Below are positions 1 to 64,000 of a stretch of DNA of 64,000 nucleotides, in pieces. Each line of letters starts with the position of its first letter. The first letter of the stretch is position 1. The stretch lies in assembly GCA_903903985.1 (NCBI GenBank), contig CAIVAT010000090.1:1-64000 (forward strand), in the 5' to 3' direction. A program made the position numbers and the translations under genes. The notes beneath the pieces are model-generated. The model saw nothing but the letters and a program-made list of their open reading frames with translations, was not told the DNA's origin and did no database searches. Origin of the DNA: an uncultured Bacteroidales bacterium. GTDB lineage: Bacteria > Bacteroidota > Bacteroidia > Bacteroidales > FEN-979.

Positions 1-615
1 AACTTTCTCAATAATATAGGCTGCCACACTTGTACCTGCATTGCTGTATTGAATACGTGTTCCCGGAATAAATCTTGAAGTTCTTGCCTTAGGATAAAAA
101 TCAAGCGCTTCTTTAAGTGTTTTTGGCTTAGGATCGTCGCTGCCCAGCTCAGCAAAATGCCATTCATCCCATCCGGTTGTATGCTCAAGCAAATTTTCAA
201 TTCGGATAGGATATTTATCTTCCCAGGGATTATTAAATTCAATTTCAGGTATCAAATCTTTGATTTTATCCTTAAGACTTAAACGCCCCTCTTCCTGTAA
301 TTTTAGAATTGCCAATGCAACATACATTTTTGAAATTGAGCCAAGCCGAAACATTGTATTTTCATCTACATCGATATTGTTTTCAATATCTGCTTTCCCA
401 AGTCCTCCGAGCCAAACGATTGAATCACCCGTCACCAGTGCAACTCCCGCGCCTGGTGTTTTTGTGTCTTTTAAAATATTTTGAATTGAGTTTTTTAACT
501 CCTTAAGGGTTTTGGGCTTATTATCGTCTGAAGCATTTTGAGCAAAAGAGTTTAGACCAATAAAAACAGAAAGGAGTAATACCAATACAGACAGTGTTTT
601 TTTAATGATCGTCAT
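1..615 (-). CDS. Serine beta-lactamase-like hydrolase (class C / PBP type), N-terminal part, cut by window edge
   Basis: Read on the minus strand from an ATG at 613-615 the frame stays open to the window edge (205 codons). Residues 1-25 form a signal peptide ending in FAQ, so the protein is exported. The SxxK motif of serine beta-lactamases is seen as SISK inside GSISKMYVALAI, with the nucleophile serine about 95 residues in. A later YSN motif (QYSNAG) matches the second conserved element of class C enzymes and related D-alanyl-D-alanine carboxypeptidases or esterases. The KTG-type third motif lies beyond the edge. The family covers antibiotic hydrolysis, peptidoglycan trimming and esterase activity, and the sequence seen cannot separate these. 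A perfect 14-bp hairpin stands about 35 bp upstream of the start. Confidence 0.85.
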   Translation of the reverse strand, partial: MTIIKKTLSVLVLLLSVFIGLNSFAQNASDDNKPKTLKELKNSIQNILKDTKTPGAGVALVTGDSIVWLGGLGKADIENNIDVDENTMFRLGSISKMYVALAILKLQEEGRLSLKDKIKDLIPEIEFNNPWEDKYPIRIENLLEHTTGWDEWHFAELGSDDPKPKTLKEALDFYPKARTSRFIPGTRIQYSNAGTSVAAYIIEKV

Positions 616-650
616 ATATTCTTTCTTGAATTCTTTAATAAATTGTTTAA

Positions 651-681
651 ACCCTTGGAGGGTCACGGACCCTCCAAGGGT
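651..681. repeat. Perfect 14-bp inverted repeat with 3-nt loop
   Basis: The arms ACCCTTGGAGGGTC and GACCCTCCAAGGGT are exact reverse complements separated by ACG. It lies in the leader of the beta-lactamase-like gene, which is transcribed leftward. No T-run follows on either strand that would make it a convincing terminator. It looks like a dispersed palindromic repeat or a leader hairpin. Confidence 0.8.
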
Positions 682-824
682 CGGGTTACCGGTGTTTGGC
701 ATAAGCAAGTTAATTCGTTATCCCATTATTCGTTACCGACAAGCTTGTGCATAACGACTTGTGGCCGCAATATAGGGGTTATTTTTCCAACAGGCACTGA
801 ATTTAATGTCCGACGGCCAACTGA

Positions 825-948
825 ATAAAACGCACCATCAAACCACCTTCCGCCGTTTGGGGTTGATCCCCTTATGCTATTGGCATTCAAATAAATGAGC
901 TGGTCAGGTTGTACAGGCGAAGGCTGGTTATTCCCGGTGGTTTTTTCT
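825..948. repeat. Palindromic MITE-like element, copy 1
   Basis: The ~124-bp element has two imperfect inverted arms. Each arm carries an outer A-rich end, then two tandem CCACC/TGACCA-type units about 24 bp apart with a CGCCG core. Left arm core CCACCTTCCGCCG is at 842-854; right arm core AGGCGAAGGCTGG is at 914-926. Its right end abuts a decayed radC fragment, as if the element had inserted into or truncated that gene. Confidence 0.7.
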
Positions 949-951
949 GTT

Positions 952-1071
952 TGCGAGCAAAAATATATATCCCTATATATTTGAGCATGTAAGTATGTGA
1001 ATCAATGGAAAAACGCCTGTCATCCCGCCATCCAATCGCGTTCATGCCAATGAGTAAAAGACAGTGAAATC
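952..1071 (-). pseudogene. radC-like gene remnant 1
   Basis: On the minus strand this stretch encodes FHCLLLIGMNAIGW, which lines up with the F-x-x-LLLN-x-x-N-x-x-x-G segment before the catalytic JAB motif of RadC proteins. The DNA is closely similar over ~120 bp to 10796-10912, which precedes a recognisable RadC JAB domain. The catalytic half is absent here; the palindromic element at 825-948 begins where the coding match stops. RadC-like proteins are JAB/MPN putative metalloproteases often carried on mobile DNA. This copy cannot be functional. Confidence 0.45.
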
Positions 1072-1258
1072 CTTGATTTGCATCCATGTTTTGCGTATAT
1101 TTGGGAAATGACAGGGGGTTAATGTCCTTGACGCTATAACATTTCTCCTTTTTCCCCTTTTCCACTGCCAATTTCCACCCAGACAGTGACCCCTAGAATG
1201 GCTGTGTCATACTGGATTAAAAATCAATATGGGGTCAATAATCCAAAAAATCGTGGAT

Positions 1259-2743
1259 ATGAAAAAGTTCTACATCCTTGTGATTGCGCTGTTATTGGTT
1301 AACGGGGCAAGGGGTCAGCATTCAATCCCTGCAAGGTCAAATAATGATTTTGGACAAAGAAGACCTACAACATTGAATCTGCAACATCGCACATTCAATT
1401 CAACCGAAAATATCCAGGGTGTGATGGAAAATAATGATTGGAACACATTCAACACCCATACGGAAAAAGATTTAAGACAATCAATTAACCATCAAATGCC
1501 AAATCAAGGCTCACTAATCCAAATAAATGACAGCATCTGCTATTGGCAATGGGACACACTCAATATTGGATGGAAGGTTGTATTAAAAAGCATAAATATG
1601 GTTTATGATGCCCAAAATAATTTGATAAGTGAATTATATAAAAAGTGGAACAGCAGCGCCTGGGAGAATGTCAGGCAATACTTTTATGCATATGATGCAA
1701 ATAATAATCAGATAAGTGATTTAAGCCAATATTGGAACGGCAGCGCCTGGGAGAATGACAGTCGGCACACCTCAGCCTATGATGCAAACAATAATCTGAC
1801 AATTGATTTAAACCAATATTGGAGTGGGAACGACTGGGCTAATGACAGTAAACGCATCTGTACTTATGATGCAAACAATAATCTTACAAGTAAATTATAC
1901 CAAAACTGGAACGGTGGCGAATGGATGAATTTCTGGCAAAACATCAATACTTACGATGACCATCATAACCAGACAGGTGAAGTAAACCAAAGATGGGTAA
2001 ATTCCGCATGGGTGAATGAATCGCAATACATTCATACTTACGATGTCAACTGGAACCGGACCAGTGATTTATTCCGGGAGTGGAACGGCAGCACCTGGGA
2101 AAATTCTTCGCTCTGCGGTTATACTTTCGATGCCAACAATCATCGGACTAGCCAATTATACCAAAACTGGAACGGAAGTGCGTGGGAACCTTACGGGCAT
2201 ACGTTGTGGATTTATGATGCCATCAATAATCTAATAAATCGATTGTACCAAACGTGGAATGGAATCACCTGGCAGAATGCTATGCAATACCCCTGTACTT
2301 ACGATACCAACAATAACGAGATAAGTTCATTGGTGCAATATTGGAACGGAACCGCCTGGGTGAACTCTTCGATAAACACTTCTTCTTACGATGCCAACAA
2401 TTTTAGAATGAGTAATATGCTTAAATCCTGGAATAGTGCTGGTGAAATAGAATACGGCGACAGCACACGCTATTATTTTCATACTGTTCTTGGAATAAAT
2501 GAATTGATGGCGCAGGGAAGAGGTATTGTTGTTTATCCCAATCCGTCGTCGGATAAAATCACAATTGAAACTCCCGCCAAAGGCGGCCTCTCCATCCTTA
2601 ACATCAAAGGGCAGCAACTCATCACCCGCAAGGTCACCGGGCCAAAATCCCAAATTGACATCAGCACGCTGCCCATCGGGGTTTACTTAGTTCGGGTGAC
2701 GGGTGACCAGACCGTGCAGGTGGAAAAGTTCATTAAACAATAA
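1259..2743 (+). CDS. Secreted repeat protein with T9SS C-terminal sorting domain
   Basis: The start at 1259 is preferred over an in-frame ATG 30 bp upstream because it puts a signal peptide (MKKFYILV...ARGQ) at the very N-terminus. Residues about 114-400 consist of ten tandem 29-residue units of the form YDANNNxxSxLxQxWNGxxWxN; the tenth is degenerate. The C-terminal ~75 residues carry the T9SS type A sorting module (YPNPSSDKI, then GVYLVRVTGDQ and a basic end), which sends proteins through the type IX system to the cell surface. The repeats resemble Bacteroidota YD-rich surface repeats, but I cannot name a binding target. Palindromic elements lie on both sides. Confidence 0.85.
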   Translation: MKKFYILVIALLLVNGARGQHSIPARSNNDFGQRRPTTLNLQHRTFNSTENIQGVMENNDWNTFNTHTEKDLRQSINHQMPNQGSLIQINDSICYWQWDTLNIGWKVVLKSINMVYDAQNNLISELYKKWNSSAWENVRQYFYAYDANNNQISDLSQYWNGSAWENDSRHTSAYDANNNLTIDLNQYWSGNDWANDSKRICTYDANNNLTSKLYQNWNGGEWMNFWQNINTYDDHHNQTGEVNQRWVNSAWVNESQYIHTYDVNWNRTSDLFREWNGSTWENSSLCGYTFDANNHRTSQLYQNWNGSAWEPYGHTLWIYDAINNLINRLYQTWNGITWQNAMQYPCTYDTNNNEISSLVQYWNGTAWVNSSINTSSYDANNFRMSNMLKSWNSAGEIEYGDSTRYYFHTVLGINELMAQGRGIVVYPNPSSDKITIETPAKGGLSILNIKGQQLITRKVTGPKSQIDISTLPIGVYLVRVTGDQTVQVEKFIKQ

Positions 2744-2780
2744 GATTCCAGTAGCAGAGTGCTTTTCTTTGCTAAACCGG

Positions 2781-2902
2781 ATAAACACAGCATCAGGCCA
2801 CCTTCCTCCGGTTGGGGTTGATCCCCTTATGCTATTGGCATTCAATTAAATGAGATAGTAAAGTTGTTCCGGCGAAGGCGGGTCATTGCTGGCGTTTTTT
2901 CC
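2781..2902. repeat. Palindromic MITE-like element, copy 2
   Basis: This copy is very similar to copy 1, including the central spacer TTATGCTATTGGCATTCAA. The arms are CCACCTTCCTCCGG near 2799 and CCGGCGAAGGCGGG near 2870. It starts about 40 bp after the stop codon of the T9SS repeat protein. Confidence 0.75.
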
Positions 2903-2981
2903 ACTCTGTTTATCAAGGGTGGCCATTAAACTAAAACCCAGCACATATGAATTTATGCAGCTTTCATTCGCCAATCAAGAG

Positions 2982-3647
2982 TTATTTCGTCTGTCCGGCA
3001 AGTATCGGACTCTCAAAAACATTGTTATAAGCATAATCGATAATTCGCAGGGTATCATTATGCTGGCTGCAATATATCTTGATCCATCCATACTTATGCT
3101 TATTTTCTATTGGGAATCTAAAACCCAGGTATCTTTCTCCTTTTCCCTGAAACTGACCCGCATTAAGGAAAGTCCCCAAAACAGATGTCCCATTTGTCCA
3201 GTTGCCGTTTTCCGATATTTTGTCATTAAATAGCAGCGCATCAGGATAATGAAATGTCGAATTATCAAGAATTTCCACCATCATGGGAATTGCCCTTGCG
3301 GCCAGAGAATCAAACGATTGTGGAAGCCCGCCTGGATTAAACTGATTTAAGTCAATGATCTCAAATCCAATGTCAGCAATTTTGTCGTCATTCAGATCAA
3401 ACTGTTTCTGACCGGTCGAAATAAACTCAGAACTAATCGTTCCGGATAAGATACTGTCAATGTGCTTTGATATTTCATCATCGCTTTCCATTAATTTCCC
3501 GACATCCCTGATCACCACATACTCTTTGCTAACAGGCTGATAAACAATGCTTTTATCGTTGTTGTCAGCGTTCTTGTTGCAGCTACTGATTGCAAAAACA
3601 ATTACGATTAGCCACAAACCCATTTCATTTGAATTTTTCATTTTCAA
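2982..3647 (-). CDS. Putative lipoprotein of unknown function
   Basis: This is a 221-residue protein with a short hydrophobic N-terminus followed by a lipobox-like ISSC with the cysteine near residue 23, so it is probably a lipid-anchored envelope protein. An acidic segment DLNDDKIADIGFE looks like a calcium-type DxNxD loop. The C-terminal block (YLGFRFP...YGWIKI...IDYAYN) matches a module common in Bacteroidota and PEP-CTERM-type secreted proteins, where YGWI... is followed by ...DYAYN. No catalytic residues can be named. It is convergent with the T9SS repeat protein, with a palindromic element between them. Confidence 0.75.
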   Translation of the reverse strand: MKMKNSNEMGLWLIVIVFAISSCNKNADNNDKSIVYQPVSKEYVVIRDVGKLMESDDEISKHIDSILSGTISSEFISTGQKQFDLNDDKIADIGFEIIDLNQFNPGGLPQSFDSLAARAIPMMVEILDNSTFHYPDALLFNDKISENGNWTNGTSVLGTFLNAGQFQGKGERYLGFRFPIENKHKYGWIKIYCSQHNDTLRIIDYAYNNVFESPILAGQTK

Positions 3648-3784
3648 GTAGGTTTAAATTAAATAAAAGGAGTGAAAATCGGCCGAATGGACAATGTTAT
3701 GAATTAACGGGTTTTAATTGACAATATTGTTTGATAACCCTGATTAATTCATCAGAACTTTTTCTTCAACAAAATTTCGATTTG

Positions 3785-3905
3785 GGGGTGATATGGGATA
3801 CGCCGATGGCCCTGACCATCTCAGGTCATTTAAATTGACCACTCTTATGGATTGATTGTTAATCTGATCATTGGGTCTGAAGAAATCGGCACAAAGGGGT
3901 CAGGA
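3785..3905. repeat. Palindromic MITE-like element, degenerate copy 3
   Basis: This is a weaker match. The left side reads CGCCGATGGCCCTGACCATCTC and the right side GGGTCTGAAGAAATCGGC followed by AAAGGGGTCAGG. Spacing of the TGACC units and overall length agree with the other copies, but the arms have decayed. Confidence 0.4.
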
Positions 3906-4264
3906 TGTCTGTCCTGTCCAAAACCAGCTATTCTCTGCCATTTGAGGATTTTCTAAAATAAGCAAGCCGACCACTATGCCCACCGTAACAGGCTCATTTG
4001 GGTTTATACAGCCACGTTCATGAGTCGCAATAATTGCAACATAGCAGGGTTTATTTTGCAATTTCTCAGAAATCCATCTGTTGGAGCAATAAAAAAACGT
4101 AGTTTTTGAGTGGGGAGTTAAATCCCTGGTTCAATTTTAGATATTATGCAAAAACCCGAATACACATCTTGAATAGCAATTATATTTCCCCTGAATCCTG
4201 AGGTACTTTTGGATAGAAATCAAATAATCAGTAAAACCATTCAGTAATCACAGATTCTCAGAAC
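3906..4264. other. Gap without a recognisable gene
   Basis: Apart from the degenerate element just before it, I see no coding frame, RNA gene or clear promoter in this A/T-rich stretch. Confidence 0.5.
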
Positions 4265-5380
4265 ATGAAAACACTGATCAAAAAAATATCCTCAGCCAGC
4301 GATTTAAAGAAATTTATAGGTTATCCATACAAGTTGTATAAGGGCAACGCGTATTGGTGTCCTCCGATCAGACGGGATGAAAAGGATATACTTTTAAAAA
4401 AGAAAAACCCGGCATTTGATTTTTGCGAAGCAGAATATTGGCTTGCATACCAGGGGAAAGAAATTGTGGGCAGGATTGCCGGGATCATCAACCTGGCTGC
4501 AAATGAACGTTGGAAGGAAAAACGGGTTCGCTTTGGATGGATCGATTTTATTGATGATCAAGAGGTGAGTTGCCGGCTTATTGAGGCCGTCACGGAATGG
4601 GGAAAATCAAAGGGAATGGATTGTATTCATGGGCCACTCGGTTTTTCTGACATGGACAAAGAGGGGATGCTGATCAAGGGATTTGAGGAACTTTCAACCA
4701 TGGGAACCATCTATAATTATCCGTATTACCCTGTTCATATGGAAAAGCTGGGCTTTGAAAAAGCTGCCGACTGGCTGCAGTTTATAATGCCTACTGATCC
4801 AATCCCCGACAAAGTGAAACGAATTTCCAAGCTGGTCGCTGAGAAATACAGCATCAAGCCATTAAAAGTAAAAAGAGCCAAAGAACTTTTACCATATGCC
4901 AGTAGAATGTGGGATTTACTGAACTTAACATTTAAAGATATTTATGGTTTCACAGCTCTGACGAAAAAACAAATCAACCTTTATACGAAACAATACTTTT
5001 CTTTCATTAATCCAGACTATGTCAGCTTCCTGGTCAATGATGCCGATGAAGTCGTGGGGTTTGGCATCGCAGCACCCTCACTGACGAAAGCACTTCAGAA
5101 GTGTAATGGAAGATTGTTTCCATTTGGGTTTATATACCTCCTTAGGGCACTTAGAAAGAATGATATTGTCGATTTGTATTTGAATGGTGTACACCCTCAT
5201 TATCAGGGAAAAGGCATTGTAGCCATCTATCATAATGAACTTCAATGCGGATTTATAAGAAATAATATCAAAACAATGGTCACTAATCCCCAACTCGACA
5301 CTAATTCTGCAGTACTGATGTGGAAGATGTACGATACAAGGCAGCATATAATACGGCGGTGCTGGATAAAACATTGTTAG
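4265..5380 (+). CDS. GNAT-superfamily N-acetyltransferase, YghO-like
   Basis: The protein has 371 residues, the usual length of a Bacteroidota/proteobacterial family of double-GNAT-fold proteins annotated as YghO-like acetyltransferases. Visible marks are the N-terminal SDLKKFIGYPYKLYKGNAYW block, the central GPLGFSDMDKEGML, the acetyl-CoA loop-like HPHYQGKGI near residue 318, and the end motif YDTRQHIIRRCWIKH. There is no signal peptide, so it is cytosolic. The substrate is unknown. It stands alone between intergenic gaps with palindromic elements. Confidence 0.8.
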   Translation: MKTLIKKISSASDLKKFIGYPYKLYKGNAYWCPPIRRDEKDILLKKKNPAFDFCEAEYWLAYQGKEIVGRIAGIINLAANERWKEKRVRFGWIDFIDDQEVSCRLIEAVTEWGKSKGMDCIHGPLGFSDMDKEGMLIKGFEELSTMGTIYNYPYYPVHMEKLGFEKAADWLQFIMPTDPIPDKVKRISKLVAEKYSIKPLKVKRAKELLPYASRMWDLLNLTFKDIYGFTALTKKQINLYTKQYFSFINPDYVSFLVNDADEVVGFGIAAPSLTKALQKCNGRLFPFGFIYLLRALRKNDIVDLYLNGVHPHYQGKGIVAIYHNELQCGFIRNNIKTMVTNPQLDTNSAVLMWKMYDTRQHIIRRCWIKHC

Positions 5381-5444
5381 CCTCTATTTCTTCTTCGGCG
5401 GCACCGTAGGAAAAAACGTTACTTCAAATGTCCTGTTGTCAGGT

Positions 5445-5570
5445 GGAAAAAACGCTTGCTTTGACCAGATTTCACCTGAGCAATCCAACGATTTCCCCTT
5501 GTTGATTGTTAAGAAGATAGGGTGGTCAACATAAATCGGCAGAGGGTGGTCAAGAATTCCGGTGTTTCCA
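5445..5570. repeat. Palindromic MITE-like element, copy 4
   Basis: Outer ends GGAAAAAACGC (5445) and GTGTTTCC (5562-5569) are inverted. Inside are TTTGACCAGATTTCACCTGAG on the left and, on the right, GGTGGTCAACAT followed by CGGCAGAGGGTGGTCAA. It lies between the acetyltransferase gene and the convergent VSIN-module gene. Confidence 0.7.
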
Positions 5571-5695
5571 CCACACCTCAGAGTCCTCAATAATAGGTAA
5601 ACTTCAATGCATCGTTAAGGCAGACAGGGATTACGGACATGGTCAGTTAACCCGTTTGGTTTTCTGTATCAATTTCCATGATAGAATGGAACAAG

Positions 5696-7870
5696 TCATT
5701 TTTGCAAAGGTGTGGCCTTGTTACTTTGCTGGCCTCCTGCAGCAGATGGTTTTAACAAGTCTTCTATCACTTTCTTATAAGGTGACGGCTTCATGTTTTG
5801 TGTTCCAGTTCCCTCCCCTTTACCTGAAGGGGATCTGGCTCCTGAAGCCTGGTCGGTCCCATTTACTTCTGTATTGTGGAAGCCCGGCTGATTCTTGTTT
5901 AGCGGTGTGACCGGCTTCGGAATTACGGTTTCTTCAGCCGGTTTATTCGGGTCCGGCAACGTGGAGGCATGCTTTCCAACCACCAGTTTTCCACCTTCAT
6001 AGTATAACCCTTCGCCATTTGTTTTGGTATCCGCATCATTATGTAATCCACGCGACATATTCTGAGTATAATTGCTTTCAATTACTTCCCTGGGCAAGGC
6101 AGGATGTTCATAGCCAGCCCGCTTGCCAATGGCAATATAGGATACCGTTACAGAACTTTTTCCGTCATTGTTTTCCACTACTTTAAATCCTTTCCCTGAA
6201 ATTTCCGAAAGGTAAACGCCATTCGAGTTGCCGGTTGGTGTAACCGTAACTACCACCGGTGTTTCGGATGAAACAGCTGAGGTGAAAGCGGGATCAAAAT
6301 CTACACTGGTTTTGCCGTTGGAGAGTGTCGCATACCCGCTGGTTTGAATGGTAACATCGGTTGATACACTGGTATAAAGAACAGTGTTGGTATTTGTGCC
6401 ATTATCCTGCAGGTGTACATCCAGGTTATTTTTAAATACAACGCCATTTGAATACGATGCGTAATTACTGCCTTCAGCATAAACTCCGTAAACCTTCCCA
6501 TGGATATCGGCACCCATCAGCTCTCCCCAGGCCCCGATTCCTATCCCGGTATTTGCCTGGCTGCTTTTTCCGCTACCGTTTGCATAGCTGGTGAAATAAC
6601 CACCATAATCCGTACCTGCGCTGTTTTTATATCCCAGCGATCCCCAATAATAACCACCCTGTTCCGCACCCAATATGCCTCCGCAACGGGTATTATCGTT
6701 GTAATTGAATCCAGCTGTGCCAAAGGAGTATAAATCACCCCAAAAGGAATAGCCCTTGCTTGCACTGTTGCATAAATAATAGGCATATCCTGCACCATCG
6801 TGAACCGAATTGCGCGTTCTGTAAGCATAAATATTCGATTGTCCATTGCCATCTAAAGGATCTTCCACATGATAAAAATAATTGGGAAACGCTGAACTGT
6901 ATCCCAAATTACTCTGACCGTTATCATTATAATTAACCTGCAATTTTGAGGTTGGAGTATAGGTGCCAATCCCTACATTCCCACCTGCTTCCTGCAGGAT
7001 GAGTGGATTAGTGCCCCCATAAGAGCCAAGAGTAAGATAAGCAGCGGAGGGTGTAGCAGTGTTCGTGCTCCAGTAAAGATATCCCTTATAGTCCAGACTC
7101 TGTCCTATATATAAGATGGCATTCCCGTTGTCATCTCCAATAGACACATTGGTACTTGCATTCCATGCGCTGACAGGTGTTCCGAATATTCCCGTATAGC
7201 TGGAAGGGGTTTCGGCAACATGAAGGGTGCCCGCAGGAACTATATTCCCAATACCGACATTGCCACCTACCGGCTGAAGTATCAGCGGATTCGTCCCGTT
7301 ATAGGTTCCTACCCAGAATTGAGCAGTGGCCGGAGCTTGATTGTAATTCCAAATGAGAAATCCCTTATTGGTCATAGACTGACCAACATACAGGAGGGCA
7401 GTATTGGCATCATCCCCGATGGATACATTGGTCGCACCACTATATCCGAGGATATTAGTGCCGAATAAAGCGGTAAACCCAAGACTTTTCGCAACATGGA
7501 ATGATGCCAAGGGGTTAGAGGTACCTATTCCGACATTTCCTGCATTGTAGTAAATGCTGGATCCATTGTTCAGCCACTGGCCGGAATTGCTGCCAATTAA
7601 AAGCCACAACGGAAGAGCAGGTGTGCCTGAATTATAATATAAACCCGGAATTCCATCCGTTTGATAGATCGTAAGCCCTGTTGCCGGAGTTGTAATGGCA
7701 TTTCGATCGGCCTGGGTCATCCGGGGAGCGAGGAAGCCTTTTGTGGTGCTTTTTATATCCAGCATGGCAGAGTTATCCGGAGCGCTGCCATCGGCGTTAA
7801 TGCTAACCTGCGCAAAAAGGCTGATTCCTGAAAACAGGAACAAAGTTAAAAAGGCAAAGAAATTTTTCAT
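5696..7870 (-). CDS. Large secreted VSIN-module protein with NVGIG repeats
   Basis: This is a 724-residue exported protein with a signal peptide at 1-21 ending in FAQ. Residues about 22-95 form a module ([20 protein letters not shown], then GFLAPRMT...RNAI...GLTIYQTD) that recurs almost unchanged at the N-termini of the proteins starting at 9572 and 14075. Next come several NVGIG-x-x-x-P motifs, each preceding a beta-rich ~90-residue block, as in phage tail-fibre-like and Bacteroidota adhesin proteins. The last ~85 residues are Pro/Lys/Gly/Thr-rich and probably unstructured. No T9SS sorting domain is visible. It probably acts as a surface or fibre-like structural protein; a receptor cannot be inferred. 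Confidence 0.75.
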
Positions 7871-8025
7871 GACACATGGATTAATTGTGAATAACTAAAT
7901 AGTTTGATATTCAGTGAATTCTTTGCCAAATATAATGATAAAAAGAGGCATTTGCAATTTTGGGAATAGATAACTTCCCTTCGTCAAATCATCAAGCCAT
8001 TATTGTCCTGGATCAGCATCAGATT

Positions 8026-8150
8026 GGAAAAACCATTCACATTAACCACTCTTCGCCGGAGCAACTTTACCATCTCACCAAAATGATTATTAGACCAATA
8101 TGGAGGTCAACATTAACCGGCGAAAGGTGGTCAAATGGTTCGTCTTTTCC
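8026..8150. repeat. Palindromic MITE-like element, copy 5
   Basis: This is one of the clearest copies. The left arm has TTAACCACTCTTCGCCGGAG, then a second TTTACCA unit. The right arm has GGAGGTCAACATTAACCGGC, then GAAAGGTGGTCAA. Outer ends are GGAAAAACC (8026) and CTTTTCC (8144-8150). It sits between the starts of the 5696-7870 gene and the end of the 8167-8991 gene. Confidence 0.8.
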
Positions 8151-8166
8151 AGGATTATCCTTTTCA

Positions 8167-8991
8167 TCATTCCTGTTTTATGGTTTGACAACGAAGTGCT
8201 TTTGCAGTATGCTCAAACATTTTCATAAGGTTGCCATGCTGACCTTTTTCAAGTTCCTTGAAACAGAAAGCAAAATAGGGATTGATATCGTCACCTGAAA
8301 AGGTTTGCATAAAGGAGGATTGCGTGTTATATGATTCATCGACCATCATCCTCAAGATCTTGCTGGGACGGATGAGCCCACTCCTGGCGAATGTTCCCGC
8401 TGCAGTTGTCATATATGCCAATGGAACGATGAACTCTGCCACCGTGATCGGGTGCAAAGTGACTTGCTCATTTACATCCATTAATAACAGGAATGCACTT
8501 TTTTCCCTGAAAAAATTTATAGGGGAACCCTGTTTGAGGGATTCAAGAAAGGAGGTATACAATTCATCCTTTTCAGGTAGTGGCAGGCTGAAGCTCAACA
8601 AAATTCCGGCAGGGTAGTAGATGATGCGTTTCTCATCCTTGCCGGAAGGCTTGAATTTATCTACATGGATGTTTCCCATATCGCAGGTTTTCCTGGTCAG
8701 ATAATCAAAAATCTTGTCGGTGTCAAAGCGCCGGGAGACGAAATCATACGTTAACGCCTTGTTCAGATCGGGATACCAGCTCGTTCCATGGGATTCCCCG
8801 TGCAGATGCGTTTGCAACTCACAGCGGTTCTTATCCCAGATAACCTTGTGAACGACCGAACCATCACAATCCAGGAAATACTCCGCCGTGATGACTTCGT
8901 TTTCAATCCTGACACTGTTTTCATTGAGGATTCCATACCCAAGGTATGCGGGAAGCGCGCGACCCGAAAAATTCAATTGTTTTGTTTCCAT
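8167..8991 (-). CDS. Hypothetical cytosolic protein
   Basis: The 274-residue open frame has no signal peptide, membrane segment or motif I recognise. Its composition is ordinary for a soluble protein, with regular alternation of charged and hydrophobic residues. It begins METKQLNFSGRALP and contains a HLHGESHGTSWYPD segment rich in His and Gly. The stop lies 17 bp from a palindromic element and the upstream 230 bp hold no gene. Coding potential is judged only from length and composition. Confidence 0.6.
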   Translation of the reverse strand: METKQLNFSGRALPAYLGYGILNENSVRIENEVITAEYFLDCDGSVVHKVIWDKNRCELQTHLHGESHGTSWYPDLNKALTYDFVSRRFDTDKIFDYLTRKTCDMGNIHVDKFKPSGKDEKRIIYYPAGILLSFSLPLPEKDELYTSFLESLKQGSPINFFREKSAFLLLMDVNEQVTLHPITVAEFIVPLAYMTTAAGTFARSGLIRPSKILRMMVDESYNTQSSFMQTFSGDDINPYFAFCFKELEKGQHGNLMKMFEHTAKALRCQTIKQE

Positions 8992-9224
8992 AGCAATAAG
9001 GTTTAAAGGTTAAACATCATTGCACCAGGAAAACTCAGCGGAAGGGACAGGGGGAAATGAAAAAATCGAACCCTTTTGACCTTATGTCCGCATCGTTTTG
9101 CCACCGTGGCGTTCGAGGCTCGGTTGGCACCCATTGAAGGGTTCTTGATGCTGCTGCAAAGATACTATGGGATATACCTGATCCGACAAATATGGGAAAA
9201 TAAAGTGTTTACAGAAAAGTGTGA

Positions 9225-9345
9225 CAAAAAGCAGCATCATGCCACCTTCCGCCGTTTTGGGTTGACCCCCTTATACTATTGGCATTCAGTTAAATGAGAT
9301 GGTCAGATTGTTCCCGTGATGGCTTGTTGCTGCTGGCGTTTTTCC
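9225..9345. repeat. Palindromic MITE-like element, copy 6
   Basis: The arms are CCACCTTCCGCCG near 9242 and the inverted GGTCAGATTGTTCCCGTGATGG near 9300. The central TATACTATTGGCATTCAG is nearly that of copies 1 and 2. Its right part encodes the last ~19 codons of the small frame at 9290-9430. Confidence 0.75.
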
Positions 9346-9430
9346 AGGCAATAGGCAATGCATCCTGTGTGAAATGCTCAAATATCTTCTTTGCCAGTTG
9401 AAGGGTTTTCTGTTCGCGTTCTGTTATCAT
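9290..9430 (-). CDS. Possible 46-residue protein ending inside a palindromic element
   Basis: This is an uninterrupted ATG-to-TAA frame on the minus strand. The first ~28 residues include EREQKTLQLAKKIFEHFTQDA, a likely amphipathic helix; the last ~18 (ending PSREQSDHLI) are encoded by the palindromic element. A decayed relative with the pattern EQxxLxLAxKxFxHxT lies at about 20793-20936, again running into an element. Conservation of the reading pattern hints at a real small gene or a gene carried with the element. Function is unknown. Confidence 0.35.
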   Translation of the reverse strand: MITEREQKTLQLAKKIFEHFTQDALPIAWKNASSNKPSREQSDHLI

Positions 9431-9481
9431 TTTGTTTGATTTTAAAATTTAGAGATAGATCTGTTTGGGTTATCATTTTAC

Positions 9482-9511
9482 TTGATTTTTGTTGTTAATG
9501 TTATAACTTTA
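9482..9511 (+). promoter_or_regulatory. Candidate Bacteroidetes-type promoter for the 9572 gene
   Basis: A TTG at 9482-9484 is followed after 19 bp by TAACTTTA at 9504-9511, one base from the Bacteroidetes -7 consensus TAnnTTTG with its usual -33 spacing. The start codon is about 60 bp downstream. Confidence 0.45.
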
Positions 9512-9571
9512 CCAATCCCTTCTCCTAATATCAGAGAACCTCCCGTTTAACCCAACCGAAAATATTGAATC

Positions 9572-10459
9572 ATGAAAAATTTAGCCGTTGTAATTGCTTT
9601 GTTTCTGCTTATAAGCAACACATTATTTGCACAGGTAAGTATCAATACCGAAAACAGTGCACCCGACTTGTCGGCCATCCTGGATTTAAAATCCACCGCA
9701 AAAGGATTTCTGCCACCAAGGATGACCACAGTCCAGCGAAACACGATTGCTTCTCCTGCCGAAGGATTGGTTATTTACAACACCGATGAAAAAGCACTGA
9801 ATGTTTACAATGGCATTGTCTGGAACTCAATGGTACCCATCCCTGCTTTTAGCTGCGGGTTAACCATCAGCATCAACCACGTGGTTTCAGGCGGCGTTGC
9901 GCCTGTAAATAAAACAGTTGCCTATGGCACTGTGAACGGAATTCCCGATGAACTTAGCAAGTGCTGGATTACCAGCAATCTGGGCTCCGATCACCAGGCA
10001 ACTGCCGTGGACGATGCAACTGAAGCTTCAGCAGGCTGGTACTGGCAATTTAACCACAAACAGGGGTATAAACATGACGGTATAACCCGCACTCCAAATA
10101 CAGAATGGATAACCAGCATCAGCGAAAGTTCAGACTGGATGACCGCCAACGACCCATGCAATATCGAATTAGGCGCCATGTGGCGTATCCCTACTTATAC
10201 AGAGTGGCATAATGTTCTCATCACCGGCGGCTGGACTTCATTGTCTGACCCATGGAACTCTGGTTTAAGATTGCACGCTTCCGGGTTCCTGGGCTGCAAT
10301 GAGGGTTCACTGAACCAATGTGGCTCAGGCGGCTACTACTGGAGCAGTACACAGGTCGGTGCACTTTACGGCTGGGGCATGTACCTCGAAAATGGGGGCA
10401 TCGACATGTATAACAGCAACCAAGCGTACGGCTTCTCCGCCCGCTGTGTGCGAGACTAA
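9572..10459 (+). CDS. Secreted VSIN-module protein with FISUMP domain
   Basis: The 295-residue protein has a signal peptide at 1-21 (ending LFAQ). Residues about 22-80 are the same VSIN...SAPD...PPRMT...GLVIYNTD module found in the 5696-7870 and 14075-17071 products. The C-terminal ~200 residues end in GGYYWSSTQ...YGFSARCVRD, the hallmark of the Fibrobacter succinogenes major paralogous (FISUMP) domain, a C-type-lectin-like fold. WRIPTYTEWHNV is another typical element. It is probably an exported binding protein. The whole gene sits between palindromic copies 6 and 7, with radC debris on the downstream side. Confidence 0.8.
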   Translation: MKNLAVVIALFLLISNTLFAQVSINTENSAPDLSAILDLKSTAKGFLPPRMTTVQRNTIASPAEGLVIYNTDEKALNVYNGIVWNSMVPIPAFSCGLTISINHVVSGGVAPVNKTVAYGTVNGIPDELSKCWITSNLGSDHQATAVDDATEASAGWYWQFNHKQGYKHDGITRTPNTEWITSISESSDWMTANDPCNIELGAMWRIPTYTEWHNVLITGGWTSLSDPWNSGLRLHASGFLGCNEGSLNQCGSGGYYWSSTQVGALYGWGMYLENGGIDMYNSNQAYGFSARCVRD

Positions 10460-10463
10460 TAAT

Positions 10464-10912
10464 TCAAGCAATCGGTTTTTTGACCCATGGCGCTTTATTG
10501 CCACTTGCCGGTTTTATAATTAACCCACTGAGTTTGACAAAGAACCAAAATGATAGTGCACCGCCAGCGGCAAACAAATAGAAACCATCATCTGTGACAA
10601 TAAGATGATCCCAAACAGCGGGTTCTAAAAGTAAACCAGCATTGACACGTTTCCTGTTGATTGTCTGATCAGCTTCCCTGGGAATGAAATTTCCCGAAGG
10701 ATGATTGTGCACCAGGATTATTGTCACCAGTTCATGGTAATATTTTTTAGTGATAATTCTGCAAGCATGTCTGAAAATTCCATCATCCACCGTTCGCGAG
10801 CAAAAATATATATCCCTGTACATTTGAGTAAGTAAGTATGTGAATCAGTGGAAAAATTCCTTTCATCCCGCCATCCAATCGCATGAATCCCGATGAGTAA
10901 GAGACATTAAAT
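10464..10912 (-). pseudogene. radC-like gene remnant 2 (JAB domain), frameshifted
   Basis: The minus-strand frame ending at 10464 carries the RadC catalytic block: IILVHNHPSGN (metal-binding HxHPSG), followed by WDHLIVTDDGFYLF. The upstream part (CLLLIGIHAIGWRDE, 10850-10912) is in another frame, so at least one frameshift separates the halves. No proper N-terminal helix-hairpin-helix region is present. RadC JAB proteins are common cargo of mobile and defence-rich regions; this copy is broken. The C-terminal tail after the JAB domain is longer than usual and probably out of the original frame. Confidence 0.65.
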
Positions 10913-10934
10913 GGGGTACAGTTTGGATAGTTCA

Positions 10935-11098
10935 GTTTCCCGGGATATCAGGGAATATAAATTCAGCTTATTTTACAGATGCAGATACGGGGTATGCTGT
11001 TGGCGGTTTTCAACAAGTGGACAGTTCTTTAAGCTATAGGATTCCAGTCGAAATGTACTTTTCTTTGCTAAGAACAAATTTTCCAACTGTTCAGAACT
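10935..11098 (+). pseudogene. Fragment of a BNR/YCF48-like secreted protein
   Basis: One frame reads NINSAYFTDADTGYAVGG. The F-T-D-x-x-T-G-Y-A-V-G pattern is typical of YCF48/BNR beta-propeller repeats in Bacteroidota secreted proteins. The frame is open from about 10950 to a stop at 11096-11098 but lacks the rest of a propeller. It appears to be a scrap left after deletion. Confidence 0.4.
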
Positions 11099-11118
11099 GA
11101 CTTAGGCTGATATAGTGT

Positions 11119-11243
11119 AGAAAAATCGCTTGCACTGACCAGTCTTCGCCGGAACAGCCTGGCCATCTCATTTGATTGATATTTAATTTCATAAGGTGGG
11201 CAGCCCAAACCGGCGGAATGTGTTCGGATGCTCTGGTTTATCC
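11119..11243. repeat. Palindromic MITE-like element, copy 7
   Basis: Left arm: CTGACCAGTCTTCGCCGGAA, then CAGCCTGGCCATCTC. Right arm: GGTGGGCAGCCCAAACCGGC, then GGAATGTGTTCGG. The outer ends agaaaaatcg and ggtttatcc are A/T-rich inverted matches. Confidence 0.75.
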
Positions 11244-11500
11244 ACCTTCCTTTTAACCCGGCTGATTTTTCTGTGATGGTTGTAAAACCCGTTCCCGATC
11301 AGATGGAGGAGTGCAAACAGGAACAGATCGTTGTCGTGCCGCCAAAAAGCGCCTTCGGCATGGCCCTGACGTGCATACTCCAGCTCCGGCTGATTAACTG
11401 CACCCACTGCTGCTCGGGGCTAAAATAAAACACACCGGCTTTGTGAAGGATGCGAATACGCGAACAATCAAATACCCACTCAATCCTTGAAAAACCTTTA

Positions 11501-11508
11501 TAAGTTTG
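11501..11508 (+). promoter_or_regulatory. Candidate -7 box (TAAGTTTG) for the metallophosphoesterase
   Basis: This is an exact match to TAnnTTTG about 100 bp before the start codon at 11611. A well-placed -33 TTG was not found, so this rests on the -7 box alone. Confidence 0.3.
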
Positions 11509-11610
11509 CAGTTTATGCACATACACAAAAAGGAATTTACATGTCTTTATTCCTTGAACTGATTTGTAAAAACAGACCTCCAACCCATCAAAAACCCCCA
11601 CTCTTCTTGT

Positions 11611-13524
11611 ATGAAAAATCACTTACACATCATCATGACACTGATCTGGCTCGCCACGACGTGCCAGATCGCTGTTTCGCAGCCGAAACCCTACCTGCAG
11701 ACTCCGACGCCAACGTCGATATACATCAGCTGGCATTCGACGGACACGGCTTTTACACAGGTCCGGTACGGGAGCTCCGCTTCCGCCCTGACCAGCCTGA
11801 CACAGGGCTCATTCCTGAACAACTCCGGAAAGATCTGGCACACCGTGAAGCTCACCGGGCTGACGCCGGCGACGACCTACTTTTACCGGTGCATCAGCGG
11901 CGCCGATTCGTCAGCGGTCTTCCCGTTCCGGACCCAGCCCTCGTCATCGGCCCCAGGCCAGCATGTCAGGTTTGTGGTCGTCGGAGATTCACGCAACAAC
12001 GACACGATCCCGACCTACCTCCCGGTCGTGTGCGAAAACATCCTGCAGACCCTGGTCGCAAAATACGGGGCCGATTGGTACAACTCGGTGAACCTGGTCA
12101 TGCATACTGGCGATGTCGTTTGGTCGGGGTCGGATATTAACCGGTTTGAACCCGAATATTTCACCCCGATCGCAAACCTCTCCTGTTCCGTTCCCTTCAT
12201 GGTCTCCATCGGGAACCATGAGCATGAATCGCCCCACTATTTCAATTACATGAAATACACCGATTTCACCGACCCGGAAATCCAGACGACCCGGTTCAAC
12301 CAGCGGTTCTACTCCTTCCGGATCCTGAATTGCGAATTCCTCGGACTCAATTCGAACTCCGGCCTGGTGAGCGAGTCGCTGCAGCATGCCTGGCTCGAGA
12401 AGGTCCTGGCCATCTCTGACACCAGCAAAGCCGTGGACCTGGTGTTTCCTTTTTCCCACCATCCGTACCGATCGGCCGTTTGGCCCGAGGGTGATGGCGA
12501 TTCCGTGAAGATCGTATTTTTCAGCACCTTCGAGAAATATCACAAAGTCGTCCAGTACTCCTGTGGCCATGCGCATTGCTACGAGCAGGGTGTGTGGGAA
12601 CTCACCCAACTCCAGGCGAACCTCCAGCATGGCCTGAGGCTGTTGCTGTCGGGCGGGGGTGGGGCGGAGCTTACCCGCTTCGGCACCCATTCAAGGAACT
12701 ACCCGGAAATCATCAAGGCCATAGATGACTATTGCTACGCGATCATCGATGTGGATGTTGATGCGAAATCCTATACCGCGGAAGCCTATACGCTGGGCAA
12801 ACCGGAACACCCGATCGCCAACAAAATTTTCGACACCTTCCATTTCAGGATGAACCAACCGCCTCCGGCGCAACCCCAGTTGTTGGAGGTGAACGGATGG
12901 AATCCCCTCTTTCTGAATTCCTCGCCCATGTCGGGGACCGATTCATGCATGTCGGCCGAGATCCAGGTCACCCTCACGCCAGGTGACTACACGAACCCGG
13001 TGCTGGACACTGTCAGGAACATCGAAAATGTTTTCGAAAACACCGGATCACCCGATTTCACTCCCATCAACAAGAATGCCGGGATAAACCTCTACTCCTT
13101 CAAGGTGCCCGAAGGGAAGCTGGATTCGAACGCCCGGCACGGTTTCCGGATTCGCTACCGCGACATGAACCTGAAGTGGAGCCCCTGGTCGGAAGAAAAG
13201 CTGATCTATCCAAACGGTATGGCCAAGATGCCGGCCGTCGTTTCTGGTGACCTGGTTTTGTGGCAGAACCATCCGAATCCGTTTGCCGGCGGCACGACCG
13301 TGAACTATGATATCAGGACCGCTCAGCATATCGCCGTTACGGTTACGGATCTTTCCGGTCGGACAGTTTATGGGCCGGTAGACCGCAACCTAAAGCCCGG
13401 CCGATACAGCCTGGAAATCCCCGGCGAGGGGAGCGAGCTTTCCCCGGGAATCTATTTCCTGCGGCTGAAGGGGGAACATTCCACCGCCATCATCCGTATG
13501 GTGAAAGCCGGGAGCGGACGGTAA
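11611..13524 (+). CDS. Secreted purple-acid-phosphatase-like metallophosphoesterase with T9SS sorting domain
   Basis: The 637-residue protein has a signal peptide (1-23) and a fibronectin-type domain (about 25-110), as in purple acid phosphatases. The metallophosphoesterase domain that follows shows all metal ligands: GDSR near 124, TGDVV near 166, GNHEH near 200, SHHPYR near 282 and GHAHCYEQ near 318. The C-terminal ~80 residues form a T9SS type A module (NHPNPFAGGTTVNYD ... GIYFLRLKGE). It should hydrolyse phosphoesters outside the cell. The gene is clearly more GC-rich than its flanks and uses many GCC/CTG/CGG-type codons, suggesting recent transfer from a higher-GC relative. Confidence 0.85.
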   Translation: MKNHLHIIMTLIWLATTCQIAVSQPKPYLQTPTPTSIYISWHSTDTAFTQVRYGSSASALTSLTQGSFLNNSGKIWHTVKLTGLTPATTYFYRCISGADSSAVFPFRTQPSSSAPGQHVRFVVVGDSRNNDTIPTYLPVVCENILQTLVAKYGADWYNSVNLVMHTGDVVWSGSDINRFEPEYFTPIANLSCSVPFMVSIGNHEHESPHYFNYMKYTDFTDPEIQTTRFNQRFYSFRILNCEFLGLNSNSGLVSESLQHAWLEKVLAISDTSKAVDLVFPFSHHPYRSAVWPEGDGDSVKIVFFSTFEKYHKVVQYSCGHAHCYEQGVWELTQLQANLQHGLRLLLSGGGGAELTRFGTHSRNYPEIIKAIDDYCYAIIDVDVDAKSYTAEAYTLGKPEHPIANKIFDTFHFRMNQPPPAQPQLLEVNGWNPLFLNSSPMSGTDSCMSAEIQVTLTPGDYTNPVLDTVRNIENVFENTGSPDFTPINKNAGINLYSFKVPEGKLDSNARHGFRIRYRDMNLKWSPWSEEKLIYPNGMAKMPAVVSGDLVLWQNHPNPFAGGTTVNYDIRTAQHIAVTVTDLSGRTVYGPVDRNLKPGRYSLEIPGEGSELSPGIYFLRLKGEHSTAIIRMVKAGSGR

Positions 13525-13530
13525 GCCTTA

Positions 13531-13654
13531 GAAAAGCCGGAGTTCCTGACCTCCTCACGCCGATTTTTGTGGACTGCCTTATCCTTTTTACAATTAACAA
13601 GGGTAGGGGATCAGATTGCTCCAGCGAATAGAGGGCAGGGTGAGCGTTAGCGTG
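13531..13654. repeat. Palindromic MITE-like element, copy 8
   Basis: The left arm is CTGACCTCCTCACGCCG with a second TGGACTGCC unit; the right arm is GGGGATCAGATTGCTCCAGC, then GAATAGAGGGCAGG. It starts only about 7 bp after the stop of the metallophosphoesterase. The right outer end is placed by length analogy with the other copies. Confidence 0.6.
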
Positions 13655-14074
13655 GCGACTTTGTGCGGTAAGGGGAGCAAACCCAGATAAGCCGGCTGAA
13701 ATATCGACTTTTTCTTTAAATATCAGGTGATTCAGTAGTTGCAACTTTCCGAGCCTGATCTCTCCGGTACGGATATCCTGTGAGGAAATGTGATCGTTCC
13801 GGCTTTGCGAGCAAAAACAGCCCGGGAGTTTACGGGAGACGAGAAACCATTGGCAGAACAGGAAAAATCCCCTGAACAATTTCACCAGGGTTTTCATCGC
13901 GCAAACAACCTCAGGGCCGGCATCCCGGCTTCCGCATGATTTATTAACAGGACTATTTGCAAATGATAAAATTGCTTTAATTTTACTGTTAAAGAATTAT
14001 CAATGACCTAACCGGTCGCAATAAGATATTCTGATAAATTTTCAAAACAAATCAACCCGTTAAATCCCCGTATT
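13655..14074. other. Gap without a recognisable gene
   Basis: A minus-strand open frame runs through here and the element, but it has no recognisable motif and its C-terminal part is element sequence. I regard it as non-coding or decayed. Confidence 0.4.
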
Positions 14075-17071
14075 ATGAAAACGTTTACTGTTATTGTGGT
14101 ACTTGTATTCATTTCAGTTTTACAAACTCTTGGACAGGTTGGCATTAATTCCGACAACAGCGCGCCGGATGGTTCGGCCATGGTCGACGTCAAAGCAACT
14201 GATAAAGGGATGCTGATCCCCCGAATGACCCAGGCACAGCGCAATGCGATTAGTTCTCCCGCCAGCGGTTTACTGATTTACCAGACTGACATTGCCCCCG
14301 GGTTTTATTATAATTCCGGCACCAGTGGCAGTCCTGCCTGGATGATGCTTGTGACAGGCACCGCCTGGAGTTTATCCGGAAACAACCTTACCGGGAGTGA
14401 ACTTTTTGGTTCTGCGAACAGCCAGCCCGTGAAGATCATCAGCAACAACAGTGAACGGATGCGCATCACGGAAACCGGGAATGTCGGCATCGGGGTCTCA
14501 GACCCTGCACAGAAACTTTCCTTAGGTTCGCCTTCAGGGAATGTGGCAATCCAGTTGTTTTCAGGCGGGGTTAATCCGCCGTCACCGGAAACGAATCCCT
14601 CCGTGGCGGTGAATAATGCTTCAATCGGCGCAGTCGCATGGTTAAACCCTGCCAATGTACTTACCAGCAACGATTTGTATGCCCAGGGTTCTTTCAGCGG
14701 TACTTCCGCTTCAAATTATCTTCAGGTTTCCGGTTTTGGATTCGCAGTGCCGACCTATGCCGTTATCACCGGGATTGAAGTATTGATCGAGCGCAATTCC
14801 CCGGTAAGCAGTACCATCCAGGACAATATTGTGAGCCTGGTCAAAGGCGGTACGATCACCGGGGATAACAAAGCCACACCGGCCTTCTGGGCATCCGCCG
14901 ACGCTGATGTTTCTTATGGGGGAAATTCAGTTTTATGGGGAACTTCGTGGACACCTGCAGAGGTGAATGATGCAAATTTCGGAGTGGTGATATCAGCCAG
15001 TTCAAATGCTGTCTCCATTGCCAATATTGACCACATCGGCATCAAAGTTTATTATTCCAATGATTACAACTGGACGGCAGGGCTTGATGTGAGTGATAAC
15101 AATCGTTTTAAAATATCCTCTTCGTCGTCGCCGGGCACAAACGACAGGTTGTCGATCGGACTGGATGGCAATGCGAAATTCACCGGCAGGGTGCAGGGCC
15201 AGAACGCGCAGGCAGACGATGAGTTTATCACCAAAGGGCAACTGGCGGCTAATTCCTGGTCGCTCAAAGGGAACACCGGAACCGATCCGTCCACTGACTT
15301 CATCGGCACGACCGATGGTGCAATCCTGAAGTTTAAAGTCAATAATATTGTATCCGGTATAGTTGACACTATATTAAGTAATTCTTCTTTTGGCTACAGG
15401 ACCCTTGTTGCCAATACATTCGGATCTTTAAATACCGCCATTGGAGATGAAGCGCTTGCATCTAACACAACAGGATCTTTCAACACCGCCAATGGATGCG
15501 AAGCGCTTAAGCTAAATAAAGGAGGAATTGAAAACACTGCCACCGGGTATCAGGCACTTGGTTCCAATATATCGGGAGCAAATAATACCGCCAATGGAAT
15601 GGAGGCACTTTACCTTAACTCAACAGGAAATAATAATACCGCCAATGGAGTTAGCGCACTGGTTTCCAACACTACCGGGTATGACAATTCTGCAACCGGG
15701 GTAGATGCGCTTTTTTTGAACAACACAGGATACGCAAACACCGCAAACGGGTACCAGGCGCTTTTTACTAATTCAACCGGTCATTCAAATGTTGCAATTG
15801 GGACAAATGCCTTGTACAGCAATACTACAATCAACAACCTTGTTGCCATTGGAGATTCGGCACTTTATAAAAACACAGAAGGGGATGACAATACCGCTAT
15901 CGGCTCAAAAACGCTTTATTCAAATACCACTGGCTTTGATAATACTGCCAATGGATTTAAAGCTCTTTATGCCAATAAATCAGGATTTGAAAATACTGCC
16001 AATGGATACTATGCACTTTATTCCAACACAACGGGATATTACAATACTGCAATTGGATGGTCTTCATTGCAGGAAAATACAACAGGAATTGATAATACTG
16101 CCAACGGAGTTTTAGCACTGTCGTCTAATGAAAGTGGATATAATAATACCGCCAGCGGGAGTTATTCACTTTTAGACAATACAACTGGATATTACAATAC
16201 TGCCAATGGGGCACAATCACTATTCAGCAATACAAAAGGATATGCCAATACCGCAAGCGGGAACCAATCGCTTTTTAATAATTCAACCGGTCATTCAAAT
16301 GTTGCTATAGGGACAGATGCCTTGTACAGCAACACCACGAAAAGTAACCTTGTCGCAGTTGGCGATTCGGCGCTTTTTCATAATGGTACCGGAGCTTCAG
16401 TCAATGAGGCACTTTACAATACCGCAATTGGATCAAAAGCGCTGTATTCCAACACAACAGGATCTGATAATACTGCCAGTGGAGGATTTGCACTTGTCAA
16501 CAATTTAACGGGAAATTACAATACTGCCTGCGGAACTTATGCGTTAAACGTAAATACTGGCGGTTCAATGAACACAGCAATGGGGTATGACGCAATGCGC
16601 TTCTGTTCCGGTTCATCTAATACTGCAATCGGAAGTGTTGCACTTTATAATCTCAGTGCAGGAGATTTTAACACAGTAACGGGGGGTCATGCTCTTCAGA
16701 ACAATAACGGGGGAGACAATAATTGTGCATACGGTTATATGGTGCTTAATGACAATGTTACGGGAGGAAATAACACTTCATTCGGATTTGAAGCCGGGTA
16801 CAAGAACACCGGGAGTGGCAATGTTTTTCTCGGGTATGAGGCCGGGTATAATGAAACCGGGGATAATAAACTCTACATTGGCAATTCAGACACTTCATCC
16901 CCGCTGATCGGCGGAGACTTCAACACAGGCAAGGTGACCATCAAAGATGTACTGAGACTTCCTCCAAAAGCGGCGGCGCCCTCCAGCCCGGCCACCGGAG
17001 AAATATATGTCAGCTCCACCAACCATATCTATTGCTACCTTGGAGGAACCTGGAAACAACTCGATAATTAG
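14075..17071 (+). CDS. Giant VSIN-module surface protein with 28 tandem 17-residue head repeats
   Basis: The 998-residue protein has a signal peptide at 1-21 and then the shared VSIN...SAPD...[11 protein letters not shown] module to about 95. An NVGIG motif lies near 134. Residues about 165-330 form a beta-sandwich-like domain (GGxITGDNKA, [24 protein letters not shown]...FGVVI) seen in virion and surface proteins. Residues about 448-928 are 28 units of 17 residues with consensus xxNTAxGxxALxxNTTG, similar to trimeric-autotransporter head repeats. The C-terminus (residues ~965-998) is a short cap. It is probably a fibrous adhesin or tail-fibre-like structure. Units 7-11 resemble units 17-21, implying an internal ~510-bp spaced duplication. 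Confidence 0.8.
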
Positions 17072-17282
17072 CCTGAACCTCCAATCTCCCGAAATTCCTT
17101 TTCCGAATATTTATAGCCTGTTTAAATATTGTGGTTTTTCTTCTTTAAAATCCTGCAGGAACTATAAATTCGTTTATTTAACAACAAAGGTCACAAGGAT
17201 TTACATAAAGGTCACCATGGTTTTCTTTGTGTACCTTGTGATTTCCTGGTGTCATGGTGGTTAATATTTGTTTAATTGCCTC

Positions 17283-17396
17283 ATCCCCTGCCCACTTTCC
17301 TCCCGATTGGGTTGACCGCCTTAACTTATAGACAATCTGTAAACGGAATTGATCAGGCTGCTCTTGCGAAGGCTGGTCAATTTGAGTGGTTTTTCC
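17283..17396. repeat. Palindromic MITE-like element, copy 9
   Basis: Left arm: GCCCACTTTCCTCCCGATTG, then GTTGACCGCC. Right arm: TTGATCAGGCTGCTCTTGCG, then AAGGCTGGTCAA and the outer TTTTTCC. The left outer end is less well defined and could extend to about 17275. Confidence 0.7.
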
Positions 17397-17532
17397 GATC
17401 ATGGACGATAAATCAAAAAGAAGTATATTTGAACTAGGATTACTTTCACAAATCAAATCACCGGAACACGCCCGTTTTGTAACGTCACATTCCAAATCCA
17501 GCCAATCCGGAAGATTGAACGAATAAATTGTC

Positions 17533-19521
17533 ATGAAGAAAGTTGTTTTTTTTTCACTGTGTCTTATGGCTTTCGTTTCCTGCTTTGGAAACGTGAGGGT
17601 GTCCACCCTCTTCAGTGACCATATGGTGTTGCAGCGCAACAAAACCATTCCGGTATGGGGCCGGGCCGATCCCGGCGAAAATGTCGTGGTGGAATTCAAC
17701 CGGCAATCAAAATCAGTAATGGCTGACAGCAGTGGGAAATGGAAGGTGCGTTTAGATCCCGAAAAGGAAGGCGGTCCCTTTAAATTAATAATCAAAGCCG
17801 GGAACAAACTTACTTTCCGTGACGTAATGGTTGGAGAGGTCTGGATCTGCAGCGGGCAGTCGAACATGGAATTCATGGTAAAATCTGTTGCGGAGGCAGA
17901 GTCAGAAATAGCGGAAGCAAGCTACCCGCTGATCCGGCATTTTACTGTACCCAAAGAGATCAGCGCCTTTCCGGAAGATGAGTTGAAAGAAGGCCATTGG
18001 GATGTTTGCAGCCCAGAGACCGTTGGGGGTTTTACTGCCGTCGGCTATTTTTTTGCCAGGGAAATCTTCAATGAAATCAACATACCCATCGGACTGATCA
18101 ATGCAACATGGGGCGGCACGGTGGTTGAGACCTGGACCAGTAAAAACACACTGGAGCGCAGCGAGGATTTTGCAGATGTCATGGCGGAGGTAGCTTCCTT
18201 TAACCAAGATTCATTGTTTGAAGCAAAGAAAAGGGCCTGGGAGAAGAATTTATCCCAATTGACCAAAAAGATCGAATCATTGCAGGGAAGCGTCAACAAC
18301 TTCACAGATGCTGATCAATGGATGAAAACGGATATTGATGACAGCAACTGGCCACATATGAAATTGCCGGGCCAGTGGGAAAAACAGGATAAAGGGCTGA
18401 AATACCTCAACGGCTCGGTCTGGTTCAGGAAAGAATTCACCCTGGGCAGGGAGGAGGCAGGAAGACCTGCCAAAATACACCTTGCCATGATCGATGATAT
18501 TGATTGGACCTATGTGAACGGGGTCCAGGTGGGCACTACTGATGTGTGGAACAAAAAAAGGATCTATGAGGTGCCCGGGAAAATTTTATTAAGCGGGAAA
18601 AATGTGGTGGCCATCAGGGCGATAGATGGCGGTGGCGGCGGCGGGATATACGGGAATGCTGCCGATATGCAAATCACCGTAAACCGGAAAAAGATTTCTC
18701 TTGCAGGGAAGTGGTCATTCAAAGTGGATTCAATGTCAGTGAAAATCCAGGGTGTCGAGCCGAATGATTTCCCCTGTTTGTTGTACAATGCCATGATCAA
18801 CCCGGTCATTCCCTATGCGATGCAGGGAGTCATCTGGTACCAGGGTGAATCCAACGCTGTGCGGGCCTTTCAATACCGCAGGGCATTCCCGATGCTGATC
18901 TGGGACTGGCGTGATCATTGGGCAACCGGGGATTTTCCTTTTTATTTTGTGCAGCTGGCAAGCTTTAATGAAGACAATGGCAACAGCAAAAATGGAAGTG
19001 CCTGGGCTGAGCTCAGGGAAGCACAGCTGATGACCTTATCGCTGCCAAATACCGGTATGGCTGTGACTGCCGATATCGGGGATTCAGCCGATATTCACCC
19101 GCTGAACAAGCAGGATGTTGGTAAACGCCTTGCGGCTGTAGCATTAAAGAATGTTTATGGAAAAAATATCGTATGCTACGGCCCCCTCTTTCAATCGATG
19201 GATGTAAAAGGGAACAGAATAATCTTATCCTTTTCCGATACCGGCAGCGGCCTGATGGCAAATGACAAATACGGGTACCTGAAAGGTTTTGAAATAGCCG
19301 GTGCCGACAGCATCTTCCATTTTGCCAAAGCATTCATTGAAGGAGATGAGGTAATTGTATTCAGTGATTCGGTGAATGACCCTGTGGCAATAAGATACGG
19401 GTGGGCCGACAACGCAGGCGAAGATAACCTGTATAACAAAGAGGGTTACCCTGCCAGTCCATTCCGGACGGACCAGTGGAAAGGGATAACGGAAGAAGAA
19501 AAATACACCATCGGACTTTGA
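17533..19521 (+). CDS. Sialate O-acetylesterase (SGNH hydrolase), exported
   Basis: The 662-residue protein has a signal peptide (1-20). An N-terminal Ig-like part (VRVSTLFSDHMVLQRNK...PVWGRADPGE) is the standard opening of Bacteroidota sialate O-acetylesterases. The SGNH catalytic blocks are present: CSGQSNMEF with Ser near 110, WYQGESNA near 436, and the Asp/His block DIGDSADIHPLNKQDVGKRLA near 514-530. A galactose-binding-like beta domain (about 260-400) is inserted between the blocks, as in the two-domain family members. It removes acetyl esters from sialic acids or from plant or host glycans in the periplasm or outside. No T9SS domain is present and no sialidase is nearby. Confidence 0.88.
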   Translation: MKKVVFFSLCLMAFVSCFGNVRVSTLFSDHMVLQRNKTIPVWGRADPGENVVVEFNRQSKSVMADSSGKWKVRLDPEKEGGPFKLIIKAGNKLTFRDVMVGEVWICSGQSNMEFMVKSVAEAESEIAEASYPLIRHFTVPKEISAFPEDELKEGHWDVCSPETVGGFTAVGYFFAREIFNEINIPIGLINATWGGTVVETWTSKNTLERSEDFADVMAEVASFNQDSLFEAKKRAWEKNLSQLTKKIESLQGSVNNFTDADQWMKTDIDDSNWPHMKLPGQWEKQDKGLKYLNGSVWFRKEFTLGREEAGRPAKIHLAMIDDIDWTYVNGVQVGTTDVWNKKRIYEVPGKILLSGKNVVAIRAIDGGGGGGIYGNAADMQITVNRKKISLAGKWSFKVDSMSVKIQGVEPNDFPCLLYNAMINPVIPYAMQGVIWYQGESNAVRAFQYRRAFPMLIWDWRDHWATGDFPFYFVQLASFNEDNGNSKNGSAWAELREAQLMTLSLPNTGMAVTADIGDSADIHPLNKQDVGKRLAAVALKNVYGKNIVCYGPLFQSMDVKGNRIILSFSDTGSGLMANDKYGYLKGFEIAGADSIFHFAKAFIEGDEVIVFSDSVNDPVAIRYGWADNAGEDNLYNKEGYPASPFRTDQWKGITEEEKYTIGL

Positions 19522-19873
19522 TGATCATGCGGGCAAAACGGAACACCTGACCATTCTTTGCCGTTTTTGACGTATCACTTCAGCAGGCTACCTTCCAATG
19601 CCCTATGGCAGTCGAATTAGCACTGCGTAAACGGTTCAAAGCGAGCGTTTTTTTACAGCAGCCCATAAAACTTGAATTATCGGAATTACCGGAGTTCAAG
19701 GTCGACCTTGTTCCCGATCGTGACATTGAAAACATGCAACCGAAGGATGCCAGTATCAGGTAACTTGAAAATTTCAAGGGGAACCTATCTTTTCTCTCAA
19801 CACCTGTTTTCAAGTTTTTTTGTCCTCAGGTTGTTCCCAGTGGCACCTTTTTCATCTGAGACCTCCCCGTCGC
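19522..19873. other. Gap with a possible decayed coding scrap
   Basis: A plus-strand frame at about 19583-19762 reads AVELALRKRFKASVFLQQPI and ends ...FKVDLVPDRDIENMQPKDASIR. The VDLVP...-type end is reminiscent of small nucleotidyltransferase domains, but the similarity is too weak to name. There is no start region or complete domain. Confidence 0.25.
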
Positions 19874-20548
19874 TTATTTGGTTTGCTCAGTACTTTTACC
19901 TCCGAAAAGATCGTAAGGTTTTTCACCAAACCGGTCATGCATTAAATAAATTGTCAGAAAAACGAACACGATAAAAGCCAGCAACGTGAGGAACTGACTT
20001 ACCGACGTTTTTTGAATATCCTGTTTTTGTTTTACATCACAAACTTCACCCGGGCAGTACTGTACTTTGTCTTTAAAAAAGAGGGGGTAGAACATACATC
20101 CCAGGCAAATCCCAAAAGCCGATTCAAAGAACAGGAATACGAGACAAATAAGGCAGATAATACCTGTAATCGGACTATAGGCATTTACGATGATAAAAAA
20201 CACGAACATAGTGCCAGACAATGCCACCCCGATGATCCAGGCAAACTTTTTCTGGGCAGCTCCGACATATTCAGGTGTTTGATTGCGAACAATCAGCCGC
20301 CCCAAAATCAGGGTAGGCGAAAATTTGGGATTGATAAAAACCCTGATCAGGAAATCCGTGAGAAAAATGGTTATGATATACTTGATCGGAACAAAGTTCC
20401 CTTTGAATACGATGAACATCAATGAAAGGAATGTGCCTAGAAACAGGATCCCTGCGGCCGCCCTTATTTCCCGCTCGTTTAAAACCGGGATGTTAAATCC
20501 ATCCACTTCTTCACCGAATTTGATTGTTTTATTCATATTTGTTTTCAT
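19874..20548 (-). CDS. DUF4395 family membrane protein
   Basis: The 224-residue protein starts with a cytosolic segment GFNIPVLNEREIRAAAGILF, typical of the DUF4395 family, followed by about five hydrophobic segments. The family motif CLGCMFYPLFF is present near residue 150. The conserved cysteines in this motif and in YCPGEVC suggest redox or metal chemistry, but no activity is established. The second ATG (four codons in) is an alternative start. It has no obvious operon partner. Confidence 0.85.
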   Translation of the reverse strand: MKTNMNKTIKFGEEVDGFNIPVLNEREIRAAAGILFLGTFLSLMFIVFKGNFVPIKYIITIFLTDFLIRVFINPKFSPTLILGRLIVRNQTPEYVGAAQKKFAWIIGVALSGTMFVFFIIVNAYSPITGIICLICLVFLFFESAFGICLGCMFYPLFFKDKVQYCPGEVCDVKQKQDIQKTSVSQFLTLLAFIVFVFLTIYLMHDRFGEKPYDLFGGKSTEQTK

Positions 20549-20720
20549 GTCAGGTTCAGATATTTATCATTGAATGTATGATTGGTTGATGCGTAACAGG
20601 GATTAAAAGATTTCCTTCTCCGAGACCGTTCAGGCATTCTCATGAGTTTCGAGCAATTATCGAGGGTTACCACGGGTATTTCAACTTAGGATCAGGACCG
20701 CCAAAAGTACATAAATAGGT

Positions 20721-20842
20721 GGACAAAACCAATCACAGGACCGCCTTTCAACGTTTATTGTTGTCCGCCCACCCTGGTTAGCGTTTAAAGAACTGATATG
20801 GCCAGGCTGCTCCGGTGAAGGCAGTTGAATCGGGTGTTTTTG
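20721..20842. repeat. Palindromic MITE-like element, copy 10
   Basis: Left end: GGACAAAACCAATCACAGGA, then CCGCCTTTC and a second TTGTCCGCCCACC. Right: GATATGGCCAGGCTGCTCCG, then GTGAAGGCAGTTGAA and the outer GTGTTTTTGC. The arms are more decayed than in copies 1, 2, 5 and 6, but the length is the same. Confidence 0.6.
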
Positions 20843-20936
20843 CTATTAGATTATCGTGTACGGAGGCATTATGGGTAAGATGGCCAAATACTTTTTCAGC
20901 CAAATGAAGTTCTTCCTGTTCATTATCTTATATCAT
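20793..20936 (-). pseudogene. Decayed relative of the 46-residue frame at 9290-9430
   Basis: After ATG and an immediate stop codon the frame reads NEQEELHLAEKVFGHLTHNA, which matches EREQKTLQLAKKIFEHFTQDA at spaced positions. A later shifted frame reads LPSPEQPGHI, the element-encoded tail. Both copies run into a palindromic element at the same place. Confidence 0.35.
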
Positions 20937-20991
20937 TTTGCCAATTGTAAAAATTCTTATTTAGAACAGTTCTAATTTAAAGAACATGTTG

Positions 20992-20999
20992 TATATTTG
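20992..20999 (+). promoter_or_regulatory. Candidate -7 box (TATATTTG)
   Basis: This is an exact TAnnTTTG match, but about 280 bp upstream of the next gene (21280). Palindromic copy 11 lies between them, so the element may have entered the leader of the TPR gene. Confidence 0.3.
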
Positions 21000-21068
21000 T
21001 ATCAATTCACATTCCATATCCTGATTCGTCGGGTTGAAGCTTAAGGATCAGGAATGTGTTTTCATACC

Positions 21069-21192
21069 GGGAAAACCAGAGGACCTGATCACCCGCCACC
21101 GATGTTGATTGGCCATCCAGCTTTCATAAAAATCAATCGGGGAAGGTGGTCAGATTGCCACGGCAAAGACCGGTCGATGCGAATGTTTTATC
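21069..21192. repeat. Palindromic MITE-like element, copy 11
   Basis: Left: GGGAAAACCAGAGGACCTGA, then TCACCCGCCACCGA. Right: CGGGGAAGGTGGTCAGATTG, then CCACGGCAAAGACCGGTCG and the outer GAATGTTTTA. It lies between a candidate promoter box and the TPR gene start. Confidence 0.7.
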
Positions 21193-21279
21193 AAGTGAAA
21201 GCGGGAAATCATGGGAAAATGAGGAGAATCGGGAAGGCGGGTTGTACGGAATATCCATAATACTAATGAAATTCATGTT

Positions 21280-22698
21280 ATGAAAAAGATAATAATCGTA
21301 TTTCTCCTGATCCCTTTTTATTTATTGGGACAACAACAAAATTACTTTGACAGCGTAAAGGCGGTATTGAGGAATAGTAGCTCAGACTCGGGTAGATTCA
21401 TGAACCTGTATTGGCTAAGTTTTGCTTATGCTGAAAACAATCCGGACTCAGCTATTCATTATGCACAGGAAGCCGTTCAGTTTGCCTCCCGAAATAAGGG
21501 AAAATTGCCATTATGGACAGCTTGGAATGGCAGCAACGCACTGGGTTGGGCATTGTGGAGTGCAGGCAATTACCCTGATGCACAGGAATATTATTTCAAA
21601 CAATTGGCACAAAGCGAATCCATAAAAGATACTTTTGGCATATTCGTAGCATACGGGAACCTTGGAGCACTCAACCGAAATGAAGGCTATTACAAATCTG
21701 CCATAGAATATTATAAAAAATGCTTGTTTTTTTATCATGGCCAGGAAGTCATATGGTGGAAAGCAACCTGTTTCCCAATAATGGCAGATTTGGCCAAAAC
21801 CTATGAACAAATCGATGTTTTAGATTCTGCCCTTTTTTATGCCCAGCAATCAATGCAATTGGAAATTAAAACGGATGGAAAAGAATCGAGTTTCAATTCA
21901 GGAATTATTCTTGGAACAATCTATTCGAAACTGGGGCAACCTGCATTGGCAATGGACTATTTCAGATCATTTTTAAAGGGAGCAGGAGACAATCCTACAA
22001 AGACAAAAAATAAAGCCCTGTGCTTCTATGAAATAGCAAAACATTTTAAACGAAATGTTCAACATGATTCAGCTGTTTATTATGCTCAGAAAGCCTATGA
22101 ATTGAGCCGGCAACATGCTTTTAAAATAAACATTTTAAATACAAGCATTTTACTAAGCAAACTATATCAATTTTCCAACCAAACGGATAGTGCATATAAA
22201 TACCTGAAAATAAAGGACGAAACCCAGGAAAACATGTTTAGTAAAGAAAAACTCAGCCGGATGCAAACCCTTGAATTCAATGAACAATTAAGCCAGAGGG
22301 AGGCAGAAAATGTCCGGCAGGATGAGGCGCAGCAACGCAGCCGGAACATTCAGCTGATCATTTTGGCGATTTCCATTATTACCGCGATAATTTTATTTTT
22401 ATTGTTAAGCAGGAGCATTATGGTGAGCCACAAGTTGGTTGGGTTTTTAAGTGTTGTTGCCTTATTGGTCGTGTTTGAATTTATCAACCTCCTGGTACAC
22501 CCGTTTTTAGAAAAATTCACACATCACTCTCCCGTCCTTATGTTGTTTGCTTTGGTTTCTATTGCAGCAATATTGGTTCCGATGCACCATAGGATAGAGA
22601 AATGGGCAACAATCAAATTAGTGGAGAAAAATAAAAAGATCAGGCTACAGGCAGCGAAAAACACAATTGAACAACTGGAAGGGCAGGCGGATAAATAA
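21280..22698 (+). CDS. TPR-repeat membrane protein
   Basis: The 472-residue protein has a signal peptide at 1-18. Residues about 45-320 consist of helical TPR pairs (for example NPDSAIHYAQEAVQFA, SAIEYYKKCLFFY and DSAVYYAQKAYELS). A short coiled region (SQREAENVRQDEAQQ) follows, then three membrane helices at about 357-440 and a basic cytosolic tail of ~35 residues (WATIKLVEKNKKIRLQAAKN). The layout recalls Bacteroidota TPR sensor histidine kinases and LuxR-type regulators, but no kinase or DNA-binding domain follows. It is probably a scaffold or orphan sensor. Confidence 0.8.
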   Translation: MKKIIIVFLLIPFYLLGQQQNYFDSVKAVLRNSSSDSGRFMNLYWLSFAYAENNPDSAIHYAQEAVQFASRNKGKLPLWTAWNGSNALGWALWSAGNYPDAQEYYFKQLAQSESIKDTFGIFVAYGNLGALNRNEGYYKSAIEYYKKCLFFYHGQEVIWWKATCFPIMADLAKTYEQIDVLDSALFYAQQSMQLEIKTDGKESSFNSGIILGTIYSKLGQPALAMDYFRSFLKGAGDNPTKTKNKALCFYEIAKHFKRNVQHDSAVYYAQKAYELSRQHAFKINILNTSILLSKLYQFSNQTDSAYKYLKIKDETQENMFSKEKLSRMQTLEFNEQLSQREAENVRQDEAQQRSRNIQLIILAISIITAIILFLLLSRSIMVSHKLVGFLSVVALLVVFEFINLLVHPFLEKFTHHSPVLMLFALVSIAAILVPMHHRIEKWATIKLVEKNKKIRLQAAKNTIEQLEGQADK

Positions 22699-23280
22699 AC
22701 TTGCCCGAACCCCCTTCAGGACGGATGTTTTTGTCTGCATGCTCTTATTTTCGCAAGCACATTAAAGCTTAAAAGCCTGAAATACAACATATTCACCTAA
22801 TGGAATCATAGTCAACCGGGTGCAAAGTTTGACAGCAACGCGAGGCAATGCAGTAAGGAGATCATTCCCGACACCTCATTTCTACGGATAACAGCTTTTT
22901 TATCACACAGTTTTTCCAATATCTTTTTTACAGGTCTGGCGTTTGAGCCATATTTTTTGTCATTGAAAGTATTTTCTCAATGAGGGTATACCCATTGATG
23001 ATGGTGTAAGCTTCCCCGATCTTCGGCCAGTTTTAATCAGCAATATTTGCTGTATAAAATCACCAGGTTACAGTTTTGAACCGTAAAGTGAATGCGGTAA
23101 AGAGCCACTTTCTCGATTTTTTATGAGTGGCTCATTCATTTGTACAAATGGTTGTTCAAACAATCTCCCCTTATTGCATCCCCGCAGGTTACTACGAGAT
23201 TCTTCCATTTTCCAATCCGAACACGATGATGGGATCCCACTATATTAGTTTTCAGTATTAGCTGAAAACCCCGCCGGTTG
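22699..23280. other. 582-bp gap without a confident gene
   Basis: A minus-strand frame near 22860-22990 reads NDKKYGSNARPVKKILEKLC, followed by DKKAVIRRNE, which could be a scrap of a transposase or regulator. There is no complete frame and no named match. Nothing resembling a tRNA was seen. Confidence 0.35.
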
Positions 23281-23313
23281 AAAAATGAAAAAGGGGACAA
23301 CTGGCCCCCTTTG
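23281..23313 (-). terminator. Rho-independent terminator of the sigma-factor operon
   Basis: On the minus strand AAAGGGGGCCAGTTGTCCCCTTT forms a stem of GGGG/CCCC with A/T base, followed by TTTTTCATTTTTC. It lies about 30 bp after the stop codon at 23342. Confidence 0.7.
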
Positions 23314-23341
23314 TGAAAATAAATGATGAATTCGATATAAA

Positions 23342-23785
23342 TTATTCCTTTACCGGGTTCTCCCCTTTACGTTTCAAATAATCATTAAATGTACGTTCTC
23401 CCTCTTCATTCCAATACTGGTCATAGTGGCTCCATTTTGAACCATGGGCGTAATCCATACAATTATTGCCATCACTCATGTGTGACCTGTGTTTCCATGG
23501 CCCAAAATTGTGCCGTCCACGGTTGTGCGGCCCACCATGATGAAAACTTCCGAACAGAAGTCTTCCAAGGATGGCCAGGCCGACCGCCTGCCAGTAAGTA
23601 ATAACTCCAAGGTGGAAAATGACCGGCATCAACCAGTTCCAGAGCCACATCACCACCGCACCAAAAAGGAATGCAAACGCAGTGGCTCCGATAATTCCCA
23701 ATATGATCCATCCCATGCGGTGTTTCTTTCCACCACAACAATGTCTTTTTTCATATTTATTATCTGTTGTTTCCATGATTTTCAT
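23342..23785 (-). CDS. Small His-rich two-helix membrane protein downstream of sigma factor
   Basis: The start at 23785 is chosen because it lies 2 bp after the stop codon of the sigma factor; the upstream extension overlaps that gene. The 147-residue product has an N-terminal basic CC-containing segment (YEKRHCCGGKKHR). Two hydrophobic segments follow (GWIILGIIGATAFAFLFGAV and a Trp-rich WLWNWLMPVIFHLGVITYWQ stretch). The His/Gly/Trp-rich tail includes HHGGPHNRGRHNFGPWKHRSH. The tight spacing implies translational coupling. The family commonly follows ECF sigma genes in Bacteroidota. A role in sensing or tuning the sigma factor, perhaps involving metals, is inference. Confidence 0.75.
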   Translation of the reverse strand: MKIMETTDNKYEKRHCCGGKKHRMGWIILGIIGATAFAFLFGAVVMWLWNWLMPVIFHLGVITYWQAVGLAILGRLLFGSFHHGGPHNRGRHNFGPWKHRSHMSDGNNCMDYAHGSKWSHYDQYWNEEGERTFNDYLKRKGENPVKE

Positions 23786-23787
23786 TT

Positions 23788-24336
23788 TTAATTGTTTTTG
23801 TTGTTTAATAATATCTTGTGTAATTTTGAAAGAGCCCGGTGTTTGCGCGAAAGGAGTGTCCCTGTCGGAATATCCCATTCCTCGGATAATTCTTCATAGG
23901 AACGCTGTTCAAATTCAGTGGCGATGATTACCGCCTGTTCATCAGGTCTTAATTGTAAGATGGCCTGTTGCAGCATTTCCGGCGCTATGTTCATGTAGTC
24001 GTTTTCTTCTGTTAATGTTTCATCTGTTACCGTATTAAGTAAATAATTCTCGTTTTTTTTGTCCGTGAAGCTTTCAATCGAAACAGTTCGTTGCTTTTTC
24101 TTCTGGAAATCGATGATTTTATTCTTTACCGACCGGTAGATATACCCGGTTAAGTTTCCTATCTGGGTATCCAGATCAATCTTGTCGATCAAACCGAGTG
24201 CAACGTCCTGTATGATGTCTTCCGGCGAAGCTTCATCATATCGTTCATCGAGGTTTTTCCTGACAAAATTGACCAGCTTCTTGTACTCATTCCGGAAGAA
24301 CCGGTCCAATGATTTTTTCTGAAGCTCCTTTTCCAT
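23788..24336 (-). CDS. ECF-type RNA polymerase sigma factor
   Basis: The 182-residue protein has sigma-70 region 2 at about 10-85 (SPEDIIQDVALGLIDKIDLD and the promoter-melting/DNA-binding YIYRSVKNKIID) and region 4 at about 125-178 (LRPDEQAVIIATEFEQRSYE, then helix-turn-helix WDIPTGTLLSRKHRALSKL). No anti-sigma factor of the FecR or zinc type follows; instead a His-rich membrane protein is co-transcribed, and a terminator closes the unit after it. It is expected to direct a small stress or envelope regulon. Confidence 0.9.
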   Translation of the reverse strand: MEKELQKKSLDRFFRNEYKKLVNFVRKNLDERYDEASPEDIIQDVALGLIDKIDLDTQIGNLTGYIYRSVKNKIIDFQKKKQRTVSIESFTDKKNENYLLNTVTDETLTEENDYMNIAPEMLQQAILQLRPDEQAVIIATEFEQRSYEELSEEWDIPTGTLLSRKHRALSKLHKILLNNKNN

Positions 24337-24409
24337 GATGTTATAGACGGGTTGGAATGGTTTTATTGCAGGGAAATCGAAAATAAAATACCTGATGGAG
24401 TGAAGGTAC

Positions 24410-25633
24410 TTGTTTTTATGGGGATTGTGGCAAAGAAAAAGGGGGCATGGAGTTCCGGTGATTTCTCATCGTTCTATACTACCGGGCCCTTGTCCCCTGC
24501 CACTGCATTTGCCTCTCCCAGGCAGCAATTTACAGGGATATAATGACCACAATTATTTTTGGAAATTAAAAAACAACTTTATTAAATTTGTTGCAACGGT
24601 CCGTGAATCACAACCTGTGAGCATCAGGGTTTACAGCCTCGCCGGCCAGGTGGTCGCTCAAACACAGGCGTTCATCCGGCCCGGGAAACAATCATTCAGC
24701 CTCTCGGTTTCCAAACCAGGGGTATACCTGGTCATCATGACGGGGGGAGAGACAATGGTTTCATGCAAAGCCATCTGCTATGAGACCAATGAACCGGTGA
24801 ACCGGATCACCTGCGCCTGCTCCCCAGATCAAAGTGCAAAGGAGCCTGCACTGAAGGAAGCATTGGTGTATTCGTTGCAATATACCACCGGTGACATCCT
24901 GTTTTATCGTTGCCGCGGAGGGATCCACACTACGATTGTCACAGATGTGCCATCGGTTTCAAAGAATTACACCGTCAACTTCGTTCCCTGTATCGACCCT
25001 GCCGGCAAAAGCTATGCGATCGTAAAAATTGGCAACCAGACCTGGATGGCAGAGAACCTGGCGTATCTCCCGAAAGTTAGCAAATCCGACACCGGGTCGG
25101 AAACCATGAAGTACTGCTATGTATATGGTTACGAAGACACCGTTGTTGCAGCAGCAAAAACCACCCTGAATTACAAAACATACGGGGTCCTCTATAACTG
25201 GCCCGCGGCCATGAATACCAGCGGCAAGTCAAGGCCCATCCGGGGGGTCATGCAAGGCATTTGCACTGTCGGCTGGCATTTGCCGGGGGATGACGAATGG
25301 AAGGCCCTTGAAATGAGCCTGGGAATGACCCAGGCCGATGCCGATACCATTGACATCCGGTACTCAGGATCAGCAGGAGAGAAATTAAAATCTACCTGGG
25401 ACTGGACAAGTGACAGCCTGAGCAGTAATTACAGCGGGTTTACGGCCCTTCCGGGAGGATACAGGAACATGGACAATGGTTTCAGGGAACTCGGCAATTA
25501 TGCACTGTTCTGGAGCGCATCGGTTTTGGATACCCTGGGATATTACCGGGGACTTGAATTCAATGACGATGGTGTTTTCCGTTACAGAACGTTGAAAAGC
25601 CACGGAATGTCGGTACGCTGTGTGAAGGATTAG
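24410..25633 (+). CDS. FISUMP-domain protein, probably 5'-truncated
   Basis: The frame is 407 residues but the first ~45 (MFLWGLWQRKRGHGVPV...) do not look like a native start and there is no signal peptide. From about residue 60 it is recognisable: a T9SS-like beta module (VSIRVYSLAGQVVAQ...GVYLVIMTGG), then IVKIGNQTWMAENLAYLP, GVLYNWPAAM, GWHLPGDDEWKALE and the FISUMP end MSVRCVKD. In complete relatives a signal peptide and a longer N-terminal part precede this. It is divergent from the sigma gene 73 bp away. A deletion that removed the true 5' end is the simplest explanation. Confidence 0.65.
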   Translation: MFLWGLWQRKRGHGVPVISHRSILPGPCPLPLHLPLPGSNLQGYNDHNYFWKLKNNFIKFVATVRESQPVSIRVYSLAGQVVAQTQAFIRPGKQSFSLSVSKPGVYLVIMTGGETMVSCKAICYETNEPVNRITCACSPDQSAKEPALKEALVYSLQYTTGDILFYRCRGGIHTTIVTDVPSVSKNYTVNFVPCIDPAGKSYAIVKIGNQTWMAENLAYLPKVSKSDTGSETMKYCYVYGYEDTVVAAAKTTLNYKTYGVLYNWPAAMNTSGKSRPIRGVMQGICTVGWHLPGDDEWKALEMSLGMTQADADTIDIRYSGSAGEKLKSTWDWTSDSLSSNYSGFTALPGGYRNMDNGFRELGNYALFWSASVLDTLGYYRGLEFNDDGVFRYRTLKSHGMSVRCVKD

Positions 25634-25935
25634 ATCTCCGGTTCTATCACTTTGGATCATAAGGAAAATCTCATGAAGCGGAATTAAACACCTGGCAAAA
25701 AGTTTATTGGCCAATCGCGTTAATGAATGATTGATAAAGGAACAAAACAAATTTAATAAGCGATTTTTAATAACAACCATTCAGGCAAAATATTTATTTC
25801 GCGGCAGATCACAAAGAGTTTTCTGACCTTAAGGAACACCTGGTTATATAGAGAAAAGCCTGAAAGGTCAACTTCGTCAGGTGAGCCAGGAGGGCTCATT
25901 TCAGTCTGTCTGAAAAAAGGGAAAATCTTATATCT

Positions 25936-26646
25936 CTATTTATCCCTGAGGCAACGGACAGAGAAACCCATCCATTTTGGGTGGATGTTGCGATACATAT
26001 CATCGAGACCATAGATCAGGTTCCTGTACCAGGCGAAGGACTCACTGTATCCGGTGCTGCTCCACCAGAACCCGCTCCTGCCGGCAACGAAGAAACGACC
26101 GTTGCTGCAGCGCTCACCGCCAGGACGGGCAGAAAACCCGACCTTATCGGTGCCGCTGCCTCCAGTACTCCAGCCGGAAGTCGCCTTCAGCCGTTTTCCG
26201 GCATCCTTTCCCCGCCCGTCCTGCTCATCCCACACCGGGTTGCCCTGTCCAAAACGGGTATCGGCGTTACCCTCCAGGTTCTTCCACTCTTCATCAGTGG
26301 GAATCCTCCATCCATTGGGACAAAGCCTGCCCGTGTTTACAGCGTGCCAGTTGTAAAGCGCTCCGTATGTTTTTGCATTGGTTCCATCATTGTGGTACCA
26401 GCAATAAGCGCCGGTGGTCAACCCGGTCCACAAAATGCTGTCGGTTATGTTGGGTATTTTTGTGCCGTTGTTGTAGGTAATGACTTTCAGGTTTTCTGCA
26501 ATCCACAAATAATTGCCGATGACAACGGTACGGTAAACATTTCCGTCAATATCGGTGACGGTTCCGATATCCTGTGTTTGCGCTTTGAGGGATGACATTC
26601 CAGGTAAAGTCAGTGCAATTATTAAAAACGATTTAAGTGTTTTCAT
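25936..26646 (-). CDS. Secreted FISUMP-domain protein
   Basis: This is a complete 236-residue member of the FISUMP family. It has a signal peptide at 1-23 (ending LKAQ), then GNVYRTVVIGNYLWIAENLK, YGALYNWHAVNTG, CPNGWRIPTDEEWKNLEG, GFSARPGG, FWWSSTGYSE and the terminal GFSVRCLRDK. The domain has a C-type-lectin-like (formylglycine-generating-enzyme-related) fold and probably binds a ligand at the cell surface. It is convergent with the other FISUMP gene at 24410-25633; the pair may have arisen by duplication with inversion. Confidence 0.88.
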   Translation of the reverse strand: MKTLKSFLIIALTLPGMSSLKAQTQDIGTVTDIDGNVYRTVVIGNYLWIAENLKVITYNNGTKIPNITDSILWTGLTTGAYCWYHNDGTNAKTYGALYNWHAVNTGRLCPNGWRIPTDEEWKNLEGNADTRFGQGNPVWDEQDGRGKDAGKRLKATSGWSTGGSGTDKVGFSARPGGERCSNGRFFVAGRSGFWWSSTGYSESFAWYRNLIYGLDDMYRNIHPKWMGFSVRCLRDK

Positions 26647-26774
26647 TTTTAATTTTTCCTCCGGAAAATAAAGCCAGACATAACCAGAGCCTGATCAGGC
26701 CTGAAGCTCAAGAACAGCCTACCCCAGGCTTTCCAGGTGCAGGTAAATGGCATTTTTCATCTTGTTGATTTCCT

Positions 26775-27122
26775 GTGATGCATAAAAGACGCTGGTCTTA
26801 CGAATCGCACCCATGGATAAGCCGAAATTTTTACCATCGGGAACCGTATGATTTTTACATAAAGGATGCAGATGTCAGGAAGTGGTTCAAAAAACCGGAT
26901 TACAACCGCAAAGATAAGATAAGGATGATAAAATGGTTACTTCAACTTGTAAAGCAGGGAAAACCCGGTACGAGCTTCGATGTTGCATCGCAACTCCCTG
27001 CCGGTCGGAGGCAGGATGTGCGGCGAATCAAGTTCTGGCAAAGGAATTATTTCTATGTTTTCAATTCCTACACCAGTGCCACACGCGAAAAAAATGTTTC
27101 CCCGTATACTCCTTGTGGATGA
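26775..27122 (+). CDS. Doubtful hypothetical protein
   Basis: The 115-residue frame is rich in Lys, Arg and aromatic residues (DADVRKWFKKPDYNRKDKIR, then MIKWLLQLVKQGK). No domain is recognised, no promoter is seen, and the last ~25 residues look random. It may be the stub of a decayed gene. Confidence 0.25.
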   Translation: MMHKRRWSYESHPWISRNFYHREPYDFYIKDADVRKWFKKPDYNRKDKIRMIKWLLQLVKQGKPGTSFDVASQLPAGRRQDVRRIKFWQRNYFYVFNSYTSATREKNVSPYTPCG

Positions 27123-27263
27123 ACAATTTTGCAGTCATCAGCAAAAGAACAGCTAATTACATAATTCAATTCAACGCTCTTCTTTTGGAGATTCCTTGAA
27201 ACAGAATGAATCAGTAAAATTTCATTAATTTTAGAAGCCATTTTGAAATTGGAATTTGAATTT

Positions 27264-27313
27264 TTGCTCGCTAACCCCGCCGCAAGCGGGGAATGCGCTC
27301 GCGGGGATTCAAA
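27264..27313. repeat. REP-like palindromic repeat, copy A
   Basis: The sequence reads CCCCGCCGCAAGCGGGG, then AATGCGCTCGCGGGGATTC. It carries a GC-rich hairpin and a block (GAATCCCCGCGAGCGCATTC on the other strand) repeated at 32951 and 62558. It lies 14 bp past the stop codon of the NTF2-like gene. Confidence 0.65.
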
Positions 27314-27327
27314 TGATGAACACGGAG

Positions 27328-27789
27328 CTATTCTTTTTTATCACTGCCTCCATGGTCGCCAATCATAACCCATTTGTTCCCTTGTTTTAATAGGATATCT
27401 GTCCAGCGTCCGCTCTCCGAACTCTTTTTCCCATCCTGCGATTCCTTTGCCATTGCATAGTAGTAATCGACAAATGCCACATCCCCGTAAATTTTGATTG
27501 CCACCGGGTTAATTTCGTAAACGGGGATTTTAACGCCCTGATAAGCATAAGTAATCCATTTTTTGCTTTGTTCCTTTGTCGAAGGTAATGGAGAGCCGTT
27601 GTCCCAGCCAATATAATCGGGATGAAAATAGTCAAGGAATCCGTTAATATCGCCTTTTGCCATAAGTCCCCAATAGGTAGTTACATTGGTCCATACCTCT
27701 TTTTGTGCGACCGACCACTCTTGTGCGTGTAAAGAAGAAAGTCCAAGCACAAAAAAAAGTGCTGCAGTTAACATTATTTTTCTTTTCAT
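27328..27789 (-). CDS. Exported NTF2/SnoaL-like protein (DUF4440 type)
   Basis: The 153-residue protein has a signal peptide at 1-22 (ending LHAQ). An NTF2-like cone fold follows: VWTNVTTYWGLMAKGDINGF, LDYFHPDYIGWDNGSPLPST, then VAFVDYYYAMAK and GRWTDILLKQGNKWVMIGDH. The family ranges from ketosteroid-isomerase-like enzymes to ligand carriers, and no catalytic pair can be assigned here. It stands alone, with a REP-like palindrome directly downstream. Confidence 0.8.
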   Translation of the reverse strand: MKRKIMLTAALFFVLGLSSLHAQEWSVAQKEVWTNVTTYWGLMAKGDINGFLDYFHPDYIGWDNGSPLPSTKEQSKKWITYAYQGVKIPVYEINPVAIKIYGDVAFVDYYYAMAKESQDGKKSSESGRWTDILLKQGNKWVMIGDHGGSDKKE

Positions 27790-28004
27790 AAAAACACCTC
27801 CTGAGTTAATTTTGTATAAAATGGTTCATTATTCCCAAAAATTTTAAAATCAAATTCTTATGGAACAGTTTGACAAAGATACATCAACATTAAATTAATT
27901 AAGTCTAAATAAGTGTTAATTTATGTTAAAACGCCATATTTTTCCTGAATCGCCGGAACCAGTTTGATTAAAAAGAATGTTTCAGGCACTCAATCTCATC
28001 AGAT

Positions 28005-28043
28005 GATTGAATCAGGTTCCTTGTGATTGAATCGGGTTCCTTG
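28005..28043. repeat. Two tandem 19-20 bp direct repeats upstream of the HU gene
   Basis: GATTGAATC(A/G)GGTTCCTTG occurs at 28005-28023 and 28025-28043 with one mismatch. They are ~120 bp before the HU-family start and could be a regulatory or recombination-derived repeat. The rest of the 27790-28162 gap is A/T-rich without a gene. Confidence 0.55.
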
Positions 28044-28162
28044 ATTTTATATCACGAAAAACGTCTTATTGTAAGAAATTTCTACGATCCTTTTTCAATG
28101 GAGTGGCTAATCCCGACAAATTTGATATTTTAGCATCAAAATTCATTTAATCACTATTTCCT

Positions 28163-28450
28163 ATGACCAAAGCAGAAATCATCGAACAAATTATTGCCAG
28201 CACCGGCATTGAAAAGCCCGTGGTTACTATCACTGTTGAGTCACTGATGGAAGTCATCAAAAAATCGATGGTGAATGGTGAAAACATTTACCTGCGTGGA
28301 TTTGGCACCTTCCTGCTAAAACAGCGCGCGGCAAAGACCGGGAGGAACATCACCAAAGGCACCAGCGTTAAAATCCCCGCACATTTTATTCCGGCGTTCA
28401 AACCATCCAAGGAATTTTTGGGAGATGTTAAAGCGAAGGTCAGGGTTTAA
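28163..28450 (+). CDS. HU/IHF-family DNA-binding protein
   Basis: The 95-residue protein has the normal HU length. The N-terminal dimerisation helices (MTKAEIIEQIIASTGI...SLMEVIKKSMVNGENIYL) are followed by RGFGTF, a variant of the GFGxF signature. The DNA-clasping arm is KTGRNITKGTSVKIPA, followed by IPAFKPSKEFL. It bends DNA and shapes the nucleoid. It is followed after 12 bp by a DUF5808 gene, so the two are likely co-transcribed. Confidence 0.93.
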   Translation: MTKAEIIEQIIASTGIEKPVVTITVESLMEVIKKSMVNGENIYLRGFGTFLLKQRAAKTGRNITKGTSVKIPAHFIPAFKPSKEFLGDVKAKVRV

Positions 28451-28462
28451 TAGCAAGGCCAC

Positions 28463-28687
28463 ATGAAACCGCGCTCCGGCAATAACAATTTCGACCCGAT
28501 GATTGATGATCCGGAAAATTACAAGCTGGGCATCTTCTATTTCAACCGCAGGGATAAACGTGCAATTGTGCCGAAACGAACCCGTGGGACGGGCTGGACG
28601 GTCAACTTTGCCCATCCTTATGTTATCCTGGGGTCGATAGGGATTGTTGCCATCGCCATCATTGCATCGGTTATGGAGAATTGGTAA
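28463..28687 (+). CDS. DUF5808 small membrane-anchored protein
   Basis: The 74-residue product contains DPENYKLGIFYFNRRDKRAI, then VPKRTRGTGWTVNFAHP, the recognisable DUF5808 block, then one membrane helix (VILGSIGIVAIAIIASV). In longer proteins this domain accompanies membrane segments; here it stands alone. It forms an operon with HU. Function is unknown. Confidence 0.8.
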   Translation: MKPRSGNNNFDPMIDDPENYKLGIFYFNRRDKRAIVPKRTRGTGWTVNFAHPYVILGSIGIVAIAIIASVMENW

Positions 28688-28853
28688 AATGGTCCTGATG
28701 CAAAAGGCTTGCGATCCATTGAGCATCCTTTACATCGCTTTTACACCCTGGCATTTGCCGGATCAGGCAAGGGTTAACCGTAATTAAGTCAAGGCCCATT
28801 TCCTCCAGGATATTCCACTCCGGTCCCCACAAGGTCCCGGTGCTTTCTATGGC
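28671..28853 (-). pseudogene. IS110-family transposase fragment
   Basis: The minus strand encodes AIESTGTLWGPEWNILEE...VNPCLIRQMPGCKSDVKDAQ, then WIASLL. This is the DEDD-type N-terminal region of IS110 transposases (ESTG, then ...P-x-K-T/S-D-x-x-DA). Only ~60 of ~340 residues survive, with no C-terminal Ser-containing transposase_20 part. It is a remnant of a former insertion. Confidence 0.8.
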
Positions 28854-29151
28854 GCACAAAAAATAGTATCTTTGTGTACATACATTCCGCATACTCGTTT
28901 CATATTCAGAAGGTTTGAAATAATACGCCAAGTAAAAAATGTGCTTCGGGCACGGTGAGTGGTTGCATCGCATACAGGATTTATATGCGTCCGCAGGTAA
29001 ATAAAAAAATATTTCATGTATATTTACTGCTTAGGAGTCGGTTATTTTTTACGCCTGCGGATAGTCAAATATAGCCGCCATTTGTCTGACAGCGACAGGG
29101 CTTGGCTGCAACATCAGCCACAACGAAAAACAAATTCAAAACATAAAAGTC

Positions 29152-30072
29152 ATGAAAACTGTGATTATGCTTTCATCGCTCCTGCTAAACCTGATAGTGG
29201 GATATGGACAATCCGGCATTTATCATCCTTTTCCAGTTTCAAATGCTTTTTGGGGAGATCACGGATGGAATATTTTTAATTCTAACCTCGTGAGAAATAC
29301 ACGTTTTGGATTGAACGGAGATACTATTTTGAACGGTAAGGTTTATACAAAAGTCTATTCATTATATGATTCAACGGTGACAAATCCTCATTCAACTTAT
29401 TATGCCGCGATCAGGGAAGAAAACAGGAGGATTTATACAATTGTTGAAAATTCGGGCGAGGAAATATTGTACGATTTCAACCTGTCTGTAGGGGATACAC
29501 TCTTTCACCACTATTCCCTGACATTTCATTCCCCCCAGGAATTCTATCGCGTTGTTTCGAACATTGATTCGCTCCAGTTATTTAATGGTGAATATCGGAA
29601 ATGCTTTGTTTTTTCAGGCCCCGCTCTCTCCGACAGGGTTATTGAAGGAATAGGCAGTATTTCCTGGACAGGTCTATTTAATCCGCTTGTAAGCGATATA
29701 GCAACAAATGGTGACCAATTCAGTGTTGAGTGTGTCAAGCAGGATGAGACAATACTCTACCTTGACAATCCGGATTGCGACCACTGTTTTTGTCAGCTTT
29801 ATACCGGTATTTCTGGTATAAAGGCCCTGGAACAGTTGATAATCACTCCTAATCCTTTTTCAAAAGAGGCAACCGTGGAATTAGTAAATAATTTATCGAA
29901 CGCAACACTGACCCTATACAATGTCTTCGGGCAGCAACAACTGCAAATTACGAACCTCACTGGTCATGAGATCACACTGAATCGCGAAAATTTACCTGCC
30001 GGACTTTACATTCTCAGGGTAGACGATCATCATAAGACAGTAGCTTCCGAAAAAACACTTATCATTGACTGA
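29152..30072 (+). CDS. Secreted protein with T9SS type A sorting domain
   Basis: The 306-residue protein has a signal peptide at 1-19 (ending GYG). The body is beta-rich and begins GIYHPFPVSNAFWGDHGWN. Family elements are YDFNLSVGDTLFHH, ECVKQDETILYLDN and the Cys cluster PDCDHCFCQ, all frequent in short Bacteroidota T9SS proteins of unknown function. The C-terminal ~75 residues are a T9SS type A module (ITPNPFSKEATVEL ... LPAGLYILRVDD). It should be exported and surface-attached or released. Confidence 0.82.
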   Translation: MKTVIMLSSLLLNLIVGYGQSGIYHPFPVSNAFWGDHGWNIFNSNLVRNTRFGLNGDTILNGKVYTKVYSLYDSTVTNPHSTYYAAIREENRRIYTIVENSGEEILYDFNLSVGDTLFHHYSLTFHSPQEFYRVVSNIDSLQLFNGEYRKCFVFSGPALSDRVIEGIGSISWTGLFNPLVSDIATNGDQFSVECVKQDETILYLDNPDCDHCFCQLYTGISGIKALEQLIITPNPFSKEATVELVNNLSNATLTLYNVFGQQQLQITNLTGHEITLNRENLPAGLYILRVDDHHKTVASEKTLIID

Positions 30073-30110
30073 AAGCATTTTATATTTGCAAAAAAGCTGT
30101 GGCTGACGAG

Positions 30111-30178
30111 GTTGCAGCCGCAAGAAAACCAACATTGACGGGACATTGTAAGCCTTCCCCGTTTCTGCGGCTGCAAAC
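30111..30178. repeat. Long inverted repeat downstream of the T9SS gene
   Basis: The arms GTTGCAGCCGCA-AGAAA (30111-30127) and TTTCTGCGGCTGCAAAC (30162-30178) are near-perfect inverted copies around ~34 bp, which itself holds GACGGGAC and CCCCGT. It could act as a terminator-like structure or be a repeat. Confidence 0.55.
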
Positions 30179-30215
30179 AGGGCTTTAGGCGGTATGCAAT
30201 AAAAAATTATGGCAG

Positions 30216-30623
30216 ATGGGAACCAAAAGAAAAAATTCATTTCTAACTGATGCGCCAAGTACTGTCCTGGCAGTTTTATGTTTGATCGGAGCCACCCTCG
30301 TTTTATTCGGCCTTGGAGAGGGGGTGGGAAATATTCTGAATATCAACAAGGATATTGCCGGGGCAATTCCATATGTTATTTTTGATTTGCTGATTGCCGG
30401 GTGCTGTTTTTTTATCGTGAAAATTAATCCCAAAAGCATCTGGTATGTCCCGCTGATATGCAATGCGCTTGGCATTATTGCCGCTTTTGCCGAACCTTCC
30501 TTCTGGAAAACATCGTTATGGATGCTCATTTGCGGTGGGTGGGTGCTGTCGCTGATTGCATCTCTCCTTGCGGCACGTACTGGAAGAAAGACAGGCGCCA
30601 ATAATCCGGGTGCCGCGGGATAG
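30216..30623 (+). CDS. Four-helix hypothetical membrane protein
   Basis: The 135-residue protein has a short basic start (MGTKRKNSFL) and four hydrophobic segments: STVLAVLCLIGATLVLFGLG, IPYVIFDLLIAGCCFFIV, IWYVPLICNALGIIAAF and LWMLICGGWVLSLIASLLAA. The tail is Ala/Gly/Asn-rich. No family is recognised. It is not close enough to neighbours to call an operon. Confidence 0.65.
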   Translation: MGTKRKNSFLTDAPSTVLAVLCLIGATLVLFGLGEGVGNILNINKDIAGAIPYVIFDLLIAGCCFFIVKINPKSIWYVPLICNALGIIAAFAEPSFWKTSLWMLICGGWVLSLIASLLAARTGRKTGANNPGAAG

Positions 30624-30784
30624 ATTTTATGAACCAGGATAAAATTTAATCCCTTTTCCTCCAGTTCAATGGTCCTGCCCCATTTAATCTCATTCACATA
30701 TTTTTTTACCGGTAAATGAATTTGAAAAGTTATCTTTGACCTGATGGTTAGAACCTGGTTTATGCTTTTTATATGAAACACTAA

Positions 30785-31171
30785 ATGCATCATTCTCCTG
30801 GAAATCATAAAGAAAAAGAGTATTACGCGAGGATCAGGAAGGTGCTTGCTTACATCCAGGAGCACCTTGCTGAAGATCTTTCACTTGAAAAACTCTCCGG
30901 GATTGCCTTCTTTTCCCCTTTTCATTTTCAAAAAATATTCTCCCATTATATCGGGGAGTCGCCAAAACAGTACATTATGCGACTCCGCCTGGAGCGTACT
31001 GCACATTAGTTGAAATTGTAGTAAGACCTGAGTATCCTGGATGCTTCTTTTCTCTCCGGATTTTCATCGCCCTCGACCTTCATCCGGGCGTTTAAAAAAT
31101 TTTACGGGATAACGCCCGAAGCATTCCGGTCAAACCCGCCTGAAGCTTTAAAGGACCGGTTCGCCCTTTGA
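30785..31171 (+). pseudogene. AraC-family regulator with three in-frame stop codons
   Basis: The first 74 codons give an AraC helix-turn-helix half (EYYARIRKVLAYIQEHLAED, then FFSPFHFQKIFSHYIGESPK and RLRLERTAH). Then TAG, TTG AAA TTG, TAG, TAA follow in the same frame. The frame continues cleanly as DLSILDASFLSGFSSPSTFI and RAFKKFYGITPEAFR, the second AraC helix-turn-helix, to a TGA at 31169. No frameshift is involved. Relatives usually carry a GyrI-like effector domain after this; it is absent. Unless the stops are read through, only half a DNA-binding domain is made. Confidence 0.8.
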
Positions 31172-31202
31172 TCCTCAAGGGGAGAAATCAATGTTCATTA
31201 AA

Positions 31203-31210
31203 AAAGGAGA
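31203..31210 (+). promoter_or_regulatory. Shine-Dalgarno sequence that sets the methyltransferase start
   Basis: AAAGGAGA lies 7 bp before the ATG at 31218. Such sites are rare in this window, and this one decides for 31218 over the in-frame ATG at 31191. Confidence 0.6.
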
Positions 31211-31217
31211 ATTTAAA

Positions 31218-32183
31218 ATGAAAAACAGGAATTGGTTTACGGTAATGGGGCATTCAAAAATAGTGGCGATCATTGGCATTATTGCATCGGTCATGATCCT
31301 GGTTCTGATGCCAGCCTTGAAATGGATTGCAGGATTGACGATCGGAGTTGTGCTCGTACATATTGCCATTGTGCTTGTATTATCTTTGTCGGTCGTGGTG
31401 GTATTGCCTGAAAAAGTCAAATTGCCGCTGAAGCGGTTCTTGCGCCAAAAAGGAAGCGGGCAAAAATTTGATGCGGGATGGAGTATCGGCTGGCTGAACG
31501 GGTTCTGGGTTGTTTCTGTTGTTTTTTTTGCTGCAGCCGTTCATGTTTATCTTTCGTTCCCTGGCCTTCAGCTGCTCGCCTTTTTTCTTTTCCTTCTGTC
31601 TGTCAACTTTTTCATCGGGAACCTGGTGGTTCGTTCTGCGGAGAACACACAATACCTGACCCTGCCCTGGGTGAAATTATTTAATGACGATAACGCCCGT
31701 ATCCTGGATGCGGGATGCGGTGCAGGACGAACTGCGATTGCATTGAGTAAAATTTATCCGGGGAAAATCACGGCAATCGACCTGTTTGACTCCGATTACA
31801 TCGAAGGCGGCGGAAATACCCTTTTGGAAAATAACCTGAAACGGGCTGGAATTACCGGCCGGGTCGAAATTGTGCGTGGAGATATTACCCGCACCGGCTT
31901 TCAGGATGGATCGTTTGAGGCTGTTGTCAGTTCATACATGATTGACCATCTTGGCGATCAAAAACAACATGCGCTCAATGAAATTAACAGGATCCTGAAA
32001 CCCGGCGGAAGGATGCTAATGATCGTTTTAACACCCACACGTTCATCCTTCGCTATCCTGAATGTTCTGTCGTTCATGCTGACTTCAAGGAAACAGTGGA
32101 AGAAACTATTAGAAAAGACAAAATTCAGGTTGATTGAGGAAGGGAACGTGAACGGGGGCACCTTTTTTTTAATAGAGAAATAA
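31218..32183 (+). CDS. Membrane-anchored class I SAM-dependent methyltransferase
   Basis: From the start set by a Shine-Dalgarno site the protein has 321 residues. Residues 1-140 hold four membrane helices in two hairpins. Residues about 150-321 are a Rossmann methyltransferase: motif I ILDAGCGAGRT, acidic ITAIDLFDSDYI, motif II-like VEIVRGDITRT and motif III LKPGGRMLMIV. The catalytic domain should face the cytosol at the membrane, suggesting a lipid or quinone-like substrate, but this is inference. The next gene follows after 21 bp. The broken AraC gene directly upstream may have been its regulator. Confidence 0.85.
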   Translation: MKNRNWFTVMGHSKIVAIIGIIASVMILVLMPALKWIAGLTIGVVLVHIAIVLVLSLSVVVVLPEKVKLPLKRFLRQKGSGQKFDAGWSIGWLNGFWVVSVVFFAAAVHVYLSFPGLQLLAFFLFLLSVNFFIGNLVVRSAENTQYLTLPWVKLFNDDNARILDAGCGAGRTAIALSKIYPGKITAIDLFDSDYIEGGGNTLLENNLKRAGITGRVEIVRGDITRTGFQDGSFEAVVSSYMIDHLGDQKQHALNEINRILKPGGRMLMIVLTPTRSSFAILNVLSFMLTSRKQWKKLLEKTKFRLIEEGNVNGGTFFLIEK

Positions 32184-32204
32184 CCGCCTGACAACAAACA
32201 TTTT

Positions 32205-32840
32205 ATGTACCAGATCTTCATAGGAAGCCTTATTCTGAGCACCATTCATGCACTGATACCTAATCATTGGCTGCCATTGATTGCCGTGGGTAAAACCGAG
32301 AAATGGACACGGAATCAAACGCTATGGGCAACTGCCATTACGGGGGTCGCCCACACCCTGAGCACCATCATTATTGGTATCGTTGTCGGTCTGATCGGCT
32401 ATAAGCTTTCGGCAAAGTTTTCACTTATATCGGAAATGATTGCCCCGGCCATTTTAATTGGATTAGGAATGATTTATCTGGCCCTGGATTTTCGAAGTCA
32501 TCACCACCATCACGAAATGAAATCCGTTGCAGGCAACCCGGAAGGAAACAAATCCAGGTGGGTTGCCGTCCTGACTTCCTTGAGCATGGCCATGTTTCTT
32601 ACTCCGTGTGTTGAAATAGAGGCGTACTACTTTCAGGCCGGGACCATTGGCTGGCCGGGGATATTCATTGTTTCGGCAGTTTATCTGATGACGACACTGG
32701 TGGTCATGCTTGTTCTCGTCTCCCTGGGGATGAAAGGTGCCAGCACCTTTAAATCAGCCTTCCTGGAACGTCACGAGAAGGGGATCACAGGGTTGGTTCT
32801 GGCTTCACTTGGCCTGTTGGCGATGTTTATCAAATTTTAA
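32205..32840 (+). CDS. Cation exporter-like membrane protein (RcnA/HoxN-NixA-like)
   Basis: The 211-residue, six-helix protein opens with STIHALIPNHWLPLIAVGKT, the His-containing first-helix motif of this Bacteroidota branch. A cytosolic loop carries five consecutive histidines (RSHHHHHE), typical of nickel/cobalt transporters, and a later helix has FLTPCVEIEAYY. It probably moves a transition metal or a small anion; the direction is not decidable. It forms an operon with the membrane methyltransferase. Confidence 0.75.
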   Translation: MYQIFIGSLILSTIHALIPNHWLPLIAVGKTEKWTRNQTLWATAITGVAHTLSTIIIGIVVGLIGYKLSAKFSLISEMIAPAILIGLGMIYLALDFRSHHHHHEMKSVAGNPEGNKSRWVAVLTSLSMAMFLTPCVEIEAYYFQAGTIGWPGIFIVSAVYLMTTLVVMLVLVSLGMKGASTFKSAFLERHEKGITGLVLASLGLLAMFIKF

Positions 32841-32950
32841 AGAGATTACGGTTCCAGGAACCGCCGTGTAACTTCATCGGGTTACAATGCTGCCTGTTGC
32901 CTGGAAGTGACCTTTTTGCATAAGCCGGGTTTTGCAGGTCTCCATGCAAT

Positions 32951-32985
32951 TGAATCCCCGCGAGCGCATTCCCCCGGAATGACGG
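32951..32985. repeat. REP-like palindromic repeat, copy B
   Basis: TGAATCCCCGCGAGCGCATT, then CCCCCGGAATGACGG, matches copies A and C in its first ~24 bp. Confidence 0.6.
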
Positions 32986-33056
32986 ATCAACCGGATCCAC
33001 TTGATTTTCGTGCTGGAATTCCTTATATTTGTGAAAACAGTATATCCCCGGAAGCG

Positions 33057-33941
33057 ATGAAAACATCTCCTCTGGCAGTGTGGGCTGTTGGATTATCCAT
33101 TTGGCTTGCAACCTGTGCCACTGCATCCGGTCAGCAGGAAAAATACAGGTATGCCGAAACAAACCGGCTTGTTGAACTTGTCACTGATGCAGCCACGCTC
33201 ATCAGGCAACACGGGGAAGCCGCATTTCCTTCTTTGATGAAGAAGGGCAGCCGGTGGCGCACAGGGGATCTTTACCTCTTCGTGATCGACGTAAAGGGAT
33301 ATTGTTTCGTACATGAAGATACCAGCCGGATAGGGAAAAATATCAGCGAACTCAAAGATATCAACGGGAAGCCCATCATCCAGTGGTTCATCCGCAAAGC
33401 ACTCGGGGCAAGCCAGTCGGGATGGACACATTACCTGTGGGTAAAGCCAGGGGAGACAAATCCGGTTTGGAAAACAACCTATACAAAACTGGCAAACGCC
33501 CCCTCCGGCGGGATCTATATCGTGGGTGCCGGCCTGTACAACATGAAGATGGAAAAAGCCTTTGCTGTCGAAGCGGTGGATGATGCCATCGTTCTTCTCC
33601 ACCAGATGGGGCCAAAGGCCATCCCCATTTTAAAAGACAAAACCTCTGAATTTGTTTATAAGGACACGTATGTGTTTGTCGTGGATTCCACTTACACCGT
33701 GCTTGTCAACCCCCCATTCCCGGGTGAAGAGGGCCACCATGTTTACGACTACCAGGATGTCAACGGCAAGTTTTTTTTCAGGGAATTCTTCCGGGTGGCC
33801 AATGAAAAGGGGGCAGGCTGGGTGGATTATGTCTGGCCGAAGCCCGGAGAAGCCAAACCCTGCCCGAAATCATCTTTCGTCAAGAAAACTGTCGTCAGAG
33901 GGGTGTATTACATTGTTGGCACAGGGATTTACATTGAGTGA
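33057..33941 (+). CDS. Exported double-Cache domain protein
   Basis: The start at 33057 is chosen because it opens a signal peptide (MKTSPLAVW...TASGQ); the longer frame upstream runs through REP-like repeat B. The 294-residue protein carries two similar single-Cache (sCache_2) domains. Each has a YLFVIDVKGYCFVHEDTSRI-type or YVFVVDSTYTVLVNPPF-type strand pair, then DVNGK(P/F) and GWxxYxWxKPGE, and ends GIYIVGAGLY / GVYYIVGTGIY. Cache domains bind small ligands outside the cytoplasm, usually in chemoreceptors or kinases. Here no output domain follows, so it is a free periplasmic ligand-binding protein. Confidence 0.88.
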   Translation: MKTSPLAVWAVGLSIWLATCATASGQQEKYRYAETNRLVELVTDAATLIRQHGEAAFPSLMKKGSRWRTGDLYLFVIDVKGYCFVHEDTSRIGKNISELKDINGKPIIQWFIRKALGASQSGWTHYLWVKPGETNPVWKTTYTKLANAPSGGIYIVGAGLYNMKMEKAFAVEAVDDAIVLLHQMGPKAIPILKDKTSEFVYKDTYVFVVDSTYTVLVNPPFPGEEGHHVYDYQDVNGKFFFREFFRVANEKGAGWVDYVWPKPGEAKPCPKSSFVKKTVVRGVYYIVGTGIYIE

Positions 33942-33953
33942 CCTGTGCCATGT

Positions 33954-34940
<987 letters not shown>

Positions 34941-35249
34941 ATGATGAATATATTAAAGGTTAAAATAATATATAATAAGCTCAAAATGAACATTTTGCCT
35001 TGCCGATTGTGACGGGTTCAACGCCTGTTTCATTCGACCACTCCCCTCCTGTTCCCAGTGATCTTCGTATCCTGTTTGCTGTTGTGCGCAATGGCTTTAT
35101 TCTAACTTAAAAAGTGAAGATGTATTGTCAACTGCAGGAGCTCCGAAGCAGAAAACCAGAATTTGATCCATCCGGTGAATGTTTTGTGGAGTTATATTCC
35201 TTGTTGGGACGGATGCAATCGCCGCGACAGGCCAGATCTTGCATGTAGT
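34941..35249. other. 309-bp gap, no gene seen
   Basis: It contains a TTCGACCACTCCCCTCCTGT-type stretch near 35035 that faintly resembles one arm of the palindromic element. No coding frame or RNA gene was recognised. Confidence 0.35.
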
Positions 35250-37919
35250 TTAAATTGCATCCTGATCGGGTATTTCCATGTTTTCAGCGGCGCATATTGT
35301 TTTTATCTTCTCATATGACCAGGACAGATCATAGTTGAAAAGTGTTCCATATGGCTGCATTAAAAGTCTGACCAGGTTTTGTGTGTCATTGTCGTGTTCT
35401 TTTTGTATGCATGCTTCCACCTCTTTCCAGTTTGGGGAACATAATTTCAATGGAATAAATAGCTCTGGATCCATTGTTGACAAGGTGATCGTCCTCAGTT
35501 CGTCCGTTAAAATTCTATTCCTGGTCCGGCTGAGGTGGCGCTCACCAAATTCGTAGAGGACCTGCATGTATTTTTCGAAAAGGATATATTCGTTCAACAT
35601 AAATACAATACTTACCGATTCAAAGGACCTCCAGAACAGCAGCGGGTGAGGCTGACACAAAAAACGTCCAAGCATGAATGCCCCTGCGGAAAAACCACTC
35701 AGTTTTTCTTTTATACACTTAAGAATGATGCTTGTAAAAAACTGAATTTTACGATCCACCGTGAGCAGGCTGTATATCTTATGCTGATCCAGGTGAGATC
35801 CGAGTCCGCTTTTTAAAATTTCCGTGTAATAATAATCCAGATGGACATCAAACCATCCATTAACAAAGGCACTGGCTTTCCCGGGTTCATGATCATAATC
35901 ATTGCGGATCAGTTTAACAAGGTCAGAAAGGGTCATGGCCTCCTCTGTTTTCAGTGTATTCAGGATCTCCCGGTAGGCATTATATGCCTGCGCCATGTTG
36001 ATGAATACCTTTTCTTCTTTTGGTTCCATCTCCAAAGAGGAGCCTTCAAGATATTTCTGGAACCGGGCTGGTTTATAATTGGCCTTACCAATGTAAATGG
36101 AGTGATGCCTGCTAGATACGGTAATCCACGATCCTTCACGGATGATGATGCCGGCCTCATTGGTTATGGCATCCTCCTCCAGGTTCATGTTGTGGTTCTT
36201 CAGGTTGATAAAAGCAGGGATCCCATAGCCCAGGCAGGCAGTCACAACGTGAATGGCCAGCGGATTCATACTCAGAATTACGTCCAGTTCTCCCATAAAG
36301 ATGGTCTCTGACGGGATGAATTTTTCCTGGCAAAGGCAAACCTTCTCCCCTTTTTTCTTGACTTCCAGTGCTTTGGACATAGAGAAATAAATTCTTGCAG
36401 ATACAGCAGACCTGGGAAGGACGGAAACGCCTGAGCCAAAAAAGGTCAACGATTTCAGGGAGAGGTCGTCGATCCTCTCTGAAAATATCTGACGCAAATG
36501 ATATGGGCGGATCAGTTGGACCACTCTTTTTTTAGGAATAATCTTTTTCTGGTAAAGGTCTATAGCCGCCAGCAGTGTCGATCGCCCGGTGAGCTCGGAA
36601 AGGTTCAGCTGAAGGATGGCAAAAAGTGAGATTCCTTCAAAGGATTCTACTGCGAATTCAATGGTTGCCGGAGATTTCAATTTCACTTCCAGCCCGGGAA
36701 GCATGGGTGTAATATGATATATGGCAGGAAATTCCTCCTTTATTTCATCACGGTCAAAATACTCTCTTTGGTCTGCATAAACGCTTCCGGTCATGATCTC
36801 CTCCCCGAAAATTTCTCTTACGCTTTCTATCTGCATCCCAAGCCCGGTGCGTGGATGACGGCTATAGAGGACCCCGGGATAGGAATCCTGGTTGCGAACC
36901 GTCCAAACCATCTTTTGAAGAATTAACGCAGGAAAAGTTACATGACCACGCTGAAAAGTATAGATCAGGTCCTGATTCCTTGTATAGAAGCGATGTGAAA
37001 CGGACATGAACATGTTCGCCTGGTAATGTGCATCGTATAATATCTGCTCATCAATGGGTTCAATTTTTTTTATCAGAAAACTGATCCGCTCTTCAATATC
37101 TTCTGTGTATGGACTGCAATCGCCCTTTGCCGATCTTAAAAAATCCTGTCTCGGACCAAGGATCTGGCAAATGGATTGAAGATTGTTCAGGTAGATTTTG
37201 TTTGCGGCCGAGCGGCCATAGCGCTGTTCCAATGATCGAAAACTAAGTTTCGTGACACCCACATTCAGGTAGGTTGGCATGAGGCCGGGGATATAGTAAG
37301 GAGTTGCCGACCTGACGGCAAAAACCATTGCCTGATCCGGGTCTCCCAGTTTTTCCCCGGTCATCTGTTCCAGATTGGAAATGGCGGCCTTCATGAAAAC
37401 TTCGCGTTCCCTTGCAACAAGCTGGTAGGAGTTTGAAGTAAGTACGCAGAAATCCGGAACAGGATATCCTTCATGGTACAAATCAAGCAATACTTTGCCT
37501 TTCTGACTCAGCAGGACTTCATCGTACGGACTTGTAGTCGGAGCAGGGACTACATATTCATTTTCAGTAAAATCAAGCTTTCCGAATGTCGATTTGAGCA
37601 GGTTCAGATATTGTTCCGACACCTTCTCTTTTAATTTCGCGGCGGCATGATCATTTTGTGAAGAATTAACAAGGAGATTCAGATAATGGTTGGCCTTGAT
37701 CCTGTCGGGCTGGCTCAGGATGAAGACATCGAGGTTATTTAATGGCAGCCGGTGCATGATTTTATTCAGCGGGTTTGTATATTCCAGCTCTGGTGCCGGA
37801 AATCCGAAAAAACCAGTTGCTGATCCAGGATCAATGGATTCGGCCAAAGCCTGCTGAATTGAGAAATAATTTGGGTAGAAGGCTCTTATGTGGATGTTAT
37901 CGTAAGATCGCAGGATCAT
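35250..37919 (-). CDS. PPDK/PEP-synthase-like protein lacking the PEP-binding barrel
   Basis: The N-terminal half resembles the ATP-binding part of pyruvate, phosphate dikinase: QKGKVLLDLYHEGYPVPDFC, AVRSATPYYIPGLMPTYLNV, VLYSRHPRTG, then KLKSPATIEFAVE. A region like the phosphohistidine domain follows (GEKVCLCQEKFIPSE, ILSMNPLAIHVVTACLGYGI), in which the usual GG-x-TSH is replaced by NPLAIH but a His remains (~552). The final ~250 residues do not look like the PEP/pyruvate TIM barrel. At ~890 residues it is close to PPDK length but is not a normal PPDK. The open frame extends to 37973; the start at 37919 (MILRSYDN) fits the promoter box at 37940-37947. Confidence 0.7.
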   Translation of the reverse strand: MILRSYDNIHIRAFYPNYFSIQQALAESIDPGSATGFFGFPAPELEYTNPLNKIMHRLPLNNLDVFILSQPDRIKANHYLNLLVNSSQNDHAAAKLKEKVSEQYLNLLKSTFGKLDFTENEYVVPAPTTSPYDEVLLSQKGKVLLDLYHEGYPVPDFCVLTSNSYQLVAREREVFMKAAISNLEQMTGEKLGDPDQAMVFAVRSATPYYIPGLMPTYLNVGVTKLSFRSLEQRYGRSAANKIYLNNLQSICQILGPRQDFLRSAKGDCSPYTEDIEERISFLIKKIEPIDEQILYDAHYQANMFMSVSHRFYTRNQDLIYTFQRGHVTFPALILQKMVWTVRNQDSYPGVLYSRHPRTGLGMQIESVREIFGEEIMTGSVYADQREYFDRDEIKEEFPAIYHITPMLPGLEVKLKSPATIEFAVESFEGISLFAILQLNLSELTGRSTLLAAIDLYQKKIIPKKRVVQLIRPYHLRQIFSERIDDLSLKSLTFFGSGVSVLPRSAVSARIYFSMSKALEVKKKGEKVCLCQEKFIPSETIFMGELDVILSMNPLAIHVVTACLGYGIPAFINLKNHNMNLEEDAITNEAGIIIREGSWITVSSRHHSIYIGKANYKPARFQKYLEGSSLEMEPKEEKVFINMAQAYNAYREILNTLKTEEAMTLSDLVKLIRNDYDHEPGKASAFVNGWFDVHLDYYYTEILKSGLGSHLDQHKIYSLLTVDRKIQFFTSIILKCIKEKLSGFSAGAFMLGRFLCQPHPLLFWRSFESVSIVFMLNEYILFEKYMQVLYEFGERHLSRTRNRILTDELRTITLSTMDPELFIPLKLCSPNWKEVEACIQKEHDNDTQNLVRLLMQPYGTLFNYDLSWSYEKIKTICAAENMEIPDQDAI

Positions 37920-37939
37920 ACCCGGGTGTAATTTCATTA

Positions 37940-37973
37940 CAAAAGTAATACAATTCCATAAAAATTGATACAA
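37940..37973 (-). promoter_or_regulatory. Candidate Bacteroidetes promoter for the PPDK-like gene
   Basis: The minus strand carries TACTTTTG (37947-37940), an exact TAnnTTTG, with TTG about 23 bp upstream. It would place the transcript start near 37933, after the first two possible ATGs, favouring 37919 as the start codon. Confidence 0.4.
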
Positions 37974-38032
37974 CAGGGTCTCTTTTTCAGGAAGATATCC
38001 ATGGATGTGGAATCTGCAGCAAGGGAAACAAA

Positions 38033-39190
38033 TTACCGGTTCCAGTAGTGGCCAAATACGAAATAATAGGCGAATTGACCCTTGCTTGCAGCAATATCGA
38101 ATCCCATCCGTAGTTTAAAGAGCCGGGCCAGCAGGTAGCGGAATCCTGCGCCACCTGCCCAGTGCCAGCTATCGTCGCTCATGAACTTCGAATCACTCCA
38201 GGTCCTGCCGGTCCCGATAAAACCAACCACGCTCCAGCGCGGGGTTACGTCAACACGCTGTTCGGTTTCAAACAACAGTGTTTGCTGTCCCTGGTATCTC
38301 GCCATTGGAATACCCCTCATGTCGAGGTATGGATAATAGTAAAAAGGAACCTCATTGAAGATCGCCTGGCCGACGGCCCGGAATCCACACACCCAGGGTT
38401 TCCAGGGTTGAATGAACATATTTGCGTTTACGACCACCTGGTCAAAATCAAAATCACTTGCAGTCCATTGACGTCCAAATGTATAGGTTGTTTTAAATCG
38501 CAGCCCTTTATCGGGTGTGAACATGGAATTACGGTAATCCAGTTCCAGGTATACTCCGAAATTTCCAAGGTTTTTATTAAAATCAGGCGGGTTGAAAATC
38601 GTATCGAAATCCCTCCTGAAAATCGTATCGGAAGGTTTTTTAAATTCGTACTTTACGATCATCCGGGTAAATTGGTACCGCAATCCTGCGAAAATCTTAT
38701 TTTTGAACAGGTTTTCACTGACATCCAGTAACGCCACGATCGGCTGAAGATTAAATTGTTCTTTCAGCTGGTTTCCCCTGGAGGTTTGGCGGTAAAAATC
38801 CATATTGGCATCCGCATAACCGGCACCGATGGTATACCTCATCCCGATCGACGGGAGGGTCCCCTGCCGGAGGGCCCCAAAACCCCAGGTATTGTTCAGC
38901 GTGTACATGCCGGCAATTGCTGTGACATCAGGGAATCGATAACGGTCTTCGGACTTGCCTTTCTTCTGGGGACTGATAAAAACAGCCGCAAGGGCAACGC
39001 CAAAATTGCCAAGAGCCGGTTCTGTAATAATGGTGGGCCAGGGGACAAAACCATGCATGTTGATGATGTAATCGCTCATGTCAAACTTTTTATCCAGTGT
39101 ATCTTTGAGCGATATTTTTTGCTTCTGGGCTTGCAGGGAAGTGATCATCAATCCGGTTGCAATAAAGAGGAAGAGGATTTTTTTTATCAT
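38033..39190 (-). CDS. Outer-membrane beta-barrel protein (BamA/surface-antigen D15-like)
   Basis: The 385-residue protein has a signal peptide (1-21) and alternating amphipathic strands rich in aromatic and Gly residues. The pattern LELDYRNSMFTPDKGLRFKT and LDMRGIPMARYQGQQTLLFE, then TPRWSVVGFIGTGRTW, is that of the C-terminal barrel in D15/Omp85-like proteins, including the final aromatic end GHYWNR. No POTRA domains precede it, so it is a stand-alone barrel. It could be a transporter or assembly barrel; its substrate is unknown. Confidence 0.8.
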   Translation of the reverse strand: MIKKILFLFIATGLMITSLQAQKQKISLKDTLDKKFDMSDYIINMHGFVPWPTIITEPALGNFGVALAAVFISPQKKGKSEDRYRFPDVTAIAGMYTLNNTWGFGALRQGTLPSIGMRYTIGAGYADANMDFYRQTSRGNQLKEQFNLQPIVALLDVSENLFKNKIFAGLRYQFTRMIVKYEFKKPSDTIFRRDFDTIFNPPDFNKNLGNFGVYLELDYRNSMFTPDKGLRFKTTYTFGRQWTASDFDFDQVVVNANMFIQPWKPWVCGFRAVGQAIFNEVPFYYYPYLDMRGIPMARYQGQQTLLFETEQRVDVTPRWSVVGFIGTGRTWSDSKFMSDDSWHWAGGAGFRYLLARLFKLRMGFDIAASKGQFAYYFVFGHYWNR

Positions 39191-39304
39191 GTTGCTTTTT
39201 CTTTCAGGGAATAGTAATGACAGATAAAAAGTTGTTAAATTTATTAATTAATCCGAAAGGATGATCCCCCGGATAAGAAAAAACTCAGCGGCAAAACAAA
39301 TGTC

Positions 39305-39952
39305 ATGATAAGAATTAAAATATGTTGCATAAGTTCGATCACAGAGGCCCGAACTGCAATTGCATTTGGTGCCGATGCCATCGGCCTTGTTGGCAGAATG
39401 CCATCGGGACAGGGAGTGATTACCGACGAGCTGATTTGTTCGATTGCCAAAACGGTACCGCCTCCTGTCGCCACATTCCTCCTGACCAGCGAAACTTCCA
39501 GTGGCGCAATTGCAGCACATCACCGGAAAGTAAATACCAGTACGATCCAGATGGTGGATGAACTGAAACAGGGCTCATTCCCTGAAATCAGGGAGAAACT
39601 GCCCAATGTGAAACTCGTGCAGGTCATCCATGTCCTTGATGAACGCTCCATAGCGGAAGCCATTGAAATTTCTGAAAAGGTCGATGCATTGTTGCTGGAC
39701 AGCGGGAACCCATACCTGGCCGTGAAGGAACTGGGGGGTACCGGCCGGACCCACGATTGGGCGATCAGCCGGAAGATTGTGGAACAAAGCAGGGTGCCGG
39801 TCTTTCTTGCCGGCGGGTTAAATGCTGATAATGTCAGGGATGCCATCGCGGCTGTTCAGCCCTTTGGAGTTGATGTGTGCAGCGGTGTAAGGACAGATGG
39901 CAAACTGGATGAAAGAAAGCTATATGGGTTTTTTAAGGCAGTTTGGGGGTGA
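39305..39952 (+). CDS. trpF: Phosphoribosylanthranilate isomerase-like protein (TrpF family)
   Basis: The 215-residue (beta/alpha)8 protein keeps the TrpF layout: KICCISSITEARTAIAFGAD at the start (usually KICG), VQVIHVLDE in the middle, LLLDSG, GGTGRTHDW and FLAGGLNADNV, then FGVDVCSGVRTDGKLDE for the phosphate-binding end. The general base Cys of KxCG is present as the first C of KICC; the general acid Asp is in LLLDSG. TrpF converts N-(5-phosphoribosyl)anthranilate to CdRP in tryptophan synthesis. No other trp gene is nearby, and a related activity is possible. Confidence 0.85.
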   Translation: MIRIKICCISSITEARTAIAFGADAIGLVGRMPSGQGVITDELICSIAKTVPPPVATFLLTSETSSGAIAAHHRKVNTSTIQMVDELKQGSFPEIREKLPNVKLVQVIHVLDERSIAEAIEISEKVDALLLDSGNPYLAVKELGGTGRTHDWAISRKIVEQSRVPVFLAGGLNADNVRDAIAAVQPFGVDVCSGVRTDGKLDERKLYGFFKAVWG

Positions 39953-40063
39953 TTGTGCGAAAACAGGTTTATCAGGAAAAGCAATTCATGATGACAATTT
40001 TCCTGTATTAGAGCGAATCTGAGAAATTCATGGAAACAGATCTGTACATATCATTTACTTTCT

Positions 40064-40216
40064 TCAGTTTATGAAGAACTGCAACGCAATCTGTTTTAAA
40101 GAGAAACAACGGACTTCAACGACATAGTTCTTCTGAAACAAAGAAAATTCAGGCATCGGAGGGTGTTTCAGGATCAGCATAAACAGGATGCCAATCGTGG
40201 AAAGTTTCTTTTTCAT
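40064..40216 (-). CDS. Possible 50-residue protein coupled to DUF2007 gene
   Basis: Its ATG overlaps the stop codon of the DUF2007 gene as ATGA, which suggests translational coupling. The product starts MKKKLSTIGILFMLILKHPP, a short membrane or signal-like helix, followed by ~30 polar residues. There is no known family. The overlap could be chance. Confidence 0.35.
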   Translation of the reverse strand: MKKKLSTIGILFMLILKHPPMPEFSLFQKNYVVEVRCFSLKQIALQFFIN

Positions 40217-40470
40217 TGCTCCCCTTGCCTTATGTTTTTATTGAATTCATCAACAATTGCTTCTGCCTGTTTATAATCCGAACTTGAAACAATCACTTTC
40301 ACCGCACCGGCTCCTCCACCTGCCGTATACCATGGCGCCATCGTGCCGGTAAATTCATCTTTTAAGAAGGCTTCAATTTCGGCATCTTCCAAAAGGCTTT
40401 TCAACATTCCGGCTTCCCAGATTGTGCCGGAAAAGATTTCAACAGGCTCAATTTCATGATATGGTTTCAT
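40213..40470 (-). CDS. DUF2007 domain protein
   Basis: The 85-residue protein is one DUF2007 (putative signal transducing) unit: VEIFSGTIWEAGMLKSLLED, AEIEAFLKDE, then VKVIVSSSDYKQAEAIVDEF. The fold is PII-like/ferredoxin-like. It is the middle gene of a possible minus-strand operon, 35 bp after the HD hydrolase and overlapping a small frame. Function is unknown. Confidence 0.85.
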   Translation of the reverse strand: MKPYHEIEPVEIFSGTIWEAGMLKSLLEDAEIEAFLKDEFTGTMAPWYTAGGGAGAVKVIVSSSDYKQAEAIVDEFNKNIRQGEQ

Positions 40471-40505
40471 GATTCAAAATGGTTTATGCTTTTTTTCGAC
40501 GGACT

Positions 40506-41174
40506 TTAATTGCCATCCCATTCCCGGAAGAACTGTTCCAGATACTGTTCCAGGAACCGGTGTCGCTGTTCAGCCATCCTGCGCCCGGTTTTCGTGTTCA
40601 TCCGGTCTTTCAGAAGCAGCAACTTCTCATAGAAATGATTGATGGTAGGCGCCTTGCTGTGCTGATACTGTTCGACCGTCATGCCCGCGACAGGTTTGAC
40701 GGCAGGATCATACATCTCCCGGCCTTTATATCCGCCATAATTGAATGCACGGGCAATACCAATGGCCCCGATTGCATCCAGCCGGTCAGCATCCTGAACG
40801 ACCGCCAATTCCAAGGAGAAAAATCCGGGAGAAAAATTTCCACCCTTGAAGGAGATGTTTTTCATGATCTTTACAACATGATCACCCACTGCTACATCAA
40901 CCCGGAGACCCTGCAGGAACTTCCGGGCTTTAAGTACGCCAACCGATTCATCCCCGTCGTGGAATTTATGATCAGCGATATCGTGCAGCAAAGCCCCCAG
41001 TTCAACAATGAACAGGTTAACAGGTTCTTCCCGGGCGATGCGCCTGGCATTTTTCCATACCCGCTCGATGTGAAACCAATCATGCCCCCCTTCTGCATGA
41101 AGCAGTTCGGCTTTTACAAACGCAGCAGTCTTGCTGATGATTTCTTTGTCAGACATGTTTACCCTTTCCGTCAT
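40506..41174 (-). CDS. HD-domain phosphohydrolase (YedJ-like)
   Basis: The 222-residue protein has the HD-domain ligands: His in GGHDWFHIERVW, the HD pair in LGALLHDIADHKFHDGDE, and Asp in VVQDADRLDAIGAIGIARAF. This matches the uncharacterised YedJ-like HD phosphohydrolases with likely nucleotide or phosphomonoester activity. It is cytosolic. An alternative start is the ATG at codon 7. It leads a putative operon with DUF2007. Confidence 0.9.
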   Translation of the reverse strand: MTERVNMSDKEIISKTAAFVKAELLHAEGGHDWFHIERVWKNARRIAREEPVNLFIVELGALLHDIADHKFHDGDESVGVLKARKFLQGLRVDVAVGDHVVKIMKNISFKGGNFSPGFFSLELAVVQDADRLDAIGAIGIARAFNYGGYKGREMYDPAVKPVAGMTVEQYQHSKAPTINHFYEKLLLLKDRMNTKTGRRMAEQRHRFLEQYLEQFFREWDGN

Positions 41175-41342
41175 TGTAAAATTACAACATTAATCCAACG
41201 CCCGGGAATGGTCAGTTAATTATTGTAGAGGGCTGTTCAATAACACATTGAAATCCATTTTGTCGAAGAATGTCGTTATATTTGTCAAATCAGCAAATAA
41301 AATTCGCTTTTACGACCCGCAAAGATTCAGAATCATACAACC

Positions 41343-42050
41343 ATGAAGGCATCCATGAAAACATTCCACAGCGACCTGTCCAATATTGAGTTCCCGGTTT
41401 CTGAACGAGTTTCAGGCAAAACGGTAAGACAATCCATTTTAGCTTTGATCCAGAAGGACAACCCGCAATTCACGGCAGATAAATTTTTATCCATCGGGGA
41501 ACTGAACAATTACCGGGAACAGTACATCGAAAGCTTTCTTAAGAAACAGATCGGAAGCCTCTCCGACCTGGATCAAACCGTCATCGATTCATTGAAAGAT
41601 AAGACCACGATCACCGACAAGTTGGACGGAGAGGATTTCAAAGCCATGACGACGGGCCAGAGAATTGCCGACAACGTGGCCAGCTTTGGAGGGAGCTGGA
41701 CCTTCATTATTTCTTTCGCCGTATTCCTTTTTTGCTGGATTTGCGTCAATATCTACTGGCTTGGCAACAGGGGCTTTGATCCGTATCCGTTTATCCTGCT
41801 GAACCTGATCCTGTCGAGTCTTGCAGCCATCCAGGCCCCGGTGATCATGATGAGCCAGAACCGCCAGGAAGAAAAAGACAGGGAGAGAGGTAAAAAAGAT
41901 TACATGATCAACCTTAAATCGGAGCTTGAAATCAGGATGCTGCATGAAAAAATTGATCACCTCATCATCAATGAGCAGCAGGAGGTACTGGAGATCCACA
42001 AGGTGCAGATCGAGATGATGAATGATATTCTAAAGCGGCTTGAAAAATAA
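41343..42050 (+). CDS. DUF1003 membrane protein
   Basis: The 235-residue protein has a soluble N-terminal part (LSNIEFPVSERVSGKTVRQS), then the DUF1003 core: RIADNVASFGGSWTFIISFA, two helices, NRGFDPYPFILLNLILSSLA, AIQAPVIMMSQNRQ and a long charged C-terminal coiled coil (EIRMLHEKIDHLIINEQQEV). The second ATG (41355) is an alternative start. A TATATTTG-like box lies about 60 bp upstream. The family is widespread and uncharacterised. Confidence 0.9.
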   Translation: MKASMKTFHSDLSNIEFPVSERVSGKTVRQSILALIQKDNPQFTADKFLSIGELNNYREQYIESFLKKQIGSLSDLDQTVIDSLKDKTTITDKLDGEDFKAMTTGQRIADNVASFGGSWTFIISFAVFLFCWICVNIYWLGNRGFDPYPFILLNLILSSLAAIQAPVIMMSQNRQEEKDRERGKKDYMINLKSELEIRMLHEKIDHLIINEQQEVLEIHKVQIEMMNDILKRLEK

Positions 42051-42125
42051 TGATTGAATCCAAAGCGATTTTTCAAATAACCCGGATGGTGTGATTTAAA
42101 ATGGTACCGCAGACATCCTTCTTCA

Positions 42126-42405
42126 ATGACCGATAACCAGAAATTCACCTTCAATGCCATCATTCAGCAAAACAACGGGATGGATGCTGCCTTTATTGAA
42201 TTCCCGTTTGATGTTCATGAAAAATTCGGGACCAGGGGCCAGGGAAGTCGTACTGCCCGACGAGGTTTCCGCGCTCCTGGAATAAAACCCGCCGGCCAAA
42301 GAATTTTAAGGAAGCCTGTCGTACTCAAATATGAAAGAGTTTGCCGGATGGATCGGGTCGGCAAAGAAAGCAGAGACCCGGAAACAAAGAACGGCATTGC
42401 TGTAA
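42126..42405 (+). pseudogene. Broken DUF1905 / YdeI-type gene
   Basis: Frame 1 encodes a DUF1905 start (QKFTFNAIIQQNNGMDAAFI, then EFPFDVHEKFG). From 42244 another frame encodes the C-terminal YdeI/bacteriocin-protection part: EVVLPDEVSALLE-stop-NPPAKEF-stop-GSLSYSNMKEFAGWIGSAKK, then AETRKQRTALL-stop. The middle of the protein is lost, there is a frameshift, and two TAA codons interrupt an otherwise readable domain. The gene is dead but recent enough to align by eye. Confidence 0.75.
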
Positions 42406-42527
42406 CGATAAAAATAATACTTTCCAGAGAAAAGGCCGGTTCAAAAGGCACGTTGGGCATCTTCATGGATTCATTACCTTTGAATCATGATACCGGTATC
42501 CTATTTGCAATATTCTGACCCGTCGGC

Positions 42528-44501
42528 ATGAAAAAGTTAATACTGATTTCTTTTTGTCTCATTTTATTTCAGGCGGGCCGGGCGATTCCCTTTCACAGGG
42601 GCGTCAACCTGACCGGCTGGTTCCAGGCAGATAATGCACGGAAAATTCAATTCCGGAAATTCGGGAAGAAAGATTTCACCGATATAAAAAAACTGGGGTG
42701 TGATGTGGTGCGATTGCCAGTAAACCTTCATGGCATGACTTCGGGCTCACCGGATTACACGTTGGATCCGCTTTTTGTTTCAATGCTCGATTCAGCGGTG
42801 AGCTGGGCCGAAGAGTTGAAATTGTATCTTATCATCGACAATCATTCGTTCGATCCGGCGGTGAATACCAGTCCCGATGTGGTTCAGATCCTTACCAAAG
42901 TCTGGCCGCAGCTGGCACAACACTATGAGCCGCGTTCGAATTATATCATATACGAGGTGCTGAACGAACCCCATGGGATATCCAATCAACTGTGGGGCAG
43001 CATCCAGCAACAAACGATTAACTCCATCCGGTCAAAGGACACCAGGCACACCATCATCGTAGGGCCATCAGGGTATAACAGTTACAATGACCTGGCACAG
43101 ATGCCGGTTTATTCCGACGCCAACCTCATTTACACGTTCCATTTTTATGATCCGTTCCTTTTCACACACCAGGGTGCCACCTGGGTGAGTCCCTCGATGG
43201 AGCCATTGGCCGGGGTGCCATTTCCTTACGACCTTGCATCGATGCCAGCCTGCCCTCCGTCGCTCCTGGGAACATGGATAGAAAGCAGTCTTCATAATTA
43301 TTCAGCCGATGGAACAGTCGGAAAAGTCAAGTCGTTGATCGATATTGCCGTCCTTTTTAAAAACACCCGTCATGTTGACGTTTTTTGTGGTGAATTTGGT
43401 GTTTATATACCCAACAGTGATACTGCCGACCGGGCAAATTGGTACGCCATTGTAAGAGAATACCTGGAGGAGAAAGATATTCCATGGACCACCTGGGATT
43501 ACAAGGGAGGATTTGGGCTTTTTAAGAAAGGTTCCGATGAGTTATTTGAATCAGATCTTAACGTTCCGTTGCTTACAGCGTTGAATTTTACGGTACCCGA
43601 ACAACATCCTTATGTACTTCACCCTGATACTGTGGGGTTCAGAATATATGATGATTATGTGGCGCAGGGAATCAATGAAGCCAGTTACACTTCGTCGACC
43701 CTTGACTATTATTCGACTTTGCTGCCCAACAATGACAATTTTTGCCTCTATTGGACCGGCGGGCCTCAATACAGCGCCATCGTCCTCGATTTTGTACCGG
43801 ATAAAGACCTTTCACGGCTTGTTTCGTCCGGTTATGCCCTGGATATGATTGTCCGTGGAAATGGTTCAGGAATGAAAATGGATATCCGTTTTATCGACAC
43901 AAAAACCAATGATCCGAATGACCATCCATGGCGTAGGAGGATAACGCTTTCAGACGCGATGCCCGGCTGGGATAAAAGATGGCATCACCTTCATGTTCCG
44001 TTAAAGGATTTTGCTGAGCATGGTTCATGGGACAACAATACATGGTACGAGCCTGAGGGAAAATTTGACTGGTCGGCCATCGACCGGTTTGAAATAGTTG
44101 CTGAATATGGTTCATTTGACAATAAGGAGGTGTGGTTCGACAACGTGATCATCACCAATCAGGACACTGCCACCGTGCTTCAGCCGGGACCGATCGGAAT
44201 TAAAGAACCTGTGGCCAACGACGACCACCCTTCCCTTGCCCCGAGGCCAAACCCGATGAATGTCTCCACAACCATTTCATTCAACCTGCAGGAAAGCGGG
44301 CCTGTTCGGCTTTCGGTCTATACCGCCATGGGGATCAGGGTCATCGACCTGGTTGACGGATTTTTTGCAAAAGGAGCACACACTGCAGCATGGGATGGGA
44401 GAGATGACCACGGAAACATGCTTCCTGACGGCATCTATATCTGCCGGCTCACCTGCAATAAAAAAATGGAATATTGCAAATTGATTCGTGCCGGTCGGTA
44501 A
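42528..44501 (+). CDS. Secreted glycoside hydrolase family 5 enzyme with C-terminal sorting-like module
   Basis: The 657-residue protein has a signal peptide at 1-19. The GH5 barrel spans about 20-340: RGVNLTGWF, VVRLPVNLHG, the acid/base glutamate in YEVLNEPHG (~145), YTFHFYDPF, the nucleophile glutamate in FCGEFGVY (~287) and WTTWDYKGGFGLF. Residues about 370-555 form a beta-sandwich, carbohydrate-binding-like domain. The C-terminus (LAPRPNPMNVSTTISFNLQE ... DGIYICRLTCN) is a FlgD/T9SS-type module. It is likely an endo-glucanase or mannanase acting outside. A secreted nuclease gene follows after 27 bp. Confidence 0.92.
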   Translation: MKKLILISFCLILFQAGRAIPFHRGVNLTGWFQADNARKIQFRKFGKKDFTDIKKLGCDVVRLPVNLHGMTSGSPDYTLDPLFVSMLDSAVSWAEELKLYLIIDNHSFDPAVNTSPDVVQILTKVWPQLAQHYEPRSNYIIYEVLNEPHGISNQLWGSIQQQTINSIRSKDTRHTIIVGPSGYNSYNDLAQMPVYSDANLIYTFHFYDPFLFTHQGATWVSPSMEPLAGVPFPYDLASMPACPPSLLGTWIESSLHNYSADGTVGKVKSLIDIAVLFKNTRHVDVFCGEFGVYIPNSDTADRANWYAIVREYLEEKDIPWTTWDYKGGFGLFKKGSDELFESDLNVPLLTALNFTVPEQHPYVLHPDTVGFRIYDDYVAQGINEASYTSSTLDYYSTLLPNNDNFCLYWTGGPQYSAIVLDFVPDKDLSRLVSSGYALDMIVRGNGSGMKMDIRFIDTKTNDPNDHPWRRRITLSDAMPGWDKRWHHLHVPLKDFAEHGSWDNNTWYEPEGKFDWSAIDRFEIVAEYGSFDNKEVWFDNVIITNQDTATVLQPGPIGIKEPVANDDHPSLAPRPNPMNVSTTISFNLQESGPVRLSVYTAMGIRVIDLVDGFFAKGAHTAAWDGRDDHGNMLPDGIYICRLTCNKKMEYCKLIRAGR

Positions 44502-44528
44502 TTTTCTTTACATCATAAAACTATCCAT

Positions 44529-45356
44529 ATGTTCAGGAGTTTGACATTCTGGTTTATCTTCTCATTGCTGATTTCAATGCCCGGCTTAGCTGTTGCCCAA
44601 GGGGAAGCCACTACAGGAATTCACCTCCGTTTAATACCGGGTCTTGAACTTCCAAAAACCAATCCCCGCGACGAGGTCATAAAACATACAGGCTATACCC
44701 TGTCGTTCAACAAAACCTACCGTGTTGCCAATTGGGTTGCTTATGAACTTACCGCAGCTAAGACCATCCCGGTGGTTAAACGCAACAATCGTTTCATCCC
44801 CGACCCCATGCTTACATCCTGTACCATCACAAACGATGATTACAAAGGCACAGGTTACGACAAAGGCCATCTTGCTCCTGCGGCCGATATGTGCTATTCA
44901 GATCAGACAATGGTTGAATCCTTTTACCTTTCCAACATGGCACCCCAGCTTCCGGGGTTCAACCGTGGCATATGGAAAAACCTGGAAGAACAGGTACGCC
45001 GATGGGCGATCGGGGGAAAAGTCGTTTATGTGGTTACGGGGACAGTTCTTGCTAAAGGACTTTCCACCATAGGCAACGACCGGATAACCGTTCCGGGATA
45101 CTTCTACAAAGTAATCCTCGACTATAACGAGCCGGAGATCAAAGGCATCGGGTTCATTATGCCCAACGAGGGATCGCAGGAACCGTTGCAACACTTTGCC
45201 GTTACCATCGACAGCGTTGAAAAATTAACAGGTACAGATTTTTTTTATCAACTACCGGAAGAACACGAAAAACTCATAGAAAGCACAATCAATCTTGGCA
45301 AATGGAATTGGACGACATTAAAAACGCATTCATCAGGCCCGGGGAGTTCAAAGTAA
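44529..45356 (+). CDS. Exported DNA/RNA non-specific endonuclease (NUC1 family)
   Basis: The 275-residue protein has a signal peptide at 1-23 (ending AVAQ). The beta-beta-alpha-metal motif is DKGHLAPAAD (catalytic His ~114; the usual D-R-G-H is D-K-G-H), followed by FYLSNMAPQLPGFNRGIWKN with the metal-binding Asn. The family cuts single- and double-stranded DNA and RNA with Mg2+. The protein is probably periplasmic or secreted for nucleic-acid scavenging and is co-transcribed with the GH5 gene. Confidence 0.92.
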   Translation: MFRSLTFWFIFSLLISMPGLAVAQGEATTGIHLRLIPGLELPKTNPRDEVIKHTGYTLSFNKTYRVANWVAYELTAAKTIPVVKRNNRFIPDPMLTSCTITNDDYKGTGYDKGHLAPAADMCYSDQTMVESFYLSNMAPQLPGFNRGIWKNLEEQVRRWAIGGKVVYVVTGTVLAKGLSTIGNDRITVPGYFYKVILDYNEPEIKGIGFIMPNEGSQEPLQHFAVTIDSVEKLTGTDFFYQLPEEHEKLIESTINLGKWNWTTLKTHSSGPGSSK

Positions 45357-45412
45357 GCAGAACCTGGTGACGGGGATGTCGATAAGGACCAGGCTGGCCG
45401 TTAACTGCCATT

Positions 45413-45444
45413 GAAGAACCTCTCGGCTTGCTGCGAGGTTCTTC
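45413..45444. repeat. Palindrome downstream of the nuclease gene
   Basis: GAAGAACCTC and GAGGTTCTTC are exact inverted arms around 12 bp containing GGCTTGC. No T-run follows. The arms resemble the GAAGAACATCGTGGC part of REP-like copy C. Confidence 0.6.
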
Positions 45445-45638
45445 GATCCCGTAGGAATTTATATTTTGCTCATAGCCCCGCCTCAAGCCGGTATCGTGTA
45501 TCAAGGTTCCAATGGCCTGATCCTGGATTTATGTTAAACGCACAGCAGAGAAGAATTCCTGGCAAGGCTATTTTGCCCCGGCCGATAGAACAACCAACTT
45601 AATTGCGTAACTTTACATAACTTTTTTTAAGTTTTAAT

Positions 45639-48600
45639 TTGAGACAAGGTTGCTTTTTAATAATCATATTCGTGTTGTTTCCCTGGATTGTTTCAGGGCA
45701 GACGAATACTGATTTCTGGTTCGCTGCCCCGGAAGCTTCCGTCGAACATGGCGATAGCCCGATCTATTTAAGGGTCACCTCCTTCAGCGAGGCGGCCACG
45801 GTCACTATTTCGGAGCCTGCCAACACCGCTAATTTTCCAACGCAGGTCCTCTACATTCCCGCAAATCAAACCCGTACCCTGAACCTGACTACCTGGAAGG
45901 ACCAGGTAGAATGCAAACCGGCCAATGCGATATTGAATTTTGGGTTATACCTTCATTCTACGGTTCCCATCACTGCCTATTACGAGGTAACGAATATACA
46001 CAACGCTGAGATTTTTACCCTGAAGGGCAACAATGCCATGGGAACTTCCTTCTTTATTCCTTCGCAGAGTTCAATGTACAATCATTCTCCGTTGGTCCCG
46101 CAGGCGTACAACTCTTTTGACATCGTTGCGACAGAGTACAATACAACAGTCACAATTACGCCGAGAAGGACCATCGTAGGGCATGCCGCCGGGGTTGCCT
46201 TTACCGTAAACCTCAACAGGGGCCAGGTATACAGTGCCCAGGCCACCGGCCTGCTGGGTATCGATCACCTGCAGGGATCTACCGTAACATCCAACAAGCC
46301 GGTATCCATTACGGTGAAGGATGATTCGGACCAATATCCCAACCAGGTGTGTTATGATCTTACCGGCGATCAGATTGTGCCTGTAAACATCATCGGCCAG
46401 GAATATATAGTCGTGAGGGGATTTACCAACAACACGATGAACGACTGGGCCTATGTTACGGCCACAGCCAATGCCACCAATGTAAGTGTGAACGGGACCG
46501 TACAGGCCATTCTGAATGCAGGAGAAACATACAAATACTCCCTGCAGAACTTTGATTTATCGTCCTTTATTTCGACTACTCATCCTGTTTATGTCTGGCA
46601 TGTTACAGGATACGGTTGCGAGGCGGGTTCTGCCATTTTGCCACCCATGAACTGCACGGGTTCAACCCAGGTTGCATTCACACGAACCACCCAGTATTCA
46701 TTTGAACTCATCCTTCTTGCCAAAGCAGGAGCCCAGGGATCGTTTACCCTGGATGGCAACCCTACCCTTGTGACCGCGGCGATGTTCTCCTCGGTTATCG
46801 GGAATCCTGCATTTGTCTATGCCAGGATCGAATTTCCAGTGGACCTGCTCCCGGTTGGTTTCCATATTCTGAAAAACTCCCAGGATATTTTTCACATGGG
46901 GGTCATACACACCTATGATCAGGGACAATCGGGGTGTTCCTATGGTTATTTTTCCGACTTTGCAAGCCTGAACCTGGGTCCCGATAAATCAATTTGCCCG
47001 GGCACGTTTACCACCCTCGATGCCGGGCCAAACCGTCAGAGCTATGAATGGTATTACAATGGAAGTCCGTTTTCTACAGGTGTTCAAACGATCACTGTTA
47101 ACAATCCGGGCCAGTATATTGTGATTGTGAATGATCATGGATGTTTTTTATCCGATACGGTTCAGCTTGACAATTACCCCGCTCCGGTTCCTGTCATCAG
47201 CGGAATAACAAGTTTCTGCCAGGGATTCTCTCAGCTTTTGACTGTCACGGGAACATTTTCCTCGTATCTCTGGACTACCGGAGAAAATACGCAAACCATC
47301 ACGGTCAGCGGCAGCGGCACTTATGGGGTGACCGTGACCGACATGAATGGATGCCAGGGAAGTACGTTTGCAAATGTTATCGTATTTCCGCTTCCTTTGG
47401 TTACCCTTACCCTGCCGGCAGTTTCCTGCACCAATGTCGCTCCCTTTGCCCTTACCGGGGGTTCCCCGGCAGGAGGTGTTTATTCAGGGCCGGGAGTTAA
47501 CTCCATCACCGGCTTTTTCGATCCCGGAACCGGAACCGGGACTTATTTAATATCCTACACCTACACCGATGCCAATGGTTGTAACAATAAAGCTGACCAA
47601 CTACTTACCGTAAGCCCGCCACCTGTTGTTCAGCTGTTGGCCCAGTCGGTCTGTATCTCTGTTCCGCCATTCCCATTGACCGGCGGAACACCTCCGGGAG
47701 GCGTTTATTCAGGCACCGGGGTTAATTCCTCAACCGGCTATTTCGACCCCTCTTCGGGGGCAGGGCCGCACAACATCACGTATACCTATACCGACGCAAA
47801 CGGATGTACCGGCACAGCGGTCAACATTCTTACGGTTAACCCCCTTCCCCTGGTGCAACTCTCCCCCCAGCCTCCTGTTTGTGTTTCTGCTCCTCCATTT
47901 CAATTAACGGGCGGAACTCCCCCGGGAGGCACCTATTCCGGCTTCGGAGTAAACTCTTCCACCGGGTTTTTCAGCCCTTCTTCGGGTGTGGGGCCACATA
48001 CCATTACGTACATGGTCACCAATACCTTTGGTTGTTTCAACTCGACTTTCCAGATTCTGATCGTCAACCCCCTGCCTTTGGTAGTGCTGTCGGCCCAATC
48101 CAGCGCCTGTGCCAATGCGCCTCCTTTCCTGCTGACCGGCGGAACACCGGCAGGAGGCATCTATTCCGGGCCCGGTGTCAATTCACTGACCGGCTTTTTC
48201 GACCCGGCATCGGGAACAGGGACACATACCATTACCTATACTTACACCGATGGCTCAGGGTGTACCAATTCCGATTCAAAACCATTGCTGGTCAACAGCG
48301 CACCAGTGGTTCAACTTTCAAATTTAGCGCCTGTTTGCATCACCGTTGCACCCTTTGCCCTGAGCGGGGGGAGCCCGGCCCCCGGAACATATTCCGGTCC
48401 CGGAGTAAATACTGCCACGGGTTTTTTCAACCCCCAGGTAGCCGGTCCGGGAGATCATGTGATCGTTTATGCATTTACTTCAACCTCCGGTTGTACGAAC
48501 ACTGCCTCCAAAACACTCCACGTTATTCCCCTTCCATTGCCTTCCGGAACGCTTAACGGGCCGGATACGGTTTGTCAGGGCACACAGAATATCTCTTATA

Positions 48601-49664
48601 CCCTGAATGGCGCCGATCCTCTTGCAACCTCCTTCACCTGGGAAATCAGCCCGGCTTCGGCAGGTTCAGTCAACGGAACAACATCAGCTTGCCTGGTTTC
48701 ACTAAATACCGGTTATTCGGGTAGCTTGGGCATCCGGTTTCAACCAGGCAGCACATGTGGCAACGGGGCTTTTTCTTCATTTACAACGGTTACCGTCAAC
48801 CCAGGCCCGGATGTGTGGCTGGATGCCTGCAACGACCCGGTCACGACCAAAGGGTCGAAACCATTCGTCCTGAAAGGGGGAATTCCCGCGGGTGGAATTT
48901 ACTCAATTGACGGAACACCGCTTCCGGGAGGGATCCTGAACCCTGCAACCCTGAGCCCAAGCCCGCCCGACCATTCCATTAAATATTCCTATACCAACCG
49001 TTTTAACTGTACGGTCACTAAAACCCGGTCACTGACCGTAAAAAACGCCTCTGTCTTTACCTGTACCAATACGCTGACCGATGTCAGGGACATGAAGACC
49101 TATCCGACCTTTGAGATTATTGCCGGATCTGTTCACCGTTGCTGGATGGCATCCAACCTGAATTACGGCGTTGTAACCCCCAATAACCTGGCACAAACCG
49201 ACAATTGTGTTGTTGAAAAATACTGCCAGGGGAATGACCCTGCAAAATGCACCGAGCTGGGAGGCCTTTACCAGTGGGATGAACTAATGACCTACCTGCC
49301 GGTTGAAAATGCCTCCGCTGAAGGCAGGCAGGGACTTTGTCCTCCCGAATGGCATGTTGCAACAGAAGCGGAATGGGAAGAACTCATCAATTATTATGAG
49401 GGTCCCGGGGTTGCCGGCTGGAACATTTTAGACCCAAACCCACTCTACGGTTTTCATGCCAAAACCCCTGGCATATTGTATCAGAATTTAATATGGTCCT
49501 TCGGTCAGCCGTGGTTTACAGCCACGATTATTTCGACATCCACCGTCAGTCCTTCAGGAAGTACAAGGATTTACAGCCACGGTTTGAATGTGGTGAATCC
49601 CAGCGTATCAACTTATTTCTCCACACGGAGTTACGCGCTATCGGTTCGATGCGTCCGGGATTAG
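45639..49664 (+). CDS. Giant surface protein: IgGFc-binding domain, 75-residue Ig-like repeats, FISUMP C-terminus
   Basis: The 1341-residue protein begins with a TTG codon; no ATG lies between the upstream stop and the signal peptide (RQGCFLIIIFVLF...SGQ). Residues about 25-440 match the IgGFc-binding N-terminal domain (DFWFAAPEASVEHGDSPIYL ... SKPVSITVKDDS-like). Two Ig-like domains follow, then five tandem ~75-residue repeats at about 587-965 (CxxxPPFxLTGGTPPGGVYS, GxGVNSxTGxFDP, YTYTDxxGC). Next come a PKD-like domain, one divergent repeat, and a FISUMP domain (1148-1341) ending SVRCVRD. It is likely a large surface adhesin. There is no separate T9SS module; the FISUMP end takes that place. 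Confidence 0.85.
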   Translation: MRQGCFLIIIFVLFPWIVSGQTNTDFWFAAPEASVEHGDSPIYLRVTSFSEAATVTISEPANTANFPTQVLYIPANQTRTLNLTTWKDQVECKPANAILNFGLYLHSTVPITAYYEVTNIHNAEIFTLKGNNAMGTSFFIPSQSSMYNHSPLVPQAYNSFDIVATEYNTTVTITPRRTIVGHAAGVAFTVNLNRGQVYSAQATGLLGIDHLQGSTVTSNKPVSITVKDDSDQYPNQVCYDLTGDQIVPVNIIGQEYIVVRGFTNNTMNDWAYVTATANATNVSVNGTVQAILNAGETYKYSLQNFDLSSFISTTHPVYVWHVTGYGCEAGSAILPPMNCTGSTQVAFTRTTQYSFELILLAKAGAQGSFTLDGNPTLVTAAMFSSVIGNPAFVYARIEFPVDLLPVGFHILKNSQDIFHMGVIHTYDQGQSGCSYGYFSDFASLNLGPDKSICPGTFTTLDAGPNRQSYEWYYNGSPFSTGVQTITVNNPGQYIVIVNDHGCFLSDTVQLDNYPAPVPVISGITSFCQGFSQLLTVTGTFSSYLWTTGENTQTITVSGSGTYGVTVTDMNGCQGSTFANVIVFPLPLVTLTLPAVSCTNVAPFALTGGSPAGGVYSGPGVNSITGFFDPGTGTGTYLISYTYTDANGCNNKADQLLTVSPPPVVQLLAQSVCISVPPFPLTGGTPPGGVYSGTGVNSSTGYFDPSSGAGPHNITYTYTDANGCTGTAVNILTVNPLPLVQLSPQPPVCVSAPPFQLTGGTPPGGTYSGFGVNSSTGFFSPSSGVGPHTITYMVTNTFGCFNSTFQILIVNPLPLVVLSAQSSACANAPPFLLTGGTPAGGIYSGPGVNSLTGFFDPASGTGTHTITYTYTDGSGCTNSDSKPLLVNSAPVVQLSNLAPVCITVAPFALSGGSPAPGTYSGPGVNTATGFFNPQVAGPGDHVIVYAFTSTSGCTNTASKTLHVIPLPLPSGTLNGPDTVCQGTQNISYTLNGADPLATSFTWEISPASAGSVNGTTSACLVSLNTGYSGSLGIRFQPGSTCGNGAFSSFTTVTVNPGPDVWLDACNDPVTTKGSKPFVLKGGIPAGGIYSIDGTPLPGGILNPATLSPSPPDHSIKYSYTNRFNCTVTKTRSLTVKNASVFTCTNTLTDVRDMKTYPTFEIIAGSVHRCWMASNLNYGVVTPNNLAQTDNCVVEKYCQGNDPAKCTELGGLYQWDELMTYLPVENASAEGRQGLCPPEWHVATEAEWEELINYYEGPGVAGWNILDPNPLYGFHAKTPGILYQNLIWSFGQPWFTATIISTSTVSPSGSTRIYSHGLNVVNPSVSTYFSTRSYALSVRCVRD

Positions 49665-49894
49665 GTGGAGGCAGCATCTCCATTCCCTTTCCATGGTCAT
49701 TTTCGGTTATATCAGCCCGGTCCTGGTTTTCAGGACACCTCATTTTACCTGCGCTTCATTATCGTTTCCCCGTTCGCCTGAACCGAGTAAGAAAATGATG
49801 AGCGGATATCTTTAAAGCGGGTTATATTGTGGGGAAAGCAGCCGATAATTCAACGTGTCTCCCCTTTTATTGATATACTATTTGAAACTGAACT

Positions 49895-50107
49895 TCACTT
49901 ATCCAATCCATACCGCAGCCTTATTTCCCGCTCCCTGCTTTTATCAGCGATATAGACCACTGTTCGGCCATCGTCAAGCAGTATCGGGTATTTTTCTGCC
50001 ACCGAACCCGCTGAAAGTTTTGACTTGGGAATTGTTACCCGATGGTTTGAGATCTCCAGCCTGTTATCCACTGCATCATTTTGTGTGATATGTCGTACGT
50101 TTTTCAT
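49895..50107 (-). CDS. Small conserved protein, paralogue of 50382-50609
   Basis: The 70-residue cytosolic protein includes IPKSKLSAGSVAEKYPILLD, then DGRTVVYIADKSREREIRLR. It is strongly similar to the product of the gene ~275 bp upstream on the same strand. The pattern KYPI-x-L-D-x-GRT-x-x-[YF]I-[AS]-DKS is shared. I do not recognise the family. Paralogy supports both as real genes. Confidence 0.65.
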   Translation of the reverse strand: MKNVRHITQNDAVDNRLEISNHRVTIPKSKLSAGSVAEKYPILLDDGRTVVYIADKSREREIRLRYGLDK

Positions 50108-50381
50108 ATTATCCCGTCTGTTAGGTTTAAACCCTAAAATTACGGGTCATTTTATCGTAACGGTACCCTGTTGCAGGATAATTTATGAACAGGCAATGGT
50201 GATAAATATTTTCTGATCGGGCACTATTCATTGTTAACCCTTCAATCAATGTTTAATACGTTTCACTGAACCCCTGGGAGGCGAACAGTGAATAGTGTAA
50301 ACGATCTGTGAACACAGAATAACTAACAACGAAAAGCTGAAGAGTGAGGGGAGGGTTTATCGAAAAGTTCGGAATGTCTTA

Positions 50382-50609
50382 TCATTTTGGATTTTTGGAG
50401 GCAACCACAAGCCCGTTTCCCATTCGCGACTCATATCGTATCCGGGTTTCCGCTTCTTTACTTTTATCCGAAATAAATATGGTTGTCCTGCCACCATCAA
50501 GGTAAATGGGGTATTTATCTGTGAGCGACCCTGATAATAGTTTTGAATCGGGGATTTTTAATCGTTGACGTTCCATCATCATCCTGTGTTCCAAGGTATC
50601 TTTTTTCAT
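50382..50609 (-). CDS. Small conserved protein, paralogue of 49895-50107
   Basis: This is a 75-residue protein with IPDSKLLSGSLTDKYPIYLD, then GGRTTIFISDKSKEAETRIR. About half of the aligned positions are identical to the downstream paralogue. The N-terminus is Met-rich (MMMERQRLK) and the C-terminus basic. No known domain is seen. The two genes are in tandem but separated by 275 bp of A/T-rich DNA, so they may be expressed separately. Confidence 0.65.
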   Translation of the reverse strand: MKKDTLEHRMMMERQRLKIPDSKLLSGSLTDKYPIYLDGGRTTIFISDKSKEAETRIRYESRMGNGLVVASKNPK

Positions 50610-50704
50610 TATTCAATTTTTTTACAAACCATAAGATTTATGGTATTCGTACAAGATACGAATAATTCTGATGATTTGGAAGAATTATTTTCAATGATGC
50701 CTTT

Positions 50705-51241
50705 TTATCCGGGATAAAATTTCAGGAAAACCCATGGAACAATCCACCCGATCCCTGAGCCAATCAAGATCCCCGCAAGGACATCACTGGGATAATGCAC
50801 TCCCAACGCCATTCTCGAATAGGCGACCAGGATTGACCAGCAATAAACCGGGATGATTATTTTTTTCCTCGGAAACAGCAGGGTCATGGCCATTGCCACG
50901 GCAAATGTTTCCATCGTATGCCCGGACGGGAAGGAGGAGTCGCCTCCCGACGATAGTTTTTCAATAGCCGGATAGGTGATGAAGGGACGGTCTCGATCAA
51001 CAACATACTTCAACCCCTGGCTTACCAGTAAAACCAGGATCAGTATCGTGACCAGCATTAAAAACCGCATCCGCATGGGCTTTGACTTCTTCAGAACAGC
51101 AACCAGGAAAACCAGTAAAACCAGGCCGATACTCACAAAGGTGGTCGTGTCGGAAATAATCCTGAGCACCGGGACAGAATGCGGAATGAGATGATTGTGT
51201 AACCACGTTAACAGCGTGACATCAACCGTTGAAAATTGCAA
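50705..51241 (-). CDS. PAP2-family membrane phosphatase
   Basis: The 178-residue, about five-helix protein has all three PAP2 signatures: KYVVDRDRPF (KxxxxxxRP), FPSGHT (PSGH) and SRMALGVHYPSD (SRxxxxxHxxxD). The family dephosphorylates lipid phosphates such as phosphatidate or undecaprenyl pyrophosphate at the outer face of the inner membrane. It starts 11 bp after the MbnP-like gene and is probably the last gene of that operon. Confidence 0.93.
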   Translation of the reverse strand: MQFSTVDVTLLTWLHNHLIPHSVPVLRIISDTTTFVSIGLVLLVFLVAVLKKSKPMRMRFLMLVTILILVLLVSQGLKYVVDRDRPFITYPAIEKLSSGGDSSFPSGHTMETFAVAMAMTLLFPRKKIIIPVYCWSILVAYSRMALGVHYPSDVLAGILIGSGIGWIVPWVFLKFYPG

Positions 51242-51252
51242 TCTTTATATTT

Positions 51253-52062
51253 TTATTGTTTAACGATAGAAAAAACGTCCCATCCATTCTCCCTGGCCAT
51301 CTGCAAGGCAGGCTGTTTCTGCATGATCGCCCCTCCCCAAAAATTATGGTCATAAATGTAAGGGTTTTCAAACCATTTTTCGATATTCATGGTGAGGCTG
51401 AAAGTAACCTTTTCCTTGTCGGCCAGTGTAAATGTAGAACCCGGTAAACTTACCAGGAAGTAGTTCTGAACAAACGCATAGATTGAATCTACATTGTATC
51501 CACCGCCTTTGTATAGCTGCCCGATCCCAAGGTGGAAGTTGAAGGGCACCAGGGCCAATGCCGGATCCTTCCATTTCCCGTTCATCATCATGTAATGGTA
51601 TCCTCCGCCAAGCACTTCCGGCCAGCTCATGAGGGCTTCAGGGGGATTGACGAAGCGATGCGATTTGTTTTCAGCCTCCGGTATCCCGAAGATAAAGTTG
51701 ATGGAATCGTAAGTCCCGGCAGGGATTTTATCCGGGAAAAGGATCGTTTTCGTGGCTGAAAGGGCTTCGTCAATATAATAGATATCTTTCAGCTCATCGA
51801 GTATCACCCGGCTTCCGTCATTCTTGTACAGGGTAATGTCGGAAATAAAGTACTTCAAATCCGACACCAGGTAAACGTTGCCTGCCGCATTCGTGTAGAT
51901 CAGCTCATTTTGCTGCAAAGGCAGGCCATCAACCCGATGATCAACCGAAAAGACAACGGTTCCCGAAGGGTTCACCTGCACGGGGTCCTTGTCTTTTTTA
52001 CAAGAGGAGAGCGTTGCTGCAGAAAGTAAAAATAAAGCAAAGATGAGCTTAAAGTTCTTCAT
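51253..52062 (-). CDS. MbnP-like lipoprotein
   Basis: The start at 52062 gives a lipoprotein signal (MKNFKLIFALFLLSAATLSS before Cys). The 269-residue protein follows the MbnP pattern: VVFSVDHRVDGLPLQQNELI, YTNAAGNVYLVSDLKYFISD, then SINFIFGIP, MSWPEVLGGGYHYMMMNGKW and the final AIMQKQPALQMARENGWDVF. MbnP proteins accompany the di-haem MbnH in copper-related systems, where a tryptophan is modified. No MbnH-type cytochrome is seen in this window. It lies downstream of the gingipain gene and upstream of PAP2. Confidence 0.85.
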   Translation of the reverse strand: MKNFKLIFALFLLSAATLSSCKKDKDPVQVNPSGTVVFSVDHRVDGLPLQQNELIYTNAAGNVYLVSDLKYFISDITLYKNDGSRVILDELKDIYYIDEALSATKTILFPDKIPAGTYDSINFIFGIPEAENKSHRFVNPPEALMSWPEVLGGGYHYMMMNGKWKDPALALVPFNFHLGIGQLYKGGGYNVDSIYAFVQNYFLVSLPGSTFTLADKEKVTFSLTMNIEKWFENPYIYDHNFWGGAIMQKQPALQMARENGWDVFSIVKQ

Positions 52063-52107
52063 GGATTCATTTTGCATGGTTAAGAAGAACGATTACACCT
52101 ATAAAAA

Positions 52108-54201
52108 TTACCGGGCTACAACCAGTTTTTTAACCGTCGATCCATCCTTTGCTTCCAGCCGCACGTAATAGATCCCTTGCGCCAGGGCTGAGGTGCTCAA
52201 CGACAGGGGAACCTGGCCTGGGGAAAGCATGGGGTATATGCGGGAAAACACCTGCCGGCCAACAGCATTGACAACGGTCATGGTCACATCAGAAACATTC
52301 CTCAGGGTCAGAGAGATATCAGCATGGTCGGCACAGGGGTTCGGAGAGAGGGAGCAGGTGATTGGTCCCGTCAATTCAGCAGTTCCCACAATCGGGTTTT
52401 CAATCCATATTTTGAGGGCAGGATCGCCAAGCACATTACAGTCATAAAAACACCAGCGCTGTGCCCCGGGTTCAAACTCGCCGGGAAGGCCGATCCATGG
52501 AGCTGTTTTGATCTTCGACATGGTGTGTGCCGCGCCAAGTTCAAGGATGGCCGAATCGGGGTTCGTATTGTAGAGCGCACTTATAAATTCACGATGCAGA
52601 TGGGCAGAAGGGCCTTCGGTCGTTCCCTGGTTAAACCATCCATAGCGTGAGTTGAAAACACCGCCAACAAGAAAATTGGCAATGGCGGTGCAGCGTTCTG
52701 CAATACAGTCATTGTCATCGAAAGCGCCGCAAATGCACCCATGCGTATACATCAGCTGGTAATTGTGAATGATTCCGTCGACCTGGGAAAAATTCTGATT
52801 GGTAATATCCCAGTTATACAGGCGCATCATGTAGTTGGAATTTGAGTGGCCACAGTGATGGATGAATGATTTCCCCGAATTGATCCCTGCAAGCAACTGG
52901 GTTACACTCCAGTTGTATCCGGTGGTATCGTACAGCCTTGTGATGTAGTTTTGGGCCGAGGGAATGCCATGCGTGGCATATCCATTGTCGGTGTGATCAT
53001 CAACCAGGAGTTCGAGATAGTCAGAGCCCCAAGTCATGGGAGGATCGTATAAAAATTCAGAGACCAGGAAGGGCTTTTTCATCTCCTCTGCCACAGGGCT
53101 GCCCTGGTAGGATACGGACTTGTGCACCATGCTCGCCAGCTCCGCGGCAGTGCTGAACGACATCCGGCCGACAGACAGTTCGGGCAGCAGGTCGTCTTCA
53201 CCGGGTTCGCCCCATTTGTTGTCGTTATTGGTGTTCCAGTTGCCGTCGAGGGCGGAGAAATAAACATCGGCGGGAATGTTGGAATCCTCGTAACCCGTTC
53301 CCGAGAGCACATAGCAATAAAATCCCCGGAAGGGAATGTATTCAACATCACCCCCGAGAATGACATGCTCGATCCCGTTTCTCTGGTACTCCTGGATGAT
53401 ATAATTCCTCATTTTTTCCTGGAGATCCTGGCCTGGAACAATGGCCCCGATGTCTTCGATGGTTGCGACTTGTGAGGCCATCCCCTTGCAGTTGTAATAA
53501 TTTATCAGATCCTGGAATCCTGCCTGGAATTGAGCCGGGGTGATGATCAGGATGTTGTAGTTTGTTATTAAGGATTTTTTAGCCGGGTACCGGTTCATCA
53601 TCTCCGGGTTTTGTGCAAAGAGCCTGACCCTTTTTAAGGCATTTGCCGATGCGGTGAGGTTTTTCAATGCAAGTGTGGCGTTTGCATCAGGCCTGGTCGT
53701 GATTTGAACCGTCACTTTTTGATAATAGGCAAGCGTTTTTTTTGCAGGGTTATAAATCACCGGGGTAAAGGTGGAAAGTGCAAAAGCATAGCCATTCAGG
53801 TAGGAGTTGATGAGATTCCCTGTCGGAGTAGCCGGGTAATTGGCGGTGGAACGGTAAACGGCCTCATTTTTTATGAAACTCCCGTCCGGTGTTTCCGAAA
53901 CCGGCTGATTGAATTGCTGTGGATAGAGCTCGTACGTTCCCGGGATGCCGGTAAGCGATTCGCCGATAATATTGATGGAAACGGCTTTTTCTCCCGGCGG
54001 AAGCATCAGGGCAACCTGGTGGTACGGCAGCATGGGCTCCCCGTTCAGCCCGGCAGGCATGGTGTTATCCAGGGTTACAAACTGATACCGGCCATTCTCG
54101 CTGATCCTGACCTGCGAGAAGGTAAAAACTTTTTCAATGTTGCCTGCCAGGAGGCTGAAACTCATGATACAAGCGACGAAAACACAAACAATGTTTTTCA
54201 T
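52108..54201 (-). CDS. Gingipain-type C25 cysteine peptidase with T9SS sorting domain
   Basis: The 697-residue protein has a signal peptide (1-19), a propeptide-like region to ~215 and a caspase-like C25 domain from about 215 to 590 (NYNILIITPAQFQAGFQDLI ... VILGGDVEYIPFRGF ... LSVGRMSFST). The catalytic His lies in FIHHCGHSN (~446) and the catalytic Cys in THGCICGAFD (~488). The C-terminal ~80 residues are a T9SS type A module (LSPNPCADHADISLT ... GIYYVRLEAKDG). It is a secreted endopeptidase. A TATTTTTG box lies just upstream. Confidence 0.93.
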   Translation of the reverse strand: MKNIVCVFVACIMSFSLLAGNIEKVFTFSQVRISENGRYQFVTLDNTMPAGLNGEPMLPYHQVALMLPPGEKAVSINIIGESLTGIPGTYELYPQQFNQPVSETPDGSFIKNEAVYRSTANYPATPTGNLINSYLNGYAFALSTFTPVIYNPAKKTLAYYQKVTVQITTRPDANATLALKNLTASANALKRVRLFAQNPEMMNRYPAKKSLITNYNILIITPAQFQAGFQDLINYYNCKGMASQVATIEDIGAIVPGQDLQEKMRNYIIQEYQRNGIEHVILGGDVEYIPFRGFYCYVLSGTGYEDSNIPADVYFSALDGNWNTNNDNKWGEPGEDDLLPELSVGRMSFSTAAELASMVHKSVSYQGSPVAEEMKKPFLVSEFLYDPPMTWGSDYLELLVDDHTDNGYATHGIPSAQNYITRLYDTTGYNWSVTQLLAGINSGKSFIHHCGHSNSNYMMRLYNWDITNQNFSQVDGIIHNYQLMYTHGCICGAFDDNDCIAERCTAIANFLVGGVFNSRYGWFNQGTTEGPSAHLHREFISALYNTNPDSAILELGAAHTMSKIKTAPWIGLPGEFEPGAQRWCFYDCNVLGDPALKIWIENPIVGTAELTGPITCSLSPNPCADHADISLTLRNVSDVTMTVVNAVGRQVFSRIYPMLSPGQVPLSLSTSALAQGIYYVRLEAKDGSTVKKLVVAR

Positions 54202-54221
54202 TTCAATGTTTTATTTGAAAG

Positions 54222-54229
54222 CAAAAATA
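54222..54229 (-). promoter_or_regulatory. Candidate -7 box (TATTTTTG) of the gingipain operon
   Basis: This is an exact TAnnTTTG on the minus strand, 21 bp before the ATG at 54201, giving a leader of ~15 nt. No clear -33 element was found. Confidence 0.35.
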
Positions 54230-54274
54230 CAAATAAAAGTGGTTTCCCGTGGATAACAGGGTATCAAACCAGGG

Positions 54275-56293
54275 TTAAATAATTACGATCTTTTTTTGAA
54301 CCACGGAATGATTTATGGTTTCAATGACCATCACATAAACACCTTTTGGAAGAGAGGAGAAATTCACAGTGCTGCCGGTAAAATCTGCCATGGAAGAAAC
54401 CAGCTTTCCAATGCTGTTGTAAACGGAAACGGAAGCATGAGAGGCGCCATAAATGTAAATATTGCCTTTGCTGGGGTTCGGATAGACCCTGATATTGTCC
54501 TTTTTCTCCTCGTTTTGTCCGACGGGCCATTCAAAGTTCAGGGAATAGAGGGTATGGGCAGTCAGATTTTCAGCAAAGACATCGATCGTGGTTGTTCCCG
54601 GAAGGTCAAGCGATGGAATTACGATCACTGTTTCAGCGGATTCAAAGGGTATTCCTGCGATCCCGGGAACCACCGTGGTTCCCCCGGTGAGGGTTACGTT
54701 GTAATTGAAGGTATCCGGGTCAAAACCGGGCAGCGAACTCCCGTCAAGAATAATATTATTCAACCGCGCTTCGTTGCCAAACAGACCGTTTTCTGTGGAA
54801 TATGCCGACTGGAATACCTGTTTTGAAACCTGGTCCTGGACAAATATGCCAACGATCAGATCGGTGTATTCTTCAATATGGGTTTCGGAGAGATCGACCG
54901 TTTCATTGATGGTGAAGGGAACGCGATCGACCAGGTTGGCGATCGTGCCCTCGGCATCAGGAACCATTTTCATCATGACATGTTCGAAGCTGGTCTCTCC
55001 GTTCGACATGTGGTTGTTATGGGTGATTTTTTCCATCACCACAATGTAAATACCCACATTGCTGAAATCGGAAAACGGGAGAATTGTTGCATTGATGGTC
55101 ATTACATTGCCGGTGAGCGAATGTGTTCCGGCTATTTTGATCATCCCGATTTGCTGTTTGGCCTGGATATATGCCTGGGCAACAGCAGACATGCTGGTCG
55201 CCGTATTGCCGCCATTGACGCAGAGGTCTGGAACGGCATTGACCCCGTAAAAAGCCCTTCTGACGCCTCCCTCTGCAGTATAATACGGATCGCCGGGAGA
55301 TGGCCAGTTCATCTGGTATTTCACCAGGGTAATGCTGTCGGCATTGGTATCGCACCAGGGCACGAACCCGCTGTTAAATGAAGCGCAGGGGCTGCAGGTT
55401 GAGCTTGTAAATTCTTCATACAATGGCTTTTTCGGAACCACATGACACACCTTTGAACTTGTCTTCCGCAGGGTATCGTTTGCCTGGCTGTTGTCGGAAA
55501 CTCCATTGACTTTGTTGAGCCATACTTTCAGGGCATGGGGGCCGATGGAGCCGTTCAGCAGCTGATCACAGGTGAAATTGTAGGTGCCCCGGGTTGCGAG
55601 CGAAAAGCCGCTGACAGTGGTGGTTAAAACAGGGCCATTGTCTGCCTGGTATGCAATTTCCGCAGTGGTGACGGGGGTCAAACCAACGTTCATGATGCTT
55701 CCCTTTACCTGAACGGGTTCAGCAAAATAGGAGGGGGTTGCCACGAGGGAGATGATGCCGGCGTCGAGATTTAATGGATTGTAAAGCAGTACGTTATCTA
55801 AATACCAATAGTCCAGGTTGTACATATTTCCGTCGAGGTAGAAGCAAATCTGGAACTCTGATTGCCCCACGTCGCCATTGGCAATGACCACTTCCATTTG
55901 TTCCGGGCCAATATTTCCGGTGGGCGTTTTTTCCCAAACGGAAGTCCATGCCCCGTTGTGCGACCGAGTGGCAACACCAACTTTGGGAGCGGGGTTGGCA
56001 TACCAGTCGTACTTGTGTTTGAATGATACTTTTACCGAAGTCAGCCCGGTAAGGTCACACATCGGGGAGACCAGCCGCGTGGAGGTGTTTTGCTGAACAT
56101 AGGTGAACTGAGCTTCGGGTGCGGTTCCCCCGGCATTGATGGAGTTGTTGGCCGACCATTGTGCCGGCAAGCTGCTGAGAGACCAGCCGGCTGGAGGCAT
56201 TTGCCCGGAATCAAATGACTCCCAGATAAATGTTTGTCCGAATGAAAATAGACTAAAAGTTAAAAGCAGGAAAAGCAGCAGATTTTTCTTCAT
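54275..56293 (-). CDS. Secreted thioredoxin-like/Omp28-type protein with T9SS sorting domain
   Basis: The 672-residue protein has a signal peptide (1-19). A choice-of-anchor/MAM-like jelly roll (about 25-170) begins FIWESFDSGQMPPAGWS and ends with YWYLDNVLLYN. A CARDB-like domain (~175-275) follows, then an Omp28-like thioredoxin-fold region opening with YEEFTSSTCSPCASFN (CxxC ~298). A Cadherin-like beta domain and the T9SS type A end (VYPNPSKGNIYIYG ... GVYVMVIET) complete it. The CxxC suggests a redox or binding role at the surface. It lies 73 bp upstream of the gingipain gene. Confidence 0.85.
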   Translation of the reverse strand: MKKNLLLFLLLTFSLFSFGQTFIWESFDSGQMPPAGWSLSSLPAQWSANNSINAGGTAPEAQFTYVQQNTSTRLVSPMCDLTGLTSVKVSFKHKYDWYANPAPKVGVATRSHNGAWTSVWEKTPTGNIGPEQMEVVIANGDVGQSEFQICFYLDGNMYNLDYWYLDNVLLYNPLNLDAGIISLVATPSYFAEPVQVKGSIMNVGLTPVTTAEIAYQADNGPVLTTTVSGFSLATRGTYNFTCDQLLNGSIGPHALKVWLNKVNGVSDNSQANDTLRKTSSKVCHVVPKKPLYEEFTSSTCSPCASFNSGFVPWCDTNADSITLVKYQMNWPSPGDPYYTAEGGVRRAFYGVNAVPDLCVNGGNTATSMSAVAQAYIQAKQQIGMIKIAGTHSLTGNVMTINATILPFSDFSNVGIYIVVMEKITHNNHMSNGETSFEHVMMKMVPDAEGTIANLVDRVPFTINETVDLSETHIEEYTDLIVGIFVQDQVSKQVFQSAYSTENGLFGNEARLNNIILDGSSLPGFDPDTFNYNVTLTGGTTVVPGIAGIPFESAETVIVIPSLDLPGTTTIDVFAENLTAHTLYSLNFEWPVGQNEEKKDNIRVYPNPSKGNIYIYGASHASVSVYNSIGKLVSSMADFTGSTVNFSSLPKGVYVMVIETINHSVVQKKIVII

Positions 56294-56415
56294 AGCAGGT
56301 ATGGTTATTTTTATAAGAAATCCTTCGCAAATTACGAAATATTTGTTATAAAATTAACAACAACCTTTTTTTTGTTAGGGAGTGAAATCTGTTTACGAAA
56401 AAGTGAACCGACGAA

Positions 56416-57519
56416 TTAATGGCCCAGTTTAGACAATGCATAAGCATAAGCGCCAATGGACACCGCTTTGGAGGTTCCCAGGCGGGATATTCCAACACCA
56501 ATTTTTTTGTTAGGGTCGAAGTGCATGGTGCGGGTTGTAAAAGGCACCGGTATTTCAATGGAGGATGATCTCAGGAATGAGTTCAACCCGACTTCATCTT
56601 CAAGATTATACGCAACCACCTCCATGCGTTCGAGCGGAATGCCCGACATGGTATCAAACGGATAATTCATTTCTTCGACCAGTTTTTGAAGAAAAATCGG
56701 GTAGGCGCCGGATAATCCCCCGCCAATTACAACAAGTCCGTCAACAAGGGTAATGGCATTTGCGATGGCATCGGCGGCATCGCGTGCAAAGGCATCGAAT
56801 GCATGGATTGCTGCTTCCTGGTCGCCTTTTACCCTGCCCATCCCGATTTCAAAAATATCTCTTGGCTCCGGGCAGGAGGCCAGGTTCAGGCCGGTATTGT
56901 TTGCATATTCGCGTTTGATACCGCGGATGCTGACGCTTTCTTCGGCATCCCAGTTTTTAAAAGTGCGGTTGCGCATGCGGTTGATCTCGCTGCCCGAACT
57001 GTTGTCGCCGCAAAGCAATCCGTCGCCGGTAACAATTCCGCCTCCGAAACCGGTACCAAAAGTGACCCCGAAAAGATTTTTATACCGTTTCAGGTTCCCG
57101 GCATCTTCCAGTTTTTTGTTGATTTCCGGTAAAAGCCCTGCAATGGCCTCGCCATAAGCAAACAAATCGCCGTCGTTGTTGATGAAAACAGGTATTCCGA
57201 AAGTTTCCTGCAACATGGGCCCAAGGGCGACGCCTCCTTTGAAAAAGGGAAGATTCTGCAAATCGCCGATGACACCATTTTCATAATCGGCAGGCCCTGG
57301 AAACGCAAAACTGATGGCAACCGGTTTGTTGACCAGTTTGCCTTCAACCTGCCGGAATCCATCGATGATGGTGGTAAGTACTGCTTCAAGGTTTTCAGCT
57401 TTTGCAGGAAGGACATATGGCTCCAGGATCTCCTGTTCAGCCTGTACCGCGTTGAATACGAAATTTGTGCCGCCTGCATCAAGCGTCATAACGGTACGGA
57501 TGTCGTTTTTGTAAGTCAT
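56416..57519 (-). CDS. ROK-family sugar kinase
   Basis: The 367-residue cytosolic protein has the ATP-phosphate loop MTLDAGGTNFVF near 11, the ROK sugar-binding region VAISFAFPGPADYENGVIGD, then FINNDGDLFAYGE, and a second glycine-rich ATP motif VVIGGGLSGAYP. The zinc-binding CxCGxxGC motif of many ROK members is missing. Such Bacteroidota enzymes are annotated glucokinase; the sugar cannot be fixed from sequence. A TAATTTTG box lies 42 bp upstream. Confidence 0.9.
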   Translation of the reverse strand: MTYKNDIRTVMTLDAGGTNFVFNAVQAEQEILEPYVLPAKAENLEAVLTTIIDGFRQVEGKLVNKPVAISFAFPGPADYENGVIGDLQNLPFFKGGVALGPMLQETFGIPVFINNDGDLFAYGEAIAGLLPEINKKLEDAGNLKRYKNLFGVTFGTGFGGGIVTGDGLLCGDNSSGSEINRMRNRTFKNWDAEESVSIRGIKREYANNTGLNLASCPEPRDIFEIGMGRVKGDQEAAIHAFDAFARDAADAIANAITLVDGLVVIGGGLSGAYPIFLQKLVEEMNYPFDTMSGIPLERMEVVAYNLEDEVGLNSFLRSSSIEIPVPFTTRTMHFDPNKKIGVGISRLGTSKAVSIGAYAYALSKLGH

Positions 57520-57560
57520 AGGGTTAAATTAATTCAAAACGCTAAATGCGTGACACGTGG

Positions 57561-57568
57561 CAAAATTA
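57561..57568 (-). promoter_or_regulatory. Candidate -7 box (TAATTTTG) for the ROK kinase
   Basis: This is an exact TAnnTTTG on the minus strand with a TTTG about 24 bp upstream. Transcription would begin about 35 nt before the start codon. Confidence 0.35.
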
Positions 57569-57634
57569 ACAGGTTAAATACAATAATAAATGCAAAAGTA
57601 AAAGTTATTTAAGATACTTCAAATTTTCCTTCAA

Positions 57635-57665
57635 TCCCACGTCCCACGTCCCACGTCCCACGTCA
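57635..57665. repeat. 7-bp tandem repeat TCCCACG
   Basis: Four and a half copies of TCCCACG stand right after the polA stop codon at 57671 (minus strand). Such heptamer arrays look like slipped-strand or mobile intergenic repeats. Confidence 0.8.
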
Positions 57666-57670
57666 CCCCT

Positions 57671-60583
57671 TTAATGAGCCTCCAGCCAGTTTCTCCCCGT
57701 ATTCATATCAATCAGTACCGGGACATCCAGCCGGATTGCGTTTTGCATGCCATGAATAACAATCGGTTTGAGTGTTTCCAACTCCTCCTTGTGTGCATCA
57801 AACACCAACTCGTCATGGACCTGCAGGATCATGCGGGATTTCAGTTTCTGCCGCTCCATTTCATTGTAAATATCGATCATGGCAATCTTGATCATATCGG
57901 CAGCTGTTCCCTGGATGGGGGCGTTGATGGCGTTTCGTTCGGCAAAGCTGCGGATCGTTGCATTGCCTGAAGCGATATCGCGCAGGTAGCGCCGCCGTTT
58001 CATCATGGTTTCCACGTAGCCGTTCCTGCGGGCAGATTCAATGGTGCTATCCATGTAAGCCTTGATGTAAGGGTATTTGACAAAGTACTGGTGGATGATT
58101 TCGGCAGCTTCCTTCCGGGGAATGTTGAGCCGCTCTGATAAGCCGAAAGCCGAAATGCCATAGATGATCCCGAAGTTGACCATCTTGGCATTGCGCCTCA
58201 TCTCCCTGGTCACCTCCGTGAGCTGGATTCCGTAAACTTTTGCCGCGGTGGCGGCATGGATATCGAGCCCGAGGTTGAAATCTTCGATCATCCCCGTATC
58301 GCGGCTCAGGTGGGCAATGATGCGGAGTTCGATTTGGGAATAGTCGGCCGATAACAGCAGGTAGTTGTCATTTCGCGGCACAAATGCCTTCCGGATCTCA
58401 CGGCCCTTCTCCGTCCTGATGGGAATGTTCTGAAGGTTGGGGTTGTTGGAACTCAACCTTCCGGTGGAGGCTACCGCCTGGTTGTAGGAGGTATGTACGC
58501 GGCCATCGCGCGGATTGATCAGCGCGGGCAGCACATCCACATAGGTTGACTTCAGCTTGGTAAGCGACCGGTATTCCAATATTTTATTTACAATGGGATG
58601 TTTGTGTTCCAGTTTTACAAGCACATCTTCGCTGGTGCTGTATTGCTTGGTTTTGGTTTGTTTCGGGTTTTCAACGATCCGCAACCGTTCGTAAAGGATT
58701 TCACCAAGCTGTTTCGGTGAAGAAACATTGAAGGGAGTGCCTGCATACTCATGGATTGCGGATTCAAGGATCCTGATCTCTTTTTCAAGTTCGGCGGAGT
58801 ATTCGTTCAGCGTTAGCGGATCTACTTTCACCCCTTCGGCTTCCATGGAAGCCAGCACGGAGATCAGCGGCACCTCTATTTTATCGAACAGGTCGCGTGT
58901 GTCGGTTTCGCTGAGCATGGGTTCGAAGACCTGCTTTAACTGCAGCGTAACATCGGCATCTTCGGCTGCATATTCCTTTATTTTTTCCCGATCCACGGTG
59001 CGCATGCTGAGCTGGTTCACCCCTTTTTTCCCGATCAGCTCCTCGATCGCAACCGGTTTGTAATTCAGATAGGTCTCTGCAAGCAAATCCATGCCATGCC
59101 GCATATCTGGCTGTATGAGGTAGTGTGCGAGCATGGTGTCGAACATCGGCCCTTGCACCACCACATCATACCATTTCAGGATCGAAATATCAAACTTCAG
59201 GTTCTGCCCGACTTTCTGGATCTTGATGTTTTCGAAGACCGGCTTAAACAATGCAACGATGGCCAGGGAATCATGATACGTTTCAGGAAGGGGAACGTAA
59301 TAAGCCTCATGGGGTTGCCAGGAAAATGACATGCCGACAAGTTCGGATGCGTTTGCATTGAGCCCGGTTGTCTCCGTATCGAAACAGAAAGATGCCTGTT
59401 TTTCAAGTTCTGAGATCAGCTTCTCCCGTTTTTCATCAGTGTCGACTAAATTATAGGAGTGTTGAGTCGAATGAATGTCCATTTTTCCGGATGCAGTTTC
59501 CGCCTGTTCGTCATTTGTCTTTCGTAATTCGTCCTTCGCATATTCCTCTGAAGGTGAAAAGGTAGCTGCTGTTTGCGTAAATAAGTCATCCGGACGTTCC
59601 TTCCCCTGTAACTTTGTTACCTTGTCACCCTGTAACTTTGTTTCCTTGCTTCCCTGTAACTTAGTTTGCAGATCTGAACCTTTATCAGGGTGCAGGGACA
59701 AAAATGACGAAAGCCTTTGTGCAAAGGTGCGGAACTCCAGTTCATCGAAGAGTTTTTTCAACCGTGCCTCATCCGGATGTTCCATGATCAGCCTGGATTC
59801 ATCGAATTCAATGGGGACATCGAGAATGATGGTAGCCAGTTGTTTCGACATCAGCGCCTGATCCTGGAATTCAATTACCTTTTGACGGAGTTTTTCATTG
59901 CCGATCTTGTCTGCATTGGCGATGAGGTTTTCGACGGAGTCAAATTCAGCCAGCAGTTTTTTTGCAGTTACCTCGCCAACGCCCGGGATCCCGGGAATAT
60001 TGTCGGAAGCGTCGCCCCACAATCCGAGCAGGTCGATGACCTGTTCCGGCCGTTTGATGCTGAATTTTTCACAAACCTCTTTCACACCCAGGATTTCGAT
60101 ATCGCTGCCGAATTTTCCGGGTTTGTAAATAAAGGTATGTTCACCGACCAATTGTCCGAAATCTTTATCCGAGGTCATCATGTAGGTCTCGAAACCATGC
60201 TTTTCGGCCTGTTTTGCAAGGGTTCCGATCACATCGTCGGCCTCGTAACCGTCGACAAACAGCGTTGGAATGTTAAAGCCTTCAATAAGCTCATGGATAT
60301 AGGGAAGCGAGTGGATGATGTCCTCGGGCGTCTCCTGGCGATGGGCTTTGTAAGCTTCAAATCCGACTTTTCGTACGGTGGGGGCCATGGTATCGAAAGC
60401 CACACCGATGTGCGTGGGGTTTTCTTTCTTCAGCAGATCAAGCAATACATTTGCAAAACCAAAAACAGCAGAGGTGTTCACTCCCCTGGAATTCAACCTG
60501 GGATTTTTATTAAATGCGAAATAGGCCCGGTATATCAGGGCCATGGCATCGAGGAGAAATAGTTTCTTCGTGGGCTGCGGCAT
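57671..60583 (-). CDS. polA: DNA polymerase I
   Basis: The 970-residue protein has three domains. A 5'-3' exonuclease (1-~290) contains LFLLDAMALIYRAYFAF, DGYEADDVIGTLA and LLGLWGDASDNIPGIPGVGE. An intact 3'-5' proofreading exonuclease (~380-570) shows CFDTETTGL, GQNLKFDISIL and EYAAEDADVT. The polymerase (~590-970) shows motif A SADYSQIELRIIAHLSRD, motif B KMVNFGIIYGIS and motif C QVHDELVFD. It fills gaps and removes RNA primers. The linker at ~300-375 is unusual: it holds an in-frame 24-bp repeat (TKLQGSKE TKLQGDKV TKLQGKE) and a second low-complexity stretch (EEYAKDELRKTNDEQAE). Confidence 0.97.
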   Translation of the reverse strand: MPQPTKKLFLLDAMALIYRAYFAFNKNPRLNSRGVNTSAVFGFANVLLDLLKKENPTHIGVAFDTMAPTVRKVGFEAYKAHRQETPEDIIHSLPYIHELIEGFNIPTLFVDGYEADDVIGTLAKQAEKHGFETYMMTSDKDFGQLVGEHTFIYKPGKFGSDIEILGVKEVCEKFSIKRPEQVIDLLGLWGDASDNIPGIPGVGEVTAKKLLAEFDSVENLIANADKIGNEKLRQKVIEFQDQALMSKQLATIILDVPIEFDESRLIMEHPDEARLKKLFDELEFRTFAQRLSSFLSLHPDKGSDLQTKLQGSKETKLQGDKVTKLQGKERPDDLFTQTAATFSPSEEYAKDELRKTNDEQAETASGKMDIHSTQHSYNLVDTDEKREKLISELEKQASFCFDTETTGLNANASELVGMSFSWQPHEAYYVPLPETYHDSLAIVALFKPVFENIKIQKVGQNLKFDISILKWYDVVVQGPMFDTMLAHYLIQPDMRHGMDLLAETYLNYKPVAIEELIGKKGVNQLSMRTVDREKIKEYAAEDADVTLQLKQVFEPMLSETDTRDLFDKIEVPLISVLASMEAEGVKVDPLTLNEYSAELEKEIRILESAIHEYAGTPFNVSSPKQLGEILYERLRIVENPKQTKTKQYSTSEDVLVKLEHKHPIVNKILEYRSLTKLKSTYVDVLPALINPRDGRVHTSYNQAVASTGRLSSNNPNLQNIPIRTEKGREIRKAFVPRNDNYLLLSADYSQIELRIIAHLSRDTGMIEDFNLGLDIHAATAAKVYGIQLTEVTREMRRNAKMVNFGIIYGISAFGLSERLNIPRKEAAEIIHQYFVKYPYIKAYMDSTIESARRNGYVETMMKRRRYLRDIASGNATIRSFAERNAINAPIQGTAADMIKIAMIDIYNEMERQKLKSRMILQVHDELVFDAHKEELETLKPIVIHGMQNAIRLDVPVLIDMNTGRNWLEAH
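59497..59546. repeat. Low-complexity GACGAATTACGAAAG-type repeat inside polA
   Basis: On the coding strand GCGAAGGACGAATTACGAAA, then GACAAATGACGAA, is a chain of GACGAA/ACGAAA-like units, of a kind usually met between genes. It is translated in frame as AKDELRKTNDEQ. Confidence 0.6.
59600..59669. repeat. In-frame 24-bp tandem repeat inside polA
   Basis: On the coding strand three units of ACAAAGTTACAGGGNNNCAA-type sequence (8 codons each) lie in the linker between the two exonuclease domains, encoding TKLQG(S/D)K(E/V). Confidence 0.8.
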
Positions 60584-60684
60584 TTTACAGGAAATGATTT
60601 ATTTGTATATTTACAGTGTATAAAAGTAGCTTAAATTTTTCGTTTATAGACTTTGATTGTAACTTTGATAAAATTCTGTCCAAT

Positions 60685-61203
60685 ATGAGATTTTATCTGA
60701 TCAAAAAGGGAAATCATTATGCTTCCATGAGCATATTTGAAAAAATCGGTGGCATCGGCTGGAAGATCAATACATTGTCGATGCGGTTCAGTTTTCGAAA
60801 AGAGTGCTGGTGGGGCCCGCCGCGCGACCAGGATGATTACGACCAGAATAAGCTGGCGGGAATCGGATTCGGGACCAACCATCATAACAATTCCGTGAGG
60901 CTTACCTGGGTGCCCGATTTCGGGAATCAAGGCATGATCAATGTTTACGGGTACACCTATGATGAGAAAAAGGAAGGCCAGAAATTTACCTTCACTTTCA
61001 TCAAATCGGTTCATGTGGAGGAACCCGTCACCGGAAAGATCGAAAGCCGGGAGGGCAGGTATTTCATTACCGTGCAGGATGTTACCATTCAAATGGACAA
61101 CATTAAAACCGACCCGAACCTCTGTTTCAGGCTCTATCCCTATTTCGGGGGCAATAATACAGCTCCCCACGACATGGTTATTGAACTTGAAATGAATGGG
61201 TGA
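60685..61203 (+). CDS. Conserved hypothetical protein
   Basis: The start at 60685 (MRFYLIKKGNHYAS) is preferred because the preceding 23 codons run through the likely promoter region and have no coding character. The 172-residue protein is predicted beta-rich: FSFRKECWWGPPRDQDDYDQ, NKLAGIGFGTNHHNNSVRLT, WVPDFGNQGMINVYGYTYDE, then RLYPYFGGNNTAPHDMVIEL. A plausible jelly-roll-like layout with conserved Trp, His and Gly is all that can be said. It is followed after 15 bp by the NtrC-type regulator. Confidence 0.7.
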   Translation: MRFYLIKKGNHYASMSIFEKIGGIGWKINTLSMRFSFRKECWWGPPRDQDDYDQNKLAGIGFGTNHHNNSVRLTWVPDFGNQGMINVYGYTYDEKKEGQKFTFTFIKSVHVEEPVTGKIESREGRYFITVQDVTIQMDNIKTDPNLCFRLYPYFGGNNTAPHDMVIELEMNG

Positions 61204-61218
61204 TTAATAGATGGTGCT

Positions 61219-62559
61219 ATGGCTGATTTTTCCATTTTTATTGTTGAGGACGACCCCATTTACGGGATGATCCTTGAGCGCCATCTGGCGCTTAACCCGG
61301 ATTATGAGATCCACCTGTTCACAAACGGGAAGGATCTCCTGAAAAATCTCTACCGGAATCCTTCCTTTATTTCTCTTGATTACAGATTGCCTGATTTTGA
61401 TGGAGGAGAAATTCTGAAACGGATCAAACAATACAACCCGGAAATACAGGTAGTGATTGTTTCGGGGCAGGAGGATATTTCCACCGCAGTCAGCCTGCTC
61501 AAGGACGGGGCATATGATTACCTGATAAAAGATGAGAGTACAAGGCAAAGGTTGTGGAACGTCATCCTCAAGATCAGGGAACATGATAATTTCCGGAAGC
61601 AGATCGAGATCCTGCAGGATGAAGTCGGGAAAAAATTCGAATTCGAAAAGACCATCCTCGGGCAGAGCCCTGCAATTACAAAGTTGTACTCGTTGATTGA
61701 AAGGGCTTCACGCTCTGCCATTACCGTTTCCATTACCGGGGATACCGGAACAGGAAAGGAACTTGTTGCCAAGGCAGTGCATTATGCATCGACCCGCCGT
61801 AAAAAGCCATTTGTTGCCGTTAACATGTCCGCCATTCCCAAGGACCTTCTGGAAAGCGAACTGTTCGGATATGAAAAAGGATCCTTCACGGGGGCTTTTG
61901 CACGCAAGACCGGAAAGTTTGAGGAGGCCGACGGAGGAACGCTGTTCCTGGATGAGATCAGTGAAATGGATATTCAACTGCAGTCGAAACTCCTGAGGGC
62001 CTTGCAGGAACGAGAAGTGACACGGATTGGCGGGAAAGAACTTGTAAAGTTCGACATCCGTGTCATCACGGCCACCCACAAGGACCTGGCCGAAGAGGTG
62101 CGTAAAGGCACCTTCCGCGAAGATCTCTATTTCCGTATCCTTGGCCTTCCCATCCACCTTCCCCCGCTGAGGGAAAGAGGAAATGATATCCTGGTACTGG
62201 CGAAACATTTTTCCGATACATTCTGCCATGAAAACAAGATGAAAAAACTTGGATTTTCCGAAGGGGTGAAGGAAAAATTACTGAGTTATTCCTATCCCGG
62301 AAATGTCAGGGAACTGAAGGCTGTGATCGAGGTGGCCGTTGTGATGGCCGACGGAGAGATGCTTCAGCCGTGCGATATCACCTTCCCGCTTTTGAACAGT
62401 GACAATTTTTATATTGAAGAATCAATGACACTGGAGGATTATTGTGCCAGGATTGTCAGCACCTACCTGAATAAATACAACGACATCCCGCTTGTTGCCG
62501 AAAAACTGAAGATCGGAAAATCAACGATCTATCGGATGAAACAGGAAAACCGGATCTGA
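61219..62559 (+). CDS. Sigma-54-dependent NtrC-family response regulator
   Basis: The 446-residue protein has a receiver domain (1-~120: FIVEDD acidic pocket, phospho-acceptor Asp54 in SLDYRLPD, VIVSGQ, Lys in YLIKDE). A sigma-54 activator AAA+ domain (~145-385) has Walker A GDTGTGKE, the sigma-54-contacting loop GSFTGA (the GAFTGA variant with Ser), Walker B GGTLFLDEISEM and the arginine finger region REDLYFRI. A Fis-type helix-turn-helix ends the protein (VAEKLKIGKSTIYRMK). It activates sigma-54 promoters after phosphorylation. No cognate histidine kinase is in the window. Confidence 0.94.
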   Translation: MADFSIFIVEDDPIYGMILERHLALNPDYEIHLFTNGKDLLKNLYRNPSFISLDYRLPDFDGGEILKRIKQYNPEIQVVIVSGQEDISTAVSLLKDGAYDYLIKDESTRQRLWNVILKIREHDNFRKQIEILQDEVGKKFEFEKTILGQSPAITKLYSLIERASRSAITVSITGDTGTGKELVAKAVHYASTRRKKPFVAVNMSAIPKDLLESELFGYEKGSFTGAFARKTGKFEEADGGTLFLDEISEMDIQLQSKLLRALQEREVTRIGGKELVKFDIRVITATHKDLAEEVRKGTFREDLYFRILGLPIHLPPLRERGNDILVLAKHFSDTFCHENKMKKLGFSEGVKEKLLSYSYPGNVRELKAVIEVAVVMADGEMLQPCDITFPLLNSDNFYIEESMTLEDYCARIVSTYLNKYNDIPLVAEKLKIGKSTIYRMKQENRI

Positions 62560-62602
62560 ATCCCCGCGAGCGCATTCCTCGTGGCTTGCCACGATGTTCT
62601 TC
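62558..62602. repeat. REP-like palindromic repeat, copy C
   Basis: It begins within the stop codon of the response regulator gene: TGAATCCCCGCGAGCGCATT, then CCTCGTGGCTTGCCACGATG. GTGGC and GCCAC form a hairpin. The first 20 bp equal copies A and B. Confidence 0.65.
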
Positions 62603-62758
62603 AATTCCCGGTACCGGAATGATGCAAAAATCTGCGTGAACTGTTTTTTTCTGACCCCCTGATCCCGTCTTTAACATTTACCTGTTTATATCTTCCCTCC
62701 CATCCACGCATGAAGCGGCTTTTCTTCCCTTACATTTGAGCGAATTAAACCCTGCTCT

Positions 62759-64000
62759 ATGGTGAAAAAGAAACTGAAGGCGAAGAAGATTTTTGTGCTC
62801 GATACATCGGTAATCCTTTACAATCACAATGCGATCCGCAGTTTTGATGACAACGATGTAGCCATCCCGATCACGGTACTGGAAGAACTCGATAATTTTA
62901 AAAAGGGCAACGACAACATCAATTTCGAGGCCCGTGAATTCATCCGGATCATCGACCGGTTGTCGAACAAGGCCACGCTGACTACCTGGATCTCTCTGAG
63001 GATGCCCAAAGGCGGCAAGTTCAAGGTCGTGATGAATGAACAGAGCGAACTTGATGCGATCAAAGTCTTTGGCGAAAACAAGCCCGACCATCGCATTTTG
63101 AATGCGGCCCTGGTGATGATCTCTGAAAATCCGGGGAAAAAGGTCATCCTTGTCTCCAAAGATGTAAACCTCCGGTTGAAGGCCAAATCACTCAACATCC
63201 CTGCCGAGGATTTCGAAACGGGCAAGATCAAGGATGTCGAGGGACTTTATTCGGGGAAAACCCTGGTGGAGGGGCTGGATAAATCGATCATCGACATCAT
63301 ATACGAAGCCGGATGGTGCCTTCCTGAGGACATAGGCATTAAAAACCCCATCCCGAACCACTATTTTATCCTCAAGAACGGAAAAAGCTCGGTGCTTGCA
63401 TTTTACAACCCGCTGACGGAGCGAATAGAAAAGATTGAGAAGAAGGGAAGTTATAAAATCAATCCGCGCAATGCGGAACAGGTGTTTGCCCTCCATGCGA
63501 TTTTAAATCCCAATGTGAAACTGGTTACGATGCAGGGCATCGCCGGTACCGGGAAAACGCTGCTTGCCCTGGCAGGTGCGCTTGAACAAAAACGGAACTT
63601 CAAACAAATCTACCTGGCAAGACCCATCGTGCCATTGAGCAACAAGGACCTCGGGTATCTTCCCGGAGATATCAAATCGAAACTGGATCCCTACATGCAA
63701 CCGCTTTGGGACAACCTGAAGTTCATCCAGAGCCAGTTCAGTGAAAAAGACAAGGAATACAAGGTGCTTACCGAGGCAGTGGAAAATGAAAAGCTGGTGA
63801 TCACGCCGCTGGCCTACATCAGGGGCAGAAGTATTTCCAATGTGTGCTTCATCGTGGATGAGGCGCAGAACCTGACCCCTCACGAAGTAAAAACCATCAT
63901 CACCCGTGCCGGTGAAAATACCAAGATCATTTTTACCGGTGATATTCACCAGATTGATACACCGTACCTCGATGCACAGTCAAATGGCCTGTCAACCCTG
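62759..64000 (+). CDS. PhoH-family ATPase with N-terminal PIN domain, cut by window edge
   Basis: The frame is open from the ATG at 62759 to the window edge (414 codons seen; relatives have ~440). Residues 1-~150 are a PIN nuclease-like domain (IFVLDTSVILYN, VLEELDNFKKG and acidic residues further on). The PhoH ATPase follows with Walker A GIAGTGKT (~261-268), IYLARPIVP, LGYLPGDIKSKLDPY, RGRSISNVCFIVDEAQNL (Walker B, ~364) and TGDIHQIDTPY. PIN-PhoH proteins are ATP-driven ribonucleases or helicases. The extreme C-terminus lies outside. Confidence 0.94.
   Translation, partial: MVKKKLKAKKIFVLDTSVILYNHNAIRSFDDNDVAIPITVLEELDNFKKGNDNINFEAREFIRIIDRLSNKATLTTWISLRMPKGGKFKVVMNEQSELDAIKVFGENKPDHRILNAALVMISENPGKKVILVSKDVNLRLKAKSLNIPAEDFETGKIKDVEGLYSGKTLVEGLDKSIIDIIYEAGWCLPEDIGIKNPIPNHYFILKNGKSSVLAFYNPLTERIEKIEKKGSYKINPRNAEQVFALHAILNPNVKLVTMQGIAGTGKTLLALAGALEQKRNFKQIYLARPIVPLSNKDLGYLPGDIKSKLDPYMQPLWDNLKFIQSQFSEKDKEYKVLTEAVENEKLVITPLAYIRGRSISNVCFIVDEAQNLTPHEVKTIITRAGENTKIIFTGDIHQIDTPYLDAQSNGLSTL

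Follow-up and report, generated by a model that had tools for sequence, protein, structure and literature searches.

What are the short palindromic repeats that recur between genes from position 823 to position 21,192 of this window, the 64-kb stretch of DNA analysed here, and by what route did they come to sit there? The repeats were located with a profile of 147 copies that contains no row from the window's own assembly; those rows had served in finding and aligning the others. Twelve places in the window score 42.6 to 106.1 bits against this other-genome profile, compared with 6.2 bits for the next-best place and 15.2 bits for the best of 20 dinucleotide-shuffled windows, so that the similarity passes the shuffled control. 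On the forward strand lie copy 3 (3796..3920, diverged, 50.9 bits), copy 4 (5444..5570, 106.1 bits), copy 5 (8025..8151, 92.3 bits) and copy 7 (11120..11244, 102.5 bits). On the reverse strand lie copy 1 (823..946, 80.4 bits, with 84% and 80% similarity to copies 2 and 6), copy 2 (2783..2903, 85.4 bits), copy 6 (9223..9344, 73.6 bits), copy 8 (13531..13648, 71.2 bits), copy 9 (17283..17396, 71.7 bits), copy 10 (19531..19653, 50.0 bits), copy 11 (20720..20841, 42.6 bits) and copy 12 (21069..21192, 71.3 bits). The initial annotation had counted ten clear copies and one weak copy; the profile recovers all eleven, the weak one being copy 3, whose left tip is of the right-end type, and the total rises to twelve with copy 10, which that count had missed and which scores 26.5 bits with a window-trained profile. 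The profile scan also bears out that the window is free of copies from 23 to 64 kb. The restriction to one 20-kb region holds within the window but not beyond it, as 7 contigs of the same assembly carry 21 strong copies between them (E below 1e-15).

The element is 127 bp long, rather than the ~124 bp first estimated, starting with TGG and ending with CCA. Its boundaries are conserved across genomes and sharp, with information falling to about zero beyond both edges in 92 copies. The consensus carries two TGACCA boxes in each arm, with 31 bp between the inner pair; just 20 of 163 unique full copies match all four exactly. The proposed distance of ~24 bp between the two units of an arm proved accurate, being 24 bp in 100 of the 107 arms with two exact boxes. 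The element is short, multi-copy and has no transposase gene. Its length is 126-127 bp in 150 of the 163 full copies, near-constant despite a likeness among them of only 64.5%.

A fixed length would also suit immobile host sites, such as terminators or protein-binding sites, that are maintained by selection. Consistent with such sites, among 60 copies sampled the RNA fold falls below z -2 for 36 when one strand is read and for 30 when the other is, and where the element sits between co-directional genes (58 gaps) it is closer to the 3′ end of the upstream gene (median relative distance 0.21, p 3.6e-5); promoter avoidance would also give this nearness to 3′ ends. In the window, three copies follow closely on the stop of a gene: copy 5 by ~15 bp (gene 8167-8991, reverse strand), copy 8 by 5-7 bp (gene 11611-13524) and copy 10 by ~9 bp (gene 17533-19521). 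An orientation rule, in which the 3′ end of a gene faces the right end of the element, is strong by eye in the window and fails statistically: the neighbour sides of 161 copies divide 75/62 versus 63/75 (p 0.15), and copies between co-directional genes 30 versus 17 (p 0.08). Further, no Rfam family covers any copy, and only one of 7 predicted pairs has a two-sided change, leaving no convincing covarying stem; a structured RNA element was rejected on both grounds. Together with the lack of significant orientation to genes and of conserved RNA structure, the likeness to IS21 ends and the occurrence of 92-96% alike copies in unrelated flanks, both described below, make selected host sites very unlikely.

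The ends of IS21-family insertion sequences offer a closer match. According to the parts consulted of PMC10122671 and PMC11208146, IS21 ends consist of paired repeats separated by 23 bp that an IstA tetramer synapses, and products joining two like ends form in vitro; the complete ends used in the assays of PMC10122671 are 55 bp. The element shares with this family (IS21, IS5376; IstA/IstB) the TG...CA tips and at least two repeated boxes per end, ~23-24 bp apart, but it has no genes, is 127 bp rather than ~2.7 kb and has no 5-bp target duplication. Twelve IstB regions were fetched from related genomes: nine because they showed arm hits, and three contrasts. An element arm stands at both outer ends in seven of the nine, at one end in two and in none of the contrasts; in those seven IS21 copies the arms point their tips outward and bound istA and istB, which substantiates the suspected resemblance to IS21 ends. 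Their left tips are TGG in all seven, and their right tips are CCA in four, GCA in two and ACA in one. The right end is best matched by the right arm in four (L251, L253, L255, L257) and by the mirrored left arm in three (L250, L252, L256). Ungapped identity to the element consensus is 0.56-0.69 for left ends (n=7) and 0.55-0.65 for right ends (n=6), against a mean of 0.26-0.27 and a maximum of 0.50 for shuffled left arms.

Because arm identity is only 55-69% and some end matches are weak (the left end of L256 scores 10.6 bits, E 0.014), the direct parent IS appears not to be among the IS21 copies found. A matching IS21 was not found in the window's own assembly either, which is 87% complete; this comparison covered contig C70, whose IS21 holds the sole full IstB and has no such boxes at its right end (the left end lies outside the available stretch), while C144 carries a partial IstB match. 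By inspection, without a formal test, IstB presence has no evident relation to element number: genome G013 has the most element matches yet no IstB, and G034 and G042 have IstB and no element. An 'inside-out IS21 junction' was suggested by L118, where the centre of an f76-type copy matches an IS21 end in L215; this reading was dropped for the main family, as IS21 ends of the f1 family are seen in normal orientation.

Did the elements move? Copies that are 92-96% alike within a single genome sit in unrelated flanks, a pattern that shows recent movement. IS21 transposition leaves target duplications of 4-8 bp. Among 142 copies, exact flanking repeats of 4 bp occur once (0.46 by chance), of 5 bp once (0.16) and of 6-9 bp never, and thus the search for target duplications detected none. 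The part consulted of PMC10122671 reports 5-bp repeats at all ten sequenced IS21 insertions; among six related IS21 copies, only one has a flanking repeat (4 bp). The search for empty sites likewise gave no clean pre-insertion site in the compared relatives. In L118/L120 the element-free sequence retains the tip TTTTCCA and is equally explained by element loss via a T-run repeat; in L079/L162, 208 bp including the element stand against 11 bp, with extra unshared bases on both sides; and L086/L135, first flagged as 'resuming', was unconvincing on closer look. Separately, in the L162 comparison an element stands where a relative carries more than 1 kb of additional DNA.

Overall, the sharp ends, the box layout, the IS21 copies with like arms and the 92-96% alike copies in unrelated flanks lead us to regard the repeats as, most probably, non-autonomous, MITE-like mobile elements built from both ends of an IS21-family IS. 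The MITE-like origin with IS21-type ends put forward initially is partly supported, by the ends, the boundaries and the shuffled control, and not by target duplications, a clean empty site, a matching IS21 in the own assembly or an evident relation of IstB to element number. Bacterial MITEs, such as the 102-bp MITEPsy3 (described in the part consulted of PMC6053426), are likewise short, transposase-free, intergenic and present in many copies with the ends of a larger IS. Strong clustering sets the element apart from them, and two features do not fit a textbook MITE: the missing target duplications and the rigid length despite low likeness.

Movement presumably occurs in trans, through the IstA/IstB of such an IS. 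The element runs from a left end (outer, inner box) through a centre of ~20-30 bp to a right end (inner, outer box). Its four boxes would be the binding sites of IstA; one tetramer would pair both ends of this very short element and, with IstB, attach the CA-3′ tips to new DNA. The constant length may reflect a need for the two ends of so short a DNA (127 bp) to sit in phase within one complex, and target duplications may be missing through rearrangement or deletion at the element edges by the same enzyme. With its arms and centre, the element amounts to hardly more than a pair of IS21 ends set back to back, and would bear on the minimal length of an IS21 donor, on the reason for a fixed length and on how IS21-type DNA comes to sit without a 5-bp repeat. 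In the portions consulted of the literature treating both IS21 and MITEs, including PMC6053426 and PMC3189936, no IS21-derived MITE is described.

The copies are strongly clustered, and the genes between them invite other readings. If the elements were recombination sites of a tyrosine integrase, the intervening genes would be cassettes, as in integrons, whose attC sites are also palindromic, intergenic, clustered and of similar length. One-gene segments common to different genera do end at element edges, one strand predominates locally (8 of 8 hits in G237, 10 of 11 in contig C66 of G025), and weaker tyrosine-recombinase matches occur in 43 of 43 genomes. The attC end boxes have the consensus RYYYAAC / GTTRRRY; such boxes are found in 0 of 163 copies on both strands within 25 bases of the ends, and the cut-off of the integron-integrase model is exceeded in only one of the 43 genomes. 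Moreover, the orientations of neighbouring copies (52 same versus 34 opposite, p 0.066) and the match of the element edges to IS21 ends argue against integrase sites, which we consider extremely improbable.

Alternatively, a neighbouring pair of elements and the gene between them could move jointly, making the clusters gene cassettes shuffled by IS21 enzymes. Besides the clustering, this accords with 11 inter-element segments that have end-to-end matches elsewhere, to within 135 bp at each end, where random places give 2.8 (maximum 9 of 300); the total of 11 includes two double counts (L086/L088 on one contig; L136 twice), and tighter limits give 3 versus 0.41 within 35 bp and 1 versus 0.08 within 15 bp. 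A 163-bp segment plus element is also duplicated edge to edge in L068. Against it, the outer flanks of 135 neighbouring pairs share no target duplication (4 bp once, 0.47 expected; at least 5 bp never), and composite transposition was rejected on this ground. Synteny breaks at elements gave no firmer footing: only 1 of 48 element gaps is syntenic versus 31 of 144 others (p 0.0007), an effect that fades as short gaps are progressively dropped (1/45 versus 15/106, p 0.04; 1/42 versus 10/85, p 0.10) and is not significant among gaps of like size (1/38 versus 5/68, p 0.42). Joint movement is thus distinctly unlikely.

A rather unlikely extension of the IS21-derived reading treats each element as the two IS21 ends already paired, a joint at which IstA/IstB could delete, invert and re-join the intervening genes within a cluster. 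Such shuffling would explain the clusters and the missing target duplications, as well as the additional DNA in the L162 comparison and the inter-genus one-gene segments stopping at element edges; if true, the clusters would form an integron-like reservoir without an integrase.

The element is present in 36 of 43 genomes of a family of uncultured Bacteroidales, where it marks variable gene islands, and on other contigs of the own assembly. A phage or plasmid home was rejected, as distant blastn with one window copy gave no phage or plasmid match and viral_contigs had no match to one exact pattern, itself fitting 10 of 92 known copies. Six of the 21 strong copies in the own assembly have twins with equal scores in genome G007, and the contigs that hold them (C85, C126, C53 and C12) may therefore be mis-binned; the flanks of the C12 copy are identical to those of its G007 counterpart.

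The 127 bp repeat, which begins with TGG, ends with CCA and carries two TGACCA boxes per arm, is a mobile element that has IS21-type ends and no transposase. A first profile, built on the copies reported in the initial annotation, scored ten of them at 90 to 116 bits and the weak copy at 56 bits. A second profile of 147 copies, from which every row of the window's own assembly (5.2 Mb, 195 contigs, 87% complete; the window is contig C90) was left out, finds 12 copies at 42.6 to 106.1 bits, compared to 6.2 bits for the next place and a top score of 15.2 bits across 20 dinucleotide shuffles of the window; the copies of other genomes were originally found via window-trained models, so row removal protects the scoring and not the finding of copies. 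All previously listed copies are present at correct coordinates, and one had been overlooked, at 19531-19653.

The boundaries of the element are conserved across genomes. In particular, conservation across 92 copies begins sharply at TGG and ends at CCA, with flanks of about zero information. A scan of 104 loci (1.43 Mb) gave 215 matches, including 167 to the full model, 163 of which are unique and have a mean pairwise identity of 64.5%. The length is near-uniform, at 126-127 bp in 150 of these 163 copies (range 123-139) rather than the about 124 bp first described. In the consensus, the boxes begin at positions 19, 43, 80 and 104, and an exact match to all four is seen in 20 of the 163 copies; 127 bp would hold little beyond these boxes, a likely reason for the fixed length. 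No covarying stem was found in the element, and no Rfam family lies over any copy. Some copies carry a right-type tip on their left side, and half copies exist, several of which stop near the centre. At one locus (L068), duplicated elements (7375-7497 and 10309-10435) are 90% alike and their common 163 bp flank is 99% alike, indicating that the element changed faster than the flank.

The IS21 transposition protein IstB (PF01695, E 1e-20) occurs in 21 of the 43 genomes of family f1, with 39 places listed; 30 places were scanned for element arms, mostly around right ends, and nine contain matches at E 0.05 or better. Larger regions were then compared around the nine places and around three contrasts (L259-L261). 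Element arms lie at both outer ends of the istA-istB pair, tips outward, in seven of the nine, at one IS end in L254 and L258, and at neither end in the contrasts. In four of the seven the right end of the IS is most like the right arm, and in three it is most like the mirrored left arm. Lengths, taken for the six IS elements whose two tips could be placed, are 2,723-2,743 bp, and one IS (L252, genome G001) has an internal stop in its istB frame. In two IS elements checked with Pfam, both contain IstB and an IstA with a Mu-transposase C-terminal domain, and one IstA has an rve match below cut-off. The IS arms are 0.56-0.69 (left, n = 7) and 0.55-0.65 (right, n = 6) identical to the element consensus, compared to 0.26-0.27 on average for shuffled left arms, a control on left arms alone; these values are good evidence that the element and the IS21 copies of related genomes have common ends, though not that one of these IS is the direct parent. 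The IS21-type ends proposed earlier are therefore supported by the arms at both IS ends.

IstA and IstB from an IS21 with like ends would act in trans on the element. The full IstB of the window's genome belongs to an IS21 whose right end, the end covered by the analysis, is free of such boxes. G013, the genome with the top match count in the scan of f1, the family holding the window's genome (46 with doubles; 27 distinct places), has no IstB (PF01695, E 1e-20). In another family (f76), element-like and IS21-end-like sequences have three tandem boxes (L118 9211-9338, L210 ~8347-8420, L215 ~7629), and the L118 element resembles, in its centre, an IS21 end that adjoins a short ORF judged by eye to be istA-like.

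Element pairs that are 92-96% alike occur within G027, G006, G013, G237, G009 and G028, and their flanks, read by eye, look unrelated. Target duplications, looked for at 142 copies, are absent: exact flank repeats number 0 at 3 bp, 1 at 4 bp, 1 at 5 bp and 0 at 6-9 bp, and none of 3-9 bp exist among the 81 copies scoring at least 100 bits. The flanks appear to have a symmetric base preference, with A rare just before TGG (19/154) and T rare just after CCA (17/154). PMC10122671 reports 5 bp repeats in 10 of 10 sequenced IS21 insertions, and IS21 products with two like ends. The origin of the missing duplications is the most interesting part of the element's working; their absence may reflect inversions or deletions at element edges, or unusual joining.

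Of 407 ends of shared homology, 19 lie no more than 5 bp from the edge of an element, compared to 3.1 expected (maximum 9 of 200) for elements placed randomly between genes. Breaks at element edges are also what plain insertion next to genes would yield in islands of fluid content. With short gaps excluded, synteny loss is not significantly greater at elements than elsewhere, which counts against a special role of the elements. In 55 cases where another genome lacks the element at the site, homology was scored as resuming past it in 2, one of which is unconvincing on inspection. The copy at L162 7706-7832 lies within a 146 bp stretch whose counterpart in L183 and L070, two labels for a single sequence, is 1,185 bp long.

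In the portions of the literature covered (PMC11208146, PMC10122671, PMC3189936, PMC10969869, PMC6053426, PMC9208149, PMC12755819 and PMC4608216; subscription papers and ISfinder lie outside this scope), no description of an IS21-derived MITE was found, and 'IS21' does not occur in PMC10969869, a review of prokaryotic MITEs.

Matches occur in 36 of 43 f1 genomes at E 1e-3 (own genome counted) and in 7 of 295 genomes of an order sample at E 1e-5, four of them outside f1, and of these four G237 alone is strong; in a phylum sample of 395 genomes, the own genome alone matches at E 1e-6. One exact pattern, which fits 10 of 92 known copies, retrieves sixteen named stretches, all from uncultured Bacteroidales or Bacteroidetes MAGs. 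Element copies cluster: a neighbour lies within 6 kb for 18 of 27 copies in G013 (1.5 expected), 16 of 20 in G025 (0.9 expected) and 9 of 23 in G006 (1.4 expected), and for 2 of 11 in G030 by a hand count from the place list, outside the scripted set. Four other contigs of the window's assembly (C85, C126, C53 and C12) carry copies that recur in G007, a genome of another genus, at equal scores or between identical flanks, and may therefore be mis-binned; the assembly's contamination is 3.76%. An identical stretch is common to G025 C53 and G019 C116.

The window has further features. A SAM-I/IV riboswitch (9062-9156, minus strand, 54.6 bits) lies upstream of a minus-strand gene (8167-8991) whose 274 aa product has no Pfam match; locus L080 keeps a block with most of the riboswitch (78%). 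A second repeat, 120 bp long, has two copies that are 86% alike: the one at 949-1068 begins right where element copy 1 ends, and the one at 10792-10911 overlaps a short RadC-domain ORF (10464-10823) at its start. A short repeat (2727-2775 and 11023-11071, 82%) has one copy adjoining an element and the other about 47 bp off one. Two large proteins contain tandem coding repeats, with units of 87 bp in the first (1602-2364), which carries a Por secretion tail, and 51 bp in the second (15375-16683).
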